From Deltaproteobacteria bacterium (GTDB lineage Bacteria > Desulfobacterota > Syntrophia > Syntrophales > JACQWR01), in NCBI GenBank assembly GCA_026388415.1, contig JAPLJV010000023.1, positions 39,170 to 103,169 on the forward strand: a stretch of 64,000 nucleotides of DNA, given 5' to 3'. Below the pieces are notes generated by a model. That model was not told the DNA's origin. It saw only the letters and a list, made by a program, of their open reading frames with translations, and searched no databases. Positions 1 through 64,000 of this stretch are shown here, one piece after another. The stretch's first letter is position 1; each line of letters opens with the position of its first letter. The position numbers and the translations under genes were made by a program.

Positions 1-793
1 TATTTTTCTCTCCGAGAAGGTGTCCGCCGAGGCCTGGTTTTGCGCCCTGGGCGTATTTAAACTCGATGATTTTTACCCGCTGGACGCTTTCCTCGCTCAC
101 ACCGAACAGACCGGTGGCGATCTGGGTGATCACGTGGTCATCATAAGGTTTGAGCATCTCCGGGTAGCCGCCTTCACCGGTGCAGGTAAAGGTATTCCAT
201 ATCGCCGCATTCCGCGCCTTGGAAACCATGGTGGTGAGGCTGACGGATCCGAAGGACATGCCGCCGCCATAGACCGGGGTTGAGATGAATACAGCGGCCC
301 GTCCGTCATTTCTCCGGTTCAGTTCAATGGCCGTGGAGATTTCAGACTTGTCAACCTGCGGCGGATGGGTGGGAAATTTGAACCGTAGCTTGTCAAAGCC
401 GCCGCCGGAATTGCCCACATTATATTCGAGGTCCGTTCGCTTTGGCGGATAACCCGTCTCGGCCATGATCCATGTCCCGGTGATAATGTCCGCTGTCCAG
501 CGAAAATCTCCCAGCGTGTCATACATGGGATTGAGAGACAGACTCAACGCCTGGCGCGGGCATTTGGCAAGGCAGCAGAAATCCTCACTCTGACACTCAA
601 AGCCGATGCATTTGTAGTCTATGGGCGGGTTTACCTTGTTGTGCCCCTCAACCCTTTCATGGACGCCGTATGGGCATGTCTTGGCACACGTACCGCAGTT
701 GATGCAGGCATCCGACCGGGTGATCTTGTACTTCGGCACCTGGTGCTTGAATCGCGAAGGCATCTTTCTGATTATTACCGTTGATGGTTTCAT
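1..793 (-). CDS. Glutamate-synthase-like FMN protein with N-terminal Fe-S cysteines (partial)
   Basis: About 264 codons are visible; the gene runs off the left edge and has no stop here. The ATG (793-791) overlaps the TGA of the upstream gene as ATGA, so the two are translationally coupled. An N-terminal cysteine cluster (CINCGTCAKTCP) and a second cysteine-rich stretch (CIGFECQ, then CCLAKCP) suggest ferredoxin-like Fe-S clusters. The following part has GltB FMN-domain hallmarks: GGGMSFGSVS, TGEGGYPEM, and QGAKPGLGGHLL near the edge. It is a stand-alone relative of the synthase domain of glutamate synthase and lacks an N-terminal amidotransferase domain. With its neighbours it may form a ferredoxin- or flavin-coupled oxidoreductase; the substrate is unknown. 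Confidence 0.85.
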   Translation of the reverse strand, partial: MKPSTVIIRKMPSRFKHQVPKYKITRSDACINCGTCAKTCPYGVHERVEGHNKVNPPIDYKCIGFECQSEDFCCLAKCPRQALSLSLNPMYDTLGDFRWTADIITGTWIMAETGYPPKRTDLEYNVGNSGGGFDKLRFKFPTHPPQVDKSEISTAIELNRRNDGRAAVFISTPVYGGGMSFGSVSLTTMVSKARNAAIWNTFTCTGEGGYPEMLKPYDDHVITQIATGLFGVSEESVQRVKIIEFKYAQGAKPGLGGHLLGEKN

Positions 794-2199
794 ACGCTCG
801 CTGCTTCTCTTTTTTTAAATAGTTTTCCAAAGGTGTCTTTGTCAATTTCATCAAAGAAGATTGCCCGGCCCGTTTCACCCCGCAGACGACGGGCTTCACG
901 GATACCCATGGCGCCCATCACCTCAAGGAGCTGCGAATGCCACGCGCCCATGAGGTTTATGATTCTCTGGGTGACGATTTCCACCGGGATTTTTTCCAAT
1001 CCTGCCGGGAGAACCAGCAGCTTTTCCGGCTCTTCGTATAACCGGGCGCCGATGGCAATGAGCAGTGGCAAGTCTATGGCCGTTAAGTCGGCACCACAGA
1101 GCATGGCCTTGGGGACATGTTCCGCCATGGCGATACCGCCGGAGAAGATAAGGGTGACCTCGTCGCGAATCCGTTCATCAATAAGCCGCAGGTGGACGGC
1201 CCGGATTATGTCAGTTATCAGTCTCGGACTTGGGGAGGGAGGGCCGTTGACTTCCAGGCCGCGGTAGTCGGCAACGACGTGGATAATCTCCGCGCCGCTG
1301 TGCGCAAGCTTGGCAACTATGGTCTCCACGTCTTTCACTGCCGGAATTCTAATGATTGTCAGGGCGCTGCTGATGCTCTTAATTTTGTCTTTCACGACCG
1401 GGAAATTGTTCAGAAGTTCACCGTCATACTCGACGGCCACAAACCGCGCTTTTTTGAGTAAGGCCTGGTGTTGGGCGATTTCTTTATGATTTATGCAGGG
1501 GATGATGTTGGGGGTGTATTTTTCAACATCCGGTGTTATACTGGCAGTCGGCATGATGATGCACGTGTTGATCGCCGCCGCCGCCTTGATTAGGGCAAGC
1601 TTGACATTCCCGCTCAGGCTATCCGCCGGGATATCAAAGAGAATGGGAATGGGAAGATCAACCGTGTCGTGAATCGGCGATAATAACTGCCCGTTGGCAT
1701 CAAAGGCCAGATGATTGAGTTTTCTGCCCAGTTCAACAGAGGTACTGATATACTCCCGTCCGTGGATTCCGTCCCGGGTCGGGCGGACGATTTCAGACAT
1801 GTCCGTCCACATGCTATCGAACCCCGTTCCGGTAAACGGTCCCCTGTATCCGGCGCCGGTAACCGGCACCTTTCCGTCCTCTGCCTGCTTCCAGAGGGTG
1901 ATGAACATATCAGGCTTCCAGTAAGAACCGCCGATATCCATAAAGTTGCGTTCCAGCGATTTCTCCAGGGCTCCCCGGGGGCACTCCTGGATGCACCGGA
2001 AGCAGTTTCTGCATAACACCGTGTTCGGGTCCGCCATCTTGCGCGGATCGCCTTTCTGCCGTTCATGTGCTTCATAAATGCATACTTTGGCGCACTTACC
2101 GCAGTTAATGCAGTTTTCACCCCGCACAATCTTGAACTTGAATATGTACTCCAGATCAAGGGGCGTCGTTTTCGCGTGAATGTGATATTTCTTCGGCAT
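790..2199 (-). CDS. Ferredoxin-domain protein with glutamate-synthase-like FMN barrel
   Basis: 469 residues. Two cysteine clusters at the N-terminus (CINCGKCAKVC at about residues 30-40 and CRNCFRCIQECP at about 63-74) are of the 2x[4Fe-4S] ferredoxin type. The rest resembles the FMN-binding synthase barrel of archaeal-type GltB, including LIFSGGIAMAEHVPKAMLCGAD and a C-terminal region with MGAWHSQLLEVMGAMGIRE-like spacing. I do not see the 3Fe-4S cysteine triad typical of true glutamate synthases, so classical GOGAT activity is uncertain. It sits between a FAD/Fe-S oxidase and a second GltB-like protein in one minus-strand operon and may relay electrons between them. Fold assignment is secure; the reaction is inferred. 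Confidence 0.85.
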   Translation of the reverse strand: MPKKYHIHAKTTPLDLEYIFKFKIVRGENCINCGKCAKVCIYEAHERQKGDPRKMADPNTVLCRNCFRCIQECPRGALEKSLERNFMDIGGSYWKPDMFITLWKQAEDGKVPVTGAGYRGPFTGTGFDSMWTDMSEIVRPTRDGIHGREYISTSVELGRKLNHLAFDANGQLLSPIHDTVDLPIPILFDIPADSLSGNVKLALIKAAAAINTCIIMPTASITPDVEKYTPNIIPCINHKEIAQHQALLKKARFVAVEYDGELLNNFPVVKDKIKSISSALTIIRIPAVKDVETIVAKLAHSGAEIIHVVADYRGLEVNGPPSPSPRLITDIIRAVHLRLIDERIRDEVTLIFSGGIAMAEHVPKAMLCGADLTAIDLPLLIAIGARLYEEPEKLLVLPAGLEKIPVEIVTQRIINLMGAWHSQLLEVMGAMGIREARRLRGETGRAIFFDEIDKDTFGKLFKKREAASV

Positions 2200-2262
2200 A
2201 GTCGCTATTCATCTTTATTAGTAGGCCGCGTGCCCCCACGCGGCGTAGCCAAGGGTGCTGTT

Positions 2263-4107
2263 TTAGTTATTCCGTTCCACCATGTCCCAGTATTCCCTGC
2301 TGTCGTCAACCTGCTGCAGGAATTCCGTAATCTGAGCTTCCGGACGGCCGAACTTGTCTTCAATCCTTTTTTCCAGCGCATCCCAGAACATCATGAGTTC
2401 GAGATTGGTCTGGCATATCTCCTCACAGGCCTTGCAGTGCATGCACATAAAAGCGTTTGCTGCTTCTTCCCGTGTCACTTCTTTGCCGGTAATGAGTTTC
2501 TTGGCCAGCGCTATCTTCCCTTTTGCAGTTACCCCTTCATCTTTCGTGATAAGATAGGCGGGGCATACGGCCATGCAGTTTCCGCACTTGGCGCAGGCAT
2601 GGATGCTTAGCTCGAAATCGAGGCTGGCGATTTTTTCATCCTTTCCAAGGAGCGATGTGGCCACCTTACCGATGATCGGTGACAGCAGCGTCATGATATT
2701 CATAGAAAAGCCAAAAACAGCCGGATGGAAGACAAGGGCGGAGAATCCCGTTGAATTAACACCGAAGAATTTCCCCGGATTCAGGATATTGTTCGGATCT
2801 ACCTTGGCCTTGTATGCCTTAAGCTCACGCTGTTTTTCACCGCTGTATAGGGCATTGATAAAAGCGGCATTCCAGAGGCCAAGTCCATAGGGCTCGGCGC
2901 CCAATGTAACAGCCGTCTTGGTAAGCATGGAAACCAGGGGCATATTGATATAATATTTTATATTCCTGGAGTCGCAAAGGAAGGTGGCCATGATGAGTGC
3001 CTGTTTCTCGTCGAGGATATAAGAGTCTATGCATATTTCAACGCCGAAACGGATGCCCAGTATCTTTGCTTTTTCAATAAAGGCGGGGGCGGCTGTAATC
3101 GGGATAATAATTTCGCTTGCCAGGATGGTCGGTCCCAGTCGCTTTGTCTTCATCCCGAACAGGCGCTCGTTCCACAGGTAACTTGCGGCATAACGCGGCG
3201 CTTCTTCAATGTTGCCAGTCTGTGACATGAATTTCACAAAACACTCTTCATCTTTGGCGCTGCCGAACTCCATGAAAACGCCGGCGCTCTTCCTGAATAT
3301 GCCGGCCCGCATGACTGCGTTTGTGTCCTGCAGATGATTTGCATCCAAAAACCGGATGACGTTGGGGTTGAGGTTCTCTGAGATTCTGCTTTTTACGAAC
3401 CGGGCGATGAACGCGAAAGCCTCACTGTCGCCATGGAAATACAGAAGATGGGCGTATGACGCCTCGGGCATATCACGAAGTTTGAGGGTGGCCTCAACCA
3501 CGATGCCAAACTCCTCCTCGGTGGATACAAAAAAGGCGAAATCAGGGTCGGAAGGGGATAACATTTTAAGTTCGCCGACGCCTGTGATAACCTTCAGGGA
3601 CACGATCTGCTTTGATAAGTGGCCGTATTTGAAGCTGTTAATCCCGTAGCCGCCCGTCGAAATCCAACCGGCAACCGTGGAAAACTTGCTTGAGGGGTAG
3701 GTCATCAGACACAGGCCCTCTTTCTTGGCCATGATATCAATATCGCTCCACCGGGCGCCCGCTTCAACGGTGACGGTCTTGGCTGCGGTGTTGAGCTCCA
3801 GGATTTTCCGGAAAGGAGACAGGTCAATGACGATCCCGGCATTGGTCGGGATGACGCCGCCGAAGCCCCACGATGCGGCGCCTCTCGGTATCACGGGGAT
3901 TTTCCAGTCATTGGCAAACGCCAGGACCTTTTTTATCTCGTCCGCGTTTTTAGGCTGAATGATAAAATCGGGTTGTGTTTTAAAAAATGCTTTGGTCATG
4001 ATATCGGGAACATCACCAATATCATGGCTGTACATCTCTCTTTCAGCCATTTTGCCGAGTATTTTTATATCGCCCGCGATCTTTCTGAATTCATCTACTG
4101 ACTGCAT
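2263..4107 (-). CDS. FAD-binding oxidase with C-terminal Fe-S domain (GlcD/lactate-dehydrogenase type)
   Basis: 614 residues and first gene of the operon. The N-terminal half is a PCMH-type FAD-binding domain (about residues 45-225; IPVIPRGAASWGFGG and STGGYGINSFKYGHL). It is followed by a FAD-oxidase C-terminal domain ending in DPNNILNPGKFF at about residue 440. The last 110 residues hold two [4Fe-4S] motifs, CAKCGNCMAVCP and CMHCKACEEIC. This layout is typical of D-lactate, glycolate or other 2-hydroxyacid dehydrogenases fused to a GlpC-like Fe-S domain. No signal peptide or membrane segment is obvious, so it is probably cytoplasmic. The substrate cannot be read from sequence; the operon suggests electrons pass to the two GltB-like Fe-S flavoproteins. 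Confidence 0.88.
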   Translation of the reverse strand: MQSVDEFRKIAGDIKILGKMAEREMYSHDIGDVPDIMTKAFFKTQPDFIIQPKNADEIKKVLAFANDWKIPVIPRGAASWGFGGVIPTNAGIVIDLSPFRKILELNTAAKTVTVEAGARWSDIDIMAKKEGLCLMTYPSSKFSTVAGWISTGGYGINSFKYGHLSKQIVSLKVITGVGELKMLSPSDPDFAFFVSTEEEFGIVVEATLKLRDMPEASYAHLLYFHGDSEAFAFIARFVKSRISENLNPNVIRFLDANHLQDTNAVMRAGIFRKSAGVFMEFGSAKDEECFVKFMSQTGNIEEAPRYAASYLWNERLFGMKTKRLGPTILASEIIIPITAAPAFIEKAKILGIRFGVEICIDSYILDEKQALIMATFLCDSRNIKYYINMPLVSMLTKTAVTLGAEPYGLGLWNAAFINALYSGEKQRELKAYKAKVDPNNILNPGKFFGVNSTGFSALVFHPAVFGFSMNIMTLLSPIIGKVATSLLGKDEKIASLDFELSIHACAKCGNCMAVCPAYLITKDEGVTAKGKIALAKKLITGKEVTREEAANAFMCMHCKACEEICQTNLELMMFWDALEKRIEDKFGRPEAQITEFLQQVDDSREYWDMVERNN

Positions 4108-4668
4108 GTGTTATACTTCTCTTCAGTTCTTTATAAGTAATTGCTTTTGACGGGCCGGAGTATAGGGGGACTGTTTTTATTTGTCAATCCATATTTGGAT
4201 CCATATTTGGATGAAATTCAAATTCGACGAAAACTTCGGCAGACGAACGCAGCATATTTTTCAAATTGCCGGTCATGATGTTAAAAAATCCACCACCACG
4301 CCTCCATAAATCTCTGCCATTTAATCAGCGATTTGTCGCTGGTTGAATAGCAGAAGCTGCCCAGAGCGGCCGAGCATGATAAGGCTTGACACATGGAAAA
4401 ATTTTCGCTATCGTCGCGAAAACTCGTGGAAGCTAAAATTTGCCCAAGCCGTTTTGTAACCTGTTGCAATAATTAGGCGATAATTGTGGAAAAGGCCCAT
4501 TTTCGACTTTAACGAGGCTATCATATTTGATAAATGAAAGGGGGGATGGCAAGAAAATAAACGTATTGTTGTAAAAAATCATAACTAGATTGTTTAATTA
4601 AGGCGGCGTAGGTAAGGTTTCATGTAACCCGGACTGAGGTAGTTCCAGATGTTAGAAACACTAGGTTT
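4108..4668. other. Divergent intergenic region, about 560 bp
   Basis: Separates the minus-strand FAD/GltB operon from the plus-strand PEP-utilising gene, so both promoters must lie here. It contains an exact 12-bp tandem repeat (4189-4212). Two short hairpins are visible: AATCAGCG/CGCTGGTT around 4324-4345 and TTTTCGC/GCGAAAA around 4402-4422. I see no convincing gene or tRNA. Confidence 0.5.
4189..4212. repeat. Tandem 12-bp repeat, possible operator
   Basis: CCATATTTGGAT occurs twice with no gap. Each unit is nearly palindromic (ATCC...GGAT). It lies about 80 bp upstream of the FAD-oxidase start codon, where a repressor site would be expected. No cognate regulator is identifiable in the window. 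Confidence 0.45.
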
Positions 4669-6306
4669 GTGGACTTTTCTCATTCCTATCCGGCATGGAC
4701 GCCGCTATTTGAATGGTCGTGGGTCTTCAATCTGGTCAATGGTCACATCTACGGTTGCAATGAGGCGTGGATTCCCGATACGAGGTCTTCCGACTGGAGG
4801 GAGATTGATGGTATGGCTGTGTGTGTAGCTACACCGGTTCCCACCAAGGAAGAGCGTGATTTCAGGTATGCGAAATTTTACGATCGCACCAAGAACGATT
4901 TCGAACCGAATTACGACAAATACTGGGAGAAGAGTAAAAGCGAGATGCTCGGCCGTTATGACACGCTGAAGGATTTTGATTATGATAAAGCGACGTTCTA
5001 CGAGCTGTACAAACAGTTTAATTTTGCTATCGAGACGCATAAGAGGATGTGGGAAGACCATTTCTTATTTATGTATGCGCTATATGGGGCATACTGGTAT
5101 TTTGAGGACCTCTGCAAGCAGTACGTTGGGATTAAGGAAACGTCAACGGATTGGCACCGGCTGATCCGAGGGTTTGATAATATGCTTTTCCGGCAGGACA
5201 AGGTCATGTGGGAACTCCGGAATAAGGCGATCGAGTATGGGATTGACAACATCATCTTCAACAACCCGTCGGCAAAGGTGGTTGAGGAGCTGAACAAGAC
5301 ACCCCAGGGTAAAAAGTGGGTTGATGTAGATCTCTACCATTTTATGCATGAGCTGGGCTACGGCTGGCGTATGATCCGTATGATGGAGTTTGTAGAACCG
5401 ACGTGGTGGGAAGCGCCGGAAAACGCTATCCTGCATGTGAAGCAGTACCTGTTGGAAGACAGGGTTATTAAGCCGTTCCCGCTGGATGCTATACGAGAGC
5501 GTCTTGCTAAAGACAGAGCGGTAGTGGAGAAGGAGATTGTGGCGAAGGCTGAGGCCGCTGGATGCAAGGATATGGAATGGTTCAAGTCCCTCATGAGACT
5601 TTCTCAGAGGACGAGCTCCTTCAGCGAGGGCCATGACTTCCTGTATGAACACAGATGCTTCTCGGCATTCAGATTTGCCATGCTGAAGATTGGCGAGCGT
5701 CTTGCCAAGGTTGGGACAATTGATAATGCAGATGACATCTTCTTCTTCATCCCGGAAGAGCTTCAGACCATGATTGCTATGCCCGAGAACTACCAGAGCG
5801 GATTCATCGCCAGGGATAGGAGGGCAGAGTGGACTGCCAATAAGGAATACCTGACGCGCCCACCGATAATGCCGAGAGATCCCAACATGACGCCCCCCGA
5901 GGCAGGCGCCTTTATGGTAGCAGCTAAAGATCCGATCATCGCGAAGATCACGATTGGTGAATTCATACAGCCGGATACGTCGTTGGGTGCGCTCTGCTAT
6001 GGTAACCCTGGAAGCCCCGGCGTGGCCGAGGGACCTGCGTGTATCGTTATTACCTCTGCCGACCTGAAGAAGCTGAGAGTTGGGGACATCATGGTTTGTC
6101 CATCGTCCCAGTCATCATACACACCGGTATTCCCGTTGCTTAAGGGTGTCGTATGCAATGGCGGAGGCAGTCTGTCCCATGGTCCGATTGTCGGAAGGGA
6201 ATGGGACATCCCTGTGGTAGCGAACTGTATCACTGGAACGCAGTTGATCAAGGACGGAGACATGATCAGGATCGACGGAACCAGGGGATTAGTATTTAAG
6301 TTGTAA
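4669..6306 (+). CDS. PEP-utilising enzyme, mobile-domain protein (phosphotransfer domain)
   Basis: 545 residues. The C-terminal 90 residues are a PEP-utilising mobile (swivelling phosphohistidine) domain: GNPGSPGVAEG, then GGGSLSHGPIVGREWDIPVV, where the His of SHG is the expected phospho-acceptor. The N-terminal 430 residues are aromatic-rich and lack a recognisable PEP synthase ATP-grasp or PEP-binding barrel. In phenylphosphate synthase and related systems such proteins work with a separate ATP-binding partner; none is adjacent here. The only canonical start is GTG at 4669, while the frame stays open back to 4612 with no ATG. A perfect 14-bp hairpin follows the stop. The phosphorylated substrate is unknown. 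Confidence 0.78.
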   Translation: MDFSHSYPAWTPLFEWSWVFNLVNGHIYGCNEAWIPDTRSSDWREIDGMAVCVATPVPTKEERDFRYAKFYDRTKNDFEPNYDKYWEKSKSEMLGRYDTLKDFDYDKATFYELYKQFNFAIETHKRMWEDHFLFMYALYGAYWYFEDLCKQYVGIKETSTDWHRLIRGFDNMLFRQDKVMWELRNKAIEYGIDNIIFNNPSAKVVEELNKTPQGKKWVDVDLYHFMHELGYGWRMIRMMEFVEPTWWEAPENAILHVKQYLLEDRVIKPFPLDAIRERLAKDRAVVEKEIVAKAEAAGCKDMEWFKSLMRLSQRTSSFSEGHDFLYEHRCFSAFRFAMLKIGERLAKVGTIDNADDIFFFIPEELQTMIAMPENYQSGFIARDRRAEWTANKEYLTRPPIMPRDPNMTPPEAGAFMVAAKDPIIAKITIGEFIQPDTSLGALCYGNPGSPGVAEGPACIVITSADLKKLRVGDIMVCPSSQSSYTPVFPLLKGVVCNGGGSLSHGPIVGREWDIPVVANCITGTQLIKDGDMIRIDGTRGLVFKL

Positions 6307-6323
6307 AAGGTTTTCCGAGAGGC

Positions 6324-6358
6324 ACGAATGCCCGGACTTATCGCGTCCGGGCATTCGT
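6324..6358. terminator. 14-bp perfect hairpin after the PEP-utilising gene
   Basis: ACGAATGCCCGGAC (6324-6337) pairs perfectly with 6345-6358 around a 7-nt loop. There is no T-run on either side, so it may be a 3'-end stabilising or weak termination hairpin. Confidence 0.6.
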
Positions 6359-6478
6359 ACTCCGAGGTAGCATAACTAACGTTAATAACCCCTAAGCCTG
6401 GCGCGATTACCGCGTGTCTCCTGCAGATGAGAGTAACAGGGCGAAATATCTCTGCAACGGTGAAAGAAGATATCAAAT

Positions 6479-7495
6479 ATGTTCAACAAGCTGTTAATTG
6501 ATGTGACGGAAAAAATTCTGGCCGATGATAGTTTCCGGATTTCCTATGAAGATGCCTGCCGTCTGGCCGCCCTGCCGGAAGATGAAACAACCGACCTCAT
6601 CATGTGCGCCAACAAGGTTCGTCATAAATTCAAACAAAACCACATTGTAAACTGTTCCATCACCAACGCCAAGTCGGGCTGCTGTACGGAGGACTGCGCC
6701 TTCTGCGCGCAATCAGCCTATCATGAAACGGATATCGCCTCCCATGACCTGCTCAGTGCAGAGCGGCTGGTGGAAGATGCTGTCAGTCTCTACGAAAGCG
6801 GCGCCACGGAATTTTCCATGGTCACCAGCGGTTATATGCTGACGGATGCAGAGATGGCCACGATCGGGCGGGCAGCGAACCAGATCAGGAAGCAAACCGA
6901 CCTGGCGATCTGTTCCTCCCTGGGAGTTCTGACGGAGTCGCGGGCCGCGCAGCTCAAGGAAAGCGGCGTCTCCGCCTACCATCACAATTTGGAAACCGCC
7001 CGGAGTTTTTTTGACCAGGTCTGCACGACCCACCCCTACGAAGACGATGTGGAGACGGTAAAAATAGCCAAGGCGGCGGGGCTCAAGACGTGCTGCGGCG
7101 GTATTCTGGGGCTGGGCGAGAGCTGGGAACAGCGGGTGGAACTGGCCATTACCTTGCGGGATCTGGACGTGGATTCGATTCCCATCAACTTTCTCAATCC
7201 CATTGCCGGCACCCGGATGGCCGGTCGGCCGCTCTTGTCACCCATGGAAGCGCTCAAATGTATTGCCCTTTTCCGCCTGATCAATCCCCGGAAGGATATT
7301 ACGATCTGTGGCGGCCGCGAGATCACCCTGCGCGACCTGCAGTCCTGGATATTTGCGGCGGGCGCCAACGGCATGCTCGTCGGCAATTATCTGACTACTC
7401 AGGGCAGAGATATCAAGGCCGACATGGCAATGATTAAGGACTTGGGGTTTACTGCCGTGGAGGGAGTTTCAGTACGGACACCACGGCAACACTAA
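6479..7495 (+). CDS. bioB: Biotin synthase BioB
   Basis: 338 residues, normal length. A radical SAM enzyme that inserts sulfur into dethiobiotin, the last step of biotin synthesis. The SAM-cluster motif CCTEDCAFCAQS is near residue 65; the conserved YHHNLET and GGILGLGE blocks and the NFLNPIAGT loop are present. It is the first gene of a ten-gene plus-strand biotin operon. The ATG is preceded by a modest GAAAGAAG. The upstream 170 bp holds the preceding gene's hairpin; I do not see a clear BirA-type TTGTAAACC operator. Confidence 0.97.
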   Translation: MFNKLLIDVTEKILADDSFRISYEDACRLAALPEDETTDLIMCANKVRHKFKQNHIVNCSITNAKSGCCTEDCAFCAQSAYHETDIASHDLLSAERLVEDAVSLYESGATEFSMVTSGYMLTDAEMATIGRAANQIRKQTDLAICSSLGVLTESRAAQLKESGVSAYHHNLETARSFFDQVCTTHPYEDDVETVKIAKAAGLKTCCGGILGLGESWEQRVELAITLRDLDVDSIPINFLNPIAGTRMAGRPLLSPMEALKCIALFRLINPRKDITICGGREITLRDLQSWIFAAGANGMLVGNYLTTQGRDIKADMAMIKDLGFTAVEGVSVRTPRQH

Positions 7496-8853
7496 ACCGG
7501 GCGCTGGCCAACGACGATCATCGTTACCTCTGGCATCCCTTTACCCAGATGCAGGATTATGCTCAGGAAGAGCCGCTTATCATCGAATCCGGCCGCGGTT
7601 GTACGCTCAAGGACATTGGGGGGAAAGAATATCTCGACGGCGTCTCTTCCCTCTGGACCAACGTCCACGGTCACCGCAAGGCAGAAATAGACGCGGCGAT
7701 TACGGAACAACTCGGGAAAATTGCCCATTCGACCCTGCTGGGCCTCTCCAATGTGCCGGCTATCAGGTGTGCCAAAAAGCTGGTGGCCATCGCCCCGGAG
7801 GGTTTAACCAGGGTTTTTTATTCCGACAGCGGCTCCACCGCCGTGGAAGTTGCCCTCAAGATGGCCTTCCAGTACCAGCGACAGGCGCGGGAGGGGAGCC
7901 CGCAGCGCACGCAATTCATCTCCCTGACCAATGCCTATCACGGCGATACGATCGGTTCTGTAAGTCTGGGCGGCATTGATCTTTTTCATGCCACTTACCG
8001 GCAGCTTCTTTTTACCTCCCTCAAGGCTGCATCGCCTTACTGTTATCGCTGCAGCTTCGGTCAGACCTACCCGGACTGCGGACTGGCCTGTCTGCGTCAG
8101 GTGGAAGCGCTTATGGAGGAGCATGCACCCGAGGTGGCGGCTCTCGTGATCGAACCCCTGGTGCAGGGGGCGGCCGGCATGATCGTCCAGCCACCGGGTT
8201 ATTTAAAGAGAGTGCGGGAACTCTGCACGCAGCACAACATCATCATGATTGCCGATGAGGTGGCGGTTGGTTTCGGTCGAACAGGCCGGATGTTCGCCTG
8301 CGAGCATGAGGATGTGCGACCCGATATCATGGCTGTGGCCAAGGGCATCACGGGCGGTTATCTACCGCTGGCGGCCACGCTGACCACGGAAAAGATATAT
8401 GAGGGTTTTCTGGGTCGCTATGAGGAATTCAAGACACTCTTTCATGGACATACCTATACGGGCAATCCGCTGGCCTGTGCGGCGGCCATCGCCAATATGG
8501 AAATTTTTGCCGCTGAAGGCACGCTTGATAAATTGGCGGGTAAGATTGTCCATTTGCAGAAACGATTGGGAGCAATAAGTTTACTGAGGCATGTAGGCGA
8601 GATACGGCAGCGGGGATTCATGGTCGGCATCGAGCTCGTGCCTGATAGAGATAGCAGGGCAGAGTTCCCGCCGGAGGCAAAAATCGGCCACAGAGTCATA
8701 TTGGCGGCCAGAAGGCGCGGTCTGATCATCCGGCCGCTCGGAAACGTGATTGTCCTCATGCCGCCGCTAAGCATAACCAAGGAAGAGCTGGACCGGCTTT
8801 GCGATATCACGAGCGCCTCGATCCGGGAAGTTACTGATGGAGTGCGGGGCTAA
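7474..8853 (+). CDS. bioA: Adenosylmethionine-8-amino-7-oxononanoate aminotransferase BioA, probable ACG start
   Basis: PLP-dependent class III aminotransferase converting KAPA to DAPA. The conserved N-terminal LWHPFTQMQDY motif, which helps form the active site, is encoded upstream of the first ATG (7549), so translation must start earlier. No ATG, GTG or TTG exists in frame back to the stop at 7435. A strong Shine-Dalgarno GGAGGGAG (7459-7466) lies 7 nt before an ACG at 7474, which would give the natural-looking N-terminus (M)DTTATLNRALANDD. I therefore place the start there, overlapping bioB by 22 bp; from the 7549 ATG the protein would be 434 residues. DSGSTAVEVALK, the IADEVAVGFGRTG block and AKGITGGYLPLAA, with the PLP lysine, are intact. 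Confidence 0.93.
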   Translation, partial: TDTTATLNRALANDDHRYLWHPFTQMQDYAQEEPLIIESGRGCTLKDIGGKEYLDGVSSLWTNVHGHRKAEIDAAITEQLGKIAHSTLLGLSNVPAIRCAKKLVAIAPEGLTRVFYSDSGSTAVEVALKMAFQYQRQAREGSPQRTQFISLTNAYHGDTIGSVSLGGIDLFHATYRQLLFTSLKAASPYCYRCSFGQTYPDCGLACLRQVEALMEEHAPEVAALVIEPLVQGAAGMIVQPPGYLKRVRELCTQHNIIMIADEVAVGFGRTGRMFACEHEDVRPDIMAVAKGITGGYLPLAATLTTEKIYEGFLGRYEEFKTLFHGHTYTGNPLACAAAIANMEIFAAEGTLDKLAGKIVHLQKRLGAISLLRHVGEIRQRGFMVGIELVPDRDSRAEFPPEAKIGHRVILAARRRGLIIRPLGNVIVLMPPLSITKEELDRLCDITSASIREVTDGVRG

Positions 8854-8858
8854 ATCCT

Positions 8859-9149
8859 ATGTCCATCAAGGGCACTTTTTTCTTTGATCCTCAAGACCGG
8901 ATTTATGAGGATCATTTTCCGGGCCGGGCCGTAGTGCCGGGAAGCCTGATTGTCCAGGCCTTCCTGGAGGCGGGGAAGGCGATTGGATTCAGCAGTGCCG
9001 GGGGGGGGATGGAAAATTTCCGTTTTAAGGAATTTGTCGCCCCCGGAACGTATGCCTTCTCGATAGAGGATATTGAAAAGGGTTGGCAATGTCGCCTTTA
9101 CCATGAAGGAATAACGGTGGTGTCCGGTCTTTTGCTGCCGGCAGTGTGA
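8859..9149 (+). CDS. FabZ-like hotdog protein 1 (catalytic His kept, Glu replaced by Gln)
   Basis: 96 residues, shorter than FabZ (about 140-150). It has the hotdog dehydratase signature DHFPGRAVVPGSL with the catalytic His at residue 19. In FabZ a catalytic Glu sits 14 residues after this His; here that position is Gln33 (VQAFLEAG). In FabA/FabZ dimers the His and the acid come from opposite subunits, and another hotdog protein in this operon (11386-11886) keeps the Glu but lacks the His. Its likely role is 3-hydroxyacyl-ACP dehydration in a dedicated pimeloyl-ACP-forming pathway, possibly as a heterodimer. It is 5 bp downstream of bioA and 4 bp upstream of the ACP gene. Confidence 0.82.
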   Translation: MSIKGTFFFDPQDRIYEDHFPGRAVVPGSLIVQAFLEAGKAIGFSSAGGGMENFRFKEFVAPGTYAFSIEDIEKGWQCRLYHEGITVVSGLLLPAV

Positions 9150-9153
9150 ATAA

Positions 9154-9501
9154 ATGGATATCTTTACGGAAATTAAAAAAATCCTCATGGAAATTCTCGA
9201 TCTGGAAGGCCAGACGGTAACGCCGGAGAGTCTCTTGATGCAGGAACTCGGTGTCGAGTCAATTGACCTTCTGGAACTGGCTGCGGCCTTGAACGCCAGA
9301 TTCAAGATCGAGGTCCGCGAAGAGGATATCTTTCTTCAAGACATCGGGACCCGGTTAGGAGAATCCTATCCCTTCCTGACGGGACAGCGTTTAAGGGAAA
9401 TTGCGGCCGATCATAACGACGGTCCGGCGGTCAAGGTAAAAGACCTGGTGAGTTACGTGGCCTGGCAGCAAAAGGAGGCAGAGAATCATGTCCATCCTTG
9501 A
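9154..9501 (+). CDS. Acyl carrier protein dedicated to the biotin operon
   Basis: 115 residues, longer than housekeeping ACP (about 78). The phosphopantetheine attachment site is the Ser in GVESIDLLEL (about residue 34). The C-terminal extension of about 35 residues is unlike AcpP. It sits between a FabZ-like protein and a nitroreductase-family protein in the biotin operon, which argues that it carries the pimeloyl precursor for BioF. It overlaps the next gene by 14 bp. Confidence 0.88.
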   Translation: MDIFTEIKKILMEILDLEGQTVTPESLLMQELGVESIDLLELAAALNARFKIEVREEDIFLQDIGTRLGESYPFLTGQRLREIAADHNDGPAVKVKDLVSYVAWQQKEAENHVHP

Positions 9502-10120
9502 TCAACTTTTGATCGAACGCCGGAGTATCAGAAAATATCAAACCGAAACGCCACCGGAAGCATGGCTGGAACAGATGCTCCGCCTGGCCGCGATGACGCC
9601 GTCTTCGAGTAATCGTCAGCCCGTTCGGCTCATGAGGATCGCTTCCCCGAACATCAAGGCATCCCTGCAGAAGGCCATGGAGGCGGGACACGAGCGATTT
9701 TTGCAACTGGCCGCCAAGGCCGAAAACCCTAAAAATCTGCGCAACTGGATCAACACCTACTACCGCTATTCCGCTTTCATGTTCGGCGCCCCCTGGCTTT
9801 TGGCCATAGGCACTATCGCCGCCCCGGCGGGTTTTACCCGCATTCTGGCCGAGGCGGGTGTAGCTGCTACCGATAATCGCTGGGAAACAGACGCCGATAT
9901 CGCCCTCGGTATGGTCCTGCAGGCCGTCATCCTGAAAGGGCAGGAGCTGGGCATCGCTTCCTGTGTTCTGACGGCGCCGCTGGCCTTCATCGCCGGAGTG
10001 GAAAATATTCTCGGTGTCGAGGATGTGAAAATTAAATGCTTCCTTACCTTGGGTTTTGCCGATGAAAAGCCCCCCACGCCGCCTAAAAAAGATCTTCCGC
10101 AGCTTTACCGTGTCCTATGA
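9488..10120 (+). CDS. Nitroreductase-family flavoprotein in the biotin operon
   Basis: 210 residues. The N-terminal RRSIRKYQTETPPEAW and SSNRQPVR are typical of FMN-dependent nitroreductases. The operon has no FabG ketoreductase or FabI/FabK enoyl reductase, so this flavoprotein is a candidate for a reductive step of acyl chain formation; that role is inference. It overlaps both neighbours (14 bp with the ACP gene; ATGA with the synthase gene), showing tight coupling. Confidence 0.82.
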   Translation: MSILDQLLIERRSIRKYQTETPPEAWLEQMLRLAAMTPSSSNRQPVRLMRIASPNIKASLQKAMEAGHERFLQLAAKAENPKNLRNWINTYYRYSAFMFGAPWLLAIGTIAAPAGFTRILAEAGVAATDNRWETDADIALGMVLQAVILKGQELGIASCVLTAPLAFIAGVENILGVEDVKIKCFLTLGFADEKPPTPPKKDLPQLYRVL

Positions 10121-11373
10121 AAAAAGACGAGATCAGGCCGAGAGAAGCATGTCCTGAGCAACATCGAAGGGTGGTTATTACTGCAATGGGTCTGATCTGC
10201 GCCTTGGGTTCCACGCCCGAGGAGATCATGGCCGGGTTTAAATCAGGGCGTACCACCTTCTGCCGACCGGACTTTGATGAAAACGTCGTCACGGCCCCGG
10301 TAAGAGGATTCGACCTGCGGGATTTTACGGGTTCCTGCAAAGAAAGGCGCTACCTGAATCGTGGCGCCCAGTTCTCTGGTGCCGCTGCCGTTGCTGCCCG
10401 GCAAGCAGGCGGCCTCGATACGGAGACGGCCGCCCGCGCCGGTCTCTTTGTCGGCGCCGGACCGAATCTGGATGTGGGCGGTGAATTTAGCCGCATTGAC
10501 AACGGAGTCATTGACGAGGAAGACCTCATGGCCCTCTGGATATTGAGGTTTCTGCCCAATACGGCCGCTTCCACGATTTCCCTGTTGATCGGTGCGCATG
10601 GTGAAAACCTGACCGTCGCCACGGCCTGTACGGCCACGCTCCAGGCCATAGGGGAGGCCTTCCGGAAGATCAGGGATGGGCATCTGGATCTGGCCTTTGC
10701 CGGCGGCGGCGATTCGCGGATGAACAAGGGAAGCATCCTGGCGTACAAGAAGGCCAAGGCCATTTTTGTGGGTGAGGGCGATCCAACTCGGGCCAGCCGT
10801 CCTTTTGACCAGGATAGAAAAGGCTTTGTTCCGGGTGAGGGCGGCGCTTTTTTTCTGCTTGAGGAACGGGAGCATGCTAAGCGCCGCGGCGCCAAAATCT
10901 ACGGCGAGGTTCGCGGGTTTGGAACTTCTTTGGATGGACACAGCCTGACGGCCCCCGATCCGTCCGGCCGGTGGCAGGAAGCAGCCGTACGGGCGGCCTT
11001 GAAAGAAGCAGGACTGACGCCGGCGGAGATCGGCCTCGTGGCTGCGCACGGCACGGGTACGATTCTTAACGATGCCATGGAAGCGAAGCTCCTGGCCCGC
11101 ATTTACGGTGGCCAGACACCGACCGTGATTGCCTTGAAGTCATGGATCGGCCATCTTTCCGTAGCTTGCGGCGCCGTAGAACTGGCCCTCTGCCTCATCT
11201 TGATGCAAAACGGCTATCTGCCGGAGATCCGGAACCTGACTAATCCCTGCCAGACCGGTATAAACTTCGTCACCGAAAGTAAGACCGCCTCGCCGGGGAC
11301 GGTCCTGCTGGAAAATTTCGGCTTCGGCGGCCAGAATTGTGCGCTGATTGTGCAGGCACAGCGCGCAACTTAA
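10117..11373 (+). CDS. Beta-ketoacyl-ACP synthase (FabF-like) of the biotin operon
   Basis: 418 residues, the usual KAS-II length. The catalytic Cys is in ATACTATLQAIGEAF; the two His residues are in AAHGTGTILND and KSWIGHLSVACGAVEL. It would elongate the ACP-bound chain toward pimeloyl-ACP, the BioF substrate. The start overlaps the nitroreductase stop as ATGA. A local synthase, ACP and dehydratase with no bioC, bioH, bioW, bioI or bioZ in the operon suggest that the pimelate moiety is made by these genes together with housekeeping FAS enzymes. Confidence 0.9.
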   Translation: MKKDEIRPREACPEQHRRVVITAMGLICALGSTPEEIMAGFKSGRTTFCRPDFDENVVTAPVRGFDLRDFTGSCKERRYLNRGAQFSGAAAVAARQAGGLDTETAARAGLFVGAGPNLDVGGEFSRIDNGVIDEEDLMALWILRFLPNTAASTISLLIGAHGENLTVATACTATLQAIGEAFRKIRDGHLDLAFAGGGDSRMNKGSILAYKKAKAIFVGEGDPTRASRPFDQDRKGFVPGEGGAFFLLEEREHAKRRGAKIYGEVRGFGTSLDGHSLTAPDPSGRWQEAAVRAALKEAGLTPAEIGLVAAHGTGTILNDAMEAKLLARIYGGQTPTVIALKSWIGHLSVACGAVELALCLILMQNGYLPEIRNLTNPCQTGINFVTESKTASPGTVLLENFGFGGQNCALIVQAQRAT

Positions 11374-11385
11374 AAAAGGTTAAGC

Positions 11386-11886
11386 GTGGGAGAAAAGCAG
11401 GTTATTAAAATAAATTCGGGACTTCCGGATTTTTTGCTTCTTGATGCCATTACGAGCGTGGAGGAAAACACCATTGTCGGCGCCCGGGAATTCTACCAGG
11501 ATTTCCCCTGGTTGGGGATCGAATCCCTGGCCCAGTTGGGCGCCTTCCATGTGCGTGAGCGCACGAATTTTCAAAAACATGCCTTCTTATTAAAAATAAA
11601 CCGCTTTCTTCTGCCACCATCAGTGACCCTGCAGGGGGGCTATATTCTTCAGGGTACACTCGTCAGCCGCAGCAGGGCGGCCTTTGTTTACGAGTTGCAG
11701 GCGATAAAGGGGAAGATGCTTGAGTTTAGCGGCAATTTCCTATATGCAGCGGTGGACTATGATGATACATTTACCGAGTCAAGGCTGCGTAATCATTACC
11801 TGAGGATATTCAGATGTTTGCAGAACGCTACGGGGAACGGCTCCGGCGCCGGCAAGAGGGCGGGCTCCTCCGCACCCCTCCTTTAA
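11386..11886 (+). CDS. FabZ-like hotdog protein 2 (catalytic Glu kept, His missing)
   Basis: 166 residues from a GTG start. The N-terminus resembles FabZ (LPDFLLLDAITSVEENTIVG) and the helix motif GIESLAQLGAF contains the catalytic-position Glu (residue 46). The segment that normally carries HFPGxPxxPG is shortened to QDFPWLG, with Asp instead of the catalytic His. This is the reciprocal defect to hotdog protein 1 in the same operon. The C-terminal 35 residues overlap bioF by 73 bp and are low in complexity, so that tail may not be conserved. Probable dehydratase partner subunit; a thioesterase is an alternative. Confidence 0.75.
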   Translation: MGEKQVIKINSGLPDFLLLDAITSVEENTIVGAREFYQDFPWLGIESLAQLGAFHVRERTNFQKHAFLLKINRFLLPPSVTLQGGYILQGTLVSRSRAAFVYELQAIKGKMLEFSGNFLYAAVDYDDTFTESRLRNHYLRIFRCLQNATGNGSGAGKRAGSSAPLL

Positions 11887-13007
11887 TTGCCGGCAGAGAG
11901 GGGAAATACCTCCTGATCGGTGGCCGCCGGGTGCTGAATTTTTCCTCCAATGACTATTTGGGGCTCGGTGTTTCCGCGCCGCTGCGCCAACAGGTAGCCA
12001 GGAATTTTCAGAAATACGGGACATCGTCATCCTCCTCGCGGCTGGTTGCCGGCAACCTCGCGACCATCGTCCGTGCCGAAGAGGCCTATGCGCGCTACTT
12101 TGGTTATGAGGCCGCGCTTTTTTTCCCGAGCGGTTACCAGGCCAATGTCGGCCTCATCTCGACGCTTTTTGCCAAGGGCGACGTAGTGCTTTTCGACAAA
12201 CACCTGCACGCCAGCAGCGTCAAGGGGATGGCCTTAAGCGGCGCGGACTGTCATGGTTACAACCACAACTCCATGTCCCACCTACGCAAGCGGCTGGCAG
12301 GCGCCAGGCAGGAACAGGCGGCCGTTCTGACGGAGTCGCTCTTCAGCATGGACGGTGATTTCCTCGCTATCCAGGGATTCGACAGTCTCAAAAAAGAGTT
12401 CGGCTTTTTCAGCGTTGTTGACGAGGCCCATGCCTTCGGTGTCTTGGGCGAACAGGGCCGCGGCCTGGCCCGGTCGGTGGCGGATATCGCCGTGGGAACA
12501 TTCGGCAAGGCCCTGGGGCTCTTCGGCGCCTTTGTCCTCTTGCCGGCGCTCTTGAAGGAATATCTGGGTAATTATTCTTCGCCCCTCATCTACAGCACCG
12601 CCCTGCCGGAAGCCCACGCCGCCTCGGCCTTAGACATCCTGGCGACCTTAGCGGCTGCCGATAAAGAGCGAGATCACCTGCGGGAAATAAGCGGCCTCAT
12701 GAAGTCTGCCCTGCTGGCCGATGGTCTCCATGCGACAGGCGACGCCCATATTATTGCCTGGGAAATCGGGGATGAAAAGCGTGCCGTCGCCATGTCACAG
12801 CAACTGCTGGCCCGGGATATCTTCGCCTTTGCCGCCCGTTATCCTACGGTGCCGCTGGGCCGGGCGGTGCTGCGCCTCGGGATGACTGCTCTGCATACGG
12901 AGGAGGACGTCACAATTTTTATCAATGCAGTAAGGGACATAAGCAGACATGAGGTCGGACCAAAGGTTGGAGAAAATGCCGGAAACAAAATCGGAGAAAA
13001 TCGCTGA
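11814..13007 (+). CDS. bioF: 8-amino-7-oxononanoate synthase BioF
   Basis: 397 residues, the family's normal size. A PLP enzyme condensing pimeloyl-ACP (or -CoA) with alanine to KAPA. NFSSNDYLGLG, GTSSSSSRLVAGN, VDEAHAFGVLGEQGRG and the PLP lysine motif GTFGKALG are intact. It overlaps hotdog protein 2 by 73 bp and bioD by about 32 bp. Local ACP and ketosynthase genes suggest the acyl donor is ACP-bound. Confidence 0.95.
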   Translation: MFAERYGERLRRRQEGGLLRTPPLIAGREGKYLLIGGRRVLNFSSNDYLGLGVSAPLRQQVARNFQKYGTSSSSSRLVAGNLATIVRAEEAYARYFGYEAALFFPSGYQANVGLISTLFAKGDVVLFDKHLHASSVKGMALSGADCHGYNHNSMSHLRKRLAGARQEQAAVLTESLFSMDGDFLAIQGFDSLKKEFGFFSVVDEAHAFGVLGEQGRGLARSVADIAVGTFGKALGLFGAFVLLPALLKEYLGNYSSPLIYSTALPEAHAASALDILATLAAADKERDHLREISGLMKSALLADGLHATGDAHIIAWEIGDEKRAVAMSQQLLARDIFAFAARYPTVPLGRAVLRLGMTALHTEEDVTIFINAVRDISRHEVGPKVGENAGNKIGENR

Positions 13008-13701
13008 CATCTACATAGTCGGCACGGATACGGGCGTGGGGAAAACGGTGCTTTCTTTGCTTTTGATGCAGTTTTTTGAGGCCCGCAGCTATCGGCCCTT
13101 TTACCTGAAACCCCTGCAAACGGGCTGTCAGGATGCCTATGACCAGGACAGCGATGCGGCCTTCGTTTACCGGCATGTGACTTCTTTGATAAATCAGGAC
13201 CCGGCGGACTCGGTCATTTACTGTTTCCGGAATCCCAAGGCACCGTTCTTTGCCGCCCGTGACGAAGGCCAGGAAATTGACCTGCGGCGCATTGATGAGA
13301 TCGTGGCCGGGAAGCGACATCGCCATAATCCATTGATTCTGGAAGCAGCAGGAGGTCTCCTGGTGCCGGTCACAGAAGAAACACTGATGGTGGATATCAT
13401 CAAGACAAGCGGCGCCCGGGTGTTGCTTGCCGCCCGGGCCGGCCTCGGAACGATCAACCATACCTTGCTTTCCGTGGAGGCCCTGCGCGCCAGGGACGTG
13501 GAGCCGGCGGGGATTGTGTTCCTCGATGCTGTCGGTACGCGTGAGGACATGATTGCCGAAAATATGGAAGCGGTGCAGCGATACTCCGGGATTGCCGTGG
13601 CCGGTGTGATTGGGAAAGTGCATGATTTCAACCATCCGTCCGAGGAATGTTTTAGTATCCTGAAATTTCTTCTCCAGACGAAAGGAATATCATTTACGTG
13701 A
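12976..13701 (+). CDS. bioD: Dethiobiotin synthetase BioD
   Basis: About 241 residues from the ATG at 12976, which has GGAG closely upstream; an in-frame ATG at 12949 lacks a ribosome site. The P-loop GTDTGVGKTVLSLLL is at the N-terminus; the KPLQTG and LEAAGGLLVPV motifs are conserved. It forms the ureido ring of dethiobiotin with ATP and CO2. It overlaps the radical SAM gene start as GTGA. Confidence 0.95.
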   Translation: MPETKSEKIADIYIVGTDTGVGKTVLSLLLMQFFEARSYRPFYLKPLQTGCQDAYDQDSDAAFVYRHVTSLINQDPADSVIYCFRNPKAPFFAARDEGQEIDLRRIDEIVAGKRHRHNPLILEAAGGLLVPVTEETLMVDIIKTSGARVLLAARAGLGTINHTLLSVEALRARDVEPAGIVFLDAVGTREDMIAENMEAVQRYSGIAVAGVIGKVHDFNHPSEECFSILKFLLQTKGISFT

Positions 13702-14609
13702 CGGGAAGAAGAATTATCAGGGGCCTCGATCTCTGCAATTTTTTCTGGCAAAGAAAAGTCTTCAGGCGAAAAATTCCGCTTTTGGCCAGTTTCAAGTTGA
13801 CCTACCGGTGCAACATAAACTGCCAAGCCTGCCCTTTCCACCTGCGAGCCCAGGATGCCGATTCCCACATTACATGGGAACAGGCGCTGGCTGCCCTCGC
13901 TATTCTCAAGGAGAGAGGCACGCGCATCGTCGTTTTCGAAGGAGGCGAACCCCTGCTCTGGAGCGATGGCGGGCATACCCTGAATGAGCTCGTCCTTTAC
14001 GCGAAACAGCGTTTCTCCACCGTGGCCGTCACGACCAACGGCACCCTGCCCCTTGATGTCCCGGCCGACATTCTGTGGATCAGTCTGGACGGTCCACCGG
14101 CAATCCAGAACCGTCTGCGCAGCGATTCCTTTGCCCGGGTCTGGCAAAATCTGAAAACGGCGCACCATCCCGGGATTTTTATCCATTTCACGCTGAACAG
14201 TGAAAACTGGCGGGACCTGGAGGAACTGCTGGTTATGCTGGCTGAGTTGCCGATTGTCCGGGGCGTAACCGTGCAGCTCTTCTATCCTTACGGGCAGGGG
14301 GAGGCGCCTCTCAGTCTCCCGCCGGCAGACCGTCGTGCCGCCCTGCAAAACGTCCTGCGGCTTAAAAGCAAGTACCCGATCCTGAATTCCCGTCGCAGTC
14401 TGCAGGCGATGATCGCCAACGACTGGCGCTGCCATGACGATATCCTCATCAATGTGGACCCGGACGGCAAGATTACCAGGGGCTGCTATGCCAAGAGTCG
14501 CGGCCCCGTCAGTTGCCCCGACTGCGGCTTCACCGCCGTGGCAGAAGCCTCCGGCGCCCTTGACCTGTACCCCGGCTCCCTGCTGGCCGGCTGCCTGGTT
14601 TTTCTGTAA
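13698..14609 (+). CDS. Radical SAM protein ending the biotin operon
   Basis: 303 residues from a GTG overlapping the bioD stop. The cluster motif CNINCQACP (CX3CX2C) is near residue 34; VVFEGGEPLLW is the GGE SAM-binding motif and LWISLDGPP a conserved barrel strand. Near the C-terminus, GCYAKSRGPVSCPDCGF supplies cysteines that could hold an auxiliary cluster, although no full SPASM domain is evident. It is not BioB-like. Overlap with bioD indicates cotranscription, but the substrate is unknown. Confidence 0.82.
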   Translation: MTGRRIIRGLDLCNFFWQRKVFRRKIPLLASFKLTYRCNINCQACPFHLRAQDADSHITWEQALAALAILKERGTRIVVFEGGEPLLWSDGGHTLNELVLYAKQRFSTVAVTTNGTLPLDVPADILWISLDGPPAIQNRLRSDSFARVWQNLKTAHHPGIFIHFTLNSENWRDLEELLVMLAELPIVRGVTVQLFYPYGQGEAPLSLPPADRRAALQNVLRLKSKYPILNSRRSLQAMIANDWRCHDDILINVDPDGKITRGCYAKSRGPVSCPDCGFTAVAEASGALDLYPGSLLAGCLVFL

Positions 14610-14668
14610 CGGGATGTACTAGAATCTACTGGTTTCTGAAATAATTAGTATGGTGTCCCCGTATTTCG

Positions 14669-15364
14669 CTAGTCTTGTCCCTTTGCTTTACCATTTTTCA
14701 GACTTTCCATCCACTTATCGCGATATATGTAACTTAAGACCACGAATGCAACGCAGACAATACTTATGACCAACACCGTCTTGTAGTGGTCGTTGCGTGC
14801 CAATCCACCGCCGACGGAAAGCATAACCGTGCCCAGTAATCTCCCGATCGTTGAAATTGCGAGAAATTTCCACGTCTTCATGTGGCTCAGGCCCAGAATA
14901 TAACAGAGGCAGTCTTTGGGAAAACCGGGGATGAGAAAAAGGACAAAGGAAATCATTACCCCCTGATGCTCCAGGATGTAGTCATACTTCCGGATGGTTT
15001 CCTGTTTTACAACACGTTCCACCAGTGGCAGGCCAAAGATTCTGGCGATAACAAAGGCCAGCCAGGAACCGATTGTGAGTCCGATAGTGGAGTAGATGGT
15101 ACCCAGCAGAGGACCGAACAGATAGCCGCCAATAATGCCCGTGAATTCCCCCGGTATGGGAGCCAGGACAACTTGCAGGATTTGCAGGGTAATGAATACA
15201 ACCTCATCATAGGGATGATAAGAGCGGATTAACGCAATGGCCCGTTCCTTCTGGAGAAAATAGGCGGAGAGATCATAATGGATAAATGCGTAGGTTCCCG
15301 TCGCCAGCAAGAGGAGGATCAAGATGAAGTTGATAACAATCTGGCGATCTATCCGGTTTAGCAC
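14669..15364 (-). CDS. VTT/TVP38-TMEM64 (DedA-like) membrane protein
   Basis: Integral membrane protein with several hydrophobic segments: FILILLLLATGTYAFI at the N-terminus, the VTT core with LAPIPGEFTGIIGGYLFG, and a C-terminal segment VLVISIVCVAFVVLSYIY. A GTG at 15364 preceded by GAGGAG (7-nt spacing) is the likeliest start; an ATG at 15385 lies inside the guaA end. Members of this family act in lipid or metabolite transport and membrane homeostasis; the exact role is unknown. It appears coupled to guaA. Confidence 0.82.
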   Translation of the reverse strand: MLNRIDRQIVINFILILLLLATGTYAFIHYDLSAYFLQKERAIALIRSYHPYDEVVFITLQILQVVLAPIPGEFTGIIGGYLFGPLLGTIYSTIGLTIGSWLAFVIARIFGLPLVERVVKQETIRKYDYILEHQGVMISFVLFLIPGFPKDCLCYILGLSHMKTWKFLAISTIGRLLGTVMLSVGGGLARNDHYKTVLVISIVCVAFVVLSYIYRDKWMESLKNGKAKGQD

Positions 15365-15375
15365 GGCAATTCTCC

Positions 15376-16905
15376 TCACTCCCACTCTATCGTGCTCGGC
15401 GGTTTGGAGCTGATATCATAGACCACCCGGTTGACGCCGCGCACCTCGTTGATGATACGGTTGGAAATGATGCCGAGCAGCTCCTGCGGCAGCCTCGCCC
15501 AGTCGGCCGTCATGGCGTCGTCGCTTGTCACCGCCCGGATGGCAATTATGTACTCATAAGTCCGCTGGTCGCCCATGATGCCCACGCTCTTGAGCGGCAG
15601 GAGCACGGCAAAGGCCTGCCAGAGCTTTCGGTATAAATTATGGGCCCGGATTTCTTCCTGGAGAATGGCATCAGCCCGGCGCAGGATAGTCAGGCGGCCG
15701 GCAGTTACCTCGCCGATGATGCGGATCGCGAGTCCCGGGCCGGGGAACGGCTGCCGCCAGACGACATCGTCGGGCAGGCCCATCTCTTTGCCCAGCAGCC
15801 GCACCTCGTCCTTGAAAAGGTGCTTCAGCGGCTCCAGGAGCTTCAGATTCATTTTCTTCGGCAGTCCGCCTACATTATGATGGGATTTAATCACGGCGCT
15901 GGGCCCCCCGAAAGCGGAACGCGATTCAATCAGATCCGGGTAAAGCGTCCCCTGGGCCAGATATTCCATACCTTTGATCCGGCGGGCTTCTTTCTCAAAA
16001 ACCTGAATGAAGGTATGGCCGATGATCTTTCTTTTTTTCTCCGGATCGGTGGCCCCTTTTAATTTATCCAAAAATATTTTCCGGGCCCGGATAAAACGCA
16101 GGTTGATCTGAAAATTTTTCTTGAACACTTCCCGGACCCGTTCCGCCTCGCCCTGGCGCAAGACGCCGTTATCCACGAACACGCAAGTCAGTTGGTCGCC
16201 CAGGGCCCGATGGATGAGGAGGGCCGCTACGGACGAATCCACGCCGCCGCTCAAGCCCAAAAGGACGGACTTTTTACCCACTATTGCCCTGATTTCTTTG
16301 GTAGTTTCCTTCTCAAACGACTTCATCGTCCATGCTTTGCGACAGTTGCAGACGTCAAAAAGGAAATTTTTCAACATCCGGCTGCCCTCCGCCGTATGGG
16401 CGACTTCCGGGTGAAATTGCAGACCATAGAGGCGCTGGGCCTTGTTCTCGGCGGCCGCTACTTTAGTATTGGCAGTGGACGCCGTACTATGAAAGCCAAC
16501 GGGAAGTTTGCCGATCGAGTCCCCATGGCTCATCCAGCAGCGGGTAGGACTCGCGATATCGCTAAAGATTGCCCCGCCTTCCCGAATCGTCAGCTCGGCA
16601 AAACCGTACTCTCTCTTTTCCGAGCGGACGACCTGCCCGCCCAAGGCATCCACCATGAACTGCAGACCGTAGCATATGCCGAGAATCGGGATGCCGAGGG
16701 TCAAAATTCCTTTATCCGCCCGGGGACTCCCCTTCTCATAGATGCTGGCCGGTCCTCCCGAAAGGATGATGCCTTCGGGATGCAGTGCTTTTATCCGGTC
16801 GGCAGTAATTTCCGGGGGCTCAATCTGGCAGTAAACATGGTGCTCCCGCACCCGCCGGGCAATGAGCTGGTTGTACTGGGAACCGAAATCAACGATCAGG
16901 ATCAC
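15376..16905 (-). CDS. guaA: GMP synthase (glutamine-hydrolysing) GuaA
   Basis: 509 residues, full length. The N-terminal class I amidotransferase domain has the nucleophile Cys in GICYGLQFM and the His in QFHPEVAHT. The ATP-pyrophosphatase P-loop LSGGVDSSVAALL is near residue 220, and the C-terminal dimerisation domain ends in the typical SSKPPSTIEWE. It converts XMP to GMP using glutamine. It clusters with carA and glnA, two other glutamine-related enzymes. Confidence 0.98.
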   Translation of the reverse strand: MILIVDFGSQYNQLIARRVREHHVYCQIEPPEITADRIKALHPEGIILSGGPASIYEKGSPRADKGILTLGIPILGICYGLQFMVDALGGQVVRSEKREYGFAELTIREGGAIFSDIASPTRCWMSHGDSIGKLPVGFHSTASTANTKVAAAENKAQRLYGLQFHPEVAHTAEGSRMLKNFLFDVCNCRKAWTMKSFEKETTKEIRAIVGKKSVLLGLSGGVDSSVAALLIHRALGDQLTCVFVDNGVLRQGEAERVREVFKKNFQINLRFIRARKIFLDKLKGATDPEKKRKIIGHTFIQVFEKEARRIKGMEYLAQGTLYPDLIESRSAFGGPSAVIKSHHNVGGLPKKMNLKLLEPLKHLFKDEVRLLGKEMGLPDDVVWRQPFPGPGLAIRIIGEVTAGRLTILRRADAILQEEIRAHNLYRKLWQAFAVLLPLKSVGIMGDQRTYEYIIAIRAVTSDDAMTADWARLPQELLGIISNRIINEVRGVNRVVYDISSKPPSTIEWE

Positions 16906-16937
16906 CGGGTTGCTCCTTTCACTCGAAAATACTCCTC

Positions 16938-17013
16938 AAATCCCCCTTCATCCCCCTTTTCTAAAGGGGGAATTTGTTGTTCCCCTCTTTGGCAAAGAGG
17001 GGTTAGGGGAGAT
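16938..17013. repeat. Nested palindromic intergenic repeat
   Basis: Two perfect hairpins, CCCCCTTT/AAAGGGGG (16952-16970) and CCCCTCTTT/AAAGAGGGG (16982-17002), lie inside outer AAATC/GATTT arms. This is a typical dispersed palindromic (REP-like) element between carA and guaA. It may also act as a transcription or processing hairpin. Confidence 0.7.
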
Positions 17014-17047
17014 TTTCGTTATCGTTTGTGCCGGCGTACCGTCACCG

Positions 17048-18190
17048 TCATACGCTTTTCACCTGTGTCATCATGGTTATGAATTCATCAAAAAGGTATG
17101 TGGCGTCGTGAGGACCAGGCGCCGCCTCCGGATGGTATTGGACGCTGAAGGCCAGCTTTGCCGACGTGCGTAGCCCTTCGGATGTGCTATCGTTCAGATT
17201 CTGGTATGTCTGTTCCTGTCCACCGGGCAGCGACTCCGGCAGCACCACAAAACCATGATTTTGTGACGTAATTTCGACGCGTTGGGTGGTTATATTCTTG
17301 ACGGGTTGATTTATGCCGTGATGACCGAATTTCAGTTTGGCGGTTCTGCCTCCCAAGGCCTGCCCCAGGATCTGATGACCCAGGCAGATCCCGAATACAG
17401 GCAGCTTGCCCAAAAGCTGCCGCACCGTCTCGACTATATAAGGCAAGGCCGCCGGATCTCCCGGACCATTGGAAAGGAGAACCCCGTCGGGGTGGTAGGC
17501 AGAAACTTCACCCTCCGTCGCGGCGGCCGGCACCACTATAACTTCACAACCCCGGTTATCCAGATGGCGCAGGATATTGTATTTGACTCCACAATCAAGA
17601 ACAACGACCCGCAGGCGCTCGTCTTTGCTCTGATTTTCAGTGGTTATCGGCTGCGGCGCATCATCCCGCCAGGCATAGGGCGCACGGCAGGTGACGGACT
17701 GCACCAGATCTCTGCCCACCAGGCCCGGATATGCTCGCACGCGTTCCAGGAGTTTTCCCACATCGTTGGTTTCCGTGGAGAGGATGCCGCGCATGGCGCC
17801 GGCAATGCGGAGGCGGCGGGTCAAGGACCTGGTATCTATACCCTCTATCCCCAGTTTTCCGCGCTCCTCCAGAAAGGCCTTAAGGCTTTTCCGGCTGCGC
17901 CAATTACTTGGGAAGTCCTGATATTCCTTAACTATCAGCCCTGATAGATGGACGCCTTCCGACTCCATGTCTTCCTCATTGATCCCGTAATTGCCGATCA
18001 GGGGATAAGTCATGGTTACGATCTGTTCCTTGTACGAAGGATCGGTAATGATTTCCTGATAGCCCGTCATGCCCGTATTGAAAACGACTTCGCCGAGAAA
18101 CTCCCCCTGGCTGGCAAACGCAAACCCGCGGTAAATGCTTCCGTCTTCCAGGACCAGCAGGGCCGGATTTTGTCGTCGCAAGAGCGACAT
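17048..18190 (-). CDS. carA: Carbamoyl-phosphate synthase small subunit CarA
   Basis: 380 residues, normal length. The N-terminal CPSase small-chain domain (NTGMTGYQEIITDPSY) is followed by a class I glutamine amidotransferase domain with Cys in FGICLGHQILGQALGG and a C-terminal His-Pro-Glu (QYHPEAAPGPHD). It supplies ammonia from glutamine to CarB for arginine and pyrimidine synthesis. carB is not adjacent. Confidence 0.97.
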   Translation of the reverse strand: MSLLRRQNPALLVLEDGSIYRGFAFASQGEFLGEVVFNTGMTGYQEIITDPSYKEQIVTMTYPLIGNYGINEEDMESEGVHLSGLIVKEYQDFPSNWRSRKSLKAFLEERGKLGIEGIDTRSLTRRLRIAGAMRGILSTETNDVGKLLERVRAYPGLVGRDLVQSVTCRAPYAWRDDAPQPITTENQSKDERLRVVVLDCGVKYNILRHLDNRGCEVIVVPAAATEGEVSAYHPDGVLLSNGPGDPAALPYIVETVRQLLGKLPVFGICLGHQILGQALGGRTAKLKFGHHGINQPVKNITTQRVEITSQNHGFVVLPESLPGGQEQTYQNLNDSTSEGLRTSAKLAFSVQYHPEAAPGPHDATYLFDEFITMMTQVKSV

Positions 18191-18245
18191 GCTGCCTCCC
18201 CAAGAGTGATGTAAGTAGCGAGATATTTGGAACTGTTTTCATTTT

Positions 18246-18315
18246 GTCATTCCGGACTTGATCCGGAATCCAGAAGGTATTGAAAATACTGGATTCCGGT
18301 TTTCACCGGAATGAC
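18246..18315. repeat. Nested inverted-repeat element
   Basis: Outer arms GTCATTCCGG (18246-18255) and CCGGAATGAC (18306-18315) enclose inner arms CCGGAATCCAG and CTGGATTCCGG. Dispersed palindromes of this type are widespread between genes in many bacteria. It lies upstream of carA. Confidence 0.75.
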
Positions 18316-18389
18316 GATTTATCAGGCTTAAGACAAATTCAAAGTTCTCGTAGCTTGGATAATAGTAATGGCAGGGAAGTTCTATCCCC

Positions 18390-18451
18390 AAATCTCCTTT
18401 TTGTAAAGGGAGATTTAGTAAGTTAGTCCCGGCTCGCAAGCGAGCCGGGAC
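18390..18451. repeat. Two further hairpins between glnA and carA
   Basis: AAATCTCCTTT pairs with AAAGGGAGATTT (18390-18416, one bulge). GTCCCGGCTCG pairs perfectly with CGAGCCGGGAC around a CAAG loop (18426-18451). The second is a candidate glnA terminator but has no T-run; together with the 18246 element they fill most of this 376-bp gap. Confidence 0.6.
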
Positions 18452-18566
18452 GTAAACTTATTAGTGAGTTAGAATTTGCTGTCCGGTGGAAAGCAAATTC
18501 GTTAACACACTTATCCCGCATAGCGGGACTTATCCCGTTTTATCGGGGCTGGGGATAGTGAAGCAA

Positions 18567-19898
18567 TTACAGCATGGGCAGATACCGGTCAATTTCGAAC
18601 TGGCTGACATGGGTCCGGAAAAGATCCCACTCCACCTTTTTATTTTCAATAAATTTGTTAAAGATGTGATCTCCGAGCGTTTCTTTGACCAATTTGCTCT
18701 TGGATACAGCCACCATGGCCTCGTAGAGGCTGCCTGGCAGCGTCGTGATGCCGGCCTTTGCACGGGCCTTCTCGTCCATTTCAAAGATGTCTTCCTCAAC
18801 CGGTTCGGGCAGGCGATACTTGTTCTTGACGCCTTCCATACCGGCGGCCAGCATGACCGCAAAAGCCAGGTAGGGATTGCAGGCGGGATCCGGGGAACGA
18901 TACTCGATGCGCGTTGCCTTCTCTTTGCCCGGTTTGTACATGGGAACGCGCACCATGGCCGACCGGTTGCGGCGCGCCCAAGAGACATAAACCGGGGCCT
19001 CGTAACCCGGCACCAGCCGTTTGTAGGAGTTGATCCACTGATTACAGATGGCGGTGATTTCCGGGGCATGGGTCATGAGACCCGCAATGTATTGTTTGGC
19101 CATATCGGAGAGATGATATTTGTCGGTGCCCTTAAAAAAGGCGTTCTTATTACCCTTGAACAGAGACTGATGGACGTGCATGCCGCTGCCGTTCTGCCCA
19201 AAGATGGGTTTGGGCATGAAGGTAGCGTAGACGCCGTTCTGCCGGGCAATTTCCTTGACGACAGTACGATAGGTCATGACCTTGTCGGCCATTTTCAGGG
19301 CCTCGTCATAGCGTAAATCAATTTCATGCTGGCTGGGCGCTACCTCATGGTGTGAATACTCGACGCGGATACCCATGTCCTGAAGAGCAAATATGGTCTG
19401 GCGGCGCAGGTCGGTGGCGCGATCCACGGGCAGGCCGTCGAAATACCCGCCCCGATCCAGAAATTCAGTGCTTTTGTCATTGGCAAAATAGAAAAATTCC
19501 AGTTCCGGCCCCACTAAAAAGGCATAGCCCATATCGCCCACTTTTTTCAGCATGCGCTTCAGGACGTAACGGGGATCGCCCTCGTAGGGAGTGCCGTCGG
19601 GATTTTGAATATCGCAGATCATGCGGGCCACCGGACGGTCGGAGGGCCGGTAGGGTATCATTTGAAAGGTCGTGGGGTCGGCCATAGCGATCATGTCGCT
19701 CTCTTCAATCCGGCAGAAACCCTGGATGGACGAGCCATCGAAGCCCATGCCCTCCGTCATGCCCTCTTCCAGTTCCGAAGGCGTAATGCTGAATATCTTC
19801 TGCACCCCCAGGACATCGGTAAACCAGAACTGCACAAAACTGACATTTTTTTCCTTGACGATTTTCAGAACATCTTCCTTCGTTTTACAATCGAACAT
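18567..19898 (-). CDS. glnA: Glutamine synthetase type I GlnA
   Basis: 443 residues, the length of the GSI-alpha subfamily, which lacks the insert of the adenylylated GSI-beta enzymes (about 470). The beta-grasp start has GFDGSSIQGF; metal and glutamate-binding motifs include VGPELEFFYF, MPKPIFGQNGSGMHVHQSL and NSYKRLVPGYEAPV. It assimilates ammonium into glutamine. The neighbourhood of guaA, carA, a NifA-like activator, amtB and glnK forms a nitrogen block. Confidence 0.97.
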   Translation of the reverse strand: MFDCKTKEDVLKIVKEKNVSFVQFWFTDVLGVQKIFSITPSELEEGMTEGMGFDGSSIQGFCRIEESDMIAMADPTTFQMIPYRPSDRPVARMICDIQNPDGTPYEGDPRYVLKRMLKKVGDMGYAFLVGPELEFFYFANDKSTEFLDRGGYFDGLPVDRATDLRRQTIFALQDMGIRVEYSHHEVAPSQHEIDLRYDEALKMADKVMTYRTVVKEIARQNGVYATFMPKPIFGQNGSGMHVHQSLFKGNKNAFFKGTDKYHLSDMAKQYIAGLMTHAPEITAICNQWINSYKRLVPGYEAPVYVSWARRNRSAMVRVPMYKPGKEKATRIEYRSPDPACNPYLAFAVMLAAGMEGVKNKYRLPEPVEEDIFEMDEKARAKAGITTLPGSLYEAMVAVSKSKLVKETLGDHIFNKFIENKKVEWDLFRTHVSQFEIDRYLPML

Positions 19899-19939
19899 AT
19901 AATACTCCTTTCGTTACACTAAAATATAGGTCATGGAAA

Positions 19940-20200
19940 AGCTCAAAGGGAGAAGCTCAAAGTTGACGCAACGGGAATCATGCGCGGCTTCTTAGCGCCC
20001 GTGGCAATGACGACGGAATCATGCCGCTCTTTTATCTACTGAAATTCCTCCTTTGTCAACCGTTCGTTGGGATGCACGCGCTCGATCTTTTCGCCTACTC
20101 CCAGCAATTCATGTGCCAATTCGTCATCCGGAATGCGGCTGCGGGGGAATCAGGGACGCAATCTTGCCGCCGGGGCCCGGCCCATATCACCGATGACCGG
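19940..20200 (-). pseudogene. Decayed gltD-like (glutamate synthase small subunit type) remnant
   Basis: On the minus strand, short pieces of a GltD-type FAD/NAD(P)H oxidoreductase are readable across a frameshift and a TAG stop: GPGPGGKIASLIP, then in another frame RIPDDELAHELLGVG and NERLTKEEFQ-stop, then ERHDSVVIATGAKKPR, the second dinucleotide-binding motif. No complete frame survives. It lies between glnA and the NifA-like gene, consistent with a former glutamate synthase gene beside glnA. Confidence 0.6.
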
Positions 20201-20212
20201 GGCAGAGCCGCA

Positions 20213-20503
20213 TCAGTCCAGGGCCTTGATCCCCGTATTGGAGCAGATTCCCGAGAGGAGCGGTATAGAAAAAATCAATATGCAAACGAGCCCGAAAAAC
20301 AACTGCCAAGATCGTGCCAGTCCCGGAAATTTGGGTAAAGAGCCTGGTGGAACTAAATTGATGCCTGCTCTCTTTAAAAAACCTTCCGGATCGTAGAACA
20401 AATTTGTAATGCTGTTCTGCAAAAAGTACAAATTTGTCCAAATCCACGAGAAAATAATTGCTGACTTACTCCGTCCGTTTTTGTTTGAAGCGTCCGGGGT
20501 CAA
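20213..20503 (-). CDS. Possible small membrane protein, doubtful
   Basis: 96 codons from a TTG overlapping the end of the NifA-like gene. It holds one hydrophobic segment, SWQLFFGLVCILIFSIPLLS, preceded by LFYDPEGFLKRAGINLVPPG. I recognise no family. It may be a genuine small gene or part of the decayed region around the gltD remnant. Confidence 0.3.
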   Translation of the reverse strand: MTPDASNKNGRSKSAIIFSWIWTNLYFLQNSITNLFYDPEGFLKRAGINLVPPGSLPKFPGLARSWQLFFGLVCILIFSIPLLSGICSNTGIKALD

Positions 20504-21992
20504 TTCCCAATTTTTGTATTTTATACTGGACGATGCGTTTCGTCGTCCCCAAAATCCGGGCGGCCTGGCTCTGGTTGCCCCACGTTTCCTTCAGGGTGTC
20601 AACAATGAGCGCCCGCTCCTGGGCTTCTATCAGGGCGGCCAGTTTGTCACTTTCCTTCCGTTGTCCTTCCGCATGAATATTGAGCAGCAGTGAGGGGGGC
20701 AGGTTGCTGCCTTCAATGGCATCGCCGCCCGCCAGCAGCACCGCCCGCTCGATACAATTTTCCAGCTCCCGCACATTGCCCGGCCAGTGGTACGCCAGGA
20801 GGGCATCCAAGGCGGAGGTGGATATCCGCTTGACCGTCTTGCCCTGTTCCTGAGTGTACTTCAGGATAAAATGATCGGCCAGCAGAATAATATCATTCCC
20901 CCTTTCCCTCAGCGGCGGCAGGTAGACGGGAAAGACATTCAGGCGGTAGTACAGGTCGGCGCGAAATCTTCCCGAGGCCAAGTCCTCCTCCAGATTCCGG
21001 TTTGTGGCCGCGATAATCCTCACGTTCACATGGACGGTCCTCGAGGAGCCGAGCGGCTGAAACTGCAACTCCTGCAAGACACGCAGCAATTTAACCTGGG
21101 CCGCGGCGGAAAGTTCGCCTACCTCGTCGAGAAAAATAGTGCCGCCGTCTGCTTCTTCAAACCGGCCGCGCCGCTTTTGCAGGGCGCCCGTGAAGGCCCC
21201 TTTTTCATGGCCAAAGAGCTCGCTCTCCAGCAGGGTGTCCGGCATGGCGGCGCAATTCACCTGCACCAGGGGCCCGGCGGAGCGTGGACTGTGCATATGA
21301 ATGGCGCGGGCCACCAACTCTTTGCCTGTACCCGTTTCCCCATGAATCAGCACTGTTGTATTGGAATCGGCTACCTGGTGAATCATGCCAAAGACCTCTT
21401 GCATGACCTTGGAAGTGCCGATAATATCCGACGACGGCGGCGTGGTACGACCAATGATCATCCGCAGGCGGCGATTTTCTTCTTCGACGGCCCTCATATG
21501 AACGGCCTTGGCAATCAGCTCGGCTACGGCCATCAGCATAGCCAACTCACGTTCCAGACTGGCCACCTGGCCCGCCACCTTGTCGGCCGATAAGACGCCC
21601 ACGACCTTGGCGTCATAAATGATGGGGACGCACAAAAATGACAATTCCGACCGGTCGAGAAACTTGCGGGCGCCCGTGCGGTCCAGAAAGTGCGCCTCCT
21701 GGCCAAGGTTAGCCACCGCCATGGGACGGCCCGTCTGGGCCACTTGGCCCGTAATGCCTTCTCCCGGCAGGTACATGACGTCCAGCCCCATGATGTTGAC
21801 GTCATGCGCCACGTCAAGCCAGGCCTCGCCGGTGCCGCGGTCCAGAAGCGAGATCATACCGCGTTGCATTCCGAGTCGCAGGCTCATTTCCTTTAGCACC
21901 TGTTCCAGTTGATCGCGCAATTCCTGCGGCTGCGCCAGGATCTTGGCAATGGCGTGCAAGGCGGCCAGTTCTTCATATTCGTGGATGCTCAA
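20466..21992 (-). CDS. NifA-like sigma-54-dependent activator (GAF-AAA-HTH)
   Basis: 508 residues with three domains in the usual order. An N-terminal GAF domain (about residues 20-170) is followed by a sigma-54 AAA+ domain (Walker A GETGTGKELVARAI, sigma-54 contact loop GAFTGA, Walker B GGTIFLDEVGEL). A C-terminal FIS-type HTH (WGNQSQAARILGTTKRIVQYKI) completes it. It is divergent from amtB-glnK, whose promoter is sigma-54 type, so it probably activates that operon and perhaps glnA according to nitrogen status. Confidence 0.92.
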   Translation of the reverse strand: MSIHEYEELAALHAIAKILAQPQELRDQLEQVLKEMSLRLGMQRGMISLLDRGTGEAWLDVAHDVNIMGLDVMYLPGEGITGQVAQTGRPMAVANLGQEAHFLDRTGARKFLDRSELSFLCVPIIYDAKVVGVLSADKVAGQVASLERELAMLMAVAELIAKAVHMRAVEEENRRLRMIIGRTTPPSSDIIGTSKVMQEVFGMIHQVADSNTTVLIHGETGTGKELVARAIHMHSPRSAGPLVQVNCAAMPDTLLESELFGHEKGAFTGALQKRRGRFEEADGGTIFLDEVGELSAAAQVKLLRVLQELQFQPLGSSRTVHVNVRIIAATNRNLEEDLASGRFRADLYYRLNVFPVYLPPLRERGNDIILLADHFILKYTQEQGKTVKRISTSALDALLAYHWPGNVRELENCIERAVLLAGGDAIEGSNLPPSLLLNIHAEGQRKESDKLAALIEAQERALIVDTLKETWGNQSQAARILGTTKRIVQYKIQKLGIDPGRFKQKRTE

Positions 21993-22035
21993 TGGACTAT
22001 CTCCAATTACCGTATGGTGGGAGCATAAGGTCTTT

Positions 22036-22056
22036 TTGCCAAGTCGTCAAGGGCAA
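22036..22056. promoter_or_regulatory. Candidate activator-binding inverted repeat
   Basis: TTGCC-N11-GGCAA lies 28 bp upstream of the amtB -24 element and between the divergent regulator and amtB. It could be an enhancer site for the NifA-like protein, but it is closer than classical NifA sites and does not match TGT-N10-ACA. Confidence 0.35.
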
Positions 22057-22083
22057 CATTGACTTTTTGCGAGATCATCAAGT

Positions 22084-22100
22084 TTGGCAAGATAATTGCT
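22084..22100 (+). promoter_or_regulatory. Sigma-54 promoter of amtB-glnK
   Basis: TTGGCAAGATAATTGCT matches the -24/-12 consensus (YTGGCACGrNNNTTGCW) with a single deviation and correct GG-to-GC spacing. Transcription would start near 22111, about 40 bp before the amtB ATG. Confidence 0.85.
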
Positions 22101-22152
22101 GACAACGATAAACTAATTGAAAATCTAATTGTAAAGGAAGAATGGAGCTATC

Positions 22153-23376
22153 ATGGCAAATCAAATTAATGCGGGCGACACTGCCTGGGTACTGGTCTGT
22201 TGTTCTTTAGTACTGTTGATGACACCAGCCTTGGCGCTTTTCTACGGGGGCATGGTGCGACGGAAAAACGTTCTTTCCACGCTGACGCTAAGCTACACCT
22301 TCATGGCCCTGATCGGGGTGCAATGGGTCTTCTACGGCTATTCTCTGGCTTTCGGCCCGGACATTAACGGCCTCATCGGAGGACTGAATTTTGTGGGTTT
22401 CAACGGCGTCGGGGCTCTGCCCGACGGAGCTTACAGCAAGACCATACCCCATGAACTTTTTGCCGCTTTTCAGATGATGTTCGCGGTCATCACGCCGGCG
22501 CTGATTACCGGTGCTTTTGTGGAGCGGGTGAAATTCAAGAGCTTTCTTTTGTTCAGTCTGCTTTGGGCCACTTTCGTCTATGATCCCTTGTGTCACTGGG
22601 TATGGGGACAGGGGGGGTGGCTGAAGCAGATGGGTGTACTGGATTTTGCCGGGGGAACGGTGGTACATATTGCGGCCGGTTTTTCAGCTTTGGCTTTTGC
22701 GCTCGTTATCGGACCGCGGAAAGGGTACGGCAAGTCTCCTATGGAACCGAATAATATCCCGCTGACGGTCCTGGGGGCCGGCCTGTTGTGGGTGGGCTGG
22801 TTCGGTTTCAATGCCGGCAGCGCCCTGGCTGCCAACGGGGTGGCGGTGAATGCCCTGGTGACCACCAACACCTCGGCGGCGACAGCCGGTCTGGTCTGGA
22901 TGATGCTCTCCTGGCTGGATGGCCGGCCCAGCACGCTGGGAATTGCCACCGGGATGGTGGTGGGTCTGGCGGCAGTAACCCCTGCGTGCGGCTACGTAAC
23001 ACCTCTGGTAGCCATGGTTATCGGAGCAGTCGCAGCGCCCCTGTCTTATTATGCCATGCGCTTGCGGGACAAACGGCAATTGGACGAATCTCTGGACGTG
23101 TGTGCCTGTCACGGGGTAGCCAGCACGTGGGGCATGATCGCCACCGGTCTTTTTGCCACAATAGTCGTCAACAGTGACGGCGCCAACGGCCTGTTTTTCG
23201 GCAATCCCGATCAGATAGGAGTTCAGCTGCTGGCCGTGGTGGTTACCATCGTTTTTAGTTTCGGGGTTACCTATATTTTGGCCAAGTTGCTGCACTGGAG
23301 CATCGGGCTGCGGGTTACGCCCATGGAAGAAGAAGTTGGCCTGGATATCAGCTCTCATGGAGAGAGATCCTATTAA
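22153..23376 (+). CDS. amtB: Ammonium transporter AmtB
   Basis: 407 residues with about eleven hydrophobic segments. The pore twin histidines are in FAGGTVVHIAAG and DVCACHGVASTWG, and the conserved GVALFYGGM-type start (LALFYGGMVRRKNVLS) is present. It imports ammonium. It is followed 32 bp later by glnK, the standard pair in which GlnK blocks the channel under nitrogen excess. Expression is probably sigma-54 dependent. Confidence 0.97.
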   Translation: MANQINAGDTAWVLVCCSLVLLMTPALALFYGGMVRRKNVLSTLTLSYTFMALIGVQWVFYGYSLAFGPDINGLIGGLNFVGFNGVGALPDGAYSKTIPHELFAAFQMMFAVITPALITGAFVERVKFKSFLLFSLLWATFVYDPLCHWVWGQGGWLKQMGVLDFAGGTVVHIAAGFSALAFALVIGPRKGYGKSPMEPNNIPLTVLGAGLLWVGWFGFNAGSALAANGVAVNALVTTNTSAATAGLVWMMLSWLDGRPSTLGIATGMVVGLAAVTPACGYVTPLVAMVIGAVAAPLSYYAMRLRDKRQLDESLDVCACHGVASTWGMIATGLFATIVVNSDGANGLFFGNPDQIGVQLLAVVVTIVFSFGVTYILAKLLHWSIGLRVTPMEEEVGLDISSHGERSY

Positions 23377-23408
23377 GCAGTTTTATTGTATCACGGGGAG
23401 ATTTTGCC

Positions 23409-23801
23409 ATGCTGAAAAAGATTGAAGCCATTATTCGTGAAGATAAGATCAATGATGTCAAGGACGCCTTGATTGAAATTGGCATCGTTGGTATGAATAT
23501 GTTTGAAATACGTGGACATGGCCGACAGGGCGGCATTAAACTGGCGGGTCGTTCCGGCACCTACCAGGTAGATATGCTGCCAAAGATCCAAGTCAACATC
23601 GTCCTGAGTGAACGCAATCTGGAAACAACGATTGCAACTATCCTCAAGGCCGCCTATACGGGGGAACCAGGCGACGGGCTTATCTTTATCTATCCCGTGG
23701 AGGAGATCATTCGCATCCGCACGGGGGAGCGCAGCCAGGACGCTGTGATGTATCCTGGTGATATAGATGAAAGAAAAGGTATCAGCAAGGGTAAAACCTG
23801 A
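23409..23801 (+). CDS. glnK: P-II nitrogen regulatory protein GlnK
   Basis: 130 residues, about 18 longer than typical P-II proteins owing to a charged C-terminal tail. The T-loop GRQGGIKLAGRSGTYQVDMLPK-like segment keeps the Tyr that corresponds to the uridylylation site, and GDGLIFIYPVEEIIRIRTGE is the second P-II signature. It binds ATP/ADP and 2-oxoglutarate and regulates AmtB and probably GlnA or the NifA-like protein. RBS GGGGAG lies upstream of the ATG. Confidence 0.96.
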   Translation: MLKKIEAIIREDKINDVKDALIEIGIVGMNMFEIRGHGRQGGIKLAGRSGTYQVDMLPKIQVNIVLSERNLETTIATILKAAYTGEPGDGLIFIYPVEEIIRIRTGERSQDAVMYPGDIDERKGISKGKT

Positions 23802-23849
23802 AGGTAGTGCCGTGCCAGGCGTCTAACATCCTTGCACAGAGGACCAATA

Positions 23850-24056
23850 ATGCAATGCCGAAACCATTCCGATCGCGATGCCCTGGCGGTATGCCAGAAG
23901 CATGAAGACGGCTTCTGCAGGGAATGTTGCGAATGTCTGAATATTGATCATTGCTGTGAATGCATGGACCCCAAATTATACTGCAAATTCAGAAGCCAGT
24001 GCATCATCTGGGAGCTATCCCGCGACCGGCGCAAAAGGGACGTCAATTACCTTTGA
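23850..24056 (+). CDS. Small cysteine/histidine-rich putative zinc-binding protein
   Basis: 68 residues from the ATG at 23850, which has GAGG upstream. The pattern C-x2-H...C-x2-H...C-x2-CC-x-C...H-CC-x-C...C resembles a B-box-type zinc-binding module (CRNHSDRDALAVCQKHEDGF). Its function is unknown; it follows glnK and may be cotranscribed. Confidence 0.7.
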   Translation: MQCRNHSDRDALAVCQKHEDGFCRECCECLNIDHCCECMDPKLYCKFRSQCIIWELSRDRRKRDVNYL

Positions 24057-24229
24057 CCCGTCGTACTGATGACATCACCAATAAAAAAACTTTGCCGGCA
24101 GGCTTCATAGACAACCTAAAAGAACCGGCTTCGCGTTGACCGCCGAGTTGAAGCCGCCGTTGACTATACAAACAAGAATCGTGTTCACTCGCATCTAATT
24201 TGCCGTAAAATCCTGATAATAAAAGAAAT

Positions 24230-24260
24230 GGGCAGAACCCCACCCAGGGAAGTTCTGCCC
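24230..24260 (-). terminator. Intrinsic terminator of tRNA-Asn
   Basis: A 9-bp perfect stem GGGCAGAAC/GTTCTGCCC lies 12 bp downstream of the tRNA on the minus strand and is followed in that direction by ATTTCTTTTATTAT. Confidence 0.75.
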
Positions 24261-24271
24261 ATGTTATAATC

Positions 24272-24347
24272 TGGCTCCCCAGCGCGGACTCGAACCACGG
24301 ACATGGTGGTTAACAGCCACCCGCTCTACCGACTGAGCTACTGGGGA
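24272..24347 (-). tRNA. tRNA-Asn (GTT)
   Basis: Read on the minus strand, a 76-nt cloverleaf begins TCCCCAG, has the D-loop AGCTCAGTCGGTAGAGC, anticodon loop CTGTTAA (anticodon GTT), TTCGAGTCC in the T-loop, and the matching acceptor CTGGGGA with G discriminator and encoded CCA. Confidence 0.96.
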
Positions 24348-24534
24348 AAAGTCGTTTCGTGCGTTCTATTAATACAAGATTATTGCTTTGTCAATGCTGA
24401 TGTGCTTAACATGCAAAAGAATTGTATTGTCCGGGGCCATCTGGAAGGAAAGATATTGCAGATCAATTATTTAAGCAATATTTGGATAATCCGGGTGACA
24501 GAAACATCAAAACACATTTGGTCGGAGCGGGTCG

Positions 24535-25620
24535 GTGATTGTAAGAGTTACCAGCGGCACAGTAATTGGCATAGATGCTTATCCCGTGGAAGTGGAAGTT
24601 GACCTTTCGCTCGGGCTGCCCCAGTTTTCCATGGTGGGCCTCCCTGACGTAGCGGTCAGGGAAAGCAAGGATCGCATTCGGGCCGCCATTAAAAATTCCG
24701 GCTATAAATTCCCGCGCCACCGCGTGACGGTCAACCTGGCCCCGGCCGACATCAAAAAAGAGGGGACGGCCTTTGATCTGCCCATTGCCGTCGCCATCCT
24801 GGCGGCGGAGGGCAACATAGATCCGTTGTCTCTGCAACAATATGTTTTTATGGGAGAACTTTCCTTAGACGGAGGCATCAAAGGTGTCCACGGCGTTCTG
24901 CCGGTGGCCCTGCAGACGGAAAGGATGGGCAAGAAGGGGATTATTGTCGCGCGGGAAAACGCCGCGGAAGCGGCCTTTGTACAGAGTATCGAGGTCATTG
25001 CCGTGGATCGGCTCTCCGATGTGGTGGACTTTCTGGCCGGCCGGCTGGAGATCAAGCCGCTACAGATAGATTTACAGGCGGCATTCCGTCATACCAGCGA
25101 ATATCCCTTTGATTTCAGTGATATCCGTGGACAGGAACAGGCCCGGCGGGCCTTGGAAGTGGCGGCAGCGGGAGGCCACAACATTATTATGATCGGCCCT
25201 CCTGGTTCCGGTAAAACCATGTTAGCCCAGAGATTAGTGACCATCCTGCCGGAACTCTCCCTGCCCGAAGCGATGGAACTCACCAAGATATTTTCCGTGG
25301 CCTCCCTTTTGAGCAGGAATGAGGCCGTGCTTCTGAGCCGGCCTTTTCGGTCGCCTCACCACACCATTTCTGATGCGGGGCTGGTAGGCGGCGGCCATAT
25401 CCCCAAACCGGGGGAGATCAGCCTGGCCCACCACGGAGTCTTGTTTCTCGATGAACTCCCGGAGTTTAGAAAAAATGCCCTCGAGGCGCTGCGTCAGCCC
25501 TTGGAAGAGGGTACGGTGACCATCACCCGATCCTCGATGACGGCCACTTATCCGGCCAAGTTCATGCTGGTGGCGGCGATGAATCCCTGCCCATGTGATT
25601 ACGCAATTTACAGAAACTGA
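24535..25620 (+). pseudogene. comM: comM (YifB-type Mg-chelatase-like AAA ATPase), 5' part interrupted by the element
   Basis: 361 codons from a GTG start; chromosomal sequence ends at 25592. It has the ComM N-terminal domain ([19 protein letters not shown]), Walker [15 protein letters not shown] and Walker [12 protein letters not shown], and stops after the conserved AAMNPCPC block. The last residues (DYAIYRN) come from the element, which supplies the stop. The missing C-terminal part is at 61157-61628. Removing 25593-61156 restores AAT CCC TGC CCC TGC GGT in frame (NPCPCG). comM encodes a branch-migration helicase used in natural transformation and is a known integration hot spot. Confidence 0.95.
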
Positions 25621-27121
25621 GCGTGATACTGCTAACCCCATCTTTTGTAATAGACAATTCTGGAATTTGACTTCTAAGAAATTCACGCTTCTGCGTGGGT
25701 GTCCAGAATGGGAATTCGACCAATGTCTCCACTACCGACTTGATATCTTTCTCAATATTAATTTTATCCTGTAATAGATATGAATCTTCAATCTCAACCA
25801 AACTTTGTTTCAAATTATTTAATTCATCGTTTAATTTGTTCACTTTTTGCTCAAGCTCCTCCCTCGGAAAAAGATCCTTGACAAAGAGTTCAAGATATTT
25901 TGATTTTTCCTTTTCTTTTGACTTAATTTTTTCCTTAGTTCTTACAGCCTCCCTCTCATTATCTTTAGCATGCGTCTTATTCAGCGCCATTTCCAACATT
26001 TTTTTTATATAGTCAACTTCTGTCAATTTTTCACTTAGTAATGACGTAATTGATGTTTCAATGGAATTTTTTGGATAATATGAAGATGAGCAAGCACTTT
26101 CATGTATTCGATTCTTAAATAGATAGGATTTTGAACGACAATAATAGTAATCTTTATTATGATTACTTCCCCCAGAGGTTGAATACAGGATAGCACCACA
26201 TTCACCACACCTCAGAAAACCTGAATAGAGAAATCTCTGACCCTTTTTTGATTTCTTCTTGTGATATTCAACATTTTTTTTGTTGATTATTGTCTGGATT
26301 TTATTAAAACTAGCTTCGTCAATTATAGGGTTCTCTATTACCTTTACCCTTATTATTTCATCCAGTTTTCGTTTAACCTTTTTTCTATCCCCCTGTCTTC
26401 CATCATTCTTAATACCTTTAACAGAACTTCTCTTTTCCGTATAAGTGCGAAACCCCATATAAATCTCATTTTTAAGCAAATTTGCAATAGTTCTGTGTTG
26501 AATACCCGTTAATCGTTCAAGTTCTCTATAATTCTGTATGCCTCCAACAAGGAAAAGTTCAAAAAGATTCTTAACCTCGTCAATCTTGTCATTATAGGAG
26601 AACTTCTTACTATCACGATCATAACCGACACCCCGTGGCAACGTAATCGCACTATTTGGGTGTTCACCAGCTTTTCTTTTTATTTCTTTAGCTTCCAACA
26701 TGCGCTTTTTAATCTGGGTAAGTTCATTACCGCTGATGATAGCCTGGATACCAGCTAAAAGAAAGCCACCTTGCGTTGTGAGGTCAATTATTTGATCGGA
26801 AGTGTAAATTAAGGTATTCGTTGTTATAAAATTTTGTAGCAAAGCAAAATCATTGAAATTATCCGGGCGGAAAAGCCTATCGTGATCAGCGACAACGACC
26901 CCTTTTATATCATCTCGCTCAATGAGAGATAAAAGTTTTCCCATTTCTGGTGTATGCATCACGGATGTCCCAGAAACATCAATAAGCTTGATTACCTCGA
27001 CAACCTCCAATTTATACTTAGCAATTGTACGGGCATTGGCTTCTTTCTGCCTTGCCAAGCCGGCACGGTCATCGTTACTCTGTTCTTGTGTCGATACTCT
27101 CAGAAATTCGATAGCTTTCAT
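25562..27121 (-). CDS. Large serine recombinase (element integrase)
   Basis: 519 residues. The N-terminal resolvase catalytic domain has the nucleophile Ser in [11 protein letters not shown] recombinase domain follows, then a zinc beta-ribbon ([13 protein letters not shown] ... YYYCRSK ... SACSSSYY) and a coiled-coil-rich C-terminal region (about residues 395-465). It catalyses integration into comM. Its 3' end crosses attL: the codons after CKLRNHM (GRDSSPPPA and the stop) are antisense comM sequence, so the C-terminus depends on integration state. In the circular form the frame would continue into the HTH at 60880-61026. A 67-codon gene overlaps its start. Confidence 0.95.
25583..25615. other. 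attL (left junction)
   Basis: comM sequence ATCCCTGC is followed by the CC core (25591-25592) and the element arm, whose outer part GATTACGCAATTTACAGAA (25597-25615) is an imperfect inverted copy of the attR arm. Both arms start 4 nt from the core. The integrase coding frame crosses this junction on the minus strand. Confidence 0.85.
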
Positions 27122-27278
27122 CGTTCATCCCACAGATTTGTCTTGCATAGTTTTTAATAATTATATCGTCATCCCCAAGTAAGGCTTGTTTCAATAAGAA
27201 AAGTGTCTTGCTCCTCTCATTGGCAATATGTGAAACAATACTTAATCCTTCCTGAATGATTCTGTCATCGTATTCCAT
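27075..27278 (-). CDS. Small protein upstream of and overlapping the integrase gene
   Basis: 67 residues (starting MEYDDRIIQEGLSIVSHIAN), charged, probably helical, no family recognised. It overlaps the integrase start by 47 bp and is served by a good promoter immediately upstream, so it is likely the first gene of the integrase transcript. A regulatory or directionality role is possible but unsupported. Confidence 0.6.
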   Translation of the reverse strand: MEYDDRIIQEGLSIVSHIANERSKTLFLLKQALLGDDDIIIKNYARQICGMNDESYRISESIDTRTE

Positions 27279-27291
27279 TTTACCATCTCAC

Positions 27292-27320
27292 ATTATACAA
27301 TCAAGTATCTATAATAACAA
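27292..27320 (-). promoter_or_regulatory. Sigma-70-type promoter for the integrase operon
   Basis: On the minus strand, TTGTTA (27320-27315), a 17-bp spacer and a perfect TATAAT (27297-27292) precede the ATG at 27278 by about 13 bp, implying a very short leader. Confidence 0.7.
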
Positions 27321-27404
27321 GGCATTTTAACATATTTATAACTTATTGACTAAATATCCAGTCCAGGTTTAAAGGGCCTTTTTACCCCGACCACTTTTTT
27401 GATA

Positions 27405-28487
27405 CTATCCGACCTCGTCATGATCCCGATGGGGAATTTTACTACCAGGTGACGATACCGCTTGTATGATTGACCTGAGTTCGTTAAGTTCAGTCAAAAG
27501 CTCTTCAGCTTCATCATGTGATAGGTCCTCGACTTTATCCTTTAATTCAACCTTCAGGTCTTGCATCTGCTTCAATAAACGTCGTGTCGGTGCACTTCTC
27601 CGGTTTGTGTCCCCGGTTGATGCACAAGATGATCTAAATAGCTCTTCTAACTCACTCTTCGACATTTTGTCTTTCAATGCTTTCCGGCTGATGGCATCAA
27701 AATCTGTATGGCCAATGTTGTTAGCCAGGACGTAACCGAAGGATTGTTTCAATTTGTTTTCCTCGATCGCTTGTCGAATATTTGCTGGGAGCTTTAATAG
27801 GCACAGATGGTTCCTGAGGGTGCTGGCTGAGCATTCGGTATCTTCCATAATTGACTTAACAGTTGCGTCAATTTTGTTCTGCTGCCTTGATTGTCTGTCA
27901 ACATTGTTGAACAACTTGATCATGTCATCGACCTCAAGTTCTGGTCTCAATGAATTAAGGCGTTTGTGGATTTCGATTGCAAAAGGTATTGCTTCATAAT
28001 CAGAGCGCTTAATGTTTTCGATAATAGGAAAAGCATCGGTGATTGATTCCGCCGGTTTTACCTCCGCACGTATCGTCTTGAGGCCAATTAACTTGCATGC
28101 AGCAATTCTCCGATTTCCAAAAACGGTTTTATACCTGTCTCCTTCTCGTTTGACATTGATCACTTGAAGAAGCCCGTTTTCATGGATAGATTTTGCAAGC
28201 TGTTTCATGGCCCTGTTATCTGGATTACACCTCCAAGTGTGTTCATTAAAATCGATCTCGCTAATGCGGATGTTCAGGTATTCCGGAGTTGTCGCATCAG
28301 CAGGACTTAATGAAGTAGCGGGATCAATTTTTCCTTCTTCGCTTGACTTTAGTGGACTCTTCGGTGAAGTGCTCTGCGGAGTCCGATTCGCTTGTGACTC
28401 ATTGCTTACCGGCACTCTATGGGTGTTGCTTGGTGCAGGTTGTGTAATCTTATTACTTGTTTGTGAACGCTGTCGATCCATGAACAT
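27405..28487 (-). CDS. ParB/Spo0J-like nuclease-domain protein
   Basis: About 360 residues from the ATG at 28487, which is preceded by AGGAGG. A low-complexity, Ser/Pro/Gln-rich N-terminus (about 80 residues) leads to a ParB N-terminal domain (LAKSIHENGLLQVINVKREG; GNRRIAACKLIGLKTIRAE) and a central HTH region (SASTLRNHLCLLKLPANIRQAIEENKL). A C-terminal charged coiled coil follows. Such proteins bind centromere-like sites in plasmid partition or regulate transcription. No ParA ATPase is visible in the element, so a role in plain partition is uncertain. Confidence 0.85.
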   Translation of the reverse strand: MFMDRQRSQTSNKITQPAPSNTHRVPVSNESQANRTPQSTSPKSPLKSSEEGKIDPATSLSPADATTPEYLNIRISEIDFNEHTWRCNPDNRAMKQLAKSIHENGLLQVINVKREGDRYKTVFGNRRIAACKLIGLKTIRAEVKPAESITDAFPIIENIKRSDYEAIPFAIEIHKRLNSLRPELEVDDMIKLFNNVDRQSRQQNKIDATVKSIMEDTECSASTLRNHLCLLKLPANIRQAIEENKLKQSFGYVLANNIGHTDFDAISRKALKDKMSKSELEELFRSSCASTGDTNRRSAPTRRLLKQMQDLKVELKDKVEDLSHDEAEELLTELNELRSIIQAVSSPGSKIPHRDHDEVG

Positions 28488-28599
28488 AATTTTACTACCT
28501 CCTATCTGAATTATTTGCTTTATAGAGAGCAAAATGGAGGCCAATAAATTATTTCAACATTTACTGATAGTTACAAATGATGTTTTGGAGGATTATGTA

Positions 28600-28653
28600 A
28601 TGGGAAGAGAATTTATCGTAGCGGGAAGAGTTTCAAGCAATTTGGGAAGATAA
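28600..28653 (+). CDS. Possible 17-residue micro-ORF with strong ribosome site
   Basis: MGREFIVAGRVSSNLGR is preceded by TTGGAGG at good spacing, on the plus strand between two minus-strand genes. Nothing else supports expression. Confidence 0.25.
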   Translation: MGREFIVAGRVSSNLGR

Positions 28654-28665
28654 GAAATTGCGCTA

Positions 28666-30144
28666 TTACTCATCTGTCCCTTGAGTCACTATTTCTGAAA
28701 ATACATCCATCGGTGTTTTTACTTCATAATTTATTTTTCCTGGATATTCATAATGGTAGTTCTTCTTGAAGTTATCAGGCGATAACTCCTTGTCTCCGAT
28801 GTGTAAATAATCAATGATCTTTTTTTTAGAACACTTGTAGTTCTGTGCAAGAACGACAATCTCATAAAATCTCAAACGCTTTTCTAAAATATCTTGACCA
28901 CGTTTCTCTTTTGCTTCATGATGTTTCTTCGATAGCTTCTTATGCAAAATGAATGGATCGCTCTCGCCACGTTTTCGCAAAATTTCCTCTATGGCCTGGG
29001 CATCGTTATGCTTTCTAAGCAAATTGATGTCATGATGATCTTCGTCAGAAAAACCGTAGTTTGATAGTCTTCCAAATTGATCATAGTACAGATCGGACTT
29101 TTCATCGGCATCACATTCATCCAAATAAGTTATGTCTTCTTCAATGAACTCTAAAGCCTCACCTAATAAATTTTCTGACTCCTTGAGTGTCGTCCGAATA
29201 GTCGTTAAAGTATCATACTCTAAATTTTCAATACTTCTTTTAAATTCCTCATGAATGTTGACATCTTTGTATATATTACTAATACCGTTGAGCGTTATAC
29301 TCTCCAACTTCTTAACGGTTTTTTTAGCCTCTTCCAGAATTTCAACATCGCCAATTATCTTGGGGAATTTTTGGAGCTTGCTGGAATTCAATTTTCTTAG
29401 TCGCAGTTTGACGATTTCCAGAATTTCATAGAAATCTTTTTTAATCAGAATCTGGAGCTCTCTAACACTTCCGGGAAAATCATAAAAATATAATAGAAAC
29501 TTTACTCGTGGATCTAATTTTATACCTAGTTCCTTTACATAATAGTTTAGCAAGCAAATTAGATCACCGGGATATTTCAACGGATTTTGTGTTCGTATCA
29601 CCTGAGAACTAATACGATCATAAAGGTCTGCCCGAAATTCTCCTTTCTCGATCTTGTCTTCTAAGTCTATGTTCGTAGCGGCAATTATTTTAACATTGGC
29701 CTGCTTTGGCTTATGCTCCTCCCCCACTCTTGCATAAGACTTATCATTTAAAAACCGTAGAAACTTTGCTTGATGAAAAAGAGACAAGTCCCCTATCTCA
29801 TCAAGAAAAACTGTACCATTTTTTACGTTACCTATGATTCCGCCGCTTTCAACTGCCCCGGTGAAAGCACCCTTCTTGATTCCGAAGAAAATACTTTCAA
29901 AAAGTTGCTCAGGAATCCCCGCACAATTAGCCGCAATAAACGGTTCTTGTTTCCATTCGCTTTGAAAATGTATATTCTGTGCGATATTTTCCTTACCAGA
30001 ACCTCTTGGACCTAATATTAAAACAGTATCATCCTTTTCCTGAGCTGCTTTTGTTATTAATTCTCGGAGCCGGTTCATAGAATCTGACACACCAATAATC
30101 CGATATTTGTCATACATGCTTTTGGGCGACGCTGATTCAGCCAT
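28666..30144 (-). CDS. Sigma-54-activator-type AAA+ protein of the element
   Basis: About 492 residues from the ATG at 30144 (AAGGAG upstream). The AAA+ domain at the N-terminus has Walker A LGPRGSGKENIAQNIH, the sigma-54 contact loop GAFTGA and Walker B GTVFLDEIGDLS. There is no N-terminal sensor domain. The C-terminal 290 residues are charged and lack an obvious FIS-type HTH, although SKKKIIDYLHI could belong to a helix-turn-helix. It may activate element genes from sigma-54 promoters; the target is unknown. Confidence 0.88.
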   Translation of the reverse strand: MAESASPKSMYDKYRIIGVSDSMNRLRELITKAAQEKDDTVLILGPRGSGKENIAQNIHFQSEWKQEPFIAANCAGIPEQLFESIFFGIKKGAFTGAVESGGIIGNVKNGTVFLDEIGDLSLFHQAKFLRFLNDKSYARVGEEHKPKQANVKIIAATNIDLEDKIEKGEFRADLYDRISSQVIRTQNPLKYPGDLICLLNYYVKELGIKLDPRVKFLLYFYDFPGSVRELQILIKKDFYEILEIVKLRLRKLNSSKLQKFPKIIGDVEILEEAKKTVKKLESITLNGISNIYKDVNIHEEFKRSIENLEYDTLTTIRTTLKESENLLGEALEFIEEDITYLDECDADEKSDLYYDQFGRLSNYGFSDEDHHDINLLRKHNDAQAIEEILRKRGESDPFILHKKLSKKHHEAKEKRGQDILEKRLRFYEIVVLAQNYKCSKKKIIDYLHIGDKELSPDNFKKNYHYEYPGKINYEVKTPMDVFSEIVTQGTDE

Positions 30145-30286
30145 GAGAATTCTCCTTATTCTAACCATATGATATCAGTTTTATTGGTAAGTGAAAATAT
30201 AATGTTTTGTCGAGGATGAATAGTGCGTTTATAGTATTGCCGGGGGCAACGCCATAAACCATATATTCTATTTTAAAGGAGATTAT

Positions 30287-30454
30287 ATGATAAGAAAAAG
30301 GAAATACAAGAGTTATCCTGCGTTGTTCGTATCAGAGCAGAGGGAAAATGAAAAGTACGACGCCCCGGAAAAGTCAACGCAACATAGCAAAAGGGCCAAG
30401 GGCAACGATGGCCTTAAATTCTCTGCCAAGGCGAGAAAAACTAAGAAAACGTGA
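30287..30454 (+). CDS. Small basic protein
   Basis: 55 residues with an AAAGGAG ribosome site. Very rich in Lys/Arg (starts MIRKRKYKSYPALFVSEQ, ends KARKTKKT). It could bind nucleic acid. It is divergent from the sigma-54-activator gene. No family recognised. Confidence 0.55.
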   Translation: MIRKRKYKSYPALFVSEQRENEKYDAPEKSTQHSKRAKGNDGLKFSAKARKTKKT

Positions 30455-31116
30455 CCTATCTCCTGGTGGTTGATCTATTCATTCTGCTTAAAACCAAAAA
30501 GGGGCAAAATCCTTACGTTTAAACGCCCTATCCCTGCACTCAAACCACCCTGTTGAGCCGTCAAAACACCCCCGAAATATTCACCATGTACTAACTACGG
30601 CAAAATCAGTCCACGAAGGGAAATCCAGCTTTTTCCGTCAAATCCTGAAATTATTAGCCTGAAGATTGGCGGTATTTCGGCAAATTAATTGATCCGGGAT
30701 GACGGTCTAAGCACTCGAAATAACAGGACTAAAAAAGTGATTTAAGAAAATGTATGAAATCGTAAAAATACTGTGTTTTAAGGTATTGTCGGCTATTTCA
30801 GTATGCGGAGCGGTTGGATACGGTGCTATGCTTAGGAACTTCACTAATGCTTTTGCTCATCGGCTAAATTCACATGCTTCGATTCGTAAGGTGGAAAAAG
30901 CACATACAAAAGGCATCACCATCTCTACACGCTTCTATATATAGCTTGATCGGGTGAGATGTAATGCCTGGCCGATTTGTTGCGGAACAGGTGACCGATA
31001 TGAAAAGTAATATCCATTGAATATATTTTCTTGATTTATTCATTACTTGCGCTTATAAAGCTAAAATTCAGATGATCCCTCTAAAATTTATATTCTAAGA
31101 TATAGAGGAAGAAGTT
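30455..31116. other. Gene-poor stretch of about 660 bp
   Basis: Only a weak 64-codon frame (30750-30944, starting MYEIVKILCFKVL, with a hydrophobic segment and no good ribosome site) is present. I see no repeats, tRNA or strong promoter. The right end must hold the promoter for the secreted-protein/hxs region. Confidence 0.4.
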
Positions 31117-31689
31117 GTGAAAAGAAAGTCAATTATCTTTCTTAGTTTAGTCTTGTTATCCTTTATTGTTCTCGGGCATATCGTTGAGGCTAGGGGCAGA
31201 AGTTCGGGGGGAAGCGTCAGCGTTCGTGGCCATACTCGAAAAGATGGTACATATGTTGCGCCACATATGCGTTCAGCGCCTGACGGCAATTTTTATAATA
31301 ATTGGAGTACTAAAGGTAATATAAATCCTTATACTGGTGCAGAAGGGACGAGAGTAACTCCACCGAATTCATATAAAAATTCTGATGGGGTGATGTCACC
31401 GTCAGAAACTATAAATTATAATACAGAATCAGGTGGTAATCTCAATGAAACCAGTAGCTCCAATTATCTTGATAAAAGTAAGAGAGGAGATATTGAGAGA
31501 GCTCGATATTGGAAAGATAAAGGTTATGACTTTGATCCAAATCGTATGAGTTCTTACTCGATGGACAATAAAGTGAAAGATATTGAGAGAGCTCGATATT
31601 GGAAAGATAAAGGTTATGACTTTGATCCAAATCGTATGACCTCCTACTCGATGGATCAAGAAGCGAGGAGGAATATTAATCCGAAGTAA
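31117..31689 (+). CDS. Secreted repeat protein next to hxs genes
   Basis: 190 residues from a GTG preceded by GAGGAAG. A signal peptide (KRKSIIFLSLVLLSFIVLG, cleavage near EA-RG) is followed by a widespread secreted motif, VRGHTRKDGTYVAPHMRSAP with NNWSTKGNINPYTG. The C-terminal part carries two near-identical copies of a unit starting DIERARYWKDKGYDFDPNRM. Function unknown. It lies 61 bp upstream of hxsD in the same orientation and may belong to the same operon. Confidence 0.78.
   Translation: MKRKSIIFLSLVLLSFIVLGHIVEARGRSSGGSVSVRGHTRKDGTYVAPHMRSAPDGNFYNNWSTKGNINPYTGAEGTRVTPPNSYKNSDGVMSPSETINYNTESGGNLNETSSSNYLDKSKRGDIERARYWKDKGYDFDPNRMSSYSMDNKVKDIERARYWKDKGYDFDPNRMTSYSMDQEARRNINPK
31489..31639 (+). 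repeat. Intragenic 90-bp-period direct repeat
   Basis: 61 bp are identical between 31489-31549 and 31579-31639, encoding two copies of a YWKDKGYDFDPNRM-containing unit. The lack of synonymous differences suggests a recent duplication. Confidence 0.85.
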
Positions 31690-31750
31690 AGATTGTGATG
31701 ATAAATATATTTAGCCGATAATGCTCGTGTCACAACAGACGAGGTAACGT

Positions 31751-32095
31751 ATGCAAACAATATCAGATTTTATCTGTGATTCCGGTTCTGGTCGGGGCAA
31801 TATAACAGTCAGCACCAGTGTATACAATCTCGAAGTTATCCGCTCAGCTTCTTATCAATTTACAGGAAGCTACCATGTCCTAATAACGCCGAATACTGAC
31901 AATTCAGTGACAGTTATCTTTGAGGCGAAGGACAAAGCCAAAGATGTCAGTGAAGACCTAAAAGATTTTGTAAACACTCTCATAGACCATCAGGTCAGAC
32001 TACAGCTCGATAAGGCAGATGGCAAGATACGTGACTTGATTGTCGCCCATGCCTTTTCACCTCTTGACCTCAATAAGGAAATAGGATCTCTGTGA
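31751..32095 (+). CDS. hxsD: His-Xaa-Ser system protein HxsD
   Basis: 114 residues with a GAGGT ribosome site. It matches the small HxsD family: an N-terminal STSVYNLEVIRSASYQFTG strand-helix, a beta-rich middle and a C-terminal VRDLI-type motif (KIRDLIVAHAFSPLDL). In hxs loci this small protein accompanies the two radical SAM enzymes and may present or recognise the precursor; its function is not established. It overlaps hxsB by 4 bp (GTGA). Confidence 0.82.
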   Translation: MQTISDFICDSGSGRGNITVSTSVYNLEVIRSASYQFTGSYHVLITPNTDNSVTVIFEAKDKAKDVSEDLKDFVNTLIDHQVRLQLDKADGKIRDLIVAHAFSPLDLNKEIGSL

Positions 32096-33555
32096 GCGAC
32101 CAACAACAGCAATTACTTCCTTTCCAGTTCTCTCGCTTTGATAGCGATGACTACTTACTCGTCAATGAAAGCGGCGAATACATATTCCTCAGCAGGGACG
32201 ATTTCCACAAGTTTATAAATGGCGACTTGACTCATGATTCTCCCTCTTACTACGACCTAAAGAGCCGACATTTCCTTAATACGGAACATCTACCTGAAAC
32301 TCTGGAACTTATTTCGGCTAAGTACAGAACTCGGAAGAAATTTATCTCCGATTTCACAAGCCTTCATATGATGGTTATCACTCTTAAGTGCTGTAATGAT
32401 TGTTCATACTGTCAGGTCAGCGCCGAAGGGGACGATGCGAAGGGCTTCGACATGTCACCCGAAGTGGCTCGCCGTGTTGTTGACTATATCTTCAAATCTC
32501 CTTCCCCTTTGATAAAAATAGAGTTTCAGGGCGGTGAGCCTACCCTTAACTGGGAGACGCTTAAAGAGACTGTCCTTTATGCAAAGAAGGTTAACAAGAA
32601 ATACCAGAAGCATCTTGATTTCGTCGTCTGTACCAACCTCGTAAAGGTTGACAGGCAGCAGCTAATGTTCTTTAAAGAACATAGCATACATATATCTACC
32701 TCTCTTGATGGCCCCCGTGACCTTCACGACAAGAACCGGATACTGAGAAGCGGTGGCGGTACCTACGATACTGTTATCAAGAACCTTCACAATGCCTTCG
32801 ACATCCTTCTTCGTGGCCAGGTGAATGCCCTCATGACAACCACTATAGATAATATCGACCACTTGCAGGAGGTTATCGCTGAGTATGTCCAGCTTGGCTT
32901 CAATGGGATATTCATCAGGTCACTCAATCCTTATGGATTAGCTGCCAAAAACTCGGAGCACATAGTGTATACGGTAGAACATTTTGTCGAGAATTTTGAA
33001 AAAGCGCTTAATTTCATTATCCAACTTAATCTTAACGGCACAAGGTTCGTAGAGTTCTACACGAACCTTCTGCTTACCCGTATCCTGACACCCTTTTCCA
33101 CAGGGTTTGTCGATCTCCAGTCTCCATCAGGTGCTGGCATTTCAGGCGCGATTTATGACTACAATGGAGATGTTTTCCCCGCCGATGAAGCGCGTATGCT
33201 CGCCAGAATGGGCAACCGCCGTTTCTGCCTTGGAAATGTTTTCAAAGATTCCTATGAAAGCATTTTTGGGGGGAATCTACTCCGCGAGATTGTCAGAAAG
33301 TCATGCGTTGAGGTCATGCCTTATTGCAGCTCTTGCGTTTACCGCACCTACTGCGGTTCCGACCCTGTACGCAACTATCTTGAGACAGGCGACCTTATTG
33401 GCAAACGTCCGGACAACGATTTCTGCAAGAAAAACAAGCTAATCTTCGATATGCTGTTTAAGAAACTGAAGCACAACGATCTTGCTGAAATGGATGTATT
33501 CTGGTCATGGATTTCTTGCCGGAGTTTAAAGGAAGTGCGCGGTGAAGAAGCATGA
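32092..33555 (+). CDS. hxsB: His-Xaa-Ser system radical SAM maturase HxsB
   Basis: 487 residues from a GTG. Radical SAM cluster motif CCNDCSYC (CX3CX2C) is at about residue 100, EFQGGEPTLNW is the SAM-binding GGE motif, and STSLDGPRDLHD is a typical peptide-modifying radical SAM strand. The C-terminus has a SPASM-type cysteine set (CVEVMPYCSSCVYRTYCGSDP). These features mark an RiPP-type peptide maturase, predicted to modify the His-Xaa-Ser repeat protein. It overlaps hxsD and hxsC by 4 bp each. Confidence 0.9.
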   Translation: MSDQQQQLLPFQFSRFDSDDYLLVNESGEYIFLSRDDFHKFINGDLTHDSPSYYDLKSRHFLNTEHLPETLELISAKYRTRKKFISDFTSLHMMVITLKCCNDCSYCQVSAEGDDAKGFDMSPEVARRVVDYIFKSPSPLIKIEFQGGEPTLNWETLKETVLYAKKVNKKYQKHLDFVVCTNLVKVDRQQLMFFKEHSIHISTSLDGPRDLHDKNRILRSGGGTYDTVIKNLHNAFDILLRGQVNALMTTTIDNIDHLQEVIAEYVQLGFNGIFIRSLNPYGLAAKNSEHIVYTVEHFVENFEKALNFIIQLNLNGTRFVEFYTNLLLTRILTPFSTGFVDLQSPSGAGISGAIYDYNGDVFPADEARMLARMGNRRFCLGNVFKDSYESIFGGNLLREIVRKSCVEVMPYCSSCVYRTYCGSDPVRNYLETGDLIGKRPDNDFCKKNKLIFDMLFKKLKHNDLAEMDVFWSWISCRSLKEVRGEEA

Positions 33556-34676
33556 AACAATTTAAAGGGATAGCCGAGAACATAGAGACTCCAATTCTTG
33601 GATTGGTGACACGCAACCCGCTATCACTGTCGAGGTTTAAAAGCGTGCTTGTCACTGACGAAATCTCGTTATTGTCAAGGGGTTTTGCAGGACTCATAGC
33701 GAAAGATTTTGGTAAGAATAATAGCTCGTTACCAAAAGCCAAAGTTACTGAAGAAGTTACAGACAAACTGGAGGAGGGGGATTGTGTTCTTATTGATACC
33801 GACGGCACCATAACTGTTGTCTGGGGGAAAAAAGCCCCAATGAATCCGCTCCTTCTGACAGAGGTGTGTGATTGCCGTTGTCTTATGTGTCCACAACCAC
33901 CGAAAGCACACGATAGAACTCTAACGGAGACAAGCAAGAGAATTCTTAATCTTGTCAAAATCGAAAGCAATCAAACTATATGTTTGACTGGTGGTGAACC
34001 TACCCTACTGCAAGAAGATTTCTTCGACATCCTTGGGGTGATCAACAAAAAACATCCGAAATCAACCGTTATGCTTCTCACAAACGGCAAGTCATTCGCC
34101 AACTTTGAATTCACAAAACGTTTTATATCCGCAAGACCACAGGATTTTCTTACCTGTGTTTCTTTACACAGCGATGTAGACGAGATACATGACCGGATTG
34201 TAGGCGTAAAAGACAGTTTTTATAAAACAGCAATGGGCCTCCAGAACCTTGCCCGTTTCCGGGAGAGGATTGAAATCCGCGTAGTTGTCAGCAGTATTAA
34301 CGCTCACCGCCTTGAATCCATTGCAACCTTCATTTACCGGAACTTTCCCTTCATCAAACACTGCGCCTTCATGGGGATGGAGATAACCGGACTTGCTCGC
34401 GATAATTATGGAACTGTTTGGATTGACCCATATGAATACCGCGACGAGCTTTCACGGGCGATTAAAGTGTTGAGCCGTGCGGACGTGAACGTTTCTATCT
34501 ATAACATCCCGCTATGCCTCGTTGAACCGAAGTCACGGAGTTTCGCAAGGCAGTCAATTTCTGGATGGAAAAATGATTACCTCTCAATATGTGATGGGTG
34601 CTCAGTTAAATCAAGATGCTGTGGTATTTTCACAACCTCCGGATTGCATCAAAGTCTTTACATTTTCCCGCAATAA
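33552..34676 (+). CDS. hxsC: His-Xaa-Ser system radical SAM maturase HxsC
   Basis: 374 residues. The cluster motif is in CDCRCLMCPQPP, the GGE motif in ICLTGGEPTLLQ, and LTCVSLHSDVDEIHD lies on the barrel. An N-terminal extension of about 110 residues precedes the radical SAM domain, as in HxsC. It acts with HxsB on the HxsA precursor by family inference; the chemistry is unknown. It ends 200 bp before hxsA. Confidence 0.9.
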   Translation: MKQFKGIAENIETPILGLVTRNPLSLSRFKSVLVTDEISLLSRGFAGLIAKDFGKNNSSLPKAKVTEEVTDKLEEGDCVLIDTDGTITVVWGKKAPMNPLLLTEVCDCRCLMCPQPPKAHDRTLTETSKRILNLVKIESNQTICLTGGEPTLLQEDFFDILGVINKKHPKSTVMLLTNGKSFANFEFTKRFISARPQDFLTCVSLHSDVDEIHDRIVGVKDSFYKTAMGLQNLARFRERIEIRVVVSSINAHRLESIATFIYRNFPFIKHCAFMGMEITGLARDNYGTVWIDPYEYRDELSRAIKVLSRADVNVSIYNIPLCLVEPKSRSFARQSISGWKNDYLSICDGCSVKSRCCGIFTTSGLHQSLYIFPQ

Positions 34677-34876
34677 CATTGAGGGTACGAGAGGGGGCAA
34701 ATCTGGCGAACGGTGATGGTTTCAGTTTTATGGGGTTAATTTGATTGCATTTGATAATAAATGAAAATAGTTCTTGCTTTTTGAAATTATCAAGAGTATG
34801 CTATCATTTACCATAAATGGTTTTTATAAATATCAAGCCTTAAAGCTGGCTATTTGAAGATAATGGAGGTTATTGT

Positions 34877-35116
34877 ATGAAAGGTCTGTTCAGTAAGGTA
34901 ATGGTCGTTATTGCAGGCGCTGTCGCTCTTTTCGGCTTCTCGGTAGCCAATGTAAAGGCATCAGTATCGGATATTAGTGGCAAATCAGCACTTTATCTGG
35001 AGCACGGAAAGTACATTAGCAGTGACATAGCTAACGCAAGTTGGCATTCGAGTCACGCGAGCCATGAGAGCCATGCGAGCCATGCGAGCCATGTTTCACA
35101 CGGCTCGGGGTATTAG
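34877..35116 (+). CDS. hxsA: His-Xaa-Ser repeat peptide HxsA (precursor)
   Basis: 79 residues, RBS TGGAGG. A signal peptide (LFSKVMVVIAGAVALFGFS, cleavage near VKA-SV) and a spacer (DISGKSALYLEHGKYISSD) lead to a C-terminal tail with seven consecutive His-Xaa-Ser triplets within HSSHASHESHASHASHVS and the following HGS. This is the predicted substrate of HxsB/HxsC. The repeat DNA has 9-bp periodicity, GAGCCATGC-like. Confidence 0.9.
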   Translation: MKGLFSKVMVVIAGAVALFGFSVANVKASVSDISGKSALYLEHGKYISSDIANASWHSSHASHESHASHASHVSHGSGY

Positions 35117-35161
35117 AAAGACCAGAACATTCGCTTTTGTTTACATCTATAGTAACAGTCG

Positions 35162-35199
35162 AAGGCTCCTGTCCGCAAGATGGGGGCCTTTTGTGTTTC
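35162..35199 (+). terminator. Intrinsic terminator after hxsA
   Basis: AAGGCTCC pairs with GGGGCCTT (one G-U pair), followed by TTTGTGTTT. It closes the hxs transcript. Confidence 0.75.
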
Positions 35200-35274
35200 A
35201 TGGAGCTTGATTAGCTTAGAACCCTGACAATTAGAGAAAACTTTTTAAAATACGCATTCACTCAGAAGGATAAA

Positions 35275-35547
35275 ATGAAAGTCTTCGTTACAGTCCTAGC
35301 TATTGCGGTATTAATATTAACGGCTTATTCTGCACAGGCAAGCTCAGTTGATGTATCCGGATATACCGATAAGGGCGTTTACGTGCATGGTGATTTGGAC
35401 ATAAACTCTGATGGCTCTGTAGATGGGTATGTGTACACAGATCACGGAAAATCAATTCATGTGGAGGGAGAAATAGAGAGTGGCGGCACTGTGGAGATTG
35501 ACAACGATAGCTGGGGCGGTGGAGGTTATGACCTTGACATAGATTGA
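35275..35547 (+). CDS. Secreted acidic protein related in layout to HxsA
   Basis: 90 residues. Signal peptide (VFVTVLAIAVLILTAYSAQA) followed by a beta-rich acidic region rich in Gly and Asp, ending GGGGYDLDID. After the signal it shows SSVDVSGYTDKGVYVHG, which resembles SVSDISGKSALYLEHG of HxsA, suggesting shared ancestry or a shared recognition segment. It has no His-Xaa-Ser tail. RBS AAGGA. It could be a second client of the locus; this is inference. Confidence 0.72.
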   Translation: MKVFVTVLAIAVLILTAYSAQASSVDVSGYTDKGVYVHGDLDINSDGSVDGYVYTDHGKSIHVEGEIESGGTVEIDNDSWGGGGYDLDID

Positions 35548-35571
35548 TCAATATTTCCATAGGAGGTGGTT

Positions 35572-35964
35572 ATGCTTAAAAGAAGAATTACTATCATTTT
35601 TTTGGTTTTAATTTTTATTGCTTCCTCTGCTCTCGCTGCTGATTTTTGGGCTTCAAAGAACTCTAAAATATATCATTATCCCACGTGCAAATGGGCACAA
35701 AAAATTAACTCTCAAAACTTGGTAAAATTTGTGACTCCGGAAGATGCCATAAAAGCCGGTTACCGTGCATGCAAAGTGTGCAAGCCACCAGAAAGTTCAA
35801 AAGCAGATCTTGTGAACGGAAAGGTGACATTTGCTAAACTGAAAATAGGTGGCGAGGTTGAACGAAGTGGCTGTTGTTCATGGCATAGCGGTGTGTGCGG
35901 ATGCCAAGGTGGTCGCGCTCTCTGCTGTGATGGAACCCTGAGTCCATCATGTGGCTGTGATTAG
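35572..35964 (+). CDS. Secreted Ada-like metal-binding protein with Cys-rich tail
   Basis: About 130 residues from the ATG at 35572 (AGGAGG with 5-nt spacing). The signal peptide (IIFLVLIFIASSALAA) is followed by an Ada/thermonuclease-tail-like module (ASKNSKIYHYPTCKWAQKI ... TPEDAIKAGYRACKVCKPP) expected to bind zinc through its cysteines. The C-terminus has a second cysteine-rich motif (CCSWHSGVCGCQGGRALCC, then CGC). It is 24 bp downstream of the previous secreted protein. Function unknown. Confidence 0.75.
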   Translation: MLKRRITIIFLVLIFIASSALAADFWASKNSKIYHYPTCKWAQKINSQNLVKFVTPEDAIKAGYRACKVCKPPESSKADLVNGKVTFAKLKIGGEVERSGCCSWHSGVCGCQGGRALCCDGTLSPSCGCD

Positions 35965-36301
35965 CAAATTAATTCTCCTGGGTAAACCCCCGGCTCTGCC
36001 GGGGGGACTCCCAGACTTTGAGGGGCCAGCAATCGTAATACCTCCGGCTCTGCCGGAGGATACTTATTGGATTCCATTGTTTTCCAGATGAATAGTCAAT
36101 TTCAGGTAATACATAAAAGTTTGTGGGTCTCTGATAAAGTCAGCTCTGACGGATATGAGTAAAAAATTAGTTATAAATTGCTTTAACCAAGATTTTTAAG
36201 ATAATGCATATTTTCTTAAAAACCGATTAACAAGGTTCTTACTGATGTATGCGGACCCATATAGACAATGTTAGCCAGCACTATTTAGATCAAGAGGTAA
36301 T
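35965..36301. other. Intergenic region with two short palindromes
   Basis: CCCCCGGC-TCT-GCCGGGGG (35987-36005) and CCTCCGGC-TCT-GCCGGAGG (36041-36059) are two similar hairpins 36 bp apart, probably REP-like or terminators for the secreted-protein genes. The remaining 240 bp are A+T-rich and must hold the promoter of the HD-domain gene. Confidence 0.6.
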
Positions 36302-37705
36302 ATGAAGGACCTAACCCCACAGGCGTCGCTGACATTTTTTGAGCGGAACCTTCCAGACTATTTGTCAACAGATGATAAAATTAATGGTCTAATAGTAAAT
36401 TTGAAGGATTGCCTAAAAAAAGAAGGGGCTGCCGACTTCCATTCGAATGTGCTAAAGAGCGGTAAAAACTTAATTAAGCACATAATATTGAAATCTATTG
36501 AATTCTTGAGCGATGAAAGCGACTCGCCTAAGAACCGATCTATAAAAAATATTAGCGCATACATTGATACATTTACCGCATTTGAGGAGATGCTTTTTGG
36601 TCTAAAGCCAACATACAGAGATCATACACTTCACTCTCTTTGGGTCTATTTGTTTGGTCATGAATTCATAATGTGTATGGGTGGTTACGACGCCATTAAA
36701 ATAGCGGGGCAAGTTAACATTACCTATATAAGGGGCGGCGAACCTCTTTTTGTTTTAGGCACAAGGCCAATTTCAGTTAATAGAGCACACCTTGAAGCAA
36801 TGTGGGGAATGATTTCCATTCTTCATGACCTCGGATATCCCGTTGAAGCTTTCAGCAACAGACCACATGAAGTGTTCGGGCGGATACTTGAGCCATTTGC
36901 GATAGATTTCGGCTCTATTTTGCAGCTAGATATTGGCTCCCGTATTACTCTTTTACATCAAAGTCTTTGCGATTTACTTTCGACTATGTACAGACCTGAA
37001 GGTTTAACAGCTGAGGAAACCAAATATTTTGAAAAGGAGGCGGACGAAAGGGCTTCAAACGGCTTATTATATGTTGTTAGGGAACCAACTACTACTAAGG
37101 CTGAAGCAATAGAGATGGAATTCAGAATCGCTTCCGTGGATAAAACACATTCTGCTTGGAGTGCAATATTTGCGTTTAAGAATATCGCTTATTTGCACGA
37201 AAGTGACTATCATGGTGGTGGAAACCGTGATTATTTAAAGTTGTTGACCAAGAGAGATATTCTATATTCCATAGTGCATCATACTTCTGAGGAACCAAAG
37301 GATGAAGCGGTAAATCGTTTTCAGCTAATCTTACTTTTGATGGATGATATTGAGGAAACGATAAGATATAGTCGAGGCGGCACGGAGAGAGGAATGGTAT
37401 CAGATTACTGCGATGTGAAATGGGAAGTGAGTAAAACCGAAACGACAATTGCGTTAGACTACACAGGGTATAATTTGGAAGCCCAATCCAAATATAAGGA
37501 AATGGAAAACAAATACAAGGCCCAGATATCTAGAACTAATAACGATTCAGTATATGGATATATAATTAAGATTAGATTCATAGATGGGAAAAATCACTTT
37601 CAAAAAGATTTGAAACTATTTTTTTCTAAAGAGAAAGAAGGGATGGAAGACTCGGAAGCCATCCCCTCACTTGCCATCCCCGATAGTGTGGGAGCAACAG
37701 AATGA
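36302..37705 (+). CDS. HD-domain-like protein (putative metal phosphohydrolase)
   Basis: 467 residues, RBS AAGAGG. Histidine/aspartate spacing resembles an HD domain: YRDHTLHSLWVYLFGH, then SILHDLGYPVEAF, then YSIVHHTSEE and LLLMDDIEE. The N-terminal 100 residues and the last 110 residues are unrecognised. It overlaps the downstream AlbA_2-domain gene by 4 bp, so the two form a coupled pair. HD enzymes cleave nucleotides or cyclic nucleotides; an accessory defence role is plausible but unproven. Confidence 0.6.
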   Translation: MKDLTPQASLTFFERNLPDYLSTDDKINGLIVNLKDCLKKEGAADFHSNVLKSGKNLIKHIILKSIEFLSDESDSPKNRSIKNISAYIDTFTAFEEMLFGLKPTYRDHTLHSLWVYLFGHEFIMCMGGYDAIKIAGQVNITYIRGGEPLFVLGTRPISVNRAHLEAMWGMISILHDLGYPVEAFSNRPHEVFGRILEPFAIDFGSILQLDIGSRITLLHQSLCDLLSTMYRPEGLTAEETKYFEKEADERASNGLLYVVREPTTTKAEAIEMEFRIASVDKTHSAWSAIFAFKNIAYLHESDYHGGGNRDYLKLLTKRDILYSIVHHTSEEPKDEAVNRFQLILLLMDDIEETIRYSRGGTERGMVSDYCDVKWEVSKTETTIALDYTGYNLEAQSKYKEMENKYKAQISRTNNDSVYGYIIKIRFIDGKNHFQKDLKLFFSKEKEGMEDSEAIPSLAIPDSVGATE

Positions 37706-38895
37706 TTAATCTTCCCATAGACGACATTATAAAGGCTGATATTGATGAATTAGCCATCAACAAAACTACAGAAACAAAGACACTGGAGTACAAAGAAGAT
37801 ATGCCTGGCGGCACCGATGGACAAATTAAAGAATTCCTGGCTGATGTTTCATCATTTGCCAATGCAGCGGGAGGAGATATTATCTATGGAGTAAAGGAGG
37901 AGAGAGACGGAGAAAATAGGAAGACTGGCAAGCCGGAGGCAGTTGTCGGCATTGAAAATATAACTGGTGATGGGGCTAAATTGAGATTTGAAAACATCAT
38001 CAGAGATGGGTTGTCACCACGACTTAAGGTTCAGATTAAATGCATAGATGGATTTCCAAAAGGTCCGGTAATTATTCTCCGTATACCACAAAGTTTCTCC
38101 GCACCGCACATGATAGGTAAAGGCGACTCCCGGTTTTATTCCCGAAACTCTGCGGGGAAATATCCCCTTGATGTGGGAGAAATACGGTCAGTTTTTCTCG
38201 CATCGGAAGCGCTGCCTGAAAAGATTAAGCGGTTTCGTGAGCAAAGGCTTGCTGAAATTACAGCCGATCAAACCCCCGTCCAACTGTTATCAAGACTGCG
38301 GTTTGTACTGCATGTAATTCCCGTTTCTGCATTTCTGTATGGGGCGAATAACCCTGAAGTAGTGTTCTCTGTGGATGTCAAGAATAGAGTCCAGCAAGCG
38401 GCATCGGAATCTCATTTTCGTAACAACATTGATGGTTATATCGGTTACTATGGGGAAATAAATGGGAAATGTGAATCTTATTTGCAAATCTATAGAAGTG
38501 GTATAATTGAATATGTCAATTGCAATCAGCTCACCTCGAAACAGTCGTCTGATTATATTCCAAGTGTCGCTTATGAGCGTGAAATAATTCGGAAGGTTGA
38601 AAAATATCTTGAGTTGATGAAGTATTTGAATATAGAAACCCCAATTTTAATCATGATAAGTCTTTTGGCTGTTAAGGGAGTCAAAATGGGTATGTCCAAC
38701 ATTTATTCGTATGATTCGAGTGAATGTATTGACAGAGATTCGATTATCCTTCCTGACATATTATTGGAAGATTATGCCGTCAAGGCAGAGACTGTCTTAA
38801 AAACAGCTTTTGATGCAATTTGGCAGGCATGTGGCTTTGACTGTTCTCGAAACTATGATGAACAAGGTAACTGGAGGCCTCATACGGATAGATAA
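37702..38895 (+). CDS. AlbA_2 (Schlafen-like) putative nucleic-acid-binding protein
   Basis: 397 residues. The N-terminal 160 residues are an AlbA_2 domain: ETKTLEYKEDMPGG, ADVSSFANAAGGDIIYGVKE, and SRFYSRNSAGKYPLDVGEIR. The C-terminal 230 residues are unrecognised. AlbA_2/Schlafen-like proteins occur as regulators and as RNA- or tRNA-targeting defence factors. Translation is coupled (ATGA) to the HD protein. Confidence 0.8.
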   Translation: MINLPIDDIIKADIDELAINKTTETKTLEYKEDMPGGTDGQIKEFLADVSSFANAAGGDIIYGVKEERDGENRKTGKPEAVVGIENITGDGAKLRFENIIRDGLSPRLKVQIKCIDGFPKGPVIILRIPQSFSAPHMIGKGDSRFYSRNSAGKYPLDVGEIRSVFLASEALPEKIKRFREQRLAEITADQTPVQLLSRLRFVLHVIPVSAFLYGANNPEVVFSVDVKNRVQQAASESHFRNNIDGYIGYYGEINGKCESYLQIYRSGIIEYVNCNQLTSKQSSDYIPSVAYEREIIRKVEKYLELMKYLNIETPILIMISLLAVKGVKMGMSNIYSYDSSECIDRDSIILPDILLEDYAVKAETVLKTAFDAIWQACGFDCSRNYDEQGNWRPHTDR

Positions 38896-39074
38896 CAACG
38901 GATGGTGGTAGGGATAGGGTTAACTTTTTGTCAAATCGAATGTTTCAAACGGTATCCTGCACCCTTGTTAGATCATGGGGATTAAGGATTTTGAGATAGC
39001 GCACAAAATCAAATGTCCGTGGAAAAACGAGTATTTTTAAGAAATCGTGTATTTTCTTAAAGATCGGGATTTCG

Positions 39075-39812
39075 CTAATTGAACGAGGCTCTACCAAGCT
39101 TAGCAATTTTTAAAACTTCCTTAACCAGATCAATATTAATATCTCTCCCTGTAAGGGATGAATAGGAATTTACCAGACCTAAAAGACCTATCAATTCTCC
39201 GACATTAGATTTGACGTGCCGTGCAATATAATTAGAGATTTTATTGGACATGGGAATGTTACTTTCTTGTATTAGATTCTTGACAATGGCAAGCCTCGTT
39301 TCTATTTCCGGCGGCTGAATATCGATGATCAAACCACGTTCATATCTGGCACGCAATCGTCTTTCCAGTTTAGCTATATCTTTCGGAAATTTGTCACTGG
39401 CTATAACAATTTGTTTTTCTGAATCCTGTAACATATTGAATACATGGAAAAACTCTTCCTTGGTTTTTTCCTTTCCAGCCAAAATATGGAGGCCGTCGAA
39501 AAGCAGAAAGTCGATATTGTCATATTTTTCTCTGAACTTTTTCATAAGGTCATAGCGAATGGCGTAAATCAGCTCATCCATAAATTCCTCGCCTGAAATA
39601 TACTGAATATTTAACTCGGGATGGACTGATGCAGTGAGTAGCCTAATGGCGTGCAGCAAATGAGTTTTCCCAAGGCCGTAGCCGCCATATATGAACAGAG
39701 GGTTATATTTTTCAGCGGGTTGCTCGGCTACTGCAAGGGAAGCAGCATGGGCAAGCTGATTAGAAGGTCCGACAACAAACCGATCAAATGTATACTTATT
39801 CAAAGATGTCAT
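39075..39812 (-). CDS. DnaA-like AAA+ ATPase lacking DnaA domains I, II and IV (Hda-sized)
   Basis: 245 residues. Begins directly with the DnaA domain III entry motif (YTFDRFVVGPSNQLAHAA). Walker A GGYGLGKTHLLHAI, a Walker B-like FLLFDGLHIL and the arginine-finger box LRARYERGL are conserved. The N-terminal oligomerisation domain and the C-terminal DnaA-box-binding domain are absent. Size and layout recall Hda, but sequence is closer to DnaA. It may modulate host DnaA or load the element's replication machinery. It follows the tandem-AAA gene in the same orientation. Confidence 0.85.
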   Translation of the reverse strand: MTSLNKYTFDRFVVGPSNQLAHAASLAVAEQPAEKYNPLFIYGGYGLGKTHLLHAIRLLTASVHPELNIQYISGEEFMDELIYAIRYDLMKKFREKYDNIDFLLFDGLHILAGKEKTKEEFFHVFNMLQDSEKQIVIASDKFPKDIAKLERRLRARYERGLIIDIQPPEIETRLAIVKNLIQESNIPMSNKISNYIARHVKSNVGELIGLLGLVNSYSSLTGRDINIDLVKEVLKIAKLGRASFN

Positions 39813-39858
39813 CTTGTAACTACCTAAATTTTAATAGGATAACTGGAATATCTCAAAT

Positions 39859-42090
39859 TCAATTCAGAAAACCGATTCTGTTATGTCCACGGTGAGCATC
39901 CTTTATCCGTGATTCTTCAAGAAGGGCCTTGATCATCGCTTCTGGAGTAATATCGACTCCCGGTAGAATAGCATATCGGTCTTTGACAATCCGGAAATCA
40001 CCCGGTGCCAGGTCTTTGATACCACGTAGGTCATTTTCCGATGTTTGCTTTAACTGCTCTTTTGCAATCCTTGATAAGAGCTTTCGGAAGAAAATGACAT
40101 TTCCCTCCGGTGTCAGATAATTGAACTGAAACTTGTGGTTGAATCTACGTAAAGAGGCATTGTCAAGGCCGGTCATCCGGTTAGTCGTGCAAATCAGTAT
40201 TCCATTATATCTTTCCATCTGGGTCAGAAATTCATTGGTGGCGCTTATTTCCCAAGACCGTTGGGCCATGTCTCGATTGAAAAGAAATGTGTCTGCTTCA
40301 TCAAATACCAATACTGCTTGGTCACGTTCCGCTTCATCAAATGCCTTTTTAAGGTTCTTTTCTGTCTGGCCAACATAGCAATCTACGATGTCACTGGCTC
40401 GTTTACAGATGATTTCCCGATTCAGATCATGAGCAATATATCTGGCAAGCTCGCTTTTGCCTGTCCCTGGAGGGCCATAAAACAACAGATTCATATTCCG
40501 GTTTTCTGACAATTTTGTTTTCCTCAGATATTCATCGAAAGCGTGGAGATCCCTCATAAGCAATTTGAGATCACCTTTTATATTCAGGCCGTCGAGAGAA
40601 TAATCCTTTTCGATGGGATTCTTTTTCTTCTTTTTTCCCCCTCCCCGCAAAAGCCTTTCATGGGCGTCAATGGCCAGAATGACGGCATTGCTGAAATCTT
40701 CTTTTGATTTCAGTTTCATTTCCTTGGCCTTCCTGACCGCAAGATCAATGACACCGGCGCTTACCTCATACTGTTTAGCGAAAGTCTCTATTTGTAGTTG
40801 ATTGAAAAAACGCACTGCCCTGTTCTTTTCCAGAATTCGTTGCCAAACCCTGATCCTCTGTTGCCTGTTCAAGTTTTGAAAATGGAGGCTGTACGAAAAG
40901 CGTCTAAGAACGGATTCCTCGATACTGTCAAGGTCATTGGTAATCCAGATCATTCTTGTTCCCGGCTCTTCCAATATCTTATTCAGCCACCCTTTATCTT
41001 GGGTCTCACCACGTTTAAACCAAGAATTCTGAGTATTGATAACGTTATCCGCTTCATCGACAATAATCAGCGATCCGTCGCCTTTGTTTGTCATTTGCAG
41101 ACAGGCAACAATAGCGTTGCGGCGGTTCAAGACCTGATTTGTTTCATCTTGAACAATTTGGTACGTGGGAACTTTCATGCTCTGAGCCAATCCATAGGCA
41201 TAAGAGGTCTTTCCTGTACCAGGATTGCCGTAAAGAAGAATATGCGTGGATGTTACCGTTTTGTCCTTTAGTAGCTTGATTATCTGAGCAGTCTCCTTTG
41301 GGTCAACGTAATGATACTCCAACGGGATGGATTGCTTCGGTATTCCGGCATAAAACTTCTTCGTCAACTTTTCAGATGCAGGATTCTCCAGATAATTCAA
41401 GAAATCACTCTGACAATCAATGCCATACATGCTGTTTGTTAAGATTTCCAATTTACTCAGTGTGCCCGACAACGCAGCGGTTAACTCACTGTAATTGATA
41501 TCCAGAACAGCCAGTAATTGACGGCGGCGGGAAATAGTATGTAATTTCAGATGATCTATAAAGAGATCGTTCGCTCTTTCCCACCTGTTGGAGCAAATGA
41601 AAAAGAACCAGCATAACTTCTTTTCAGGCTCAGTCAGTTGAAATATTCGGCACATGGCCTCCATAGCCTTTTCCATCTCACTTTGACCTCGATATGAGAG
41701 GCAATTGTATTTAACTTCAAGTGAGGTCACACAAAAATCTATGACCTTCTGTATTTTTCTTTGGGGAAGTTTTTCCATCATATCACCGGAATTCCTTGGA
41801 TAACTATCCGGCTCAGTCATGCACTCCAAAATTTCTTCACTGAGTGCGGCCTTCTCGTTCTGAGGCATCTGCTGAATTATGAATTGAACTATTGCCTTGC
41901 TTTCCTCTGGTATCAGCCAGTGAATAAATTTGAGCGTCTCAAAATCAAGTTTTGAAAGAAAAGGTCTCAGTCTGAACAGATAGGCTATGGATTGCCTAAA
42001 AACAAAAGCCTCATTCTTGTCGATGCCAAATGCATGGCTGGTATGGTTTAAGCTCGTTGTACTCTGGTACTTGCGATGTCGTGTTGTCAT
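39859..42090 (-). CDS. Tandem AAA+ ATPase with large helical N-terminal domain
   Basis: 743 residues from the ATG at 42090 (AAGGAAG upstream). The N-terminal region of about 280 residues is helical and unrecognised. The first AAA+ module (about 285-455) has GNPGTGKTSYAYGLA and GSLIIVDEADNVI. The second (about 525-690) has GPPGTGKSELARYIA, AVLVFDEADTFLF and a CTTN sensor. A Lys-rich linker (GGGKKKKKN) separates them. Two active-looking ATPase centres suggest a remodelling machine. It lies between the DnaA-like and the C45-type hydrolase genes in one minus-strand operon. Confidence 0.85.
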   Translation of the reverse strand: MTTRHRKYQSTTSLNHTSHAFGIDKNEAFVFRQSIAYLFRLRPFLSKLDFETLKFIHWLIPEESKAIVQFIIQQMPQNEKAALSEEILECMTEPDSYPRNSGDMMEKLPQRKIQKVIDFCVTSLEVKYNCLSYRGQSEMEKAMEAMCRIFQLTEPEKKLCWFFFICSNRWERANDLFIDHLKLHTISRRRQLLAVLDINYSELTAALSGTLSKLEILTNSMYGIDCQSDFLNYLENPASEKLTKKFYAGIPKQSIPLEYHYVDPKETAQIIKLLKDKTVTSTHILLYGNPGTGKTSYAYGLAQSMKVPTYQIVQDETNQVLNRRNAIVACLQMTNKGDGSLIIVDEADNVINTQNSWFKRGETQDKGWLNKILEEPGTRMIWITNDLDSIEESVLRRFSYSLHFQNLNRQQRIRVWQRILEKNRAVRFFNQLQIETFAKQYEVSAGVIDLAVRKAKEMKLKSKEDFSNAVILAIDAHERLLRGGGKKKKKNPIEKDYSLDGLNIKGDLKLLMRDLHAFDEYLRKTKLSENRNMNLLFYGPPGTGKSELARYIAHDLNREIICKRASDIVDCYVGQTEKNLKKAFDEAERDQAVLVFDEADTFLFNRDMAQRSWEISATNEFLTQMERYNGILICTTNRMTGLDNASLRRFNHKFQFNYLTPEGNVIFFRKLLSRIAKEQLKQTSENDLRGIKDLAPGDFRIVKDRYAILPGVDITPEAMIKALLEESRIKDAHRGHNRIGFLN

Positions 42091-42104
42091 TTTCAAGTCT
42101 TCCT

Positions 42105-43217
42105 TTATGATTTTATAGAGTATGGTCCGATAACATCAATCTCACCGTTAAAATAGTTATCTGCGTCACCGATCACTTCCAAATTATTGATCTTGAAAAG
42201 GATAGTGGCGGCAGTCGTTCTCTTCAAAGCTTTGCTAGAGTTGCGAAGAGCCTGAAGGACTTTCCTGAGCCCTGTCGTGGAGCAGTCATTTTCAGATGCT
42301 TGCAGCGACCGGAGTTTGATCAACCTTCTCTCACTCTCATTCTGATATGCCTGATTACCCGTCCATGTTTTCGTTGACTGATCATGGTTTTGAAAATGAT
42401 TTGTGTGAAAGGCGATAGTTTTTTTAACGAGAACCCAGTTCGTTTGCGAATTTGGAGATAGGTACCCGAAGGCAATGGGGCAAAGTTGAGCTGACCAAAT
42501 GGATTTGTTGTCTATCACAAACCAGTGGTTTGGTAGGGTGCTGTGATGGGATCGCAATAAGCGCTTCACAGCCGGAATTCCATTCTGTTCCAGCATCAGC
42601 CGGGAGAGAACGGTCTTTGGAACTCGGCAGCGCAATGATCCACGGATACGTGCTTTCTGTTGCTTGTTCATTTTGATTGAGTTTCCGGTGAAAGCAAACG
42701 ACGGAGTCGCCCCAGCCGAACTACCGAATAATTGAAATGGATGGGAAACCGATAGGAAATCCTTGTTTCCTTGCTCGCTCTTAAGAAGCACTCGGGCAAA
42801 GCAGAGCGGGAACCGGAATTTGTCATCTTCCTCATTGTGGGCGAGTATAGTCTCACTTCCAAAACGGCAGGCAATGCTTGAACACCCAAATACCTCCTCA
42901 TCAACCTCACCAAGCAGCAAGCCAAATAATGTAGGAAATGTGGTGTGAATCTGCCCCTCATGATCATTGACGCCTTGGACCATACCGGAAAGCTCTTCAA
43001 CCAGGTCCGGGAAGTGCTCTAAAAAGTAACCTAAAAGTGGTTCATGCTCCTTATTCCAAGTATCGTTCAGCCACTTAATGTAAGGGTATTTCTCAAGAAA
43101 CTCACTGCCATCCGGCTCATCCGATAGGCTTTGTATTCTGGAAATCCAGTATTTCCCAAGTTGATATCCGATTTCAAAGTTCGTACCCTCAAATGTTAAC
43201 CAATTGTTGTCAGACAT
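42105..43217 (-). CDS. C45-type Ntn-hydrolase (acyltransferase/linear amide hydrolase family)
   Basis: 370 residues with GGGAGG upstream of the ATG. The region around FGCSSIACRFGSETILAHNEED matches the N-terminal-nucleophile site of C45-family (isopenicillin acyltransferase-like) proteins, where the Cys becomes the new N-terminus after self-cleavage. The preceding part (LVEELSGMVQGVN) is the usual propeptide side. It would cleave or form an amide bond; the substrate is unknown. It is the first gene of the operon with the tandem-AAA and DnaA-like ATPases, an unusual partnership. Confidence 0.75.
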   Translation of the reverse strand: MSDNNWLTFEGTNFEIGYQLGKYWISRIQSLSDEPDGSEFLEKYPYIKWLNDTWNKEHEPLLGYFLEHFPDLVEELSGMVQGVNDHEGQIHTTFPTLFGLLLGEVDEEVFGCSSIACRFGSETILAHNEEDDKFRFPLCFARVLLKSEQGNKDFLSVSHPFQLFGSSAGATPSFAFTGNSIKMNKQQKARIRGSLRCRVPKTVLSRLMLEQNGIPAVKRLLRSHHSTLPNHWFVIDNKSIWSAQLCPIAFGYLSPNSQTNWVLVKKTIAFHTNHFQNHDQSTKTWTGNQAYQNESERRLIKLRSLQASENDCSTTGLRKVLQALRNSSKALKRTTAATILFKINNLEVIGDADNYFNGEIDVIGPYSIKS

Positions 43218-43572
43218 TTTGCCTCCCTATTTTTCTTCCACCGACCAACGACCGGCCAGCAAGTTTTGCCTTTTCGAGCTTTTTAAAAGTCACGCTCATG
43301 CTCCATTACCTATCTTTCAAATATAGAATACCATCCGACCATTCCATATCGCGGTACGATTTCTACTTTTGGCATTGACGATAAGAAATCCCTCCCTTAT
43401 ACTGACTTTTAGATCCCGGTATTTTGATGCGCGGCGAAACAATATGTAACAAGCCCTCTTCAATACCGTTATTATTAACTTTATTATATCAATAAATAGA
43501 TTGAAATACAACATGTTATAATGATATCATTCCATGATACAGAACGTTTTAATTTATCGGGGAGGTGATTAC
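43218..43572. promoter_or_regulatory. Divergent control region with palindrome AATGATATCATT
   Basis: Separates the minus-strand C45/AAA operon from the plus-strand WYL regulator. A perfect 12-bp palindrome (43520-43531) overlaps a TATAAT (43517-43522) about 50 bp before the WYL start, a good candidate operator for autoregulation. No gene is visible in the 355 bp. Confidence 0.5.
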
Positions 43573-44580
43573 ATGGCAGGAAAAATAAACAGCTACAGAA
43601 CATACGGCGAGAAGCTTATTAGCCTCTTTGCGAGGCTCCTGTTCTCCGGGCAGAGTTATTCGCTGACAGAACTGTCCAAAATGTTGCATTGCTCCAAACA
43701 GACGGTCATGAGGCTTGTCAACGATATTCGCATGGCCTACGGTGTGGACATTGAGGAAAACATGAAAGGGAATAAAAAATATTATCGCATTGTGAAGCAA
43801 GGGAAAGCAGCGCCAGTGCTTCCCATCACCATGTCGGAACTCACAGCGTTACAGATGTGCAAGACCTTTACGGAACACCTGCTTGGTGATCCCCTCTATG
43901 ATGAAGCTACACGTGCTTTGGACAAAACCGTTCCTTTGGTCTCAGGGGATGGGAAATCGCCGTCTCGCCATTTTGCATCCTTCTGCACGGGAACGATTGA
44001 TTATACCCCCCACCAGGATAAAATAAGGACACTGATAGACGCAATGAACGCAAAGAAAGTATGCCGGATAACCTATCAGGCGGTCATGCAGAAGAAAGCA
44101 AAAACGTACCATGTGAAGCCCCTTAAAATCTTTTCTTACCGGGATACCGTCTATCTCCATGCAAGATTGGCCAAGGAACCAGGCAAAGCATACAGTGAGC
44201 CTGATTTCGACCCCATTCTCGCTATTCATCGGTTTAAAAAGGTGGAAATGACGGAACGTGCTTTTGAGTTTCCGGAGGACTACAAATTTGATGATGCTTT
44301 TGACAGAAATTTCGGTTTCATGAAGGATGATTGTTTCGATGCGATGGCTGAATTCACTGGCTGGGCAGCCGACTACGTGGCGGAAAGGACCTGGAGCCCC
44401 GATCAGAAAATTACCAAGATAGGCGACGATAAAATATCAATGACATTATCCGTGTCGTCAAGCGTGGAGTTCATTGCTTGGATACTGTCATTTGGAGGGC
44501 AAGCGAAAGTAATTGAACCGGAATGGCTGGTAGAGGAAACCGTACAGACAATAAAAGAGACCGCGTCATTATATGCGTAG
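43573..44580 (+). CDS. WYL-domain transcriptional regulator
   Basis: 335 residues from the ATG at 43573 (GGGGAGG upstream). The N-terminal HTH (YSLTELSKMLHCSKQTVMRLVNDIR) is followed by a WYL domain (about 160-255; KVCRITYQAVMQKKAKTYHVKPLKIFSYRDTVYL-like spacing) and a C-terminal WCX-like region. WYL proteins sense nucleic-acid ligands and often control defence or mobile-element genes. It is divergent from the C45/tandem-AAA/DnaA-like operon and probably controls it. Confidence 0.88.
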   Translation: MAGKINSYRTYGEKLISLFARLLFSGQSYSLTELSKMLHCSKQTVMRLVNDIRMAYGVDIEENMKGNKKYYRIVKQGKAAPVLPITMSELTALQMCKTFTEHLLGDPLYDEATRALDKTVPLVSGDGKSPSRHFASFCTGTIDYTPHQDKIRTLIDAMNAKKVCRITYQAVMQKKAKTYHVKPLKIFSYRDTVYLHARLAKEPGKAYSEPDFDPILAIHRFKKVEMTERAFEFPEDYKFDDAFDRNFGFMKDDCFDAMAEFTGWAADYVAERTWSPDQKITKIGDDKISMTLSVSSSVEFIAWILSFGGQAKVIEPEWLVEETVQTIKETASLYA

Positions 44581-44749
44581 ATTTGTCGTGACTGCTTACC
44601 GTATGCATCTATAAGCCGGTTATTATTTGCATTTACGCCTTATAAGTGATATTTTCAAAAGTGTTAGTGATTTCTGGTTTGTAATATATCAAGCATTTTC
44701 AGGTAAGCACGGTTATCAACGCAGCATTTTCAATGGGAGGGGGTAGATT

Positions 44750-45223
44750 ATGGCAAACAATGATTTTAGAATACAACTGGAAAAATTACTGAAAGAGCTA
44801 CTTTTGTTTCTGCGAGAAAAAAGCAACCCCATCGTGACGCGGATTAAAACACTGTCTCTGGAACGGGAAAAGGAACTACTGGAAAGAATCGAGATGCTTC
44901 AAGCTGATCTTATAAACGACGAGAAAGAATTCGATGAGACAATCGACAATCTCGAAACAATGGTCAAAGAAATGGATCAGACCAACAAAGCGACAATCAA
45001 GTTGAAGAACAAATTAGGCGTTATCAGAAAAAAAGTGAAAGAGAATTCGGTAAAAGTTCGCGGTAAGGCAATCAGTGCTGGTATTTGGAAAGCGAAACAT
45101 GACAACCTAATTGAAGTATTGGGTGATATATACGAAATATGCGAGACCAGTAGGTCTGAAAACATTGATTATTTGAAATCAAAGATAAAGAAAATCAGTA
45201 AGGAGTTTGTCGTCAGCAAGTAA
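44750..45223 (+). CDS. Coiled-coil protein of unknown function
   Basis: 157 residues with a strong GGGAGGGGG ribosome site. Residues 10-110 are long amphipathic helices rich in Lys/Glu/Leu (LEREKELLERIEMLQADL; KEFDETIDNLETMVKEMDQ). There are no cysteines beyond one near the end and no membrane segment. It lies 70 bp upstream of a degenerate FtsZ-like gene and may be its partner. Confidence 0.7.
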   Translation: MANNDFRIQLEKLLKELLLFLREKSNPIVTRIKTLSLEREKELLERIEMLQADLINDEKEFDETIDNLETMVKEMDQTNKATIKLKNKLGVIRKKVKENSVKVRGKAISAGIWKAKHDNLIEVLGDIYEICETSRSENIDYLKSKIKKISKEFVVSK

Positions 45224-45295
45224 TGTCGAATTCCAGGATATCGGTGAGGCTGTTACAAATAGTTATCGTAACACAAATGAGGTATGATTTGATTG

Positions 45296-46096
45296 ATGGA
45301 CTCGGCAGACAGGAAATTTAGAGCTTGTTTTGTGGGCGTTGGTGATAAAGTGGTGGAGATCAGCAAGCCTGTCTTGACAGAATTCAACAGCCTCATCGGT
45401 TATTATCAAAAGTGTCGTGACGATGATTCCTCCTTTGCAGTAGAAGAAAGTAACGAATATCCCCGGCTAATGGTGTTGTCATTAAATGAACAGCAGGATA
45501 GCCACGTACAAGATATTCCCCGCCAAGACCTGATCTTTCTTGTTGGTACTCAGCAAGACCCATTATTTTGGACAACCAGAGAGAAATTGATTACCGGAAA
45601 CAGGTGCTCTTTCCTTTTCACGGTGGTTTTACATGGGACTGGTAATGTCGGCTGGAGTGGTCAGCCCTTAGTCAGTGAATCAATAATTTTCTTGAAGGAA
45701 AGTGGCAGTGAAAAACGCATTATCAAATTTGTAAAAGACATGAGCCGCGTCTGGATGTTCCCACACCTTCTTTCCTGTGACTTTTCCGATATGCACCATG
45801 CCTTATCAGCTACCTCCGGGGCATATCTGTCTTTTGAGAGTCAAACGGCAGATTGCCTGCCTGCCTTCCGCCAATTCTTATCAAACAATCTTGAAACCAT
45901 TCAACGGGCATCTGGCATTTTTTACATCGTTTCCTCGAATTTAGGAAACGACTTTTCAATTTCCAAGCATCTTCAGCCGGTCATTGACGAAATCGGAAAG
46001 GTGGCCACCGGTGAATGCACTGTTGTTGGTTGCGATTCGCTGTATGCGGAAGAAGAAGCTTCTTTCAGTGCGACCATGATTTGCGGTAAAAAGTGA
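45296..46096 (+). CDS. Degenerate FtsZ/tubulin-fold protein
   Basis: 266 residues. The C-terminal half aligns by eye with FtsZ: LSCDFSDMHHALSATSGAY corresponds to FtsZ INxDFADVRTVMSxMGKA, and ASGIFYIVSSNLGNDFSISK to ARGxLINITGGxDLTLFEV. GECTVVGCDSLYAEEEASFS and ATMICG correspond to ANIIxGAxxDE-xxxxxRVSVIATG. The N-terminal half keeps an equivalent of DLVFITAG (DLIFLVG), but the GGGTGTG nucleotide-binding loop is replaced by TQQDPLFW. GTP binding is therefore unlikely. It could be a non-hydrolysing capping or inhibitory partner of host FtsZ; that is inference. Confidence 0.6.
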   Translation: MDSADRKFRACFVGVGDKVVEISKPVLTEFNSLIGYYQKCRDDDSSFAVEESNEYPRLMVLSLNEQQDSHVQDIPRQDLIFLVGTQQDPLFWTTREKLITGNRCSFLFTVVLHGTGNVGWSGQPLVSESIIFLKESGSEKRIIKFVKDMSRVWMFPHLLSCDFSDMHHALSATSGAYLSFESQTADCLPAFRQFLSNNLETIQRASGIFYIVSSNLGNDFSISKHLQPVIDEIGKVATGECTVVGCDSLYAEEEASFSATMICGKK

Positions 46097-46196
46097 CGGG
46101 AATCTGCCGATTATTATTTTTACGTTTACTATGATTATCTTAAATATCCGGATTTTATGGTAATCTGATGATCGAATGACCATCTGGAGGGATTGA

Positions 46197-46393
46197 ATGA
46201 TGCGCTATCTCGGCCATGTTGAAAAAAACATGATGGCGGGATTATACTTAAAAGCTATGGTCAGGAGATAATAACTGGCGATGACGATCAACTTTCATTT
46301 GAGGCCATTGAGATTGAGGGAGCAATCGTACTCGCAAAAGCACCCGTCGATAGAAAGCGTATATGCAATGGACCTCTACAAGATGATGTTTGA
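46197..46393 (+). pseudogene. Small gene with apparent frameshift at an A7 run
   Basis: GGAGGGA is well spaced before ATG ATG. The first frame (MMRYLGHVEKN...) stops at a TAA after 24 codons, while after the run of seven A (about 46223-46229) the neighbouring frame encodes a protein-like GGIILKSYGQEIITGDDDQL and continues to the TGA at 46391. One extra A would fuse them into about 65 residues. This may be a pseudogene, a sequencing error in the homopolymer or programmed slippage. Confidence 0.4.
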
Positions 46394-46441
46394 GCCCTAC
46401 GAAAAAGTGATGTTTGAGTTTAGAGATTGAGGAAGCTAATA

Positions 46442-47263
46442 ATGGCGAACCTGCCGAGTAAGGCGCATGCTGACGTTGTCCGGGTAGCAACGGTTGCCGT
46501 TGCTACAGACGGAAATTATGACAACCAAAGCAGGCTCGCACTCATGCGCAAGGTGGTACGAAAAGCTGCGGGAATTGCCGACGTACTCATCTTCCCTGCG
46601 GGCTACTGCACGACAAAAGGCCGACCATCAACCCGTATCGAATCATTTGCTGAACAGACGCAAGAAATGATCACATCGGCGCAACACGAGATCATCGTTT
46701 GCTTCGGGATAGACGGAAGGGGAACCAGGGATCAGGTAAAGGATCAGACAGCAGTTGCGATTGGCTCTATCGGCATAATTGCCGCGGCCAGGAAGTTTCA
46801 GCCCACAGAGGACGAAGATGGTTTTATTGATGTCGCTCCCGGCCCGTTTATTGGCGAGGGCCAGTACCCAAGGATTTTTGAGATAAGTGGAAAGCGAGTG
46901 TTTCTTGCCGTATGTTACGACAGCTATGGAATCAGGCAGAGATCCTTGGAAAACCCGGATATAGACATGGTCTTCAACCTCGTGCACAAGTTCAATCCAA
47001 GGCCAGAACCGTGCTCCTGCACCCAATACTTCGCAATGTATGGATTTGCCGGCGCTTCAAGGGAATGGGGTTGCCCAACATTTGGCTCAGCAGTTTTCTT
47101 CAATAGACCAATCCCCCCGAGATGGCCCACTGGTGTGCTCTGGAATCAAGGTGCAAAGGAAATCAAATCGTGGAAATATTCAGACAATCCCTTGAATCCT
47201 TTGCAAGAATTCGAGGCTGAAAACGAAACAGAGATGTCACTTGTGAGAGTTTATCACCAGTAA
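46442..47263 (+). CDS. Nitrilase-superfamily-like protein with altered active site
   Basis: 273 residues from the ATG at 46442 (GAGGA, 8-nt spacing). The order of blocks follows carbon-nitrogen hydrolases: VLIFPAGYC (normally FPE, catalytic Glu), AAARKFQPTED (catalytic Lys region) and VFLAVCYDSYG (catalytic Cys). The Glu position is Ala, so normal amidase chemistry is doubtful. It could be an inactive or re-purposed relative. It sits downstream of the FtsZ-like gene. Confidence 0.65.
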   Translation: MANLPSKAHADVVRVATVAVATDGNYDNQSRLALMRKVVRKAAGIADVLIFPAGYCTTKGRPSTRIESFAEQTQEMITSAQHEIIVCFGIDGRGTRDQVKDQTAVAIGSIGIIAAARKFQPTEDEDGFIDVAPGPFIGEGQYPRIFEISGKRVFLAVCYDSYGIRQRSLENPDIDMVFNLVHKFNPRPEPCSCTQYFAMYGFAGASREWGCPTFGSAVFFNRPIPPRWPTGVLWNQGAKEIKSWKYSDNPLNPLQEFEAENETEMSLVRVYHQ

Positions 47264-47272
47264 AAAATATCG

Positions 47273-47623
47273 ATGGTAAGGGGTAATTTGCAGTGCCCTC
47301 ACGATATCACGAATGAAGGAGAAATAAGATGCCAAGCTACCAAGGTGAGTTGGCCCTTTGCCGCCTTTGGCGATCAGGAACTATTTCCCAATTTGACAGC
47401 CAAGGTTACTGCCCAGATTGATGCGATTTGCTTATATCGTCCCTTTGCAGAAGGCAATAAACGCACCGCACCCGTTGCTGCTGATGTCTGCCTTCGGCTT
47501 GACGGTTATCGCCTGCTTCCCTCTGACAAAGTAGAATCCTTTTTCTGGAGCATTGCACGGGGGGAACAGCAACTTGAGGATAGTCAAGCATGGTTGAAAA
47601 AGCAGGTTACTCCGTTGGCTTGA
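47273..47623 (+). pseudogene. Doc/Fic-like toxin remnant
   Basis: 116 codons. Residues about 28-80 match the Doc core (FAAFGDQELFPNL; YRPFAEGNKRTAPVAADVCLRLDGY). The Fic motif HPFxDGNKR has Arg in place of the catalytic His, and the N-terminal 45 or so residues of Doc are missing or replaced by unrelated sequence. No Phd-like antitoxin precedes it. Probably inactive. Confidence 0.65.
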
Positions 47624-47658
47624 TCCTGTTCAAACGTGATGTGGTGAATATTTTTGAT

Positions 47659-48000
47659 TTAGGGCGGAAGGATTTCGCTCATGAATATTTTCAGCTTTTG
47701 AATATTCTTTTTCTCATTTTCTTTCAGTATTTTTGAAACATTAATGGCCACCGATTCCCTGTCATCAGTGGTCAATCCATCTTTTTCCATGAATCGAAAT
47801 AAATCAACCAAGGTCACGTCAAATATTTCACAAAGCCGAAGCAAGGTAGCCAATGTTGGATTAACAAGGCCCCGCTCAAGCTTACCATAATAACGATAAG
47901 AGAAATCCCACCTCTCAAGGTCCTCCTGCTTCAATCCTTTCGCAAGCCTCAATTCCTTAAATCTCAAGCCAATTTGCCGTTTAACATCGCTGATATCCAC
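47659..48000 (-). CDS. XRE-family HTH regulator
   Basis: 113 residues from a GTG at 48000 that is preceded by AGGAGG with 6-nt spacing; an upstream ATG frame has no ribosome site. The HTH_3 domain covers residues 6-65 (RFKELRLAKGLKQEDLERWDFSYRYYGKLERG). The C-terminus is a charged helix. It is convergent with the Doc remnant and divergent from the PD-(D/E)XK-like gene, which it may control. Confidence 0.85.
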   Translation of the reverse strand: MDISDVKRQIGLRFKELRLAKGLKQEDLERWDFSYRYYGKLERGLVNPTLATLLRLCEIFDVTLVDLFRFMEKDGLTTDDRESVAINVSKILKENEKKNIQKLKIFMSEILPP

Positions 48001-48172
48001 AGTGAGCCTCCTAAGCGCATTTATAGTGCATTCAGGAAACCGCATACAGACATCTAAAAGTAGAATATATATTGTATATGTTCCTTTTAAGTGGTATTTT
48101 TAAGGGAGTTCAGTATAGGCGTGAATTTAAGGCTTAATCAAAGTTGTAACTATACAACCGGATTCAACAAAG

Positions 48173-49045
48173 ATGCTCATAGCAGCAACCAAACATAAAC
48201 TAAGATTGAAAAAGACCGGTCTTATAGAGGATGAAGTTACCTCAACAATATTCGGTCCAATTGTGGATATGCCAGGTGGAGCTGCATGGAATATTATAAA
48301 AGGATTATCAAAAGCCTCTGGTATTTCAAAAGAATTACTATCCGACTCTCCCGTTGATAAAGTCGAGGCTAATTTTTGGCCTGATTTTTATAAAAATGTT
48401 TTGGACGAATATCGTATTCATGTAATTCCAGATGTTTATTTTCATTTTAGTTTCCAGGATGGAACTTCCTGCAATGTCCTTCTGGAGGTGAAATGGGGGC
48501 AGGCTTTGGGGCCTCGGTGTGAGTTAGTTCGGCAGTGGACGACGCGTCCAAGGAGCGCTGAGGAATGGATACATTTATACCTCGCCACTTGGGAAGGGCG
48601 AGGTAAATCAGAACGTGACAATTCAATTGAGATTCTTCGGAAGGGGTGCGACGAATTTAGTCTCAAGTGCTATTCGCCTAATGAACCAAAGTTTGTCTTT
48701 CCTCAGTTGCCTAACAAAGAGGCAAATATATGGAAAAACCGTCTCGGTGTGATCGGTTGGCGACATGTCCAAAAACTGGCAACGGAGATGACAAGGAATG
48801 ATTATCCCGAAGCAACGAAGCGATGGGCTAACGGTGTGAAATGCTTCCTTGAGTATCATGGTTATATACCCTTCATCGGTTTTGATTGGCTTCAAGAAGA
48901 AATAATGGCCCCAACATCTCCAGATGACGATATATTTTTCCATATTAAGCCCTGGTTCGGCTTCTTGGCTATTATAGAAATAATCTGTAATGAGAGCGAA
49001 TCAATATTTTTCAGAGGGCAAGTGACACAATTTTCTAAAGATTAA
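48173..49045 (+). CDS. Putative PD-(D/E)XK nuclease-like protein
   Basis: 290 residues, no family recognised at sequence level. A possible PD-(D/E)XK core is visible: IPDVYFHFSFQDG followed by CNVLLEVKWGQ (D...ExK) at about residues 85-110. The flanking HLYLATWEGRGKSERDN helix is consistent. It is followed 21 bp later by a 207-residue protein, so the two may work together. Divergent from an XRE regulator, an arrangement common for accessory or defence modules. The ribosome site is weak. Confidence 0.5.
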   Translation: MLIAATKHKLRLKKTGLIEDEVTSTIFGPIVDMPGGAAWNIIKGLSKASGISKELLSDSPVDKVEANFWPDFYKNVLDEYRIHVIPDVYFHFSFQDGTSCNVLLEVKWGQALGPRCELVRQWTTRPRSAEEWIHLYLATWEGRGKSERDNSIEILRKGCDEFSLKCYSPNEPKFVFPQLPNKEANIWKNRLGVIGWRHVQKLATEMTRNDYPEATKRWANGVKCFLEYHGYIPFIGFDWLQEEIMAPTSPDDDIFFHIKPWFGFLAIIEIICNESESIFFRGQVTQFSKD

Positions 49046-49066
49046 GACAGAAAGGGGGAATGATCT

Positions 49067-49690
49067 ATGGATGGTGCAAAACTTTTAACAGCAGCGAAAA
49101 TTATTGTAAAAGCCGGAGAGCAAATAGAGGCAATTATTTCTATTCTAAAAGAAAAACTTGGAGAAGCACTCACTAACGAAAATATCGAAATTGATGTAGA
49201 TTATGACACCGATGAGGAATATAGCGAGGGAGATTGGATTTACAAGAGTTACCTTTGGGACATTGCATTATTTAAAATAAAAAGAGGCAAAAAAACAAAA
49301 CAACCTTTCGCTCATATTGCTATAAAGGTCGTGCTGTATGATGAAGATGAATGTAAAGATTCAAAATGGGAACCGTCGCTATACATTAGTTACGGAACAG
49401 GTGAGATAGCGTTCGACTTAGAAAGTAGTTTATGGCTATCCCCAAAAAAGAAAGGTTGGGATCTTGATGGTAACAAGCTCTGGAACTGGAAGGAAGAAGA
49501 CGAGCAAGGATGGGGATTTGTTCTACCTTTGGTTAAGCTGAACTTTGAAGAAACACTCGTCGAGCAAATCATCAAACCCGTGAAAAAGCTTTTTGACGGT
49601 ACCGCTTCAGCCGATGCTTTTCCTTCCGATAACGATGGCCTAGCTTTTCGATTTACTCAAGATGTTAATGGTACCAAAATAATTAGTTGA
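49067..49690 (+). CDS. Hypothetical protein paired with the PD-(D/E)XK-like gene
   Basis: 207 residues with an AGAAAGGGGG ribosome site. A short N-terminal helical region (LLTAAKIIVKAGEQIEAI) precedes an acidic, tryptophan-rich beta domain (DVDYDTDEEYSEGDWIYKSY; WGFVLPLVKLNFEE). I do not recognise it. It could be an immunity, effector or adaptor partner of the upstream gene. Confidence 0.6.
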   Translation: MDGAKLLTAAKIIVKAGEQIEAIISILKEKLGEALTNENIEIDVDYDTDEEYSEGDWIYKSYLWDIALFKIKRGKKTKQPFAHIAIKVVLYDEDECKDSKWEPSLYISYGTGEIAFDLESSLWLSPKKKGWDLDGNKLWNWKEEDEQGWGFVLPLVKLNFEETLVEQIIKPVKKLFDGTASADAFPSDNDGLAFRFTQDVNGTKIIS

Positions 49691-49779
49691 ACAATATGGT
49701 CCCTCGGTGTCATTGAATTGAGAACGAATGTTGCGCATAGCAAATTATATGCGATGACAATATTGTAGACTTCCATAAG

Positions 49780-49803
49780 CCCGTCACGCCGATGGGGTTT
49801 TTT
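49780..49803 (+). terminator. Intrinsic terminator
   Basis: CCCGTC-ACGCC-GATGGG stem (one G-U) followed by GTTTTTT, 90 bp after the preceding stop. It ends the nuclease-like pair's transcript. Confidence 0.65.
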
Positions 49804-49864
49804 ATTGCCTATATTTTTGATGTATCGAAAAGGGAATAGTTTTAATAATATCCAATAATTATGT

Positions 49865-49893
49865 TTGACATCTGACGGTAAATATGTTATAAT
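49865..49893 (+). promoter_or_regulatory. Consensus sigma-70 promoter
   Basis: Perfect TTGACA (49865-49870), 17-bp spacer and perfect TATAAT (49888-49893). It is about 145 bp upstream of the tyrosine recombinase gene, giving an untranslated leader of about 135 nt, and probably drives the recombinase-ArdC-RadC gene run. Confidence 0.85.
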
Positions 49894-50037
49894 ATTATCG
49901 AAAGTAAAACATAGTTTGAATTGAATTATCAAATCAGTTTTTCTTCTGTAGCTCATAGCGATCATCATTTCTCAATACTCGTTGTTCATGTAGATTCCTT
50001 AAAATAGCTTATGTGACCAAAGGTCGGGAGGTGCGTA

Positions 50038-50655
50038 ATGAACAGATACGTCATTACCAGGGATAAGTTTATGTCAATAAAAGAAAAGAACAAGCTATTG
50101 CGTTGCTGTAAGAATGGCGCAAGTGCCGATTTATCAGGACAAAGAAAAACTTGGGTGAACCGTTATATGCTTATTCATCTGGCATTGAATAGCGGTTTGA
50201 GGGTTAGTGAAATCGCTTATCTTAAAATAATGGATGTGCGCCTGAGCGGTAAAGAAAATTACCTTATAGTACACGGCAAGGGGGGAAGAAAAAGGGACGT
50301 CTATCTTGATGATGAAATTGTCACGCACCTGAAAAGTTATATCGAAATAAAAAAGAAGGTATGGCAGGAGCCTATTGATGCCCTTGCCCCATTATTTAGC
50401 GGCAGGGCTGGTAATCACTATACGACAACTGCATTAGAGATCAGTTTCAAGAAAGCAGCAGAAAAGGCCGGCCTTCCTAAATATTACTCGATTCACAGTT
50501 CAAGACACACTTACGCAACCTTGCTTCTGGCTAAATCAAAGAACATTCGCTTTGTTCAAAAGCAGTTAGGCCATGCCAGTATTGCAATGACTTCCCTTTA
50601 TGCCGATGTTTTGCCAGAGATGAACCAGAACCTGGCCAATGCCATTTTGAAATAA
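50038..50655 (+). CDS. Tyrosine recombinase, catalytic domain only
   Basis: 205 residues, GGGAGG ribosome site. All catalytic residues are present: Arg in SGLRVSEIAYL, Lys in GKGGRKRDVY, HSSRHTYATLL, His in LGHASIAMT and the nucleophile Tyr in SLYADV. It lacks the N-terminal core-binding domain of Xer/phage integrases. It may resolve circular multimers or move a cassette; integration itself is explained by the serine recombinase. Confidence 0.9.
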   Translation: MNRYVITRDKFMSIKEKNKLLRCCKNGASADLSGQRKTWVNRYMLIHLALNSGLRVSEIAYLKIMDVRLSGKENYLIVHGKGGRKRDVYLDDEIVTHLKSYIEIKKKVWQEPIDALAPLFSGRAGNHYTTTALEISFKKAAEKAGLPKYYSIHSSRHTYATLLLAKSKNIRFVQKQLGHASIAMTSLYADVLPEMNQNLANAILK

Positions 50656-50784
50656 CTTCCATTTTTACCCGCCCTCATTAGTTCCAAACCCATCAAGCCA
50701 CAACTTTTCAACAAACGTGTAATCGAAGCGGGACAGGTGCGTCCGCAGTTCGATGAATAACCAGATGAGAAAGGAGTTATGCAA

Positions 50785-51606
50785 ATGAGTGACAGAGTTA
50801 CGAAAGTTCAAAAGGTGCTTCACGGTATTTTGGAAAAATTCAAGACGGGTGATGTTCCCAAGGCAATTGCTTATTCAATGTTCCCGATCAGAGGCACTCC
50901 TTCGGATCGATGGTCATACCTCAACAGAATCCTCATGCTCTTGTCTGGAACTACGGATGCCAGAGGCATAAAGCAATGGAATGGAGTTGGACGGTCCATA
51001 AAACCGGGATCGAAGGCGCTATACATCCTGGTGCCTTATTTTGTGAAAAAAAGCAGCATTGATGATGACGAAACAGAAATGCTGAAGGGCTTCATGGCCA
51101 AACCGGTTTTCGCGGTTGAGGACACGGAAGGGGAGCCATTGAATTATGAGAAGAAAATCTCTTTGCCGGATTTGCCTTTACTGGAAAGGGCCAAAGAATG
51201 GGGCATTACTGTTACAACAATTTCACCCTTCCCGAAATTCCTTGGTGTTTATATCCCCGGCATAAAGGAAATCGCCTTAGCTTCACCAGAGGAAATCGTC
51301 TTTTTCCATGAGCTGTCTCATGCCGCTTATGAACTCTGTATCGGCAAATTAAAATCGGGGCAACGATGGGATCAGGAAATTATCGCTGAACTGTCAGCCC
51401 AAGCCTTGTGTCATTTAATCGGTAAGCAGCCAAACGATAACTTGGGCAACACATTTAGGTACATTGAAAATTATGCAAAAGGGGCAGGACTAAAGCCGGT
51501 ATCGGCATGCCTGAAAGTTATTGACGATGTTGAGAAGGTACTAAATTTCATTTTGGGAAAGGAGGTGAGTAATCATGTGGAACATTCCTACGAAAGAGCG
51601 GCTTGA
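50785..51606 (+). CDS. ArdC-like antirestriction protein with zincin motif
   Basis: About 273 residues; the ATG at 50785 has AAGGAG at 8-nt spacing. The ArdC N-terminal region (YLNRILMLLSGTTDARGIKQW; GRSIKPGSKALYILVPYF) precedes a metalloprotease motif FFHELSHAAYE (HExxH) with a downstream Glu in IIAELSAQ. ArdC proteins bind ssDNA and protect incoming plasmid DNA from restriction. It overlaps the DUF2958 gene by 32 bp. Confidence 0.85.
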   Translation: MSDRVTKVQKVLHGILEKFKTGDVPKAIAYSMFPIRGTPSDRWSYLNRILMLLSGTTDARGIKQWNGVGRSIKPGSKALYILVPYFVKKSSIDDDETEMLKGFMAKPVFAVEDTEGEPLNYEKKISLPDLPLLERAKEWGITVTTISPFPKFLGVYIPGIKEIALASPEEIVFFHELSHAAYELCIGKLKSGQRWDQEIIAELSAQALCHLIGKQPNDNLGNTFRYIENYAKGAGLKPVSACLKVIDDVEKVLNFILGKEVSNHVEHSYERAA

Positions 51607-51898
51607 TAAAATTCCGAGGCTCTATGAAACGGAAGAGATAGAGCTGAAAGACAAGTTGATTTATTTGCATTTCTTCATTGGTGGCTGTGATTGGTACATT
51701 GCCGAATATGACGGTGATGATCTCTTCTGGGGCTATGCCATTTTAAACAATGACCATGAATGTGCTGAATGGGGATACATTTCCTTCCAGGAACTAAGAG
51801 AAATCAAACTTGAAGGATGGTGCGAAATCGACTGTGAACTTTCGGAGTATTGGAAAATCCGGAAGGCATCGGAGATTAAAAGGATCAGGAATATTTAA
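51575..51898 (+). CDS. DUF2958-type protein
   Basis: 107 residues with a strong AAAGGAGGTGA ribosome site inside the end of the ArdC-like gene. LYETEEIELKDKLIYLHFF, DWYIAEYDGDDLFWGYAIL and EWGYISFQELRE fit the DUF2958 family, commonly carried next to ardC/radC genes on plasmids. Function unknown. Confidence 0.78.
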   Translation: MWNIPTKERLDKIPRLYETEEIELKDKLIYLHFFIGGCDWYIAEYDGDDLFWGYAILNNDHECAEWGYISFQELREIKLEGWCEIDCELSEYWKIRKASEIKRIRNI

Positions 51899-51915
51899 TT
51901 GGAAAGGAGAAAACT

Positions 51916-52347
51916 ATGACTAAATACGCATACCACATTGAAACAAAGCGAATCCGGGATAAAGACTTCCCTTACAACAATGAAGATCTATCCTCACCAG
52001 AGCGAGTATTTCAATTCTGCCGCACCATTCAGGACTTGGACATTGAAAAGCTGATAATCTTACATCTCAATGCTCTGAACCGGCTAATTTGTATCCAATT
52101 GTTTTCGGGTACGATTAATAGTGCCGTGGCGTTTCCCCGAGAAATTATAAAGCATGCCCTGCTGTCAGGGTCATGTAACGTGATCATGGTACACAACCAC
52201 CCATCAGGCGGCCTAAAGTTTTCCGATGCAGATATTCGCCTGACAAGGCTGGTTAAAGAGGCATGCACATTGGTTGATATAAGGCTGCTTGACCACGTGT
52301 TGATTGGCGATGGTCAGACATCAATGCAAGAACAAGGGCTTATTTAG
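51916..52347 (+). CDS. RadC-like JAB-domain protein
   Basis: 143 residues with GGAAAGGAG upstream. Contains the RadC/MPN core only: LIILHLNALNRLICIQLFSG, VIMVHNHPSGGLKFSDADI (JAMM-type metal site) and LLDHVLIGDG. It lacks the HhH N-terminus of chromosomal RadC, as is usual for plasmid and phage copies. Role unknown. Confidence 0.88.
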   Translation: MTKYAYHIETKRIRDKDFPYNNEDLSSPERVFQFCRTIQDLDIEKLIILHLNALNRLICIQLFSGTINSAVAFPREIIKHALLSGSCNVIMVHNHPSGGLKFSDADIRLTRLVKEACTLVDIRLLDHVLIGDGQTSMQEQGLI

Positions 52348-52369
52348 TTGTATAAAGCAGGAGCGAAAC

Positions 52370-52561
52370 ATGAAGCAGATGATTGAAGTGTGGGGACTCG
52401 CCGCAGGGCGTAATAGTACGAAAGAGGCGGCCAGGGGAGCATTTACTTGGCGTCGTTATGAACCGGGAAATGTCCGAAAGGAAGACTGGCTGTTAATCAT
52501 GAGTACCAGGGCAGTGATGGTTTATGAGACAACTGAAAATGAGAAATCTGTTAGGAGGTAG
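52370..52561 (+). CDS. Small conserved-looking hypothetical protein
   Basis: 63 residues from the ATG at 52370 (CAGGAG upstream); an upstream in-frame extension lies inside radC. Sequence runs MKQMIEVWGLAAGRNSTKEA to TTENEKSVRR. No family recognised. It is 3 bp upstream of the C39-like gene and cotranscribed with it. Confidence 0.6.
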   Translation: MKQMIEVWGLAAGRNSTKEAARGAFTWRRYEPGNVRKEDWLLIMSTRAVMVYETTENEKSVRR

Positions 52562-52564
52562 GAC

Positions 52565-53101
52565 ATGGACTTAGAAATACCGGTCTACGAACAAGGTTAT
52601 CTGGACGGTCTTTGCGGCGTTTACAGTATTATCAACGCCACGAGGTTGCTTGTGAAGAATATTTCAGAGGAAGAATCAATGCAGTTGTTCAAAAAGTGCC
52701 TAACTCATGTGGAACGAAAGAAAAGCTTGAGCCACGTAATCACAGACGGGATTTCAAGAACAGAGTTAATGAGCATTTTAAAAGATATTGTGACGGCTGA
52801 TTATCCGATTATCAGCAAATTCCCTTTTCGTGGTGTCAGGAATATTGGCGTGCAGGATTTCTTTGGAGAGATACGAGCCTTTCTTAATGAGAAAGGAACA
52901 AGGGCTGTCATTGTTGGGTTTGATTGCCGTGACTGGGATCATTGGACGGTGGTCAAATCAGTATCACCAAAACGGGTAACGCTATTTGATTCTGCGATGA
53001 TGAAAACCATAAACATTTCTAATTGCATGTTGGAAAAGAAAACCAAGGCAAAACAATATAAATTTTCAGTTAATGAAACCTTCTTTTTACTCACTAAGTA
53101 A
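52565..53101 (+). CDS. C39-like cysteine peptidase-fold protein
   Basis: 178 residues, RBS GGAGG. A papain-like triad can be read: Cys in YLDGLCGVYSIINATRLL, His in RDWDHWTVVKSVS and Asp in VTLFDSAMMK. This is the C39/peptidase-like arrangement, without a signal peptide or transporter, so it would act in the cytoplasm. The target is unknown. Confidence 0.72.
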   Translation: MDLEIPVYEQGYLDGLCGVYSIINATRLLVKNISEEESMQLFKKCLTHVERKKSLSHVITDGISRTELMSILKDIVTADYPIISKFPFRGVRNIGVQDFFGEIRAFLNEKGTRAVIVGFDCRDWDHWTVVKSVSPKRVTLFDSAMMKTINISNCMLEKKTKAKQYKFSVNETFFLLTK

Positions 53102-53182
53102 ACCAAGTCGCCTACAATCACAAACATTAAAATCAGGTACGTTAAACATATCTGATAGTTATTCATTTATGGAGGATTATTA

Positions 53183-53374
53183 ATGGAAAAGCAAAGGCCC
53201 ACAGTAAAACTTATTAGTCAAGATGGAAATGCGTTTTTTATTCTCGGAACAGTCAGAAAAGCCTTGTTGAAAGAAGGGATGGAGATTGATGCAAAAGAGT
53301 TCATGGAGAAAGCAACTTCGGGAGATTATGACAACTTGCTAAGGGTTGTCATGGATTATGTTGATGTGGAATAG
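53183..53374 (+). CDS. Small hypothetical protein
   Basis: 63 residues with a good GGAGG site. Contains LISQDGNAFFILGTVRKALL and a helical acidic C-terminus. Resembles small plasmid-borne proteins of unknown function; no specific family is claimed. Confidence 0.65.
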   Translation: MEKQRPTVKLISQDGNAFFILGTVRKALLKEGMEIDAKEFMEKATSGDYDNLLRVVMDYVDVE

Positions 53375-53446
53375 CCAACCCAAGTTGTTTGAATGGCAGA
53401 TCATGGTTCAAAATCCCTTCGGAAACTGAATCACAATTCACAAGTA

Positions 53447-53490
53447 AAGTTTAAATCGTGCCGCCATATGGAACGGTCGGGTGATATTCT
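53447..53490 (+). repeat. Copy 1 of a 44-bp intergenic motif
   Basis: Similar to 55198-55241; the last 22 positions (53469-53490) agree at 18 of 22, including TGGAACG and GTGATAT. It lies about 105 bp upstream of the RNA methyltransferase gene. Possible promoter or operator. Confidence 0.55.
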
Positions 53491-53595
53491 ATGTCCGAAG
53501 AAGGCACAAATGAATTTGTACCATCACTAAAAGGCCTAAGCGATTTCGGTAACGCGCTTATTGCCAGATTGCTTTAAATTGAAAGGAGTTACTAT

Positions 53596-54147
53596 ATGGA
53601 AGCAGCAGAGATCGAAAACAGACAATTAACGAAGGATGAAATCCGCAAGGGAAAGGTATCACGAGAAGAGTTTCGCAATCTGAAAAGGAACCCTATCTAT
53701 CTTGTCCTGGATAGCCTGAAATGTGCTCACAACGTGGGTACAATCCTCAGACTATCGGATGCACTTCTTGTAGATAAGGTCTACCTCTGCGGCGATACGG
53801 TATTACCATTGACCAGGAAGGTTCGTAAAGGATCGCTTGGTTCTGAGAAATGGGTGGGTTGGGAGCATCGGGAGAACGCTCTTGATACGGTTTCTGAACT
53901 GAAGGATAAGGGTGTCTCTATCATCACCGCTGAGATAGCCACTAACAGTATTGACTACCGTCACGTTGATTATCCATTTCCAGCATGCTTGGTGCTGGGT
54001 AGAGAAGACAGAGGCGTTAGCAAAGACATTATTGCTTTGTCTGATATCGTTGTTCACCTGCCCTTGTATGGCATGGTTAATTCCTTGAATGTTTCTACCG
54101 TCGCTGCCGTGTTGATGTACCACATGATTGGGAAACTTAATAACTAA
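53596..54147 (+). CDS. SpoU/TrmH-family RNA 2'-O-methyltransferase-like protein
   Basis: 183 residues, AAAGGAG upstream. All three SPOUT motifs are present: AHNVGTILRLSDAL, ACLVLGREDRGVS and LPLYGMVNSLNVSTVAAVLMY. It methylates tRNA or rRNA ribose by family inference. Finding it on a mobile element is unusual; it could modify host tRNA as protection or regulation. Overlaps the next gene by 1 bp. Confidence 0.88.
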   Translation: MEAAEIENRQLTKDEIRKGKVSREEFRNLKRNPIYLVLDSLKCAHNVGTILRLSDALLVDKVYLCGDTVLPLTRKVRKGSLGSEKWVGWEHRENALDTVSELKDKGVSIITAEIATNSIDYRHVDYPFPACLVLGREDRGVSKDIIALSDIVVHLPLYGMVNSLNVSTVAAVLMYHMIGKLNN

Positions 54148-54827
54148 TGAAAACTGGATATTCGCGTGAGGATTTGAAATCTGTAGCGGCTATTTTTTTG
54201 GGGAGTAGGAAGATGGTTACGGTTCGGCAAAGGGTAGAATATTGTGATGTTTGCGTTACGTTTAAAGAGTGGCTTGCTAAAAATGGGCATCGGTTCAATC
54301 GAAAATACAAAATACGCCACTACAATAAGGGGACAGCTCTACGCATTTACTTTGAGGATGTCACCCCGGAGATGAATTGTTATCTGTATAACGAGGGAAT
54401 GGGTATTGCTGTCAATTTTAAAAAAATATGTTGGGATATCATTAAAGATTTTGACTTCTTCATCAGGCGTAATAGAAAACGAAAATACTATTGCGCCTTG
54501 TGCAAGGAACCAAAGTTTTATGATACGCCTCAGGAGCTGTTAATAGAGCATTCTTTTGAGAATTTCCTGGAGTGGGTAAATGAAAACGTTACTCCCTTTC
54601 ACGCCCTTGAGCTGACCCAATGTAAAGGCATGACATCTGCTCGTATTATCGACACACGCGAACCAGATATAAGGCATGAAGCAGAAAGAGAAGAATTCAA
54701 GGACTTCTTGTCAGGCTTAAGGAAGATAAGCCCTGGCAACCCGCCTATGTTTGAGAATTTCGACAACATGAAGATAGTGATCATTCCCGTCATTAAAGAG
54801 AAAGAGGGTTGTCATGGCAAGCTTTGA
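54147..54827 (+). CDS. Hypothetical two-part protein
   Basis: 226 residues, coupled to the methyltransferase through TAATG. The N-terminal part is basic (NRKYKIRHYNKGTALRIYF), and the middle has CALCKEPKFYDTPQELL followed by helix-rich sequence. No family recognised; the coupling suggests it assists or uses the methyltransferase. Confidence 0.65.
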   Translation: MKTGYSREDLKSVAAIFLGSRKMVTVRQRVEYCDVCVTFKEWLAKNGHRFNRKYKIRHYNKGTALRIYFEDVTPEMNCYLYNEGMGIAVNFKKICWDIIKDFDFFIRRNRKRKYYCALCKEPKFYDTPQELLIEHSFENFLEWVNENVTPFHALELTQCKGMTSARIIDTREPDIRHEAEREEFKDFLSGLRKISPGNPPMFENFDNMKIVIIPVIKEKEGCHGKL

Positions 54828-55104
54828 AGCCCACTGCGAACAATGTGTAAAAGAAATGGGAGATGCCTTTCCAGAAGTCCATTTGTGGCTCGACGCTTTT
54901 TTCGAGCAAAAGCCATACGGTACAAGGCATAGGCATTTACGGCACCATCTGGAAGGAATTGACGAAGTCAAGAGAAAATGGGGAGACAAAGCGGCAATGG
55001 CTGCCGCAATCCATATCAGGCAGGACTTAGATGGTGAAGGGTGGCCACCGGATACACCGATACCGGCAGACGGCAGAGCATATAAAAAGGCCGGATTGTG
55101 GTAA
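54814..55104 (+). CDS. DUF6915-type small protein
   Basis: 96 residues overlapping the previous gene by 14 bp. HLWLDAFFEQKPYGTRHRHLRHH and EGIDEVKRKWGD are typical of a small His-rich family (DUF6915) found on plasmids and phages. The histidine cluster could bind metal. Function unknown. Confidence 0.72.
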   Translation: MASFEAHCEQCVKEMGDAFPEVHLWLDAFFEQKPYGTRHRHLRHHLEGIDEVKRKWGDKAAMAAAIHIRQDLDGEGWPPDTPIPADGRAYKKAGLW

Positions 55105-55197
55105 TTATGTGCCCTGACCGTGATTTTACTTTGCTTAAAGCACCTAAATAAACTCTTGCCCTTCATTCCTCCCAAGCTGATTGATCTGCCCAAATAA

Positions 55198-55241
55198 AAG
55201 TATATAACGTACCGTTGCGTGGAACGATCACGTGATATGCT
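55198..55241 (+). repeat. Copy 2 of the 44-bp intergenic motif
   Basis: Partner of 53447-53490, with the same TGGAACG and GTGATAT blocks at identical spacing. It lies about 90 bp upstream of the GNAT-like gene. Two genes preceded by the same motif suggest coregulation. Confidence 0.55.
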
Positions 55242-55332
55242 TTATTTAAAAGGGGGACAGTTGCGATTTTGATATGGATGTCATGGTGATAAAGAAGTTT
55301 GAAGACGATTTAATAGTTGCATGGAGACGACG

Positions 55333-56862
55333 ATGAATAAGATAGAGACAATTATAGAATATAGCCGGAACAGAATTCAGAAACGAATGTATTTGAAAGT
55401 TAAACCCGATATTGCCGTAAGAATCAGAAATATTGTAGGGCCGAATAGTAAGGGCCAGTACAAGATCGAACCAAGCCAGTGGAACGTAATAGAACCATCG
55501 GAATTTTGGCGGGAAGAAGGATACTTCAACGGAATTCAAGAAAGCTTAGAGGAAGAATATCCTCAACTGTTCAAGGATAGAGACAGAAAAGTTCCGTTCA
55601 GCGCATATTTGATTGAACCAATCGTTAGCTTCGGCAGTTCGGCAATGACAATTTCTGGTGGGCTTAACTGGGTGGTAATGGGGGTCTTGAAAAATGGGGA
55701 GAAATACTGTGCCATTCTTGATGTGGAAGTACGCCCTTTGCTTCGGCGATGCGGTCTTATGACTCTCCTTAAGCACGTCGAAATTGAGCTGGCAAAGCGT
55801 GAGAAATGCGATTTCATTCACACTTGGCACTCAAGTGACAACCCAGATTTCAATGCGGCTATTGTTCCGGGCTTAAAAAGTGGTTTCATACTGTATCATG
55901 GCCCCATTAAAGATGGAGAAGATTATGAAGACCGTGGCTGCGTTCATCTACGATATTATTTTAACCGAACCAAAAGACGGAATGTCCGGGTGTCATTTAA
56001 AGATGATAAAGAGTTTATCAGCCCTGGAGATAATGACGGTATCATAAATTATCTTGAGAATTGCCCTGACAAATATCCCGGTACAACGATCAGCAAAATT
56101 GAGGAATACGGAAAAACTAATACCAAGCTTATAAAGGGAAAGACAAAACGAATCACAGAAAATGTAAGGGGGAAATCAAGCAAGCAACGGGTCTTCATAG
56201 CCGAAGGTGCGGTCGGTTTTGAATACACTAGACAAAGAAATACCTACCGGATCGGTGATGTCCTGTCATTTTGCCCTTGCGTACTGATTGACCATTATGT
56301 GAAAAGCAACGAAGATGCGCCTTATATGAATCACGTCATAAATAACATCTATGAATTTCAATTTAAGCCGATATCGGTAATTCAGGTTAAACAATCGGGT
56401 GGGGCTGCCCGACAGGACTATGTATTAGAAATATTACCTGGCTTAAGGTTGTTGTACACCGGACGGGAGATGAACAAAAAACACTGTTTGAAGGCTGACC
56501 AATGGTACAAGGGGTACGGGAGGCTGTTTATTTGCGATCATCGAGACTCCCTTAACGGCAAGGCCTCAAAGCATGTCAAAGAGCTTGTGGCAAAGGGGAA
56601 ATTAGTTGGTATTTTAAATGACCAGCTACAGGATGACTTTTCACACAAGTATGCGAACCAAGTAAAACAGTTCCGGTACGGGAAAGACGTATACTGTCCA
56701 GAGGACGCCCTGGAATGGTTCGGCTATTATAAGGACATTGATGAATTCAAGAAAAGTGTGGCCACTTACTTGGAAAATCCTGTCGAATTAGAGTCTACGG
56801 ATTCCCCGGAAGCAGTCGGCTACAGTCATAATTTGATTTTTTGTATTGATGTTATGGTATAA
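55333..56862 (+). CDS. Large protein with GNAT-like N-terminal half
   Basis: About 509 residues from the ATG at 55333 (GGAG closely upstream; an in-frame ATG lies at 55321). Residues about 95-205 look like an N-acetyltransferase fold: KYCAILDVEVRPLLRRCGLM, a T-L-L-K helix, and WHSSDNPDFNAAIVPGLKSG. The C-terminal 300 residues are unrecognised and basic in the middle (KLIKGKTKRITENVRGKSSK). Function unknown. Followed closely by a DEDDh exonuclease. Confidence 0.62.
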   Translation: MNKIETIIEYSRNRIQKRMYLKVKPDIAVRIRNIVGPNSKGQYKIEPSQWNVIEPSEFWREEGYFNGIQESLEEEYPQLFKDRDRKVPFSAYLIEPIVSFGSSAMTISGGLNWVVMGVLKNGEKYCAILDVEVRPLLRRCGLMTLLKHVEIELAKREKCDFIHTWHSSDNPDFNAAIVPGLKSGFILYHGPIKDGEDYEDRGCVHLRYYFNRTKRRNVRVSFKDDKEFISPGDNDGIINYLENCPDKYPGTTISKIEEYGKTNTKLIKGKTKRITENVRGKSSKQRVFIAEGAVGFEYTRQRNTYRIGDVLSFCPCVLIDHYVKSNEDAPYMNHVINNIYEFQFKPISVIQVKQSGGAARQDYVLEILPGLRLLYTGREMNKKHCLKADQWYKGYGRLFICDHRDSLNGKASKHVKELVAKGKLVGILNDQLQDDFSHKYANQVKQFRYGKDVYCPEDALEWFGYYKDIDEFKKSVATYLENPVELESTDSPEAVGYSHNLIFCIDVMV

Positions 56863-56878
56863 AGAAATAGGAGGTAAC

Positions 56879-57502
56879 ATGGGTAATTACAGCATAGTCG
56901 TACTCGATTTTGAAACAACCGGTTTATCGCCTAACTATGGTGACAGAACCATTGAGATTGGTGCGGTTCTCATACAAAACAATCTGATAGTTGACCGTTT
57001 TCAGAGCCTGATGAATCCCGGTATGAGGATCAGCAGCTTTATTGAGGACTACACCGGTATCACCAATAGAATGCTTCATGGGTCACCGTCAATAGCGGAG
57101 GTAATGAAGAAATTTACTTCTTTCATGGGAAAACACCATCTGGTTGCTCACAATGCCAGCTTTGACAGCCGCTTTCTTGATGCTGAATTAAAACGCATAA
57201 AAAAGCAGCGCAAACAGGAATTTGCCTGTTCAATGCTGGTGTCACGCCGCCTATACCCTGAAGCTCCAAGTCATAAATTGGAAGCCCTCATACGTTATAA
57301 GAAAATCAAGGCTGCCGGGAACTACCATCGAGCACTCGCTGATGCCGAAATGACCGGCCATCTTTGGATAAGCATGGTTAACGATCTTAAATCAGTTTAC
57401 AAATTTAACATCGTTCCGTTTGAGCTTATGCAGCGATTGTCGAAGGTCTCTAAAACAACAGCTCCTACCTTTTTAAAGAAGTTAGCCGGAGAACAGGGTT
57501 GA
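56879..57502 (+). CDS. DEDDh 3'-5' exonuclease (DnaQ/PolIII-epsilon-like)
   Basis: 207 residues from the ATG at 56879 (TAGGAGG upstream). ExoI motif VLDFETTGLSPNYGDRTIEIG, ExoII HLVAHNASFDSRFLDAE and ExoIII YHRALADAEMTG give the complete D-E-D-D-H set. Likely a proofreading or repair nuclease that supports element replication. Confidence 0.9.
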   Translation: MGNYSIVVLDFETTGLSPNYGDRTIEIGAVLIQNNLIVDRFQSLMNPGMRISSFIEDYTGITNRMLHGSPSIAEVMKKFTSFMGKHHLVAHNASFDSRFLDAELKRIKKQRKQEFACSMLVSRRLYPEAPSHKLEALIRYKKIKAAGNYHRALADAEMTGHLWISMVNDLKSVYKFNIVPFELMQRLSKVSKTTAPTFLKKLAGEQG

Positions 57503-58344
57503 ACACGATCAGCTGACCCGTATGGCGCCCCAACTTCTGACTTAATAACAATCTTAAGTAGACGAAATATCGCTTAAAACATACCTTTCCGTCCTTCAAG
57601 GCACAGAGTACTTGTTACCGCATTTTTAGTAAACGCACAATTTAGTTAACGTTTTATACAATCGTCATAACCAGAGGCAATATCGTGATTGTTACTGACT
57701 TTTCCCGGATAACACGTGAATTTCCGGGTAAATATATCAAAATATCATGACAATTAACCAAACATTGAGTCACTTGGTCGATATGGGCCGGTTAACGTCA
57801 CCAGGATAGCTTAAAATCGGTTATATGAGCATAAATCCGGGGTCACTGATATCATCAAGTTTAGTTTTCAGGCGGACGAAGCAAAACTCATGTTGGAGGT
57901 GACAACTAACTGTACTCTATCCGATATTTCTTTACTGTGATATAGAAGTAAATATCGAATATTTTAAAGTGACAGGATTAGATTTTGAAGTGAGTATTAT
58001 TCCCTGCCGGGTTAATTAGTCCCACGAGTTTTTATCTTACAAATTCTGTTCATTTCCAAGCAGAGTGAAAATCCTTGCTGTTTTAGGCACAGTTTTGGCT
58101 AAGGATCGGCTCCGGGATGGCAGGGATTGACCCTTAATAATGAGGTGCGTGGTATGGCAAGGAAAGGCGGTGATATTTGTATTAAAATAGTCTGGGCTTG
58201 CCAGGTTTGCCACCTGATTTGACATATATATTTATGTTTATTGTTTTCACCGTAAACTCATTTAAATATATGACAACAATACATGGCAAACCTGGCAAGA
58301 TCGTTTTTAACATGCCTGTTAGCTGTTTTTCATCAATTGCATGG
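57503..58344. other. 842-bp non-coding region next to the primase gene, candidate replication origin
   Basis: No credible gene. It is A+T-rich with five GTCAC/GTGAC words (57769, 57797, 57842, 57899, 57969) in about 205 bp, where fewer than one is expected by chance. Near the primase end is a perfect 16-bp inverted repeat. Position, composition and short repeats fit an origin, but this is inference. Confidence 0.45.
58197..58299. repeat. Perfect 16-bp inverted repeat, 71-bp spacing
   Basis: CTTGCCAGGTTTGCCA (58197-58212) and TGGCAAACCTGGCAAG (58284-58299) are exact reverse complements separated by very A+T-rich DNA, just beyond the stop of the primase-helicase gene. It could be a recombination site, protein-binding pair or long-loop terminator. 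Confidence 0.8.
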
Positions 58345-60606
58345 TCACTTGAGACCAATCCCCACAAAGGTCCGTTCTTTCCCGCCAGGACGTTTTTCCG
58401 TAAGTTCAGGATGATTGATCAATAGTTGCTTGTAAAAAGTTCTATCGGTCAAAGGCTTGATCCTGTTAGTATGACACCAATCGACGAATTCCGAATAAAG
58501 ATCAAGTTTCCTAATAGATTTGCTATCTCTTAAAATGCATCGGTCTTCAACAAAATTGAGGACTGGATCTACCGCTTTAAGGAAGGTCTTCTTATCTTTT
58601 TTGACCTGCAATGATTCACGAATATTCTTATTCTCAAGGACCACCCTCCGGAACCCTTTCAGTGCCCAATTAAAAATTCCCGGAAGTTCCTTCGTCAATT
58701 TATCTTCGAGTTCTTTATCAGCTGACATTTCGTCAAAAACAGCCTTGAATTCAACGACAATGATACGTCTGACAAAAGCATTACTTCGGTCAGTAATAAT
58801 TGGGGTCATGTTCATACTGTAGATGTGTTTTGCGATAGGTCTGAACGAAATAGGCTTGTTGAATTTTCGATCAGCCTGCACAGTATCTCCGGCAATTACC
58901 TGCCGCCAAACTGAATTCTCAATTTTGTTACCCTGAATTTCAGAGCTTACGTTTAGGAGCTTGTCCTTTAGCGTCCCTAATAAGAATTTATCAGTTAAAT
59001 TTGTTGGTTGCAGCGATGCTACATTATCTTCACCAACAAGCCTTGTAATAATATTGACGAAAACGCTCTTGCCATTACCTCCTTTGCCAGTGAGCAAAAG
59101 GCACTTGTGAATATGAATATTCGGATAGAAACAGTACCCCGAAAAATCCCTGACTGTTTTAATTTTCTTTGGATCGTCCGGAAATACCTCAACGAGAAAC
59201 TGCCGCCACCGTGGACATTTCGCTTCAGGATCATAAGCTATAGGCATCTGATATTGGGAATAATATTTTTTATCGTGAGGCAAAAGTTCCATCGTCAAAA
59301 GGTCTAACATTCCGGTCCGCATGTTAATCAACAATGGATTGCGTCCGACTTTCTCTAAGTCCACATAAGTCTGATACCTTAATATATCCATAGCATTCTG
59401 GACGAAATGCCGTTGCGCCCTATTTCCCAACAACTTAACCATCATCTGCCCGATGCCGAAGTCTTTTTCATGGTGCCACACCCCATCGGGTCGGTATAGA
59501 TAAAAGCCGCTACCGTCATGCAAAATATCATACGATTTTATTATATGATCAACTAGATTCATTGGTATGAATTTGTTTTTATGATCAAAAAATTCATCCT
59601 TGCCCTTCGATTTTGCGAGTTCCATAGAATTTATAGATTCGACGATACGATTTATTTCCGATTCCTCCAGAGGGGGACTGTTTCGCTTGTTCCAATCATA
59701 AAGTAGGACTTTGACCTCTCCCAAAGGTAACCTTTTGGCTAAAAAGTGACCAGCTAATCGGGCTGCGGTATCGTTTCTCTTCCCTCTCAGAACACCTTGC
59801 ATTGCCTCCATGATCCAATTATCAGTGCCCTTTGGCGGCTCTAATTTGCCTTCTACAGCTTGCACGCCGCAAGTCGAAAGCTTATTTTTGGCAATAATGT
59901 TATCAACCATTGCCTCCTTGATAAATATTATGGTTTTGTAGAAATCAGTTCGCTTTTTGTAAGGTCTCATTTTGTCTTTTGGGTTGAGAAATACACTATT
60001 GCCTTTCTCGACGGCTTTACCCCAGAAAGGTACAGCAATAAGGTTGCCTAGCATTTTCCCTGATAAATGATCTTGATTCGGAAAGAATCTGCAAAAAGAC
60101 GAATGAGTCTTTGAAATACCTGAACGAGCGAGAATTAGATTGCCTATCTGCCTTGCCTTAGATGCTAGTATTGGATGCTCGAAAAACATCCAGACATGGT
60201 AGCCTTTCCCTGATTTTGATCGCTCAATGTATGCAAATATACCGAGATCCTTAGCAGAATCGACGTATGCATTAGCATCTGAGAAAGGGTCTATCTTTTC
60301 AGCCTTCTCACCAGTATGGTTGTCAAAATCGATCACTAAGAAGCTCGTTGTTTTATCTGGCTGAAGGGGATAAACACCAAGAAGAATTTCACCTTCAATG
60401 TGTTGCCTCACAGCTTCATCGTCCAAGCACCTGTATTGACGATGCCGACAACCAGCACATGGCTTTTTGCACACATCTGGTTTCCCTTCGTTTTTACAAA
60501 CTGGAGAAAAGCCGATTGATCCATCTTCCTTTTTATAAGCTCTTGCATAAACATCCTTCCTACAATTAAAAACTTTTAATGTTTTTGAATATTTCGACTT
60601 CCTCAT
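58345..60606 (-). CDS. Primase-helicase: AEP primase (TOTE-like) plus D5/P4-type SF3 helicase
   Basis: 753 residues from the ATG at 60606 (TGGAGG upstream). The N-terminus has a cysteine cluster (CKNEGKPDVCKKPCAGC) and an archaeo-eukaryotic primase domain with the metal pair in VIDFDNHTG and the SGKGYHVWMFFE His motif, as in TOTE-type primases. The middle is a primase C-terminal helical region. The C-terminal SF3/D5-like helicase (about 500-640) has Walker A TGKGGNGKSVFVN and NMTPIITDRSNAFVRRI. It should start and unwind replication of the excised circle. Flanked by a candidate origin. Confidence 0.9.
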   Translation of the reverse strand: MRKSKYSKTLKVFNCRKDVYARAYKKEDGSIGFSPVCKNEGKPDVCKKPCAGCRHRQYRCLDDEAVRQHIEGEILLGVYPLQPDKTTSFLVIDFDNHTGEKAEKIDPFSDANAYVDSAKDLGIFAYIERSKSGKGYHVWMFFEHPILASKARQIGNLILARSGISKTHSSFCRFFPNQDHLSGKMLGNLIAVPFWGKAVEKGNSVFLNPKDKMRPYKKRTDFYKTIIFIKEAMVDNIIAKNKLSTCGVQAVEGKLEPPKGTDNWIMEAMQGVLRGKRNDTAARLAGHFLAKRLPLGEVKVLLYDWNKRNSPPLEESEINRIVESINSMELAKSKGKDEFFDHKNKFIPMNLVDHIIKSYDILHDGSGFYLYRPDGVWHHEKDFGIGQMMVKLLGNRAQRHFVQNAMDILRYQTYVDLEKVGRNPLLINMRTGMLDLLTMELLPHDKKYYSQYQMPIAYDPEAKCPRWRQFLVEVFPDDPKKIKTVRDFSGYCFYPNIHIHKCLLLTGKGGNGKSVFVNIITRLVGEDNVASLQPTNLTDKFLLGTLKDKLLNVSSEIQGNKIENSVWRQVIAGDTVQADRKFNKPISFRPIAKHIYSMNMTPIITDRSNAFVRRIIVVEFKAVFDEMSADKELEDKLTKELPGIFNWALKGFRRVVLENKNIRESLQVKKDKKTFLKAVDPVLNFVEDRCILRDSKSIRKLDLYSEFVDWCHTNRIKPLTDRTFYKQLLINHPELTEKRPGGKERTFVGIGLK

Positions 60607-60879
60607 AGTTGCCTCCAATTTAAAATGATTTTTTTATGAGGAATTCGGTGAGTGAAGTCTTGAAAAAGATAAGTTGCTTTTTCAATATAGAATTTTTTGG
60701 TCAACATTTAGTCAACACTTCACTGAAAATATCCCCATGTTTCCTTGGTTTACCCCGTACTGCTCTTCTAAACGAAACATGAGGTAACTATTCAAAATAT
60801 ATGTTTCTTTCAGTATCCCTCCTTTCCCTTGTATTTCCCACCCATTACACTTCAAATCCGGTGTTGGGCGCTAAAACCG
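60607..60879. other. Upstream region of the primase gene
   Basis: 273 bp of A+T-rich DNA between the primase start and the HTH gene stop. No gene or repeat is evident; the primase promoter (minus strand) must lie here. Confidence 0.4.
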
Positions 60880-61026
60880 CTACAGCTTAATAATTTCGTT
60901 TACTTCACTTAGCGTAAATATTCTTTTATCACCTAATCTTTGGGGTTCTGGGTAACGTCCCTTCCTGAACCTGCTTCTCAATGTATCTGGCCGTATTTTT
61001 AAAACTTTACATAAATCTTTAGTCAT
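60880..61026 (-). CDS. AlpA/HTH_17-like small DNA-binding protein (excisionase candidate)
   Basis: 48 codons from the ATG at 61026; the frame is open much further upstream. MTKDLCKVLKIRPDTLRSRF, then GRYPEPQRLGDKRIF, is a winged-helix excisionase/AlpA-type domain. The conserved YY preceding the ATG (KNYYMTKDL) resembles the normal domain start, so the true start is probably upstream. The ATG has only a distant GAGG. Joined through attP in the circular element, this frame is continuous with the integrase gene (43 linking codons, no stop). In the integrated form upstream sequence is antisense comM. It may be the recombination directionality factor. Confidence 0.75.
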   Translation of the reverse strand: MTKDLCKVLKIRPDTLRSRFRKGRYPEPQRLGDKRIFTLSEVNEIIKL

Positions 61027-61131
61027 GTAATAATTTTTAACCTCGAGTCCCAAATCATTAACAACTTGATTTTGCTTTTTAAAGTACGGAGGTATTATTG
61101 GAAGACTAAGGCAGTATGGCTGTTGGCCCTG

Positions 61132-61166
61132 TTCGGTAAATTGTGAAACCGTAGCCCTGCGGTTAC
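61132..61166. other. attR (right junction)
   Basis: Element arm TTCGGTAAATTGTGAAACC (61132-61150) is followed by GTAG, the CC core (61155-61156) and comM sequence CTGCGGTTAC. Read outward from the core, this arm matches the attL arm at 15 of 19 positions, as expected for a symmetrical attP split by integration. Confidence 0.85.
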
Positions 61167-61628
61167 TATGGCGATCGGCGCCGCCCCTGCCGCTGCAATA
61201 CCACGCAAATCAGGCAGTATCAGTCCCGTGTTTCCGGCCCCTTGATGGATCGCATTGACATCCATGTGGAGGTGCCGTCCATGCATTATCAGGAAATTGC
61301 GGGAACGCACAGCGGCGAGGATTCAAAAACGGTCCGGGAACGGGTCAGGAGCGCCCGCACACGTCAGCAGGAGCGCTTTGCCGGTCAGAGCAACCTGCTG
61401 AACGCCCGGATGTCCGACCGGCAGCTTAAAACTCATTGCCTGCTGGATGAAGCTTCCCGCCAACTCATCGAAATGGCCGTAGATAAACTGGGCCTGAGTG
61501 TCCGCGCCTACACGAGGATCCTGAAGGTGGCCAGGACCATCTCCGACCTGGAGAATGCGGACAATATCAGTGCGCCCCATGTGGCGGAGGCCATTCAATA
61601 CAGAAGTCTTGATAGAAGGATGGTCTAA
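61157..61628 (+). pseudogene. comM: comM 3' part (Mg-chelatase C-terminal domain), separated by the element
   Basis: Continues in frame from the 5' part: CGYYGDRRRPCRCN, RVSGPLMDRIDIHVEVP, ARTRQQERFAGQSNLLNA, SVRAYTRILKVARTISDLE and a normal ComM end. It has no start of its own near the junction; the first ATG is at 61242. The arginine finger and C-terminal domain are therefore lost from the truncated product while the element is integrated. Confidence 0.93.
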
Positions 61629-61633
61629 CTTCT

Positions 61634-62335
61634 CTAATCCAGATCAGGCTTAAAACGGTAGCCGATGCCTGGCTCGTTAAGTAAAAAATGAGGACGGGCT
61701 GAATCAGCCTCAATCTTCTTTCTTAATTGATTCATGAAAACACGGAGATAGTGGGTCTGTTCTATGTAGGAAGGTCCCCATACCTCCTTGAGGATGTGTC
61801 TATGAGTCATAACCCGGCCGGCGTTCCTGACAAGAACCACCAACAGCCGATACTCTATGGGCGTAAGGTGAACCTCCCTGCCGCCACGATGAACTTGCCT
61901 CTTTAAGAAATCAATACTCAGGTCCTCGGCAGTAAAAATCGCGTCCCTTTGATCCTGGCTTTTAGGCACAGCATGTCGGAGGGCAACGCGGATTCTGGCC
62001 AATAGTTCACCAGAGCCAAAAGGCTTCGTCAAATAGTCATCCGCCCCCTCATCAAGGGCCTTTATTTTATCCCCTTCCTGTTCCCTTGCAGAAATAACGA
62101 TGATGGGTACGGCAGACCATTCCCGCAATTTTTTAATAACTTCAAGGCCATCCATATCGGGAAGTCCCAAATCGAGCAGTACTATATCGGGACTCCGTGC
62201 CGCCGCCTGGGAAAGTCCCTCGGCAGCCGTTTCTGCTTCAATCAAAGCATATCGTTCACTTTGCAGCGTTACCCGGAGAAAGCGCCTCATCTGGCGTTCG
62301 TCTTCAATTAAAAGTATTGTGGCAAGATTTTCCAT
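61634..62335 (-). CDS. kdpE: KdpE response regulator
   Basis: 233 residues from the ATG at 62335, overlapping the kdpD stop (TGATG). OmpR-family layout: receiver domain with phospho-acceptor Asp in IVLLDLGLPDMDG and Lys in TKPFGSGELLARI, then a winged-helix domain (HLTPIEYRLLVVLVRNAGRVMTH-like). The RYKP-type ending (GIGYRFKPDLD) is typical of KdpE. It regulates the Kdp potassium transporter with KdpD. Confidence 0.93.
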   Translation of the reverse strand: MENLATILLIEDERQMRRFLRVTLQSERYALIEAETAAEGLSQAAARSPDIVLLDLGLPDMDGLEVIKKLREWSAVPIIVISAREQEGDKIKALDEGADDYLTKPFGSGELLARIRVALRHAVPKSQDQRDAIFTAEDLSIDFLKRQVHRGGREVHLTPIEYRLLVVLVRNAGRVMTHRHILKEVWGPSYIEQTHYLRVFMNQLRKKIEADSARPHFLLNEPGIGYRFKPDLD

Positions 62336-64000
62336 CAAGACAGTTCCTTCTCAGGCAGTAAGGAGGGCGGCGTCCCTTCGATAGGTATAAGGAATTTAAT
62401 TATGGCGCCGCCGCTTGGCCGGTTCTCAGCCCAGATACGGCCACCGTGCGCCTCAATTATTGCCCGGCAAATTGAAAGACCAATACCGGAGCCCATCCTG
62501 GTATCTTTGCTGCGGGCAAATTTATTAAAGATGGTTTCTTCTTCACGGACCGGTATGCCAGGGCCTCGATCGGCGATTTCTATCAGCACAGCTGAATCAT
62601 GAGACGTAATTGCGACTTCAATGGGACTTCCCGGAGGGGTATGTCTTAAGGCATTTTCCATGAGATTGGCGAAAACCTGTTCCATGAGGAGGGTGTCAAA
62701 CGGGACAAGGGGAAGATCTGCGGGGATTTTCAAGTCCAAGGGGCGCTCCTTCAGGCGCTCCGAAAGCCGATTAAGAACGACTCCGATAATTTCCTCCAAG
62801 GGCTGCCATTCTTTATTCACTTTGGTTGCCCCTGTTTCTATCCTGGTCAGATTCAGGACGTTGCGGATGATGCGTTCGAGACGGTCCGTCTCTTCGTGTA
62901 TAGTGCGCAATAACTCCAAGCGATCTGATACGTCAAGCGTTCCATCCTTCTGGAGAAGCGTGCTGGCAGCCCCCGCAACAACCGCCAGCGGCGTTCGCAG
63001 GTCATGTGACACGGAACTTAGGAAAGCATTCCTCACCTTCTGCGCTTCAGCTCTCAGTCGTTCGTCATGCGCTTCTTTGGCGTGCATAACTCTTTCGAGC
63101 GCCATAGCTGTCTGGTTTACAAAGCTTTCCAGAAAATGCATGTCCTCGGGAACGAATCGCCCCTTAGTATTCTGTGAGGAAATGCTCACAACTCCCATCA
63201 CGCCGGATGAGGCAATCATCGGCAAATATAGGGCCTTGGCACCGGGGAGTGTGTCTGTGTCCAGCCCGGCGGATTGCCGATTGTCAAAAACCCATCTAGC
63301 GACGCCCAGCTCTTTCTGATCAATGTCAAAGGTCAACGGCAACTTCTGGGTAACGACCAACTCACCTTGTTCATTCGCGACAAGGATCGCAATCTGGCCC
63401 TTGAATGCCTCGCTGATGTGCCGCAAGCTTATTTCGTATATTCTTTCCTTCTTGCGTTCCCGAGCGAGTTCCCGGCTGAGTGCATACAGGGCGGCCGTGC
63501 TCATTTCGCGTTTTCTTGAAGCCGCTGCCTGTTCGCGGATCTGAAGCGTCAGTCGTGAAATTACATAAGCAACAACAAACATGACGCCAAATGTTGCCAG
63601 AAAGCGGATATCACTTACGGCAAACGTAAAAAAGGGGGGCACAAAAAAGAAGTCGAAGGCGGCTACACTGAGCAGGGTGGCGACCAGGGCGGGCCAGCGA
63701 CTGGTACGCGCAGATGTAACGACAATGCCCAAGAGGTAGATCATTGCCACATCCGTTCTGTCCAGGTAGGGAAAGGTCAGACGCGCCACGACAGTGCTTA
63801 ATGCAACGGCTCCAATACGCCAGTACCACTCTCGAGATTTGATTTTAGGCGATGAGGTCCTAGTATCCGGCTTAATGGAGTTTTCCGCTGCGTCTCCCGT
63901 GATCACATAGATATCTATGCTGCCGCTTCCCCTGATGATTTCGTCGAGCGGTGATCCAAAGAGCCTGTCCTTCCAGCGCGTTTGCATCGGCTTGCCAACG
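62335..64000 (-). CDS. kdpD: KdpD sensor kinase, C-terminal part (runs off right edge)
   Basis: The frame continues beyond 64000 (VGKP precedes the first internal Met), so the N-terminal KdpD Walker domain is outside. Visible: end of the USP domain (RLFGSPLDEIIRGSGSIDIYV), transmembrane block (about four segments, YLDRTDVAMIYLLGIVVTSA), GAF-like domain, HisKA with the phospho-acceptor His in SSVSHDLRTPLAVVAG, and HATPase (ADRGPGIPVREEETIF; GSGIGLSICRAIIEAHGG). Senses potassium limitation or osmotic stress. Confidence 0.93.
   Translation of the reverse strand, partial: VGKPMQTRWKDRLFGSPLDEIIRGSGSIDIYVITGDAAENSIKPDTRTSSPKIKSREWYWRIGAVALSTVVARLTFPYLDRTDVAMIYLLGIVVTSARTSRWPALVATLLSVAAFDFFFVPPFFTFAVSDIRFLATFGVMFVVAYVISRLTLQIREQAAASRKREMSTAALYALSRELARERKKERIYEISLRHISEAFKGQIAILVANEQGELVVTQKLPLTFDIDQKELGVARWVFDNRQSAGLDTDTLPGAKALYLPMIASSGVMGVVSISSQNTKGRFVPEDMHFLESFVNQTAMALERVMHAKEAHDERLRAEAQKVRNAFLSSVSHDLRTPLAVVAGAASTLLQKDGTLDVSDRLELLRTIHEETDRLERIIRNVLNLTRIETGATKVNKEWQPLEEIIGVVLNRLSERLKERPLDLKIPADLPLVPFDTLLMEQVFANLMENALRHTPPGSPIEVAITSHDSAVLIEIADRGPGIPVREEETIFNKFARSKDTRMGSGIGLSICRAIIEAHGGRIWAENRPSGGAIIKFLIPIEGTPPSLLPEKELS

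Follow-up and report, generated by a model that had tools for sequence, protein, structure and literature searches.

A central question about serine integrases is how they separate integration from excision; in the known answer, this is the task of a separate factor. The locus analysed here, in which an integrase gene runs out of the end of its own element, raises the question of what such a gene encodes before and after integration. The window, by which we mean the whole stretch of DNA that was analysed, comprises 64,000 nucleotides from a Deltaproteobacteria bacterium (assembly GCA_026388415.1, contig JAPLJV010000023.1, positions 39,170-103,169 of the forward strand). The explanation that we consider probable is that attP lies in the element's own integrase gene (int): in the circle the gene would specify an integrase of 601 residues that ends in a winged-helix DNA-binding domain, and in the chromosome a 519-residue form that ends in nine codons of the host gene comM.

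A large serine recombinase gene runs out of its element into comM

In the window, comM is split by a 35.6-kb element (25593-61156), whose features are collected in Table 1. The int product contains resolvase, recombinase and zinc-ribbon domains in the order expected of a large serine recombinase, all with Pfam matches above the gathering scores (Resolvase, 2.6e-15; Recombinase, 4.9e-7; Zn_ribbon_recom, 1.7e-8), and it matches a PHROG integrase family at 7e-58. The gene starts inside the left end of the element, exits into comM and terminates after GRDSSPPPA, nine codons read antisense to comM; the sequence here agrees with a preliminary description of this DNA. All three core Pfam domains are retained in this chromosomal form. 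A regular expression found the same-frame comM-antisense tail in 62 of 88 integrase homologue rows, the window included, and the remaining 26 rows include fragments and members with other ends. The motif AR[EQ][IL]CG of the small ORF that overlaps the start of int was found 5' of int in 8 of 22 loci, in a search of the 420 bases upstream.

Table 1. Features of the window that bear on the integrase and its attachment site.
Feature	Position	Strand	Basis
comM 5' part (host)	24535..25592	+	sequence; tblastn against comM of relatives
Large serine recombinase (int), integrated form, 519 aa	25562..27121	-	Pfam and PHROG
comM-derived 3' end of int, nine codons GRDSSPPPA and stop	25562..25591	-	sequence; comM-antisense
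Crossover dinucleotide, attL	25591..25592	CC on plus strand = GG on int strand	common to attL and attR, 6/6
Small ORF overlapping the start of int, motif AR[EQ][IL]CG	27075..27278	-	motif search
Primase-helicase	58345..60618	-	Pfam AEP-TOTE 1.4e-63, D5_N
Winged HTH resembling excisionase and MerR domains, 48 codons	60880..61026	-	Pfam HTH_17 (below gathering score), PHROG 9834, AlphaFold
Linker, 43 codons: attP right arm, CLSLPIIPPY stretch, motif NDLGL	61027..61155	-	sequence, conservation
Crossover dinucleotide, attR	61155..61156	CC on plus strand = GG on int strand	common to attL and attR, 6/6
comM 3' part (host), CGYYGDRRRPC...	61157..61628	+	translation

The crossover very probably places attP within the integrase gene

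Six elements were read at both ends, namely the window, Desulfovibrio sp. A2 (L002/L079), L003/L091, L004/L090, G1054 (L095/L116) and G923 (L097/L114), and all six were set in register such that comM is restored (AAMNPCPCG...). Left out of this set were L005, whose comM 3' match lies 500 kb away, next to a masked run and another stretch of comM; L006, whose comM 3' match lies in an uninterrupted comM on another contig; L059, a record without a comM 3' match; and G1141, whose assembly was searched for int and yielded none. In each of the six elements a GG core is common to attL and attR and restores comM in frame. The join of 61156 to 25593 that the preliminary description had proposed coincides with this shared crossover.

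Three other candidates for the core were rejected. All six elements have another GG in common, six bases beyond the first, and a core there would break comM in every one. TTAC keeps the frame, but by our reading comM would then carry Asp instead of Gly. CA is not common to attL and attR in L003, L004 and G923.

On the int strand, the predicted attP of the window reads TGTAAATTGCGTAATCACAT-GG-CTACGGTTTCACAATTTACCG. Its arms are inverted repeats about GG, with 17 of 28 positions identical. The corresponding counts are 20 in A2, 19 in L003, 16 in L004, 14 in G1054 and 17 in G923, a range of 14-20 for the six elements against about 7 expected by chance. An identical 2-bp core in attL and attR together with a roughly palindromic attP is characteristic of serine integrases. 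In the viral contig L076 the junction is contiguous, and its arms are identical at 20 of 28 positions. Given predicted junctions within the integrase gene in all six elements and the contiguous example of L076, we conclude that attP very likely sits inside the 3' end of the element's own int gene.

In the predicted circle, int reads on into a winged HTH

Joining the ends at this crossover gives ...CKLRNHM-ATVSQFTEQG...KNYY-MTKDL..., a predicted product of 510 + 91 = 601 residues. The 91 codons after the crossover codon consist of the 43-codon linker (ATVSQFTEQG...EVKNYY, from 61155) and the 48-codon HTH, and they are free of stops, as had been noticed at the outset. The HTH resembles excisionases at the level of the fold at most: the Pfam HTH_17 match (E 8.8e-4, 19.9 bits) falls below the gathering score of 27, and MerR, BldC and Xis folds match the domain about equally and weakly. 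PHROG 9834, 'excisionase and transcriptional regulator', matches at 1.9e-6, and a sequence search of solved structures with the tail gave weak MerR matches, at E 0.16 or worse. When the tail of the window was modelled alone with AlphaFold, the HTH had a pLDDT of about 85-91 and the linker contained no confident strand.

An HTH of this kind might be an ordinary stand-alone excisionase, translated in the chromosome from the internal ATG at 61026, in which case the fusion would be a by-product. The Met concerned (YYMTKDL) is kept in 4 of 9 aligned tails, and G1141 has AAGGATTATTACATG, a plausible ribosome site. The Met is absent from the other 5 of 9 tails, however, and the start in the window is weak, as previously suspected: the window lacks a good ribosome site, with a GAGG about 14 nt before the ATG, and a search of 60500-61250 found no minus-strand promoter-like site. 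Moreover, the upstream linker is conserved as protein (see below), yet its first 34 codons contain no possible ATG, GTG or TTG start in the integrated window. Inside the element, the only possible starts before the HTH are a TTG after 34 codons and the ATG after 43, and on the comM side the integrated frame is open for 18 codons, none of which is ATG, GTG or TTG. We regard a stand-alone HTH as improbable.

A protein search with a profile of four tails revealed five short predicted proteins (P0090-P0094) among 5784 candidates. P0090, P0091 and P0092 are 82, 68 and 59% identical to the window linker and HTH over 97, 99 and 93% of the length, and the other two are more distant; within the linker, the identities of the five are 27/41, 26/41, 18/40, 10/38 and 12/38. 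P0090 and P0091 start with residues ending in NSR, followed by the linker. The DNA of G1141, where P0091's type is encoded, identifies these residues as comM antisense, indicating that this is the attR of an integrated copy. P0090 resembles the NSR arrangement of P0091 at the protein level.

Between the window and G1141, the linker has a dN/dS of 0.19 over 41 codons (16.5 synonymous and 17.5 nonsynonymous differences, one pair only), and the HTH of the same single pair has a dN/dS of 0.36. Taking 77% of sites as nonsynonymous, a one-sided binomial test yields P 0.0005-0.0017 for the linker and P 0.07 for the HTH. On this one pairwise comparison, the linker is under purifying selection. For a linker that is conserved as protein but has no start in the chromosome, the best explanation is that translation runs on from int in the circle, and we infer from the sequence that the circle forms and that the long protein is produced.

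These data also bear on whether the open frame is accidental. Forty-three codons can stay open by chance, which had initially been put at 0.13 times one third, and shuffles of diverged linkers alone were mostly weak (pairwise, 1 to 2787 of 5000 shuffles reached the score, and two of six pairs fell below 1%); conservation rests on the closer relatives. G1141 and P0090-P0094 conserve the linker, A2 also has it, and it is contiguous in L076 and in the natural fusion P0052 described below. Its conservation supersedes the initial estimate and, in our view, already refutes the reading of the frame as chance, to which we give hardly any credence.

Relatives encode natural fusions of integrase and HTH

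In Desulfovibrio sp. A2, int adjoins comM at attL; on the same strand, at a distance of 41 kb, the linker and HTH adjoin the remainder of comM at attR. The integrase of L076 is 98% identical to that of A2 in the best segment, and the L076 junction, which runs in frame into the HTH, differs from the predicted attP of A2 at one base of 62. L076 is known as a contig only, and its int is frame-broken upstream of the junction. P0052 is a natural Int-HTH fusion of 611 residues, in which the HTH is preceded by the same DLGL motif as in the window. The search for homologous elements, suggested earlier as a check, thus identified the fusion across attP as a conserved coding arrangement, in which linker and HTH recur and of which A2 and L076 are examples. 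The fused form makes up only 1 of the 88 integrase homologue rows, a rarity to be expected if most sequenced copies are integrated.

The AlphaFold model of P0052 contains a hairpin (residues 479-497), a loop (501-510, pLDDT below 50), a strand (516-527) and the HTH (549-602), and it matches serine integrase complexes with a best Foldseek E of 2.4e-21. The tail was modelled without the help of tail-only rows, which alignment A6 placed outside the tail. A sequence search of solved structures with P0001 gave no match at 1e-3. The CLSLPIIPPY stretch of the window linker aligns with the predicted beta strand of P0052. In the model, attP is predicted to encode a disordered loop between the penultimate and the last strand of the C-terminal part of the integrase. 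Integration would then cost the enzyme its last strand and the HTH but spare the catalytic, recombinase and zinc domains.

L060 and the chromosomal G1037 also encode an Int-HTH fusion, which by our reading of the alignment has a shorter linker and lacks the attP-coded stretch. The comM match of G1037 lies within a 516-codon open frame and looks intact. In both, the fusion looks permanent, implying that an HTH on an integrase is not in itself a switch.

If the fusion is accepted, the HTH could be a built-in directionality factor. The circle would make an excision-biased Int-RDF and stay a plasmid, the chromosome would make plain Int and stay integrated, and each state would maintain itself. Engineered Int-RDF fusions do prefer attL x attR, with less attP x attB recombination (PMC5737554), and the element encodes plasmid-like ParB-like and primase-helicase genes. 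An incoming circle, however, would encode only the excision-biased form, which would make integration hard, and the fold of the HTH resembles MerR regulators about as much as Xis. We therefore consider a built-in factor of this kind quite unlikely.

Relatives without the HTH keep attP inside int

In G1054, L003, G923 and L004 the predicted circle frame stops without an HTH, 12, 18, 20 and 27 codons after the crossover codon, respectively; these elements keep attP inside int despite having no HTH. The preliminary description had held that stops in the linkers of related elements would speak against its proposal. With stops before the HTH in four of the six two-ended elements, the fusion fails as a general rule, but not for the clade of the window. 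The four HTH-less elements group in one branch of a 34-row tree, and a fifth integrase without an HTH, G793, is not followed by comM sequence. Both large branches of this tree contain members with the HTH; 10 rows were labelled, and two label changes are needed. We read this as an ancestral HTH that was lost twice, with gains also possible (the root of the tree is for drawing only).

The HTH-less elements are in keeping with a simpler reading that shares the fusion and dispenses with a switch: attP would occupy a tolerant loop of int, both forms would be made and would recombine alike, and the HTH would only regulate transcription in the circle. The attP-in-int layout is kept without an HTH, L060 and G1037 keep the HTH on the gene, and the 21 residues past beta strand 14 of phiC31 integrase are reported as non-essential in PMC5737554. 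The conservation of linker and HTH in sequence argues against mere tolerance, as does the recurrence, from our reading of the sequences, of strand-like tails (LVFEVV, KIVIAIL) even where the HTH is lacking. On balance we find this reading somewhat unlikely.

Among the 155 genomes of the window's own order, 13 match the tail profile at E 0.001; the strong matches (about 1e-42) are its own genome and G1141 only, and the other 11 lie between E 9e-6 and 9e-4. The phylum sample contained only the genome of the window (1 of 395), and the order of G003 only G003 itself (1 of 389). Matches in phages and plasmids were all below 60% identity, at about 21-28% among the matches listed. In scans of viral sequences, no relative turned up for P0001 or P0052, and L060 matched only itself; the int of A2 retrieved L059 and the L076 contig, and the tail alignment only the latter. 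A protein search with the tail of P0052 returned nothing but P0052.

Discussion

We propose, tentatively and as a possibility rather than an expectation, that one gene encodes two recombinases chosen by DNA topology, and that directionality, and through read-through a replication gene, is set by recombination itself without a separate switch. The long form would be the integration enzyme (attP x attB), being the only form that an incoming circle can encode, and its HTH may bind near attP or the int promoter. The short form would keep the catalytic domains without the last strand and the HTH, giving a bias against re-excision. Loss of the HTH would help to keep the element integrated until the short form is assisted in excision by a separate factor, for which the small ORF overlapping the start of int is a candidate. 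In the predicted circle, the primase-helicase gene is the next large ORF past the HTH on the int strand, and no terminator-like site was found in 60500-61250; int transcription in the circle could therefore reach replication, with putative read-through into this gene.

The closest precedents are the archaeal suicidal integrases and integration-dependent immunity. In archaeal suicidal (SSV-type) tyrosine integrases, PMC8371274 describes a recombination site inside the integrase gene, which is changed by integration. The locus is alike in having attP within an integrase gene that integration alters. Suicidal integrases are tyrosine recombinases whose catalytic part is split off, whereas int encodes a bacterial serine recombinase with its core Pfam domains whole, for which a swap of no more than the C-terminal strand and HTH is predicted. 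In integration-dependent immunity, known from BPs and from M. abscessus prophages, attP lies inside the repressor gene and integration changes the repressor C terminus; the portion lost is typically a degradation tag (PMC4557955, PMC8092301, PMC9934374), and the M. abscessus cases involve tyrosine integrases (PMC8092301, PMC9934374). Here too attP lies in a gene whose product has one C terminus in the circle and another after integration, but here it is the integrase that is altered, and a DNA-binding domain is among the parts that it loses.

Engineered Int-RDF fusions likewise carry a regulatory protein at the C-terminal end of the integrase, attached beyond the last core strand (PMC5737554). 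They are man-made and permanent, whereas the present fusion is natural and predicted to be made and unmade by recombination, with an RDF role for its HTH a possibility. A literature search, to which subscription journals were mostly closed, found no serine integrase whose own coding sequence contains attP. In PMC6511857, the phrase 'within the integrase gene' refers to transcription starts, and we do not count it as a precedent. The principle of attP within a gene is known; what differs here is its combination with a serine integrase that is predicted to exchange its own DNA-binding tail.

If our reading is true, recombination itself rewrites the C terminus of the enzyme, near the junction used in synthetic Int-RDF fusions. 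The recurrence of the domain and its linker in relatives brings a shape-dependent recombinase within reach of tests, for which the long and the short enzyme offer a natural pair. The locus also suggests a tool in which recombination alters the recombinase. For this integrase family, int genes annotated from integrated copies are likely to lack the true C terminus. Self-modifying integrases would then extend from archaeal tyrosine recombinases to bacterial serine recombinases.

Gene content of the element

The element that interrupts comM looks plasmid-like in character, since its ORF matches include ParB-like, primase-helicase, DNA-repair and anti-restriction proteins. It carries a second recombinase, which we take to be tyrosine-type. 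No virion gene was found among the matches of the 20 ORFs compared with PHROGs.

Additional features of the element
Feature	Position	Strand	Remarks
Small ORF with AR[EQ][IL]CG motif	27075-27278	minus	overlapping the int start
Two adjacent radical SAM genes	32092-34676	plus	carried by element
Second recombinase (integrase, 205 residues)	50038-50655	plus	inside element; PHROG match 5e-40

C-terminal tails in integrase relatives

Among the relatives of Int, the large serine recombinase of the element, we compared the C-terminal ends. At greater distance lies an integrase subfamily of viral-contig loci (L061-L074), in which the integrase ends in ...[IL]PLNL or similar at 8 of the 14 loci, whereas the relatives P0058 and P0068 end in the comM tail. 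This indicates that the subfamily probably undergoes the same tail swap, without the winged DNA-binding domain (HTH). Other distant relatives (locus L007 and proteins P0079, P0084 and P0085) have a cysteine-rich, CxxC...FY...CxxC-like tail in place of the HTH. The attP of L007 does not seem to lie within int, as the 5' part of comM is found ~2.9 kb past the int stop. Inspection by eye of the proteins alone revealed long tails resembling the comM sense strand in a different frame in P0018, P0029, P0037 and P0046, a pattern as if from insertion into comM in the opposite orientation.

A small ORF at the start of int

A motif search upstream of int revealed the AR[EQ][IL]CG motif to be common to small ORFs, each overlapping int or immediately preceding it, at 8 of 22 loci; L002, L003, L006, L060, L076, L098 and L099 have such an ORF, as does the window. 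Its product is a possible integrase partner or directionality factor.
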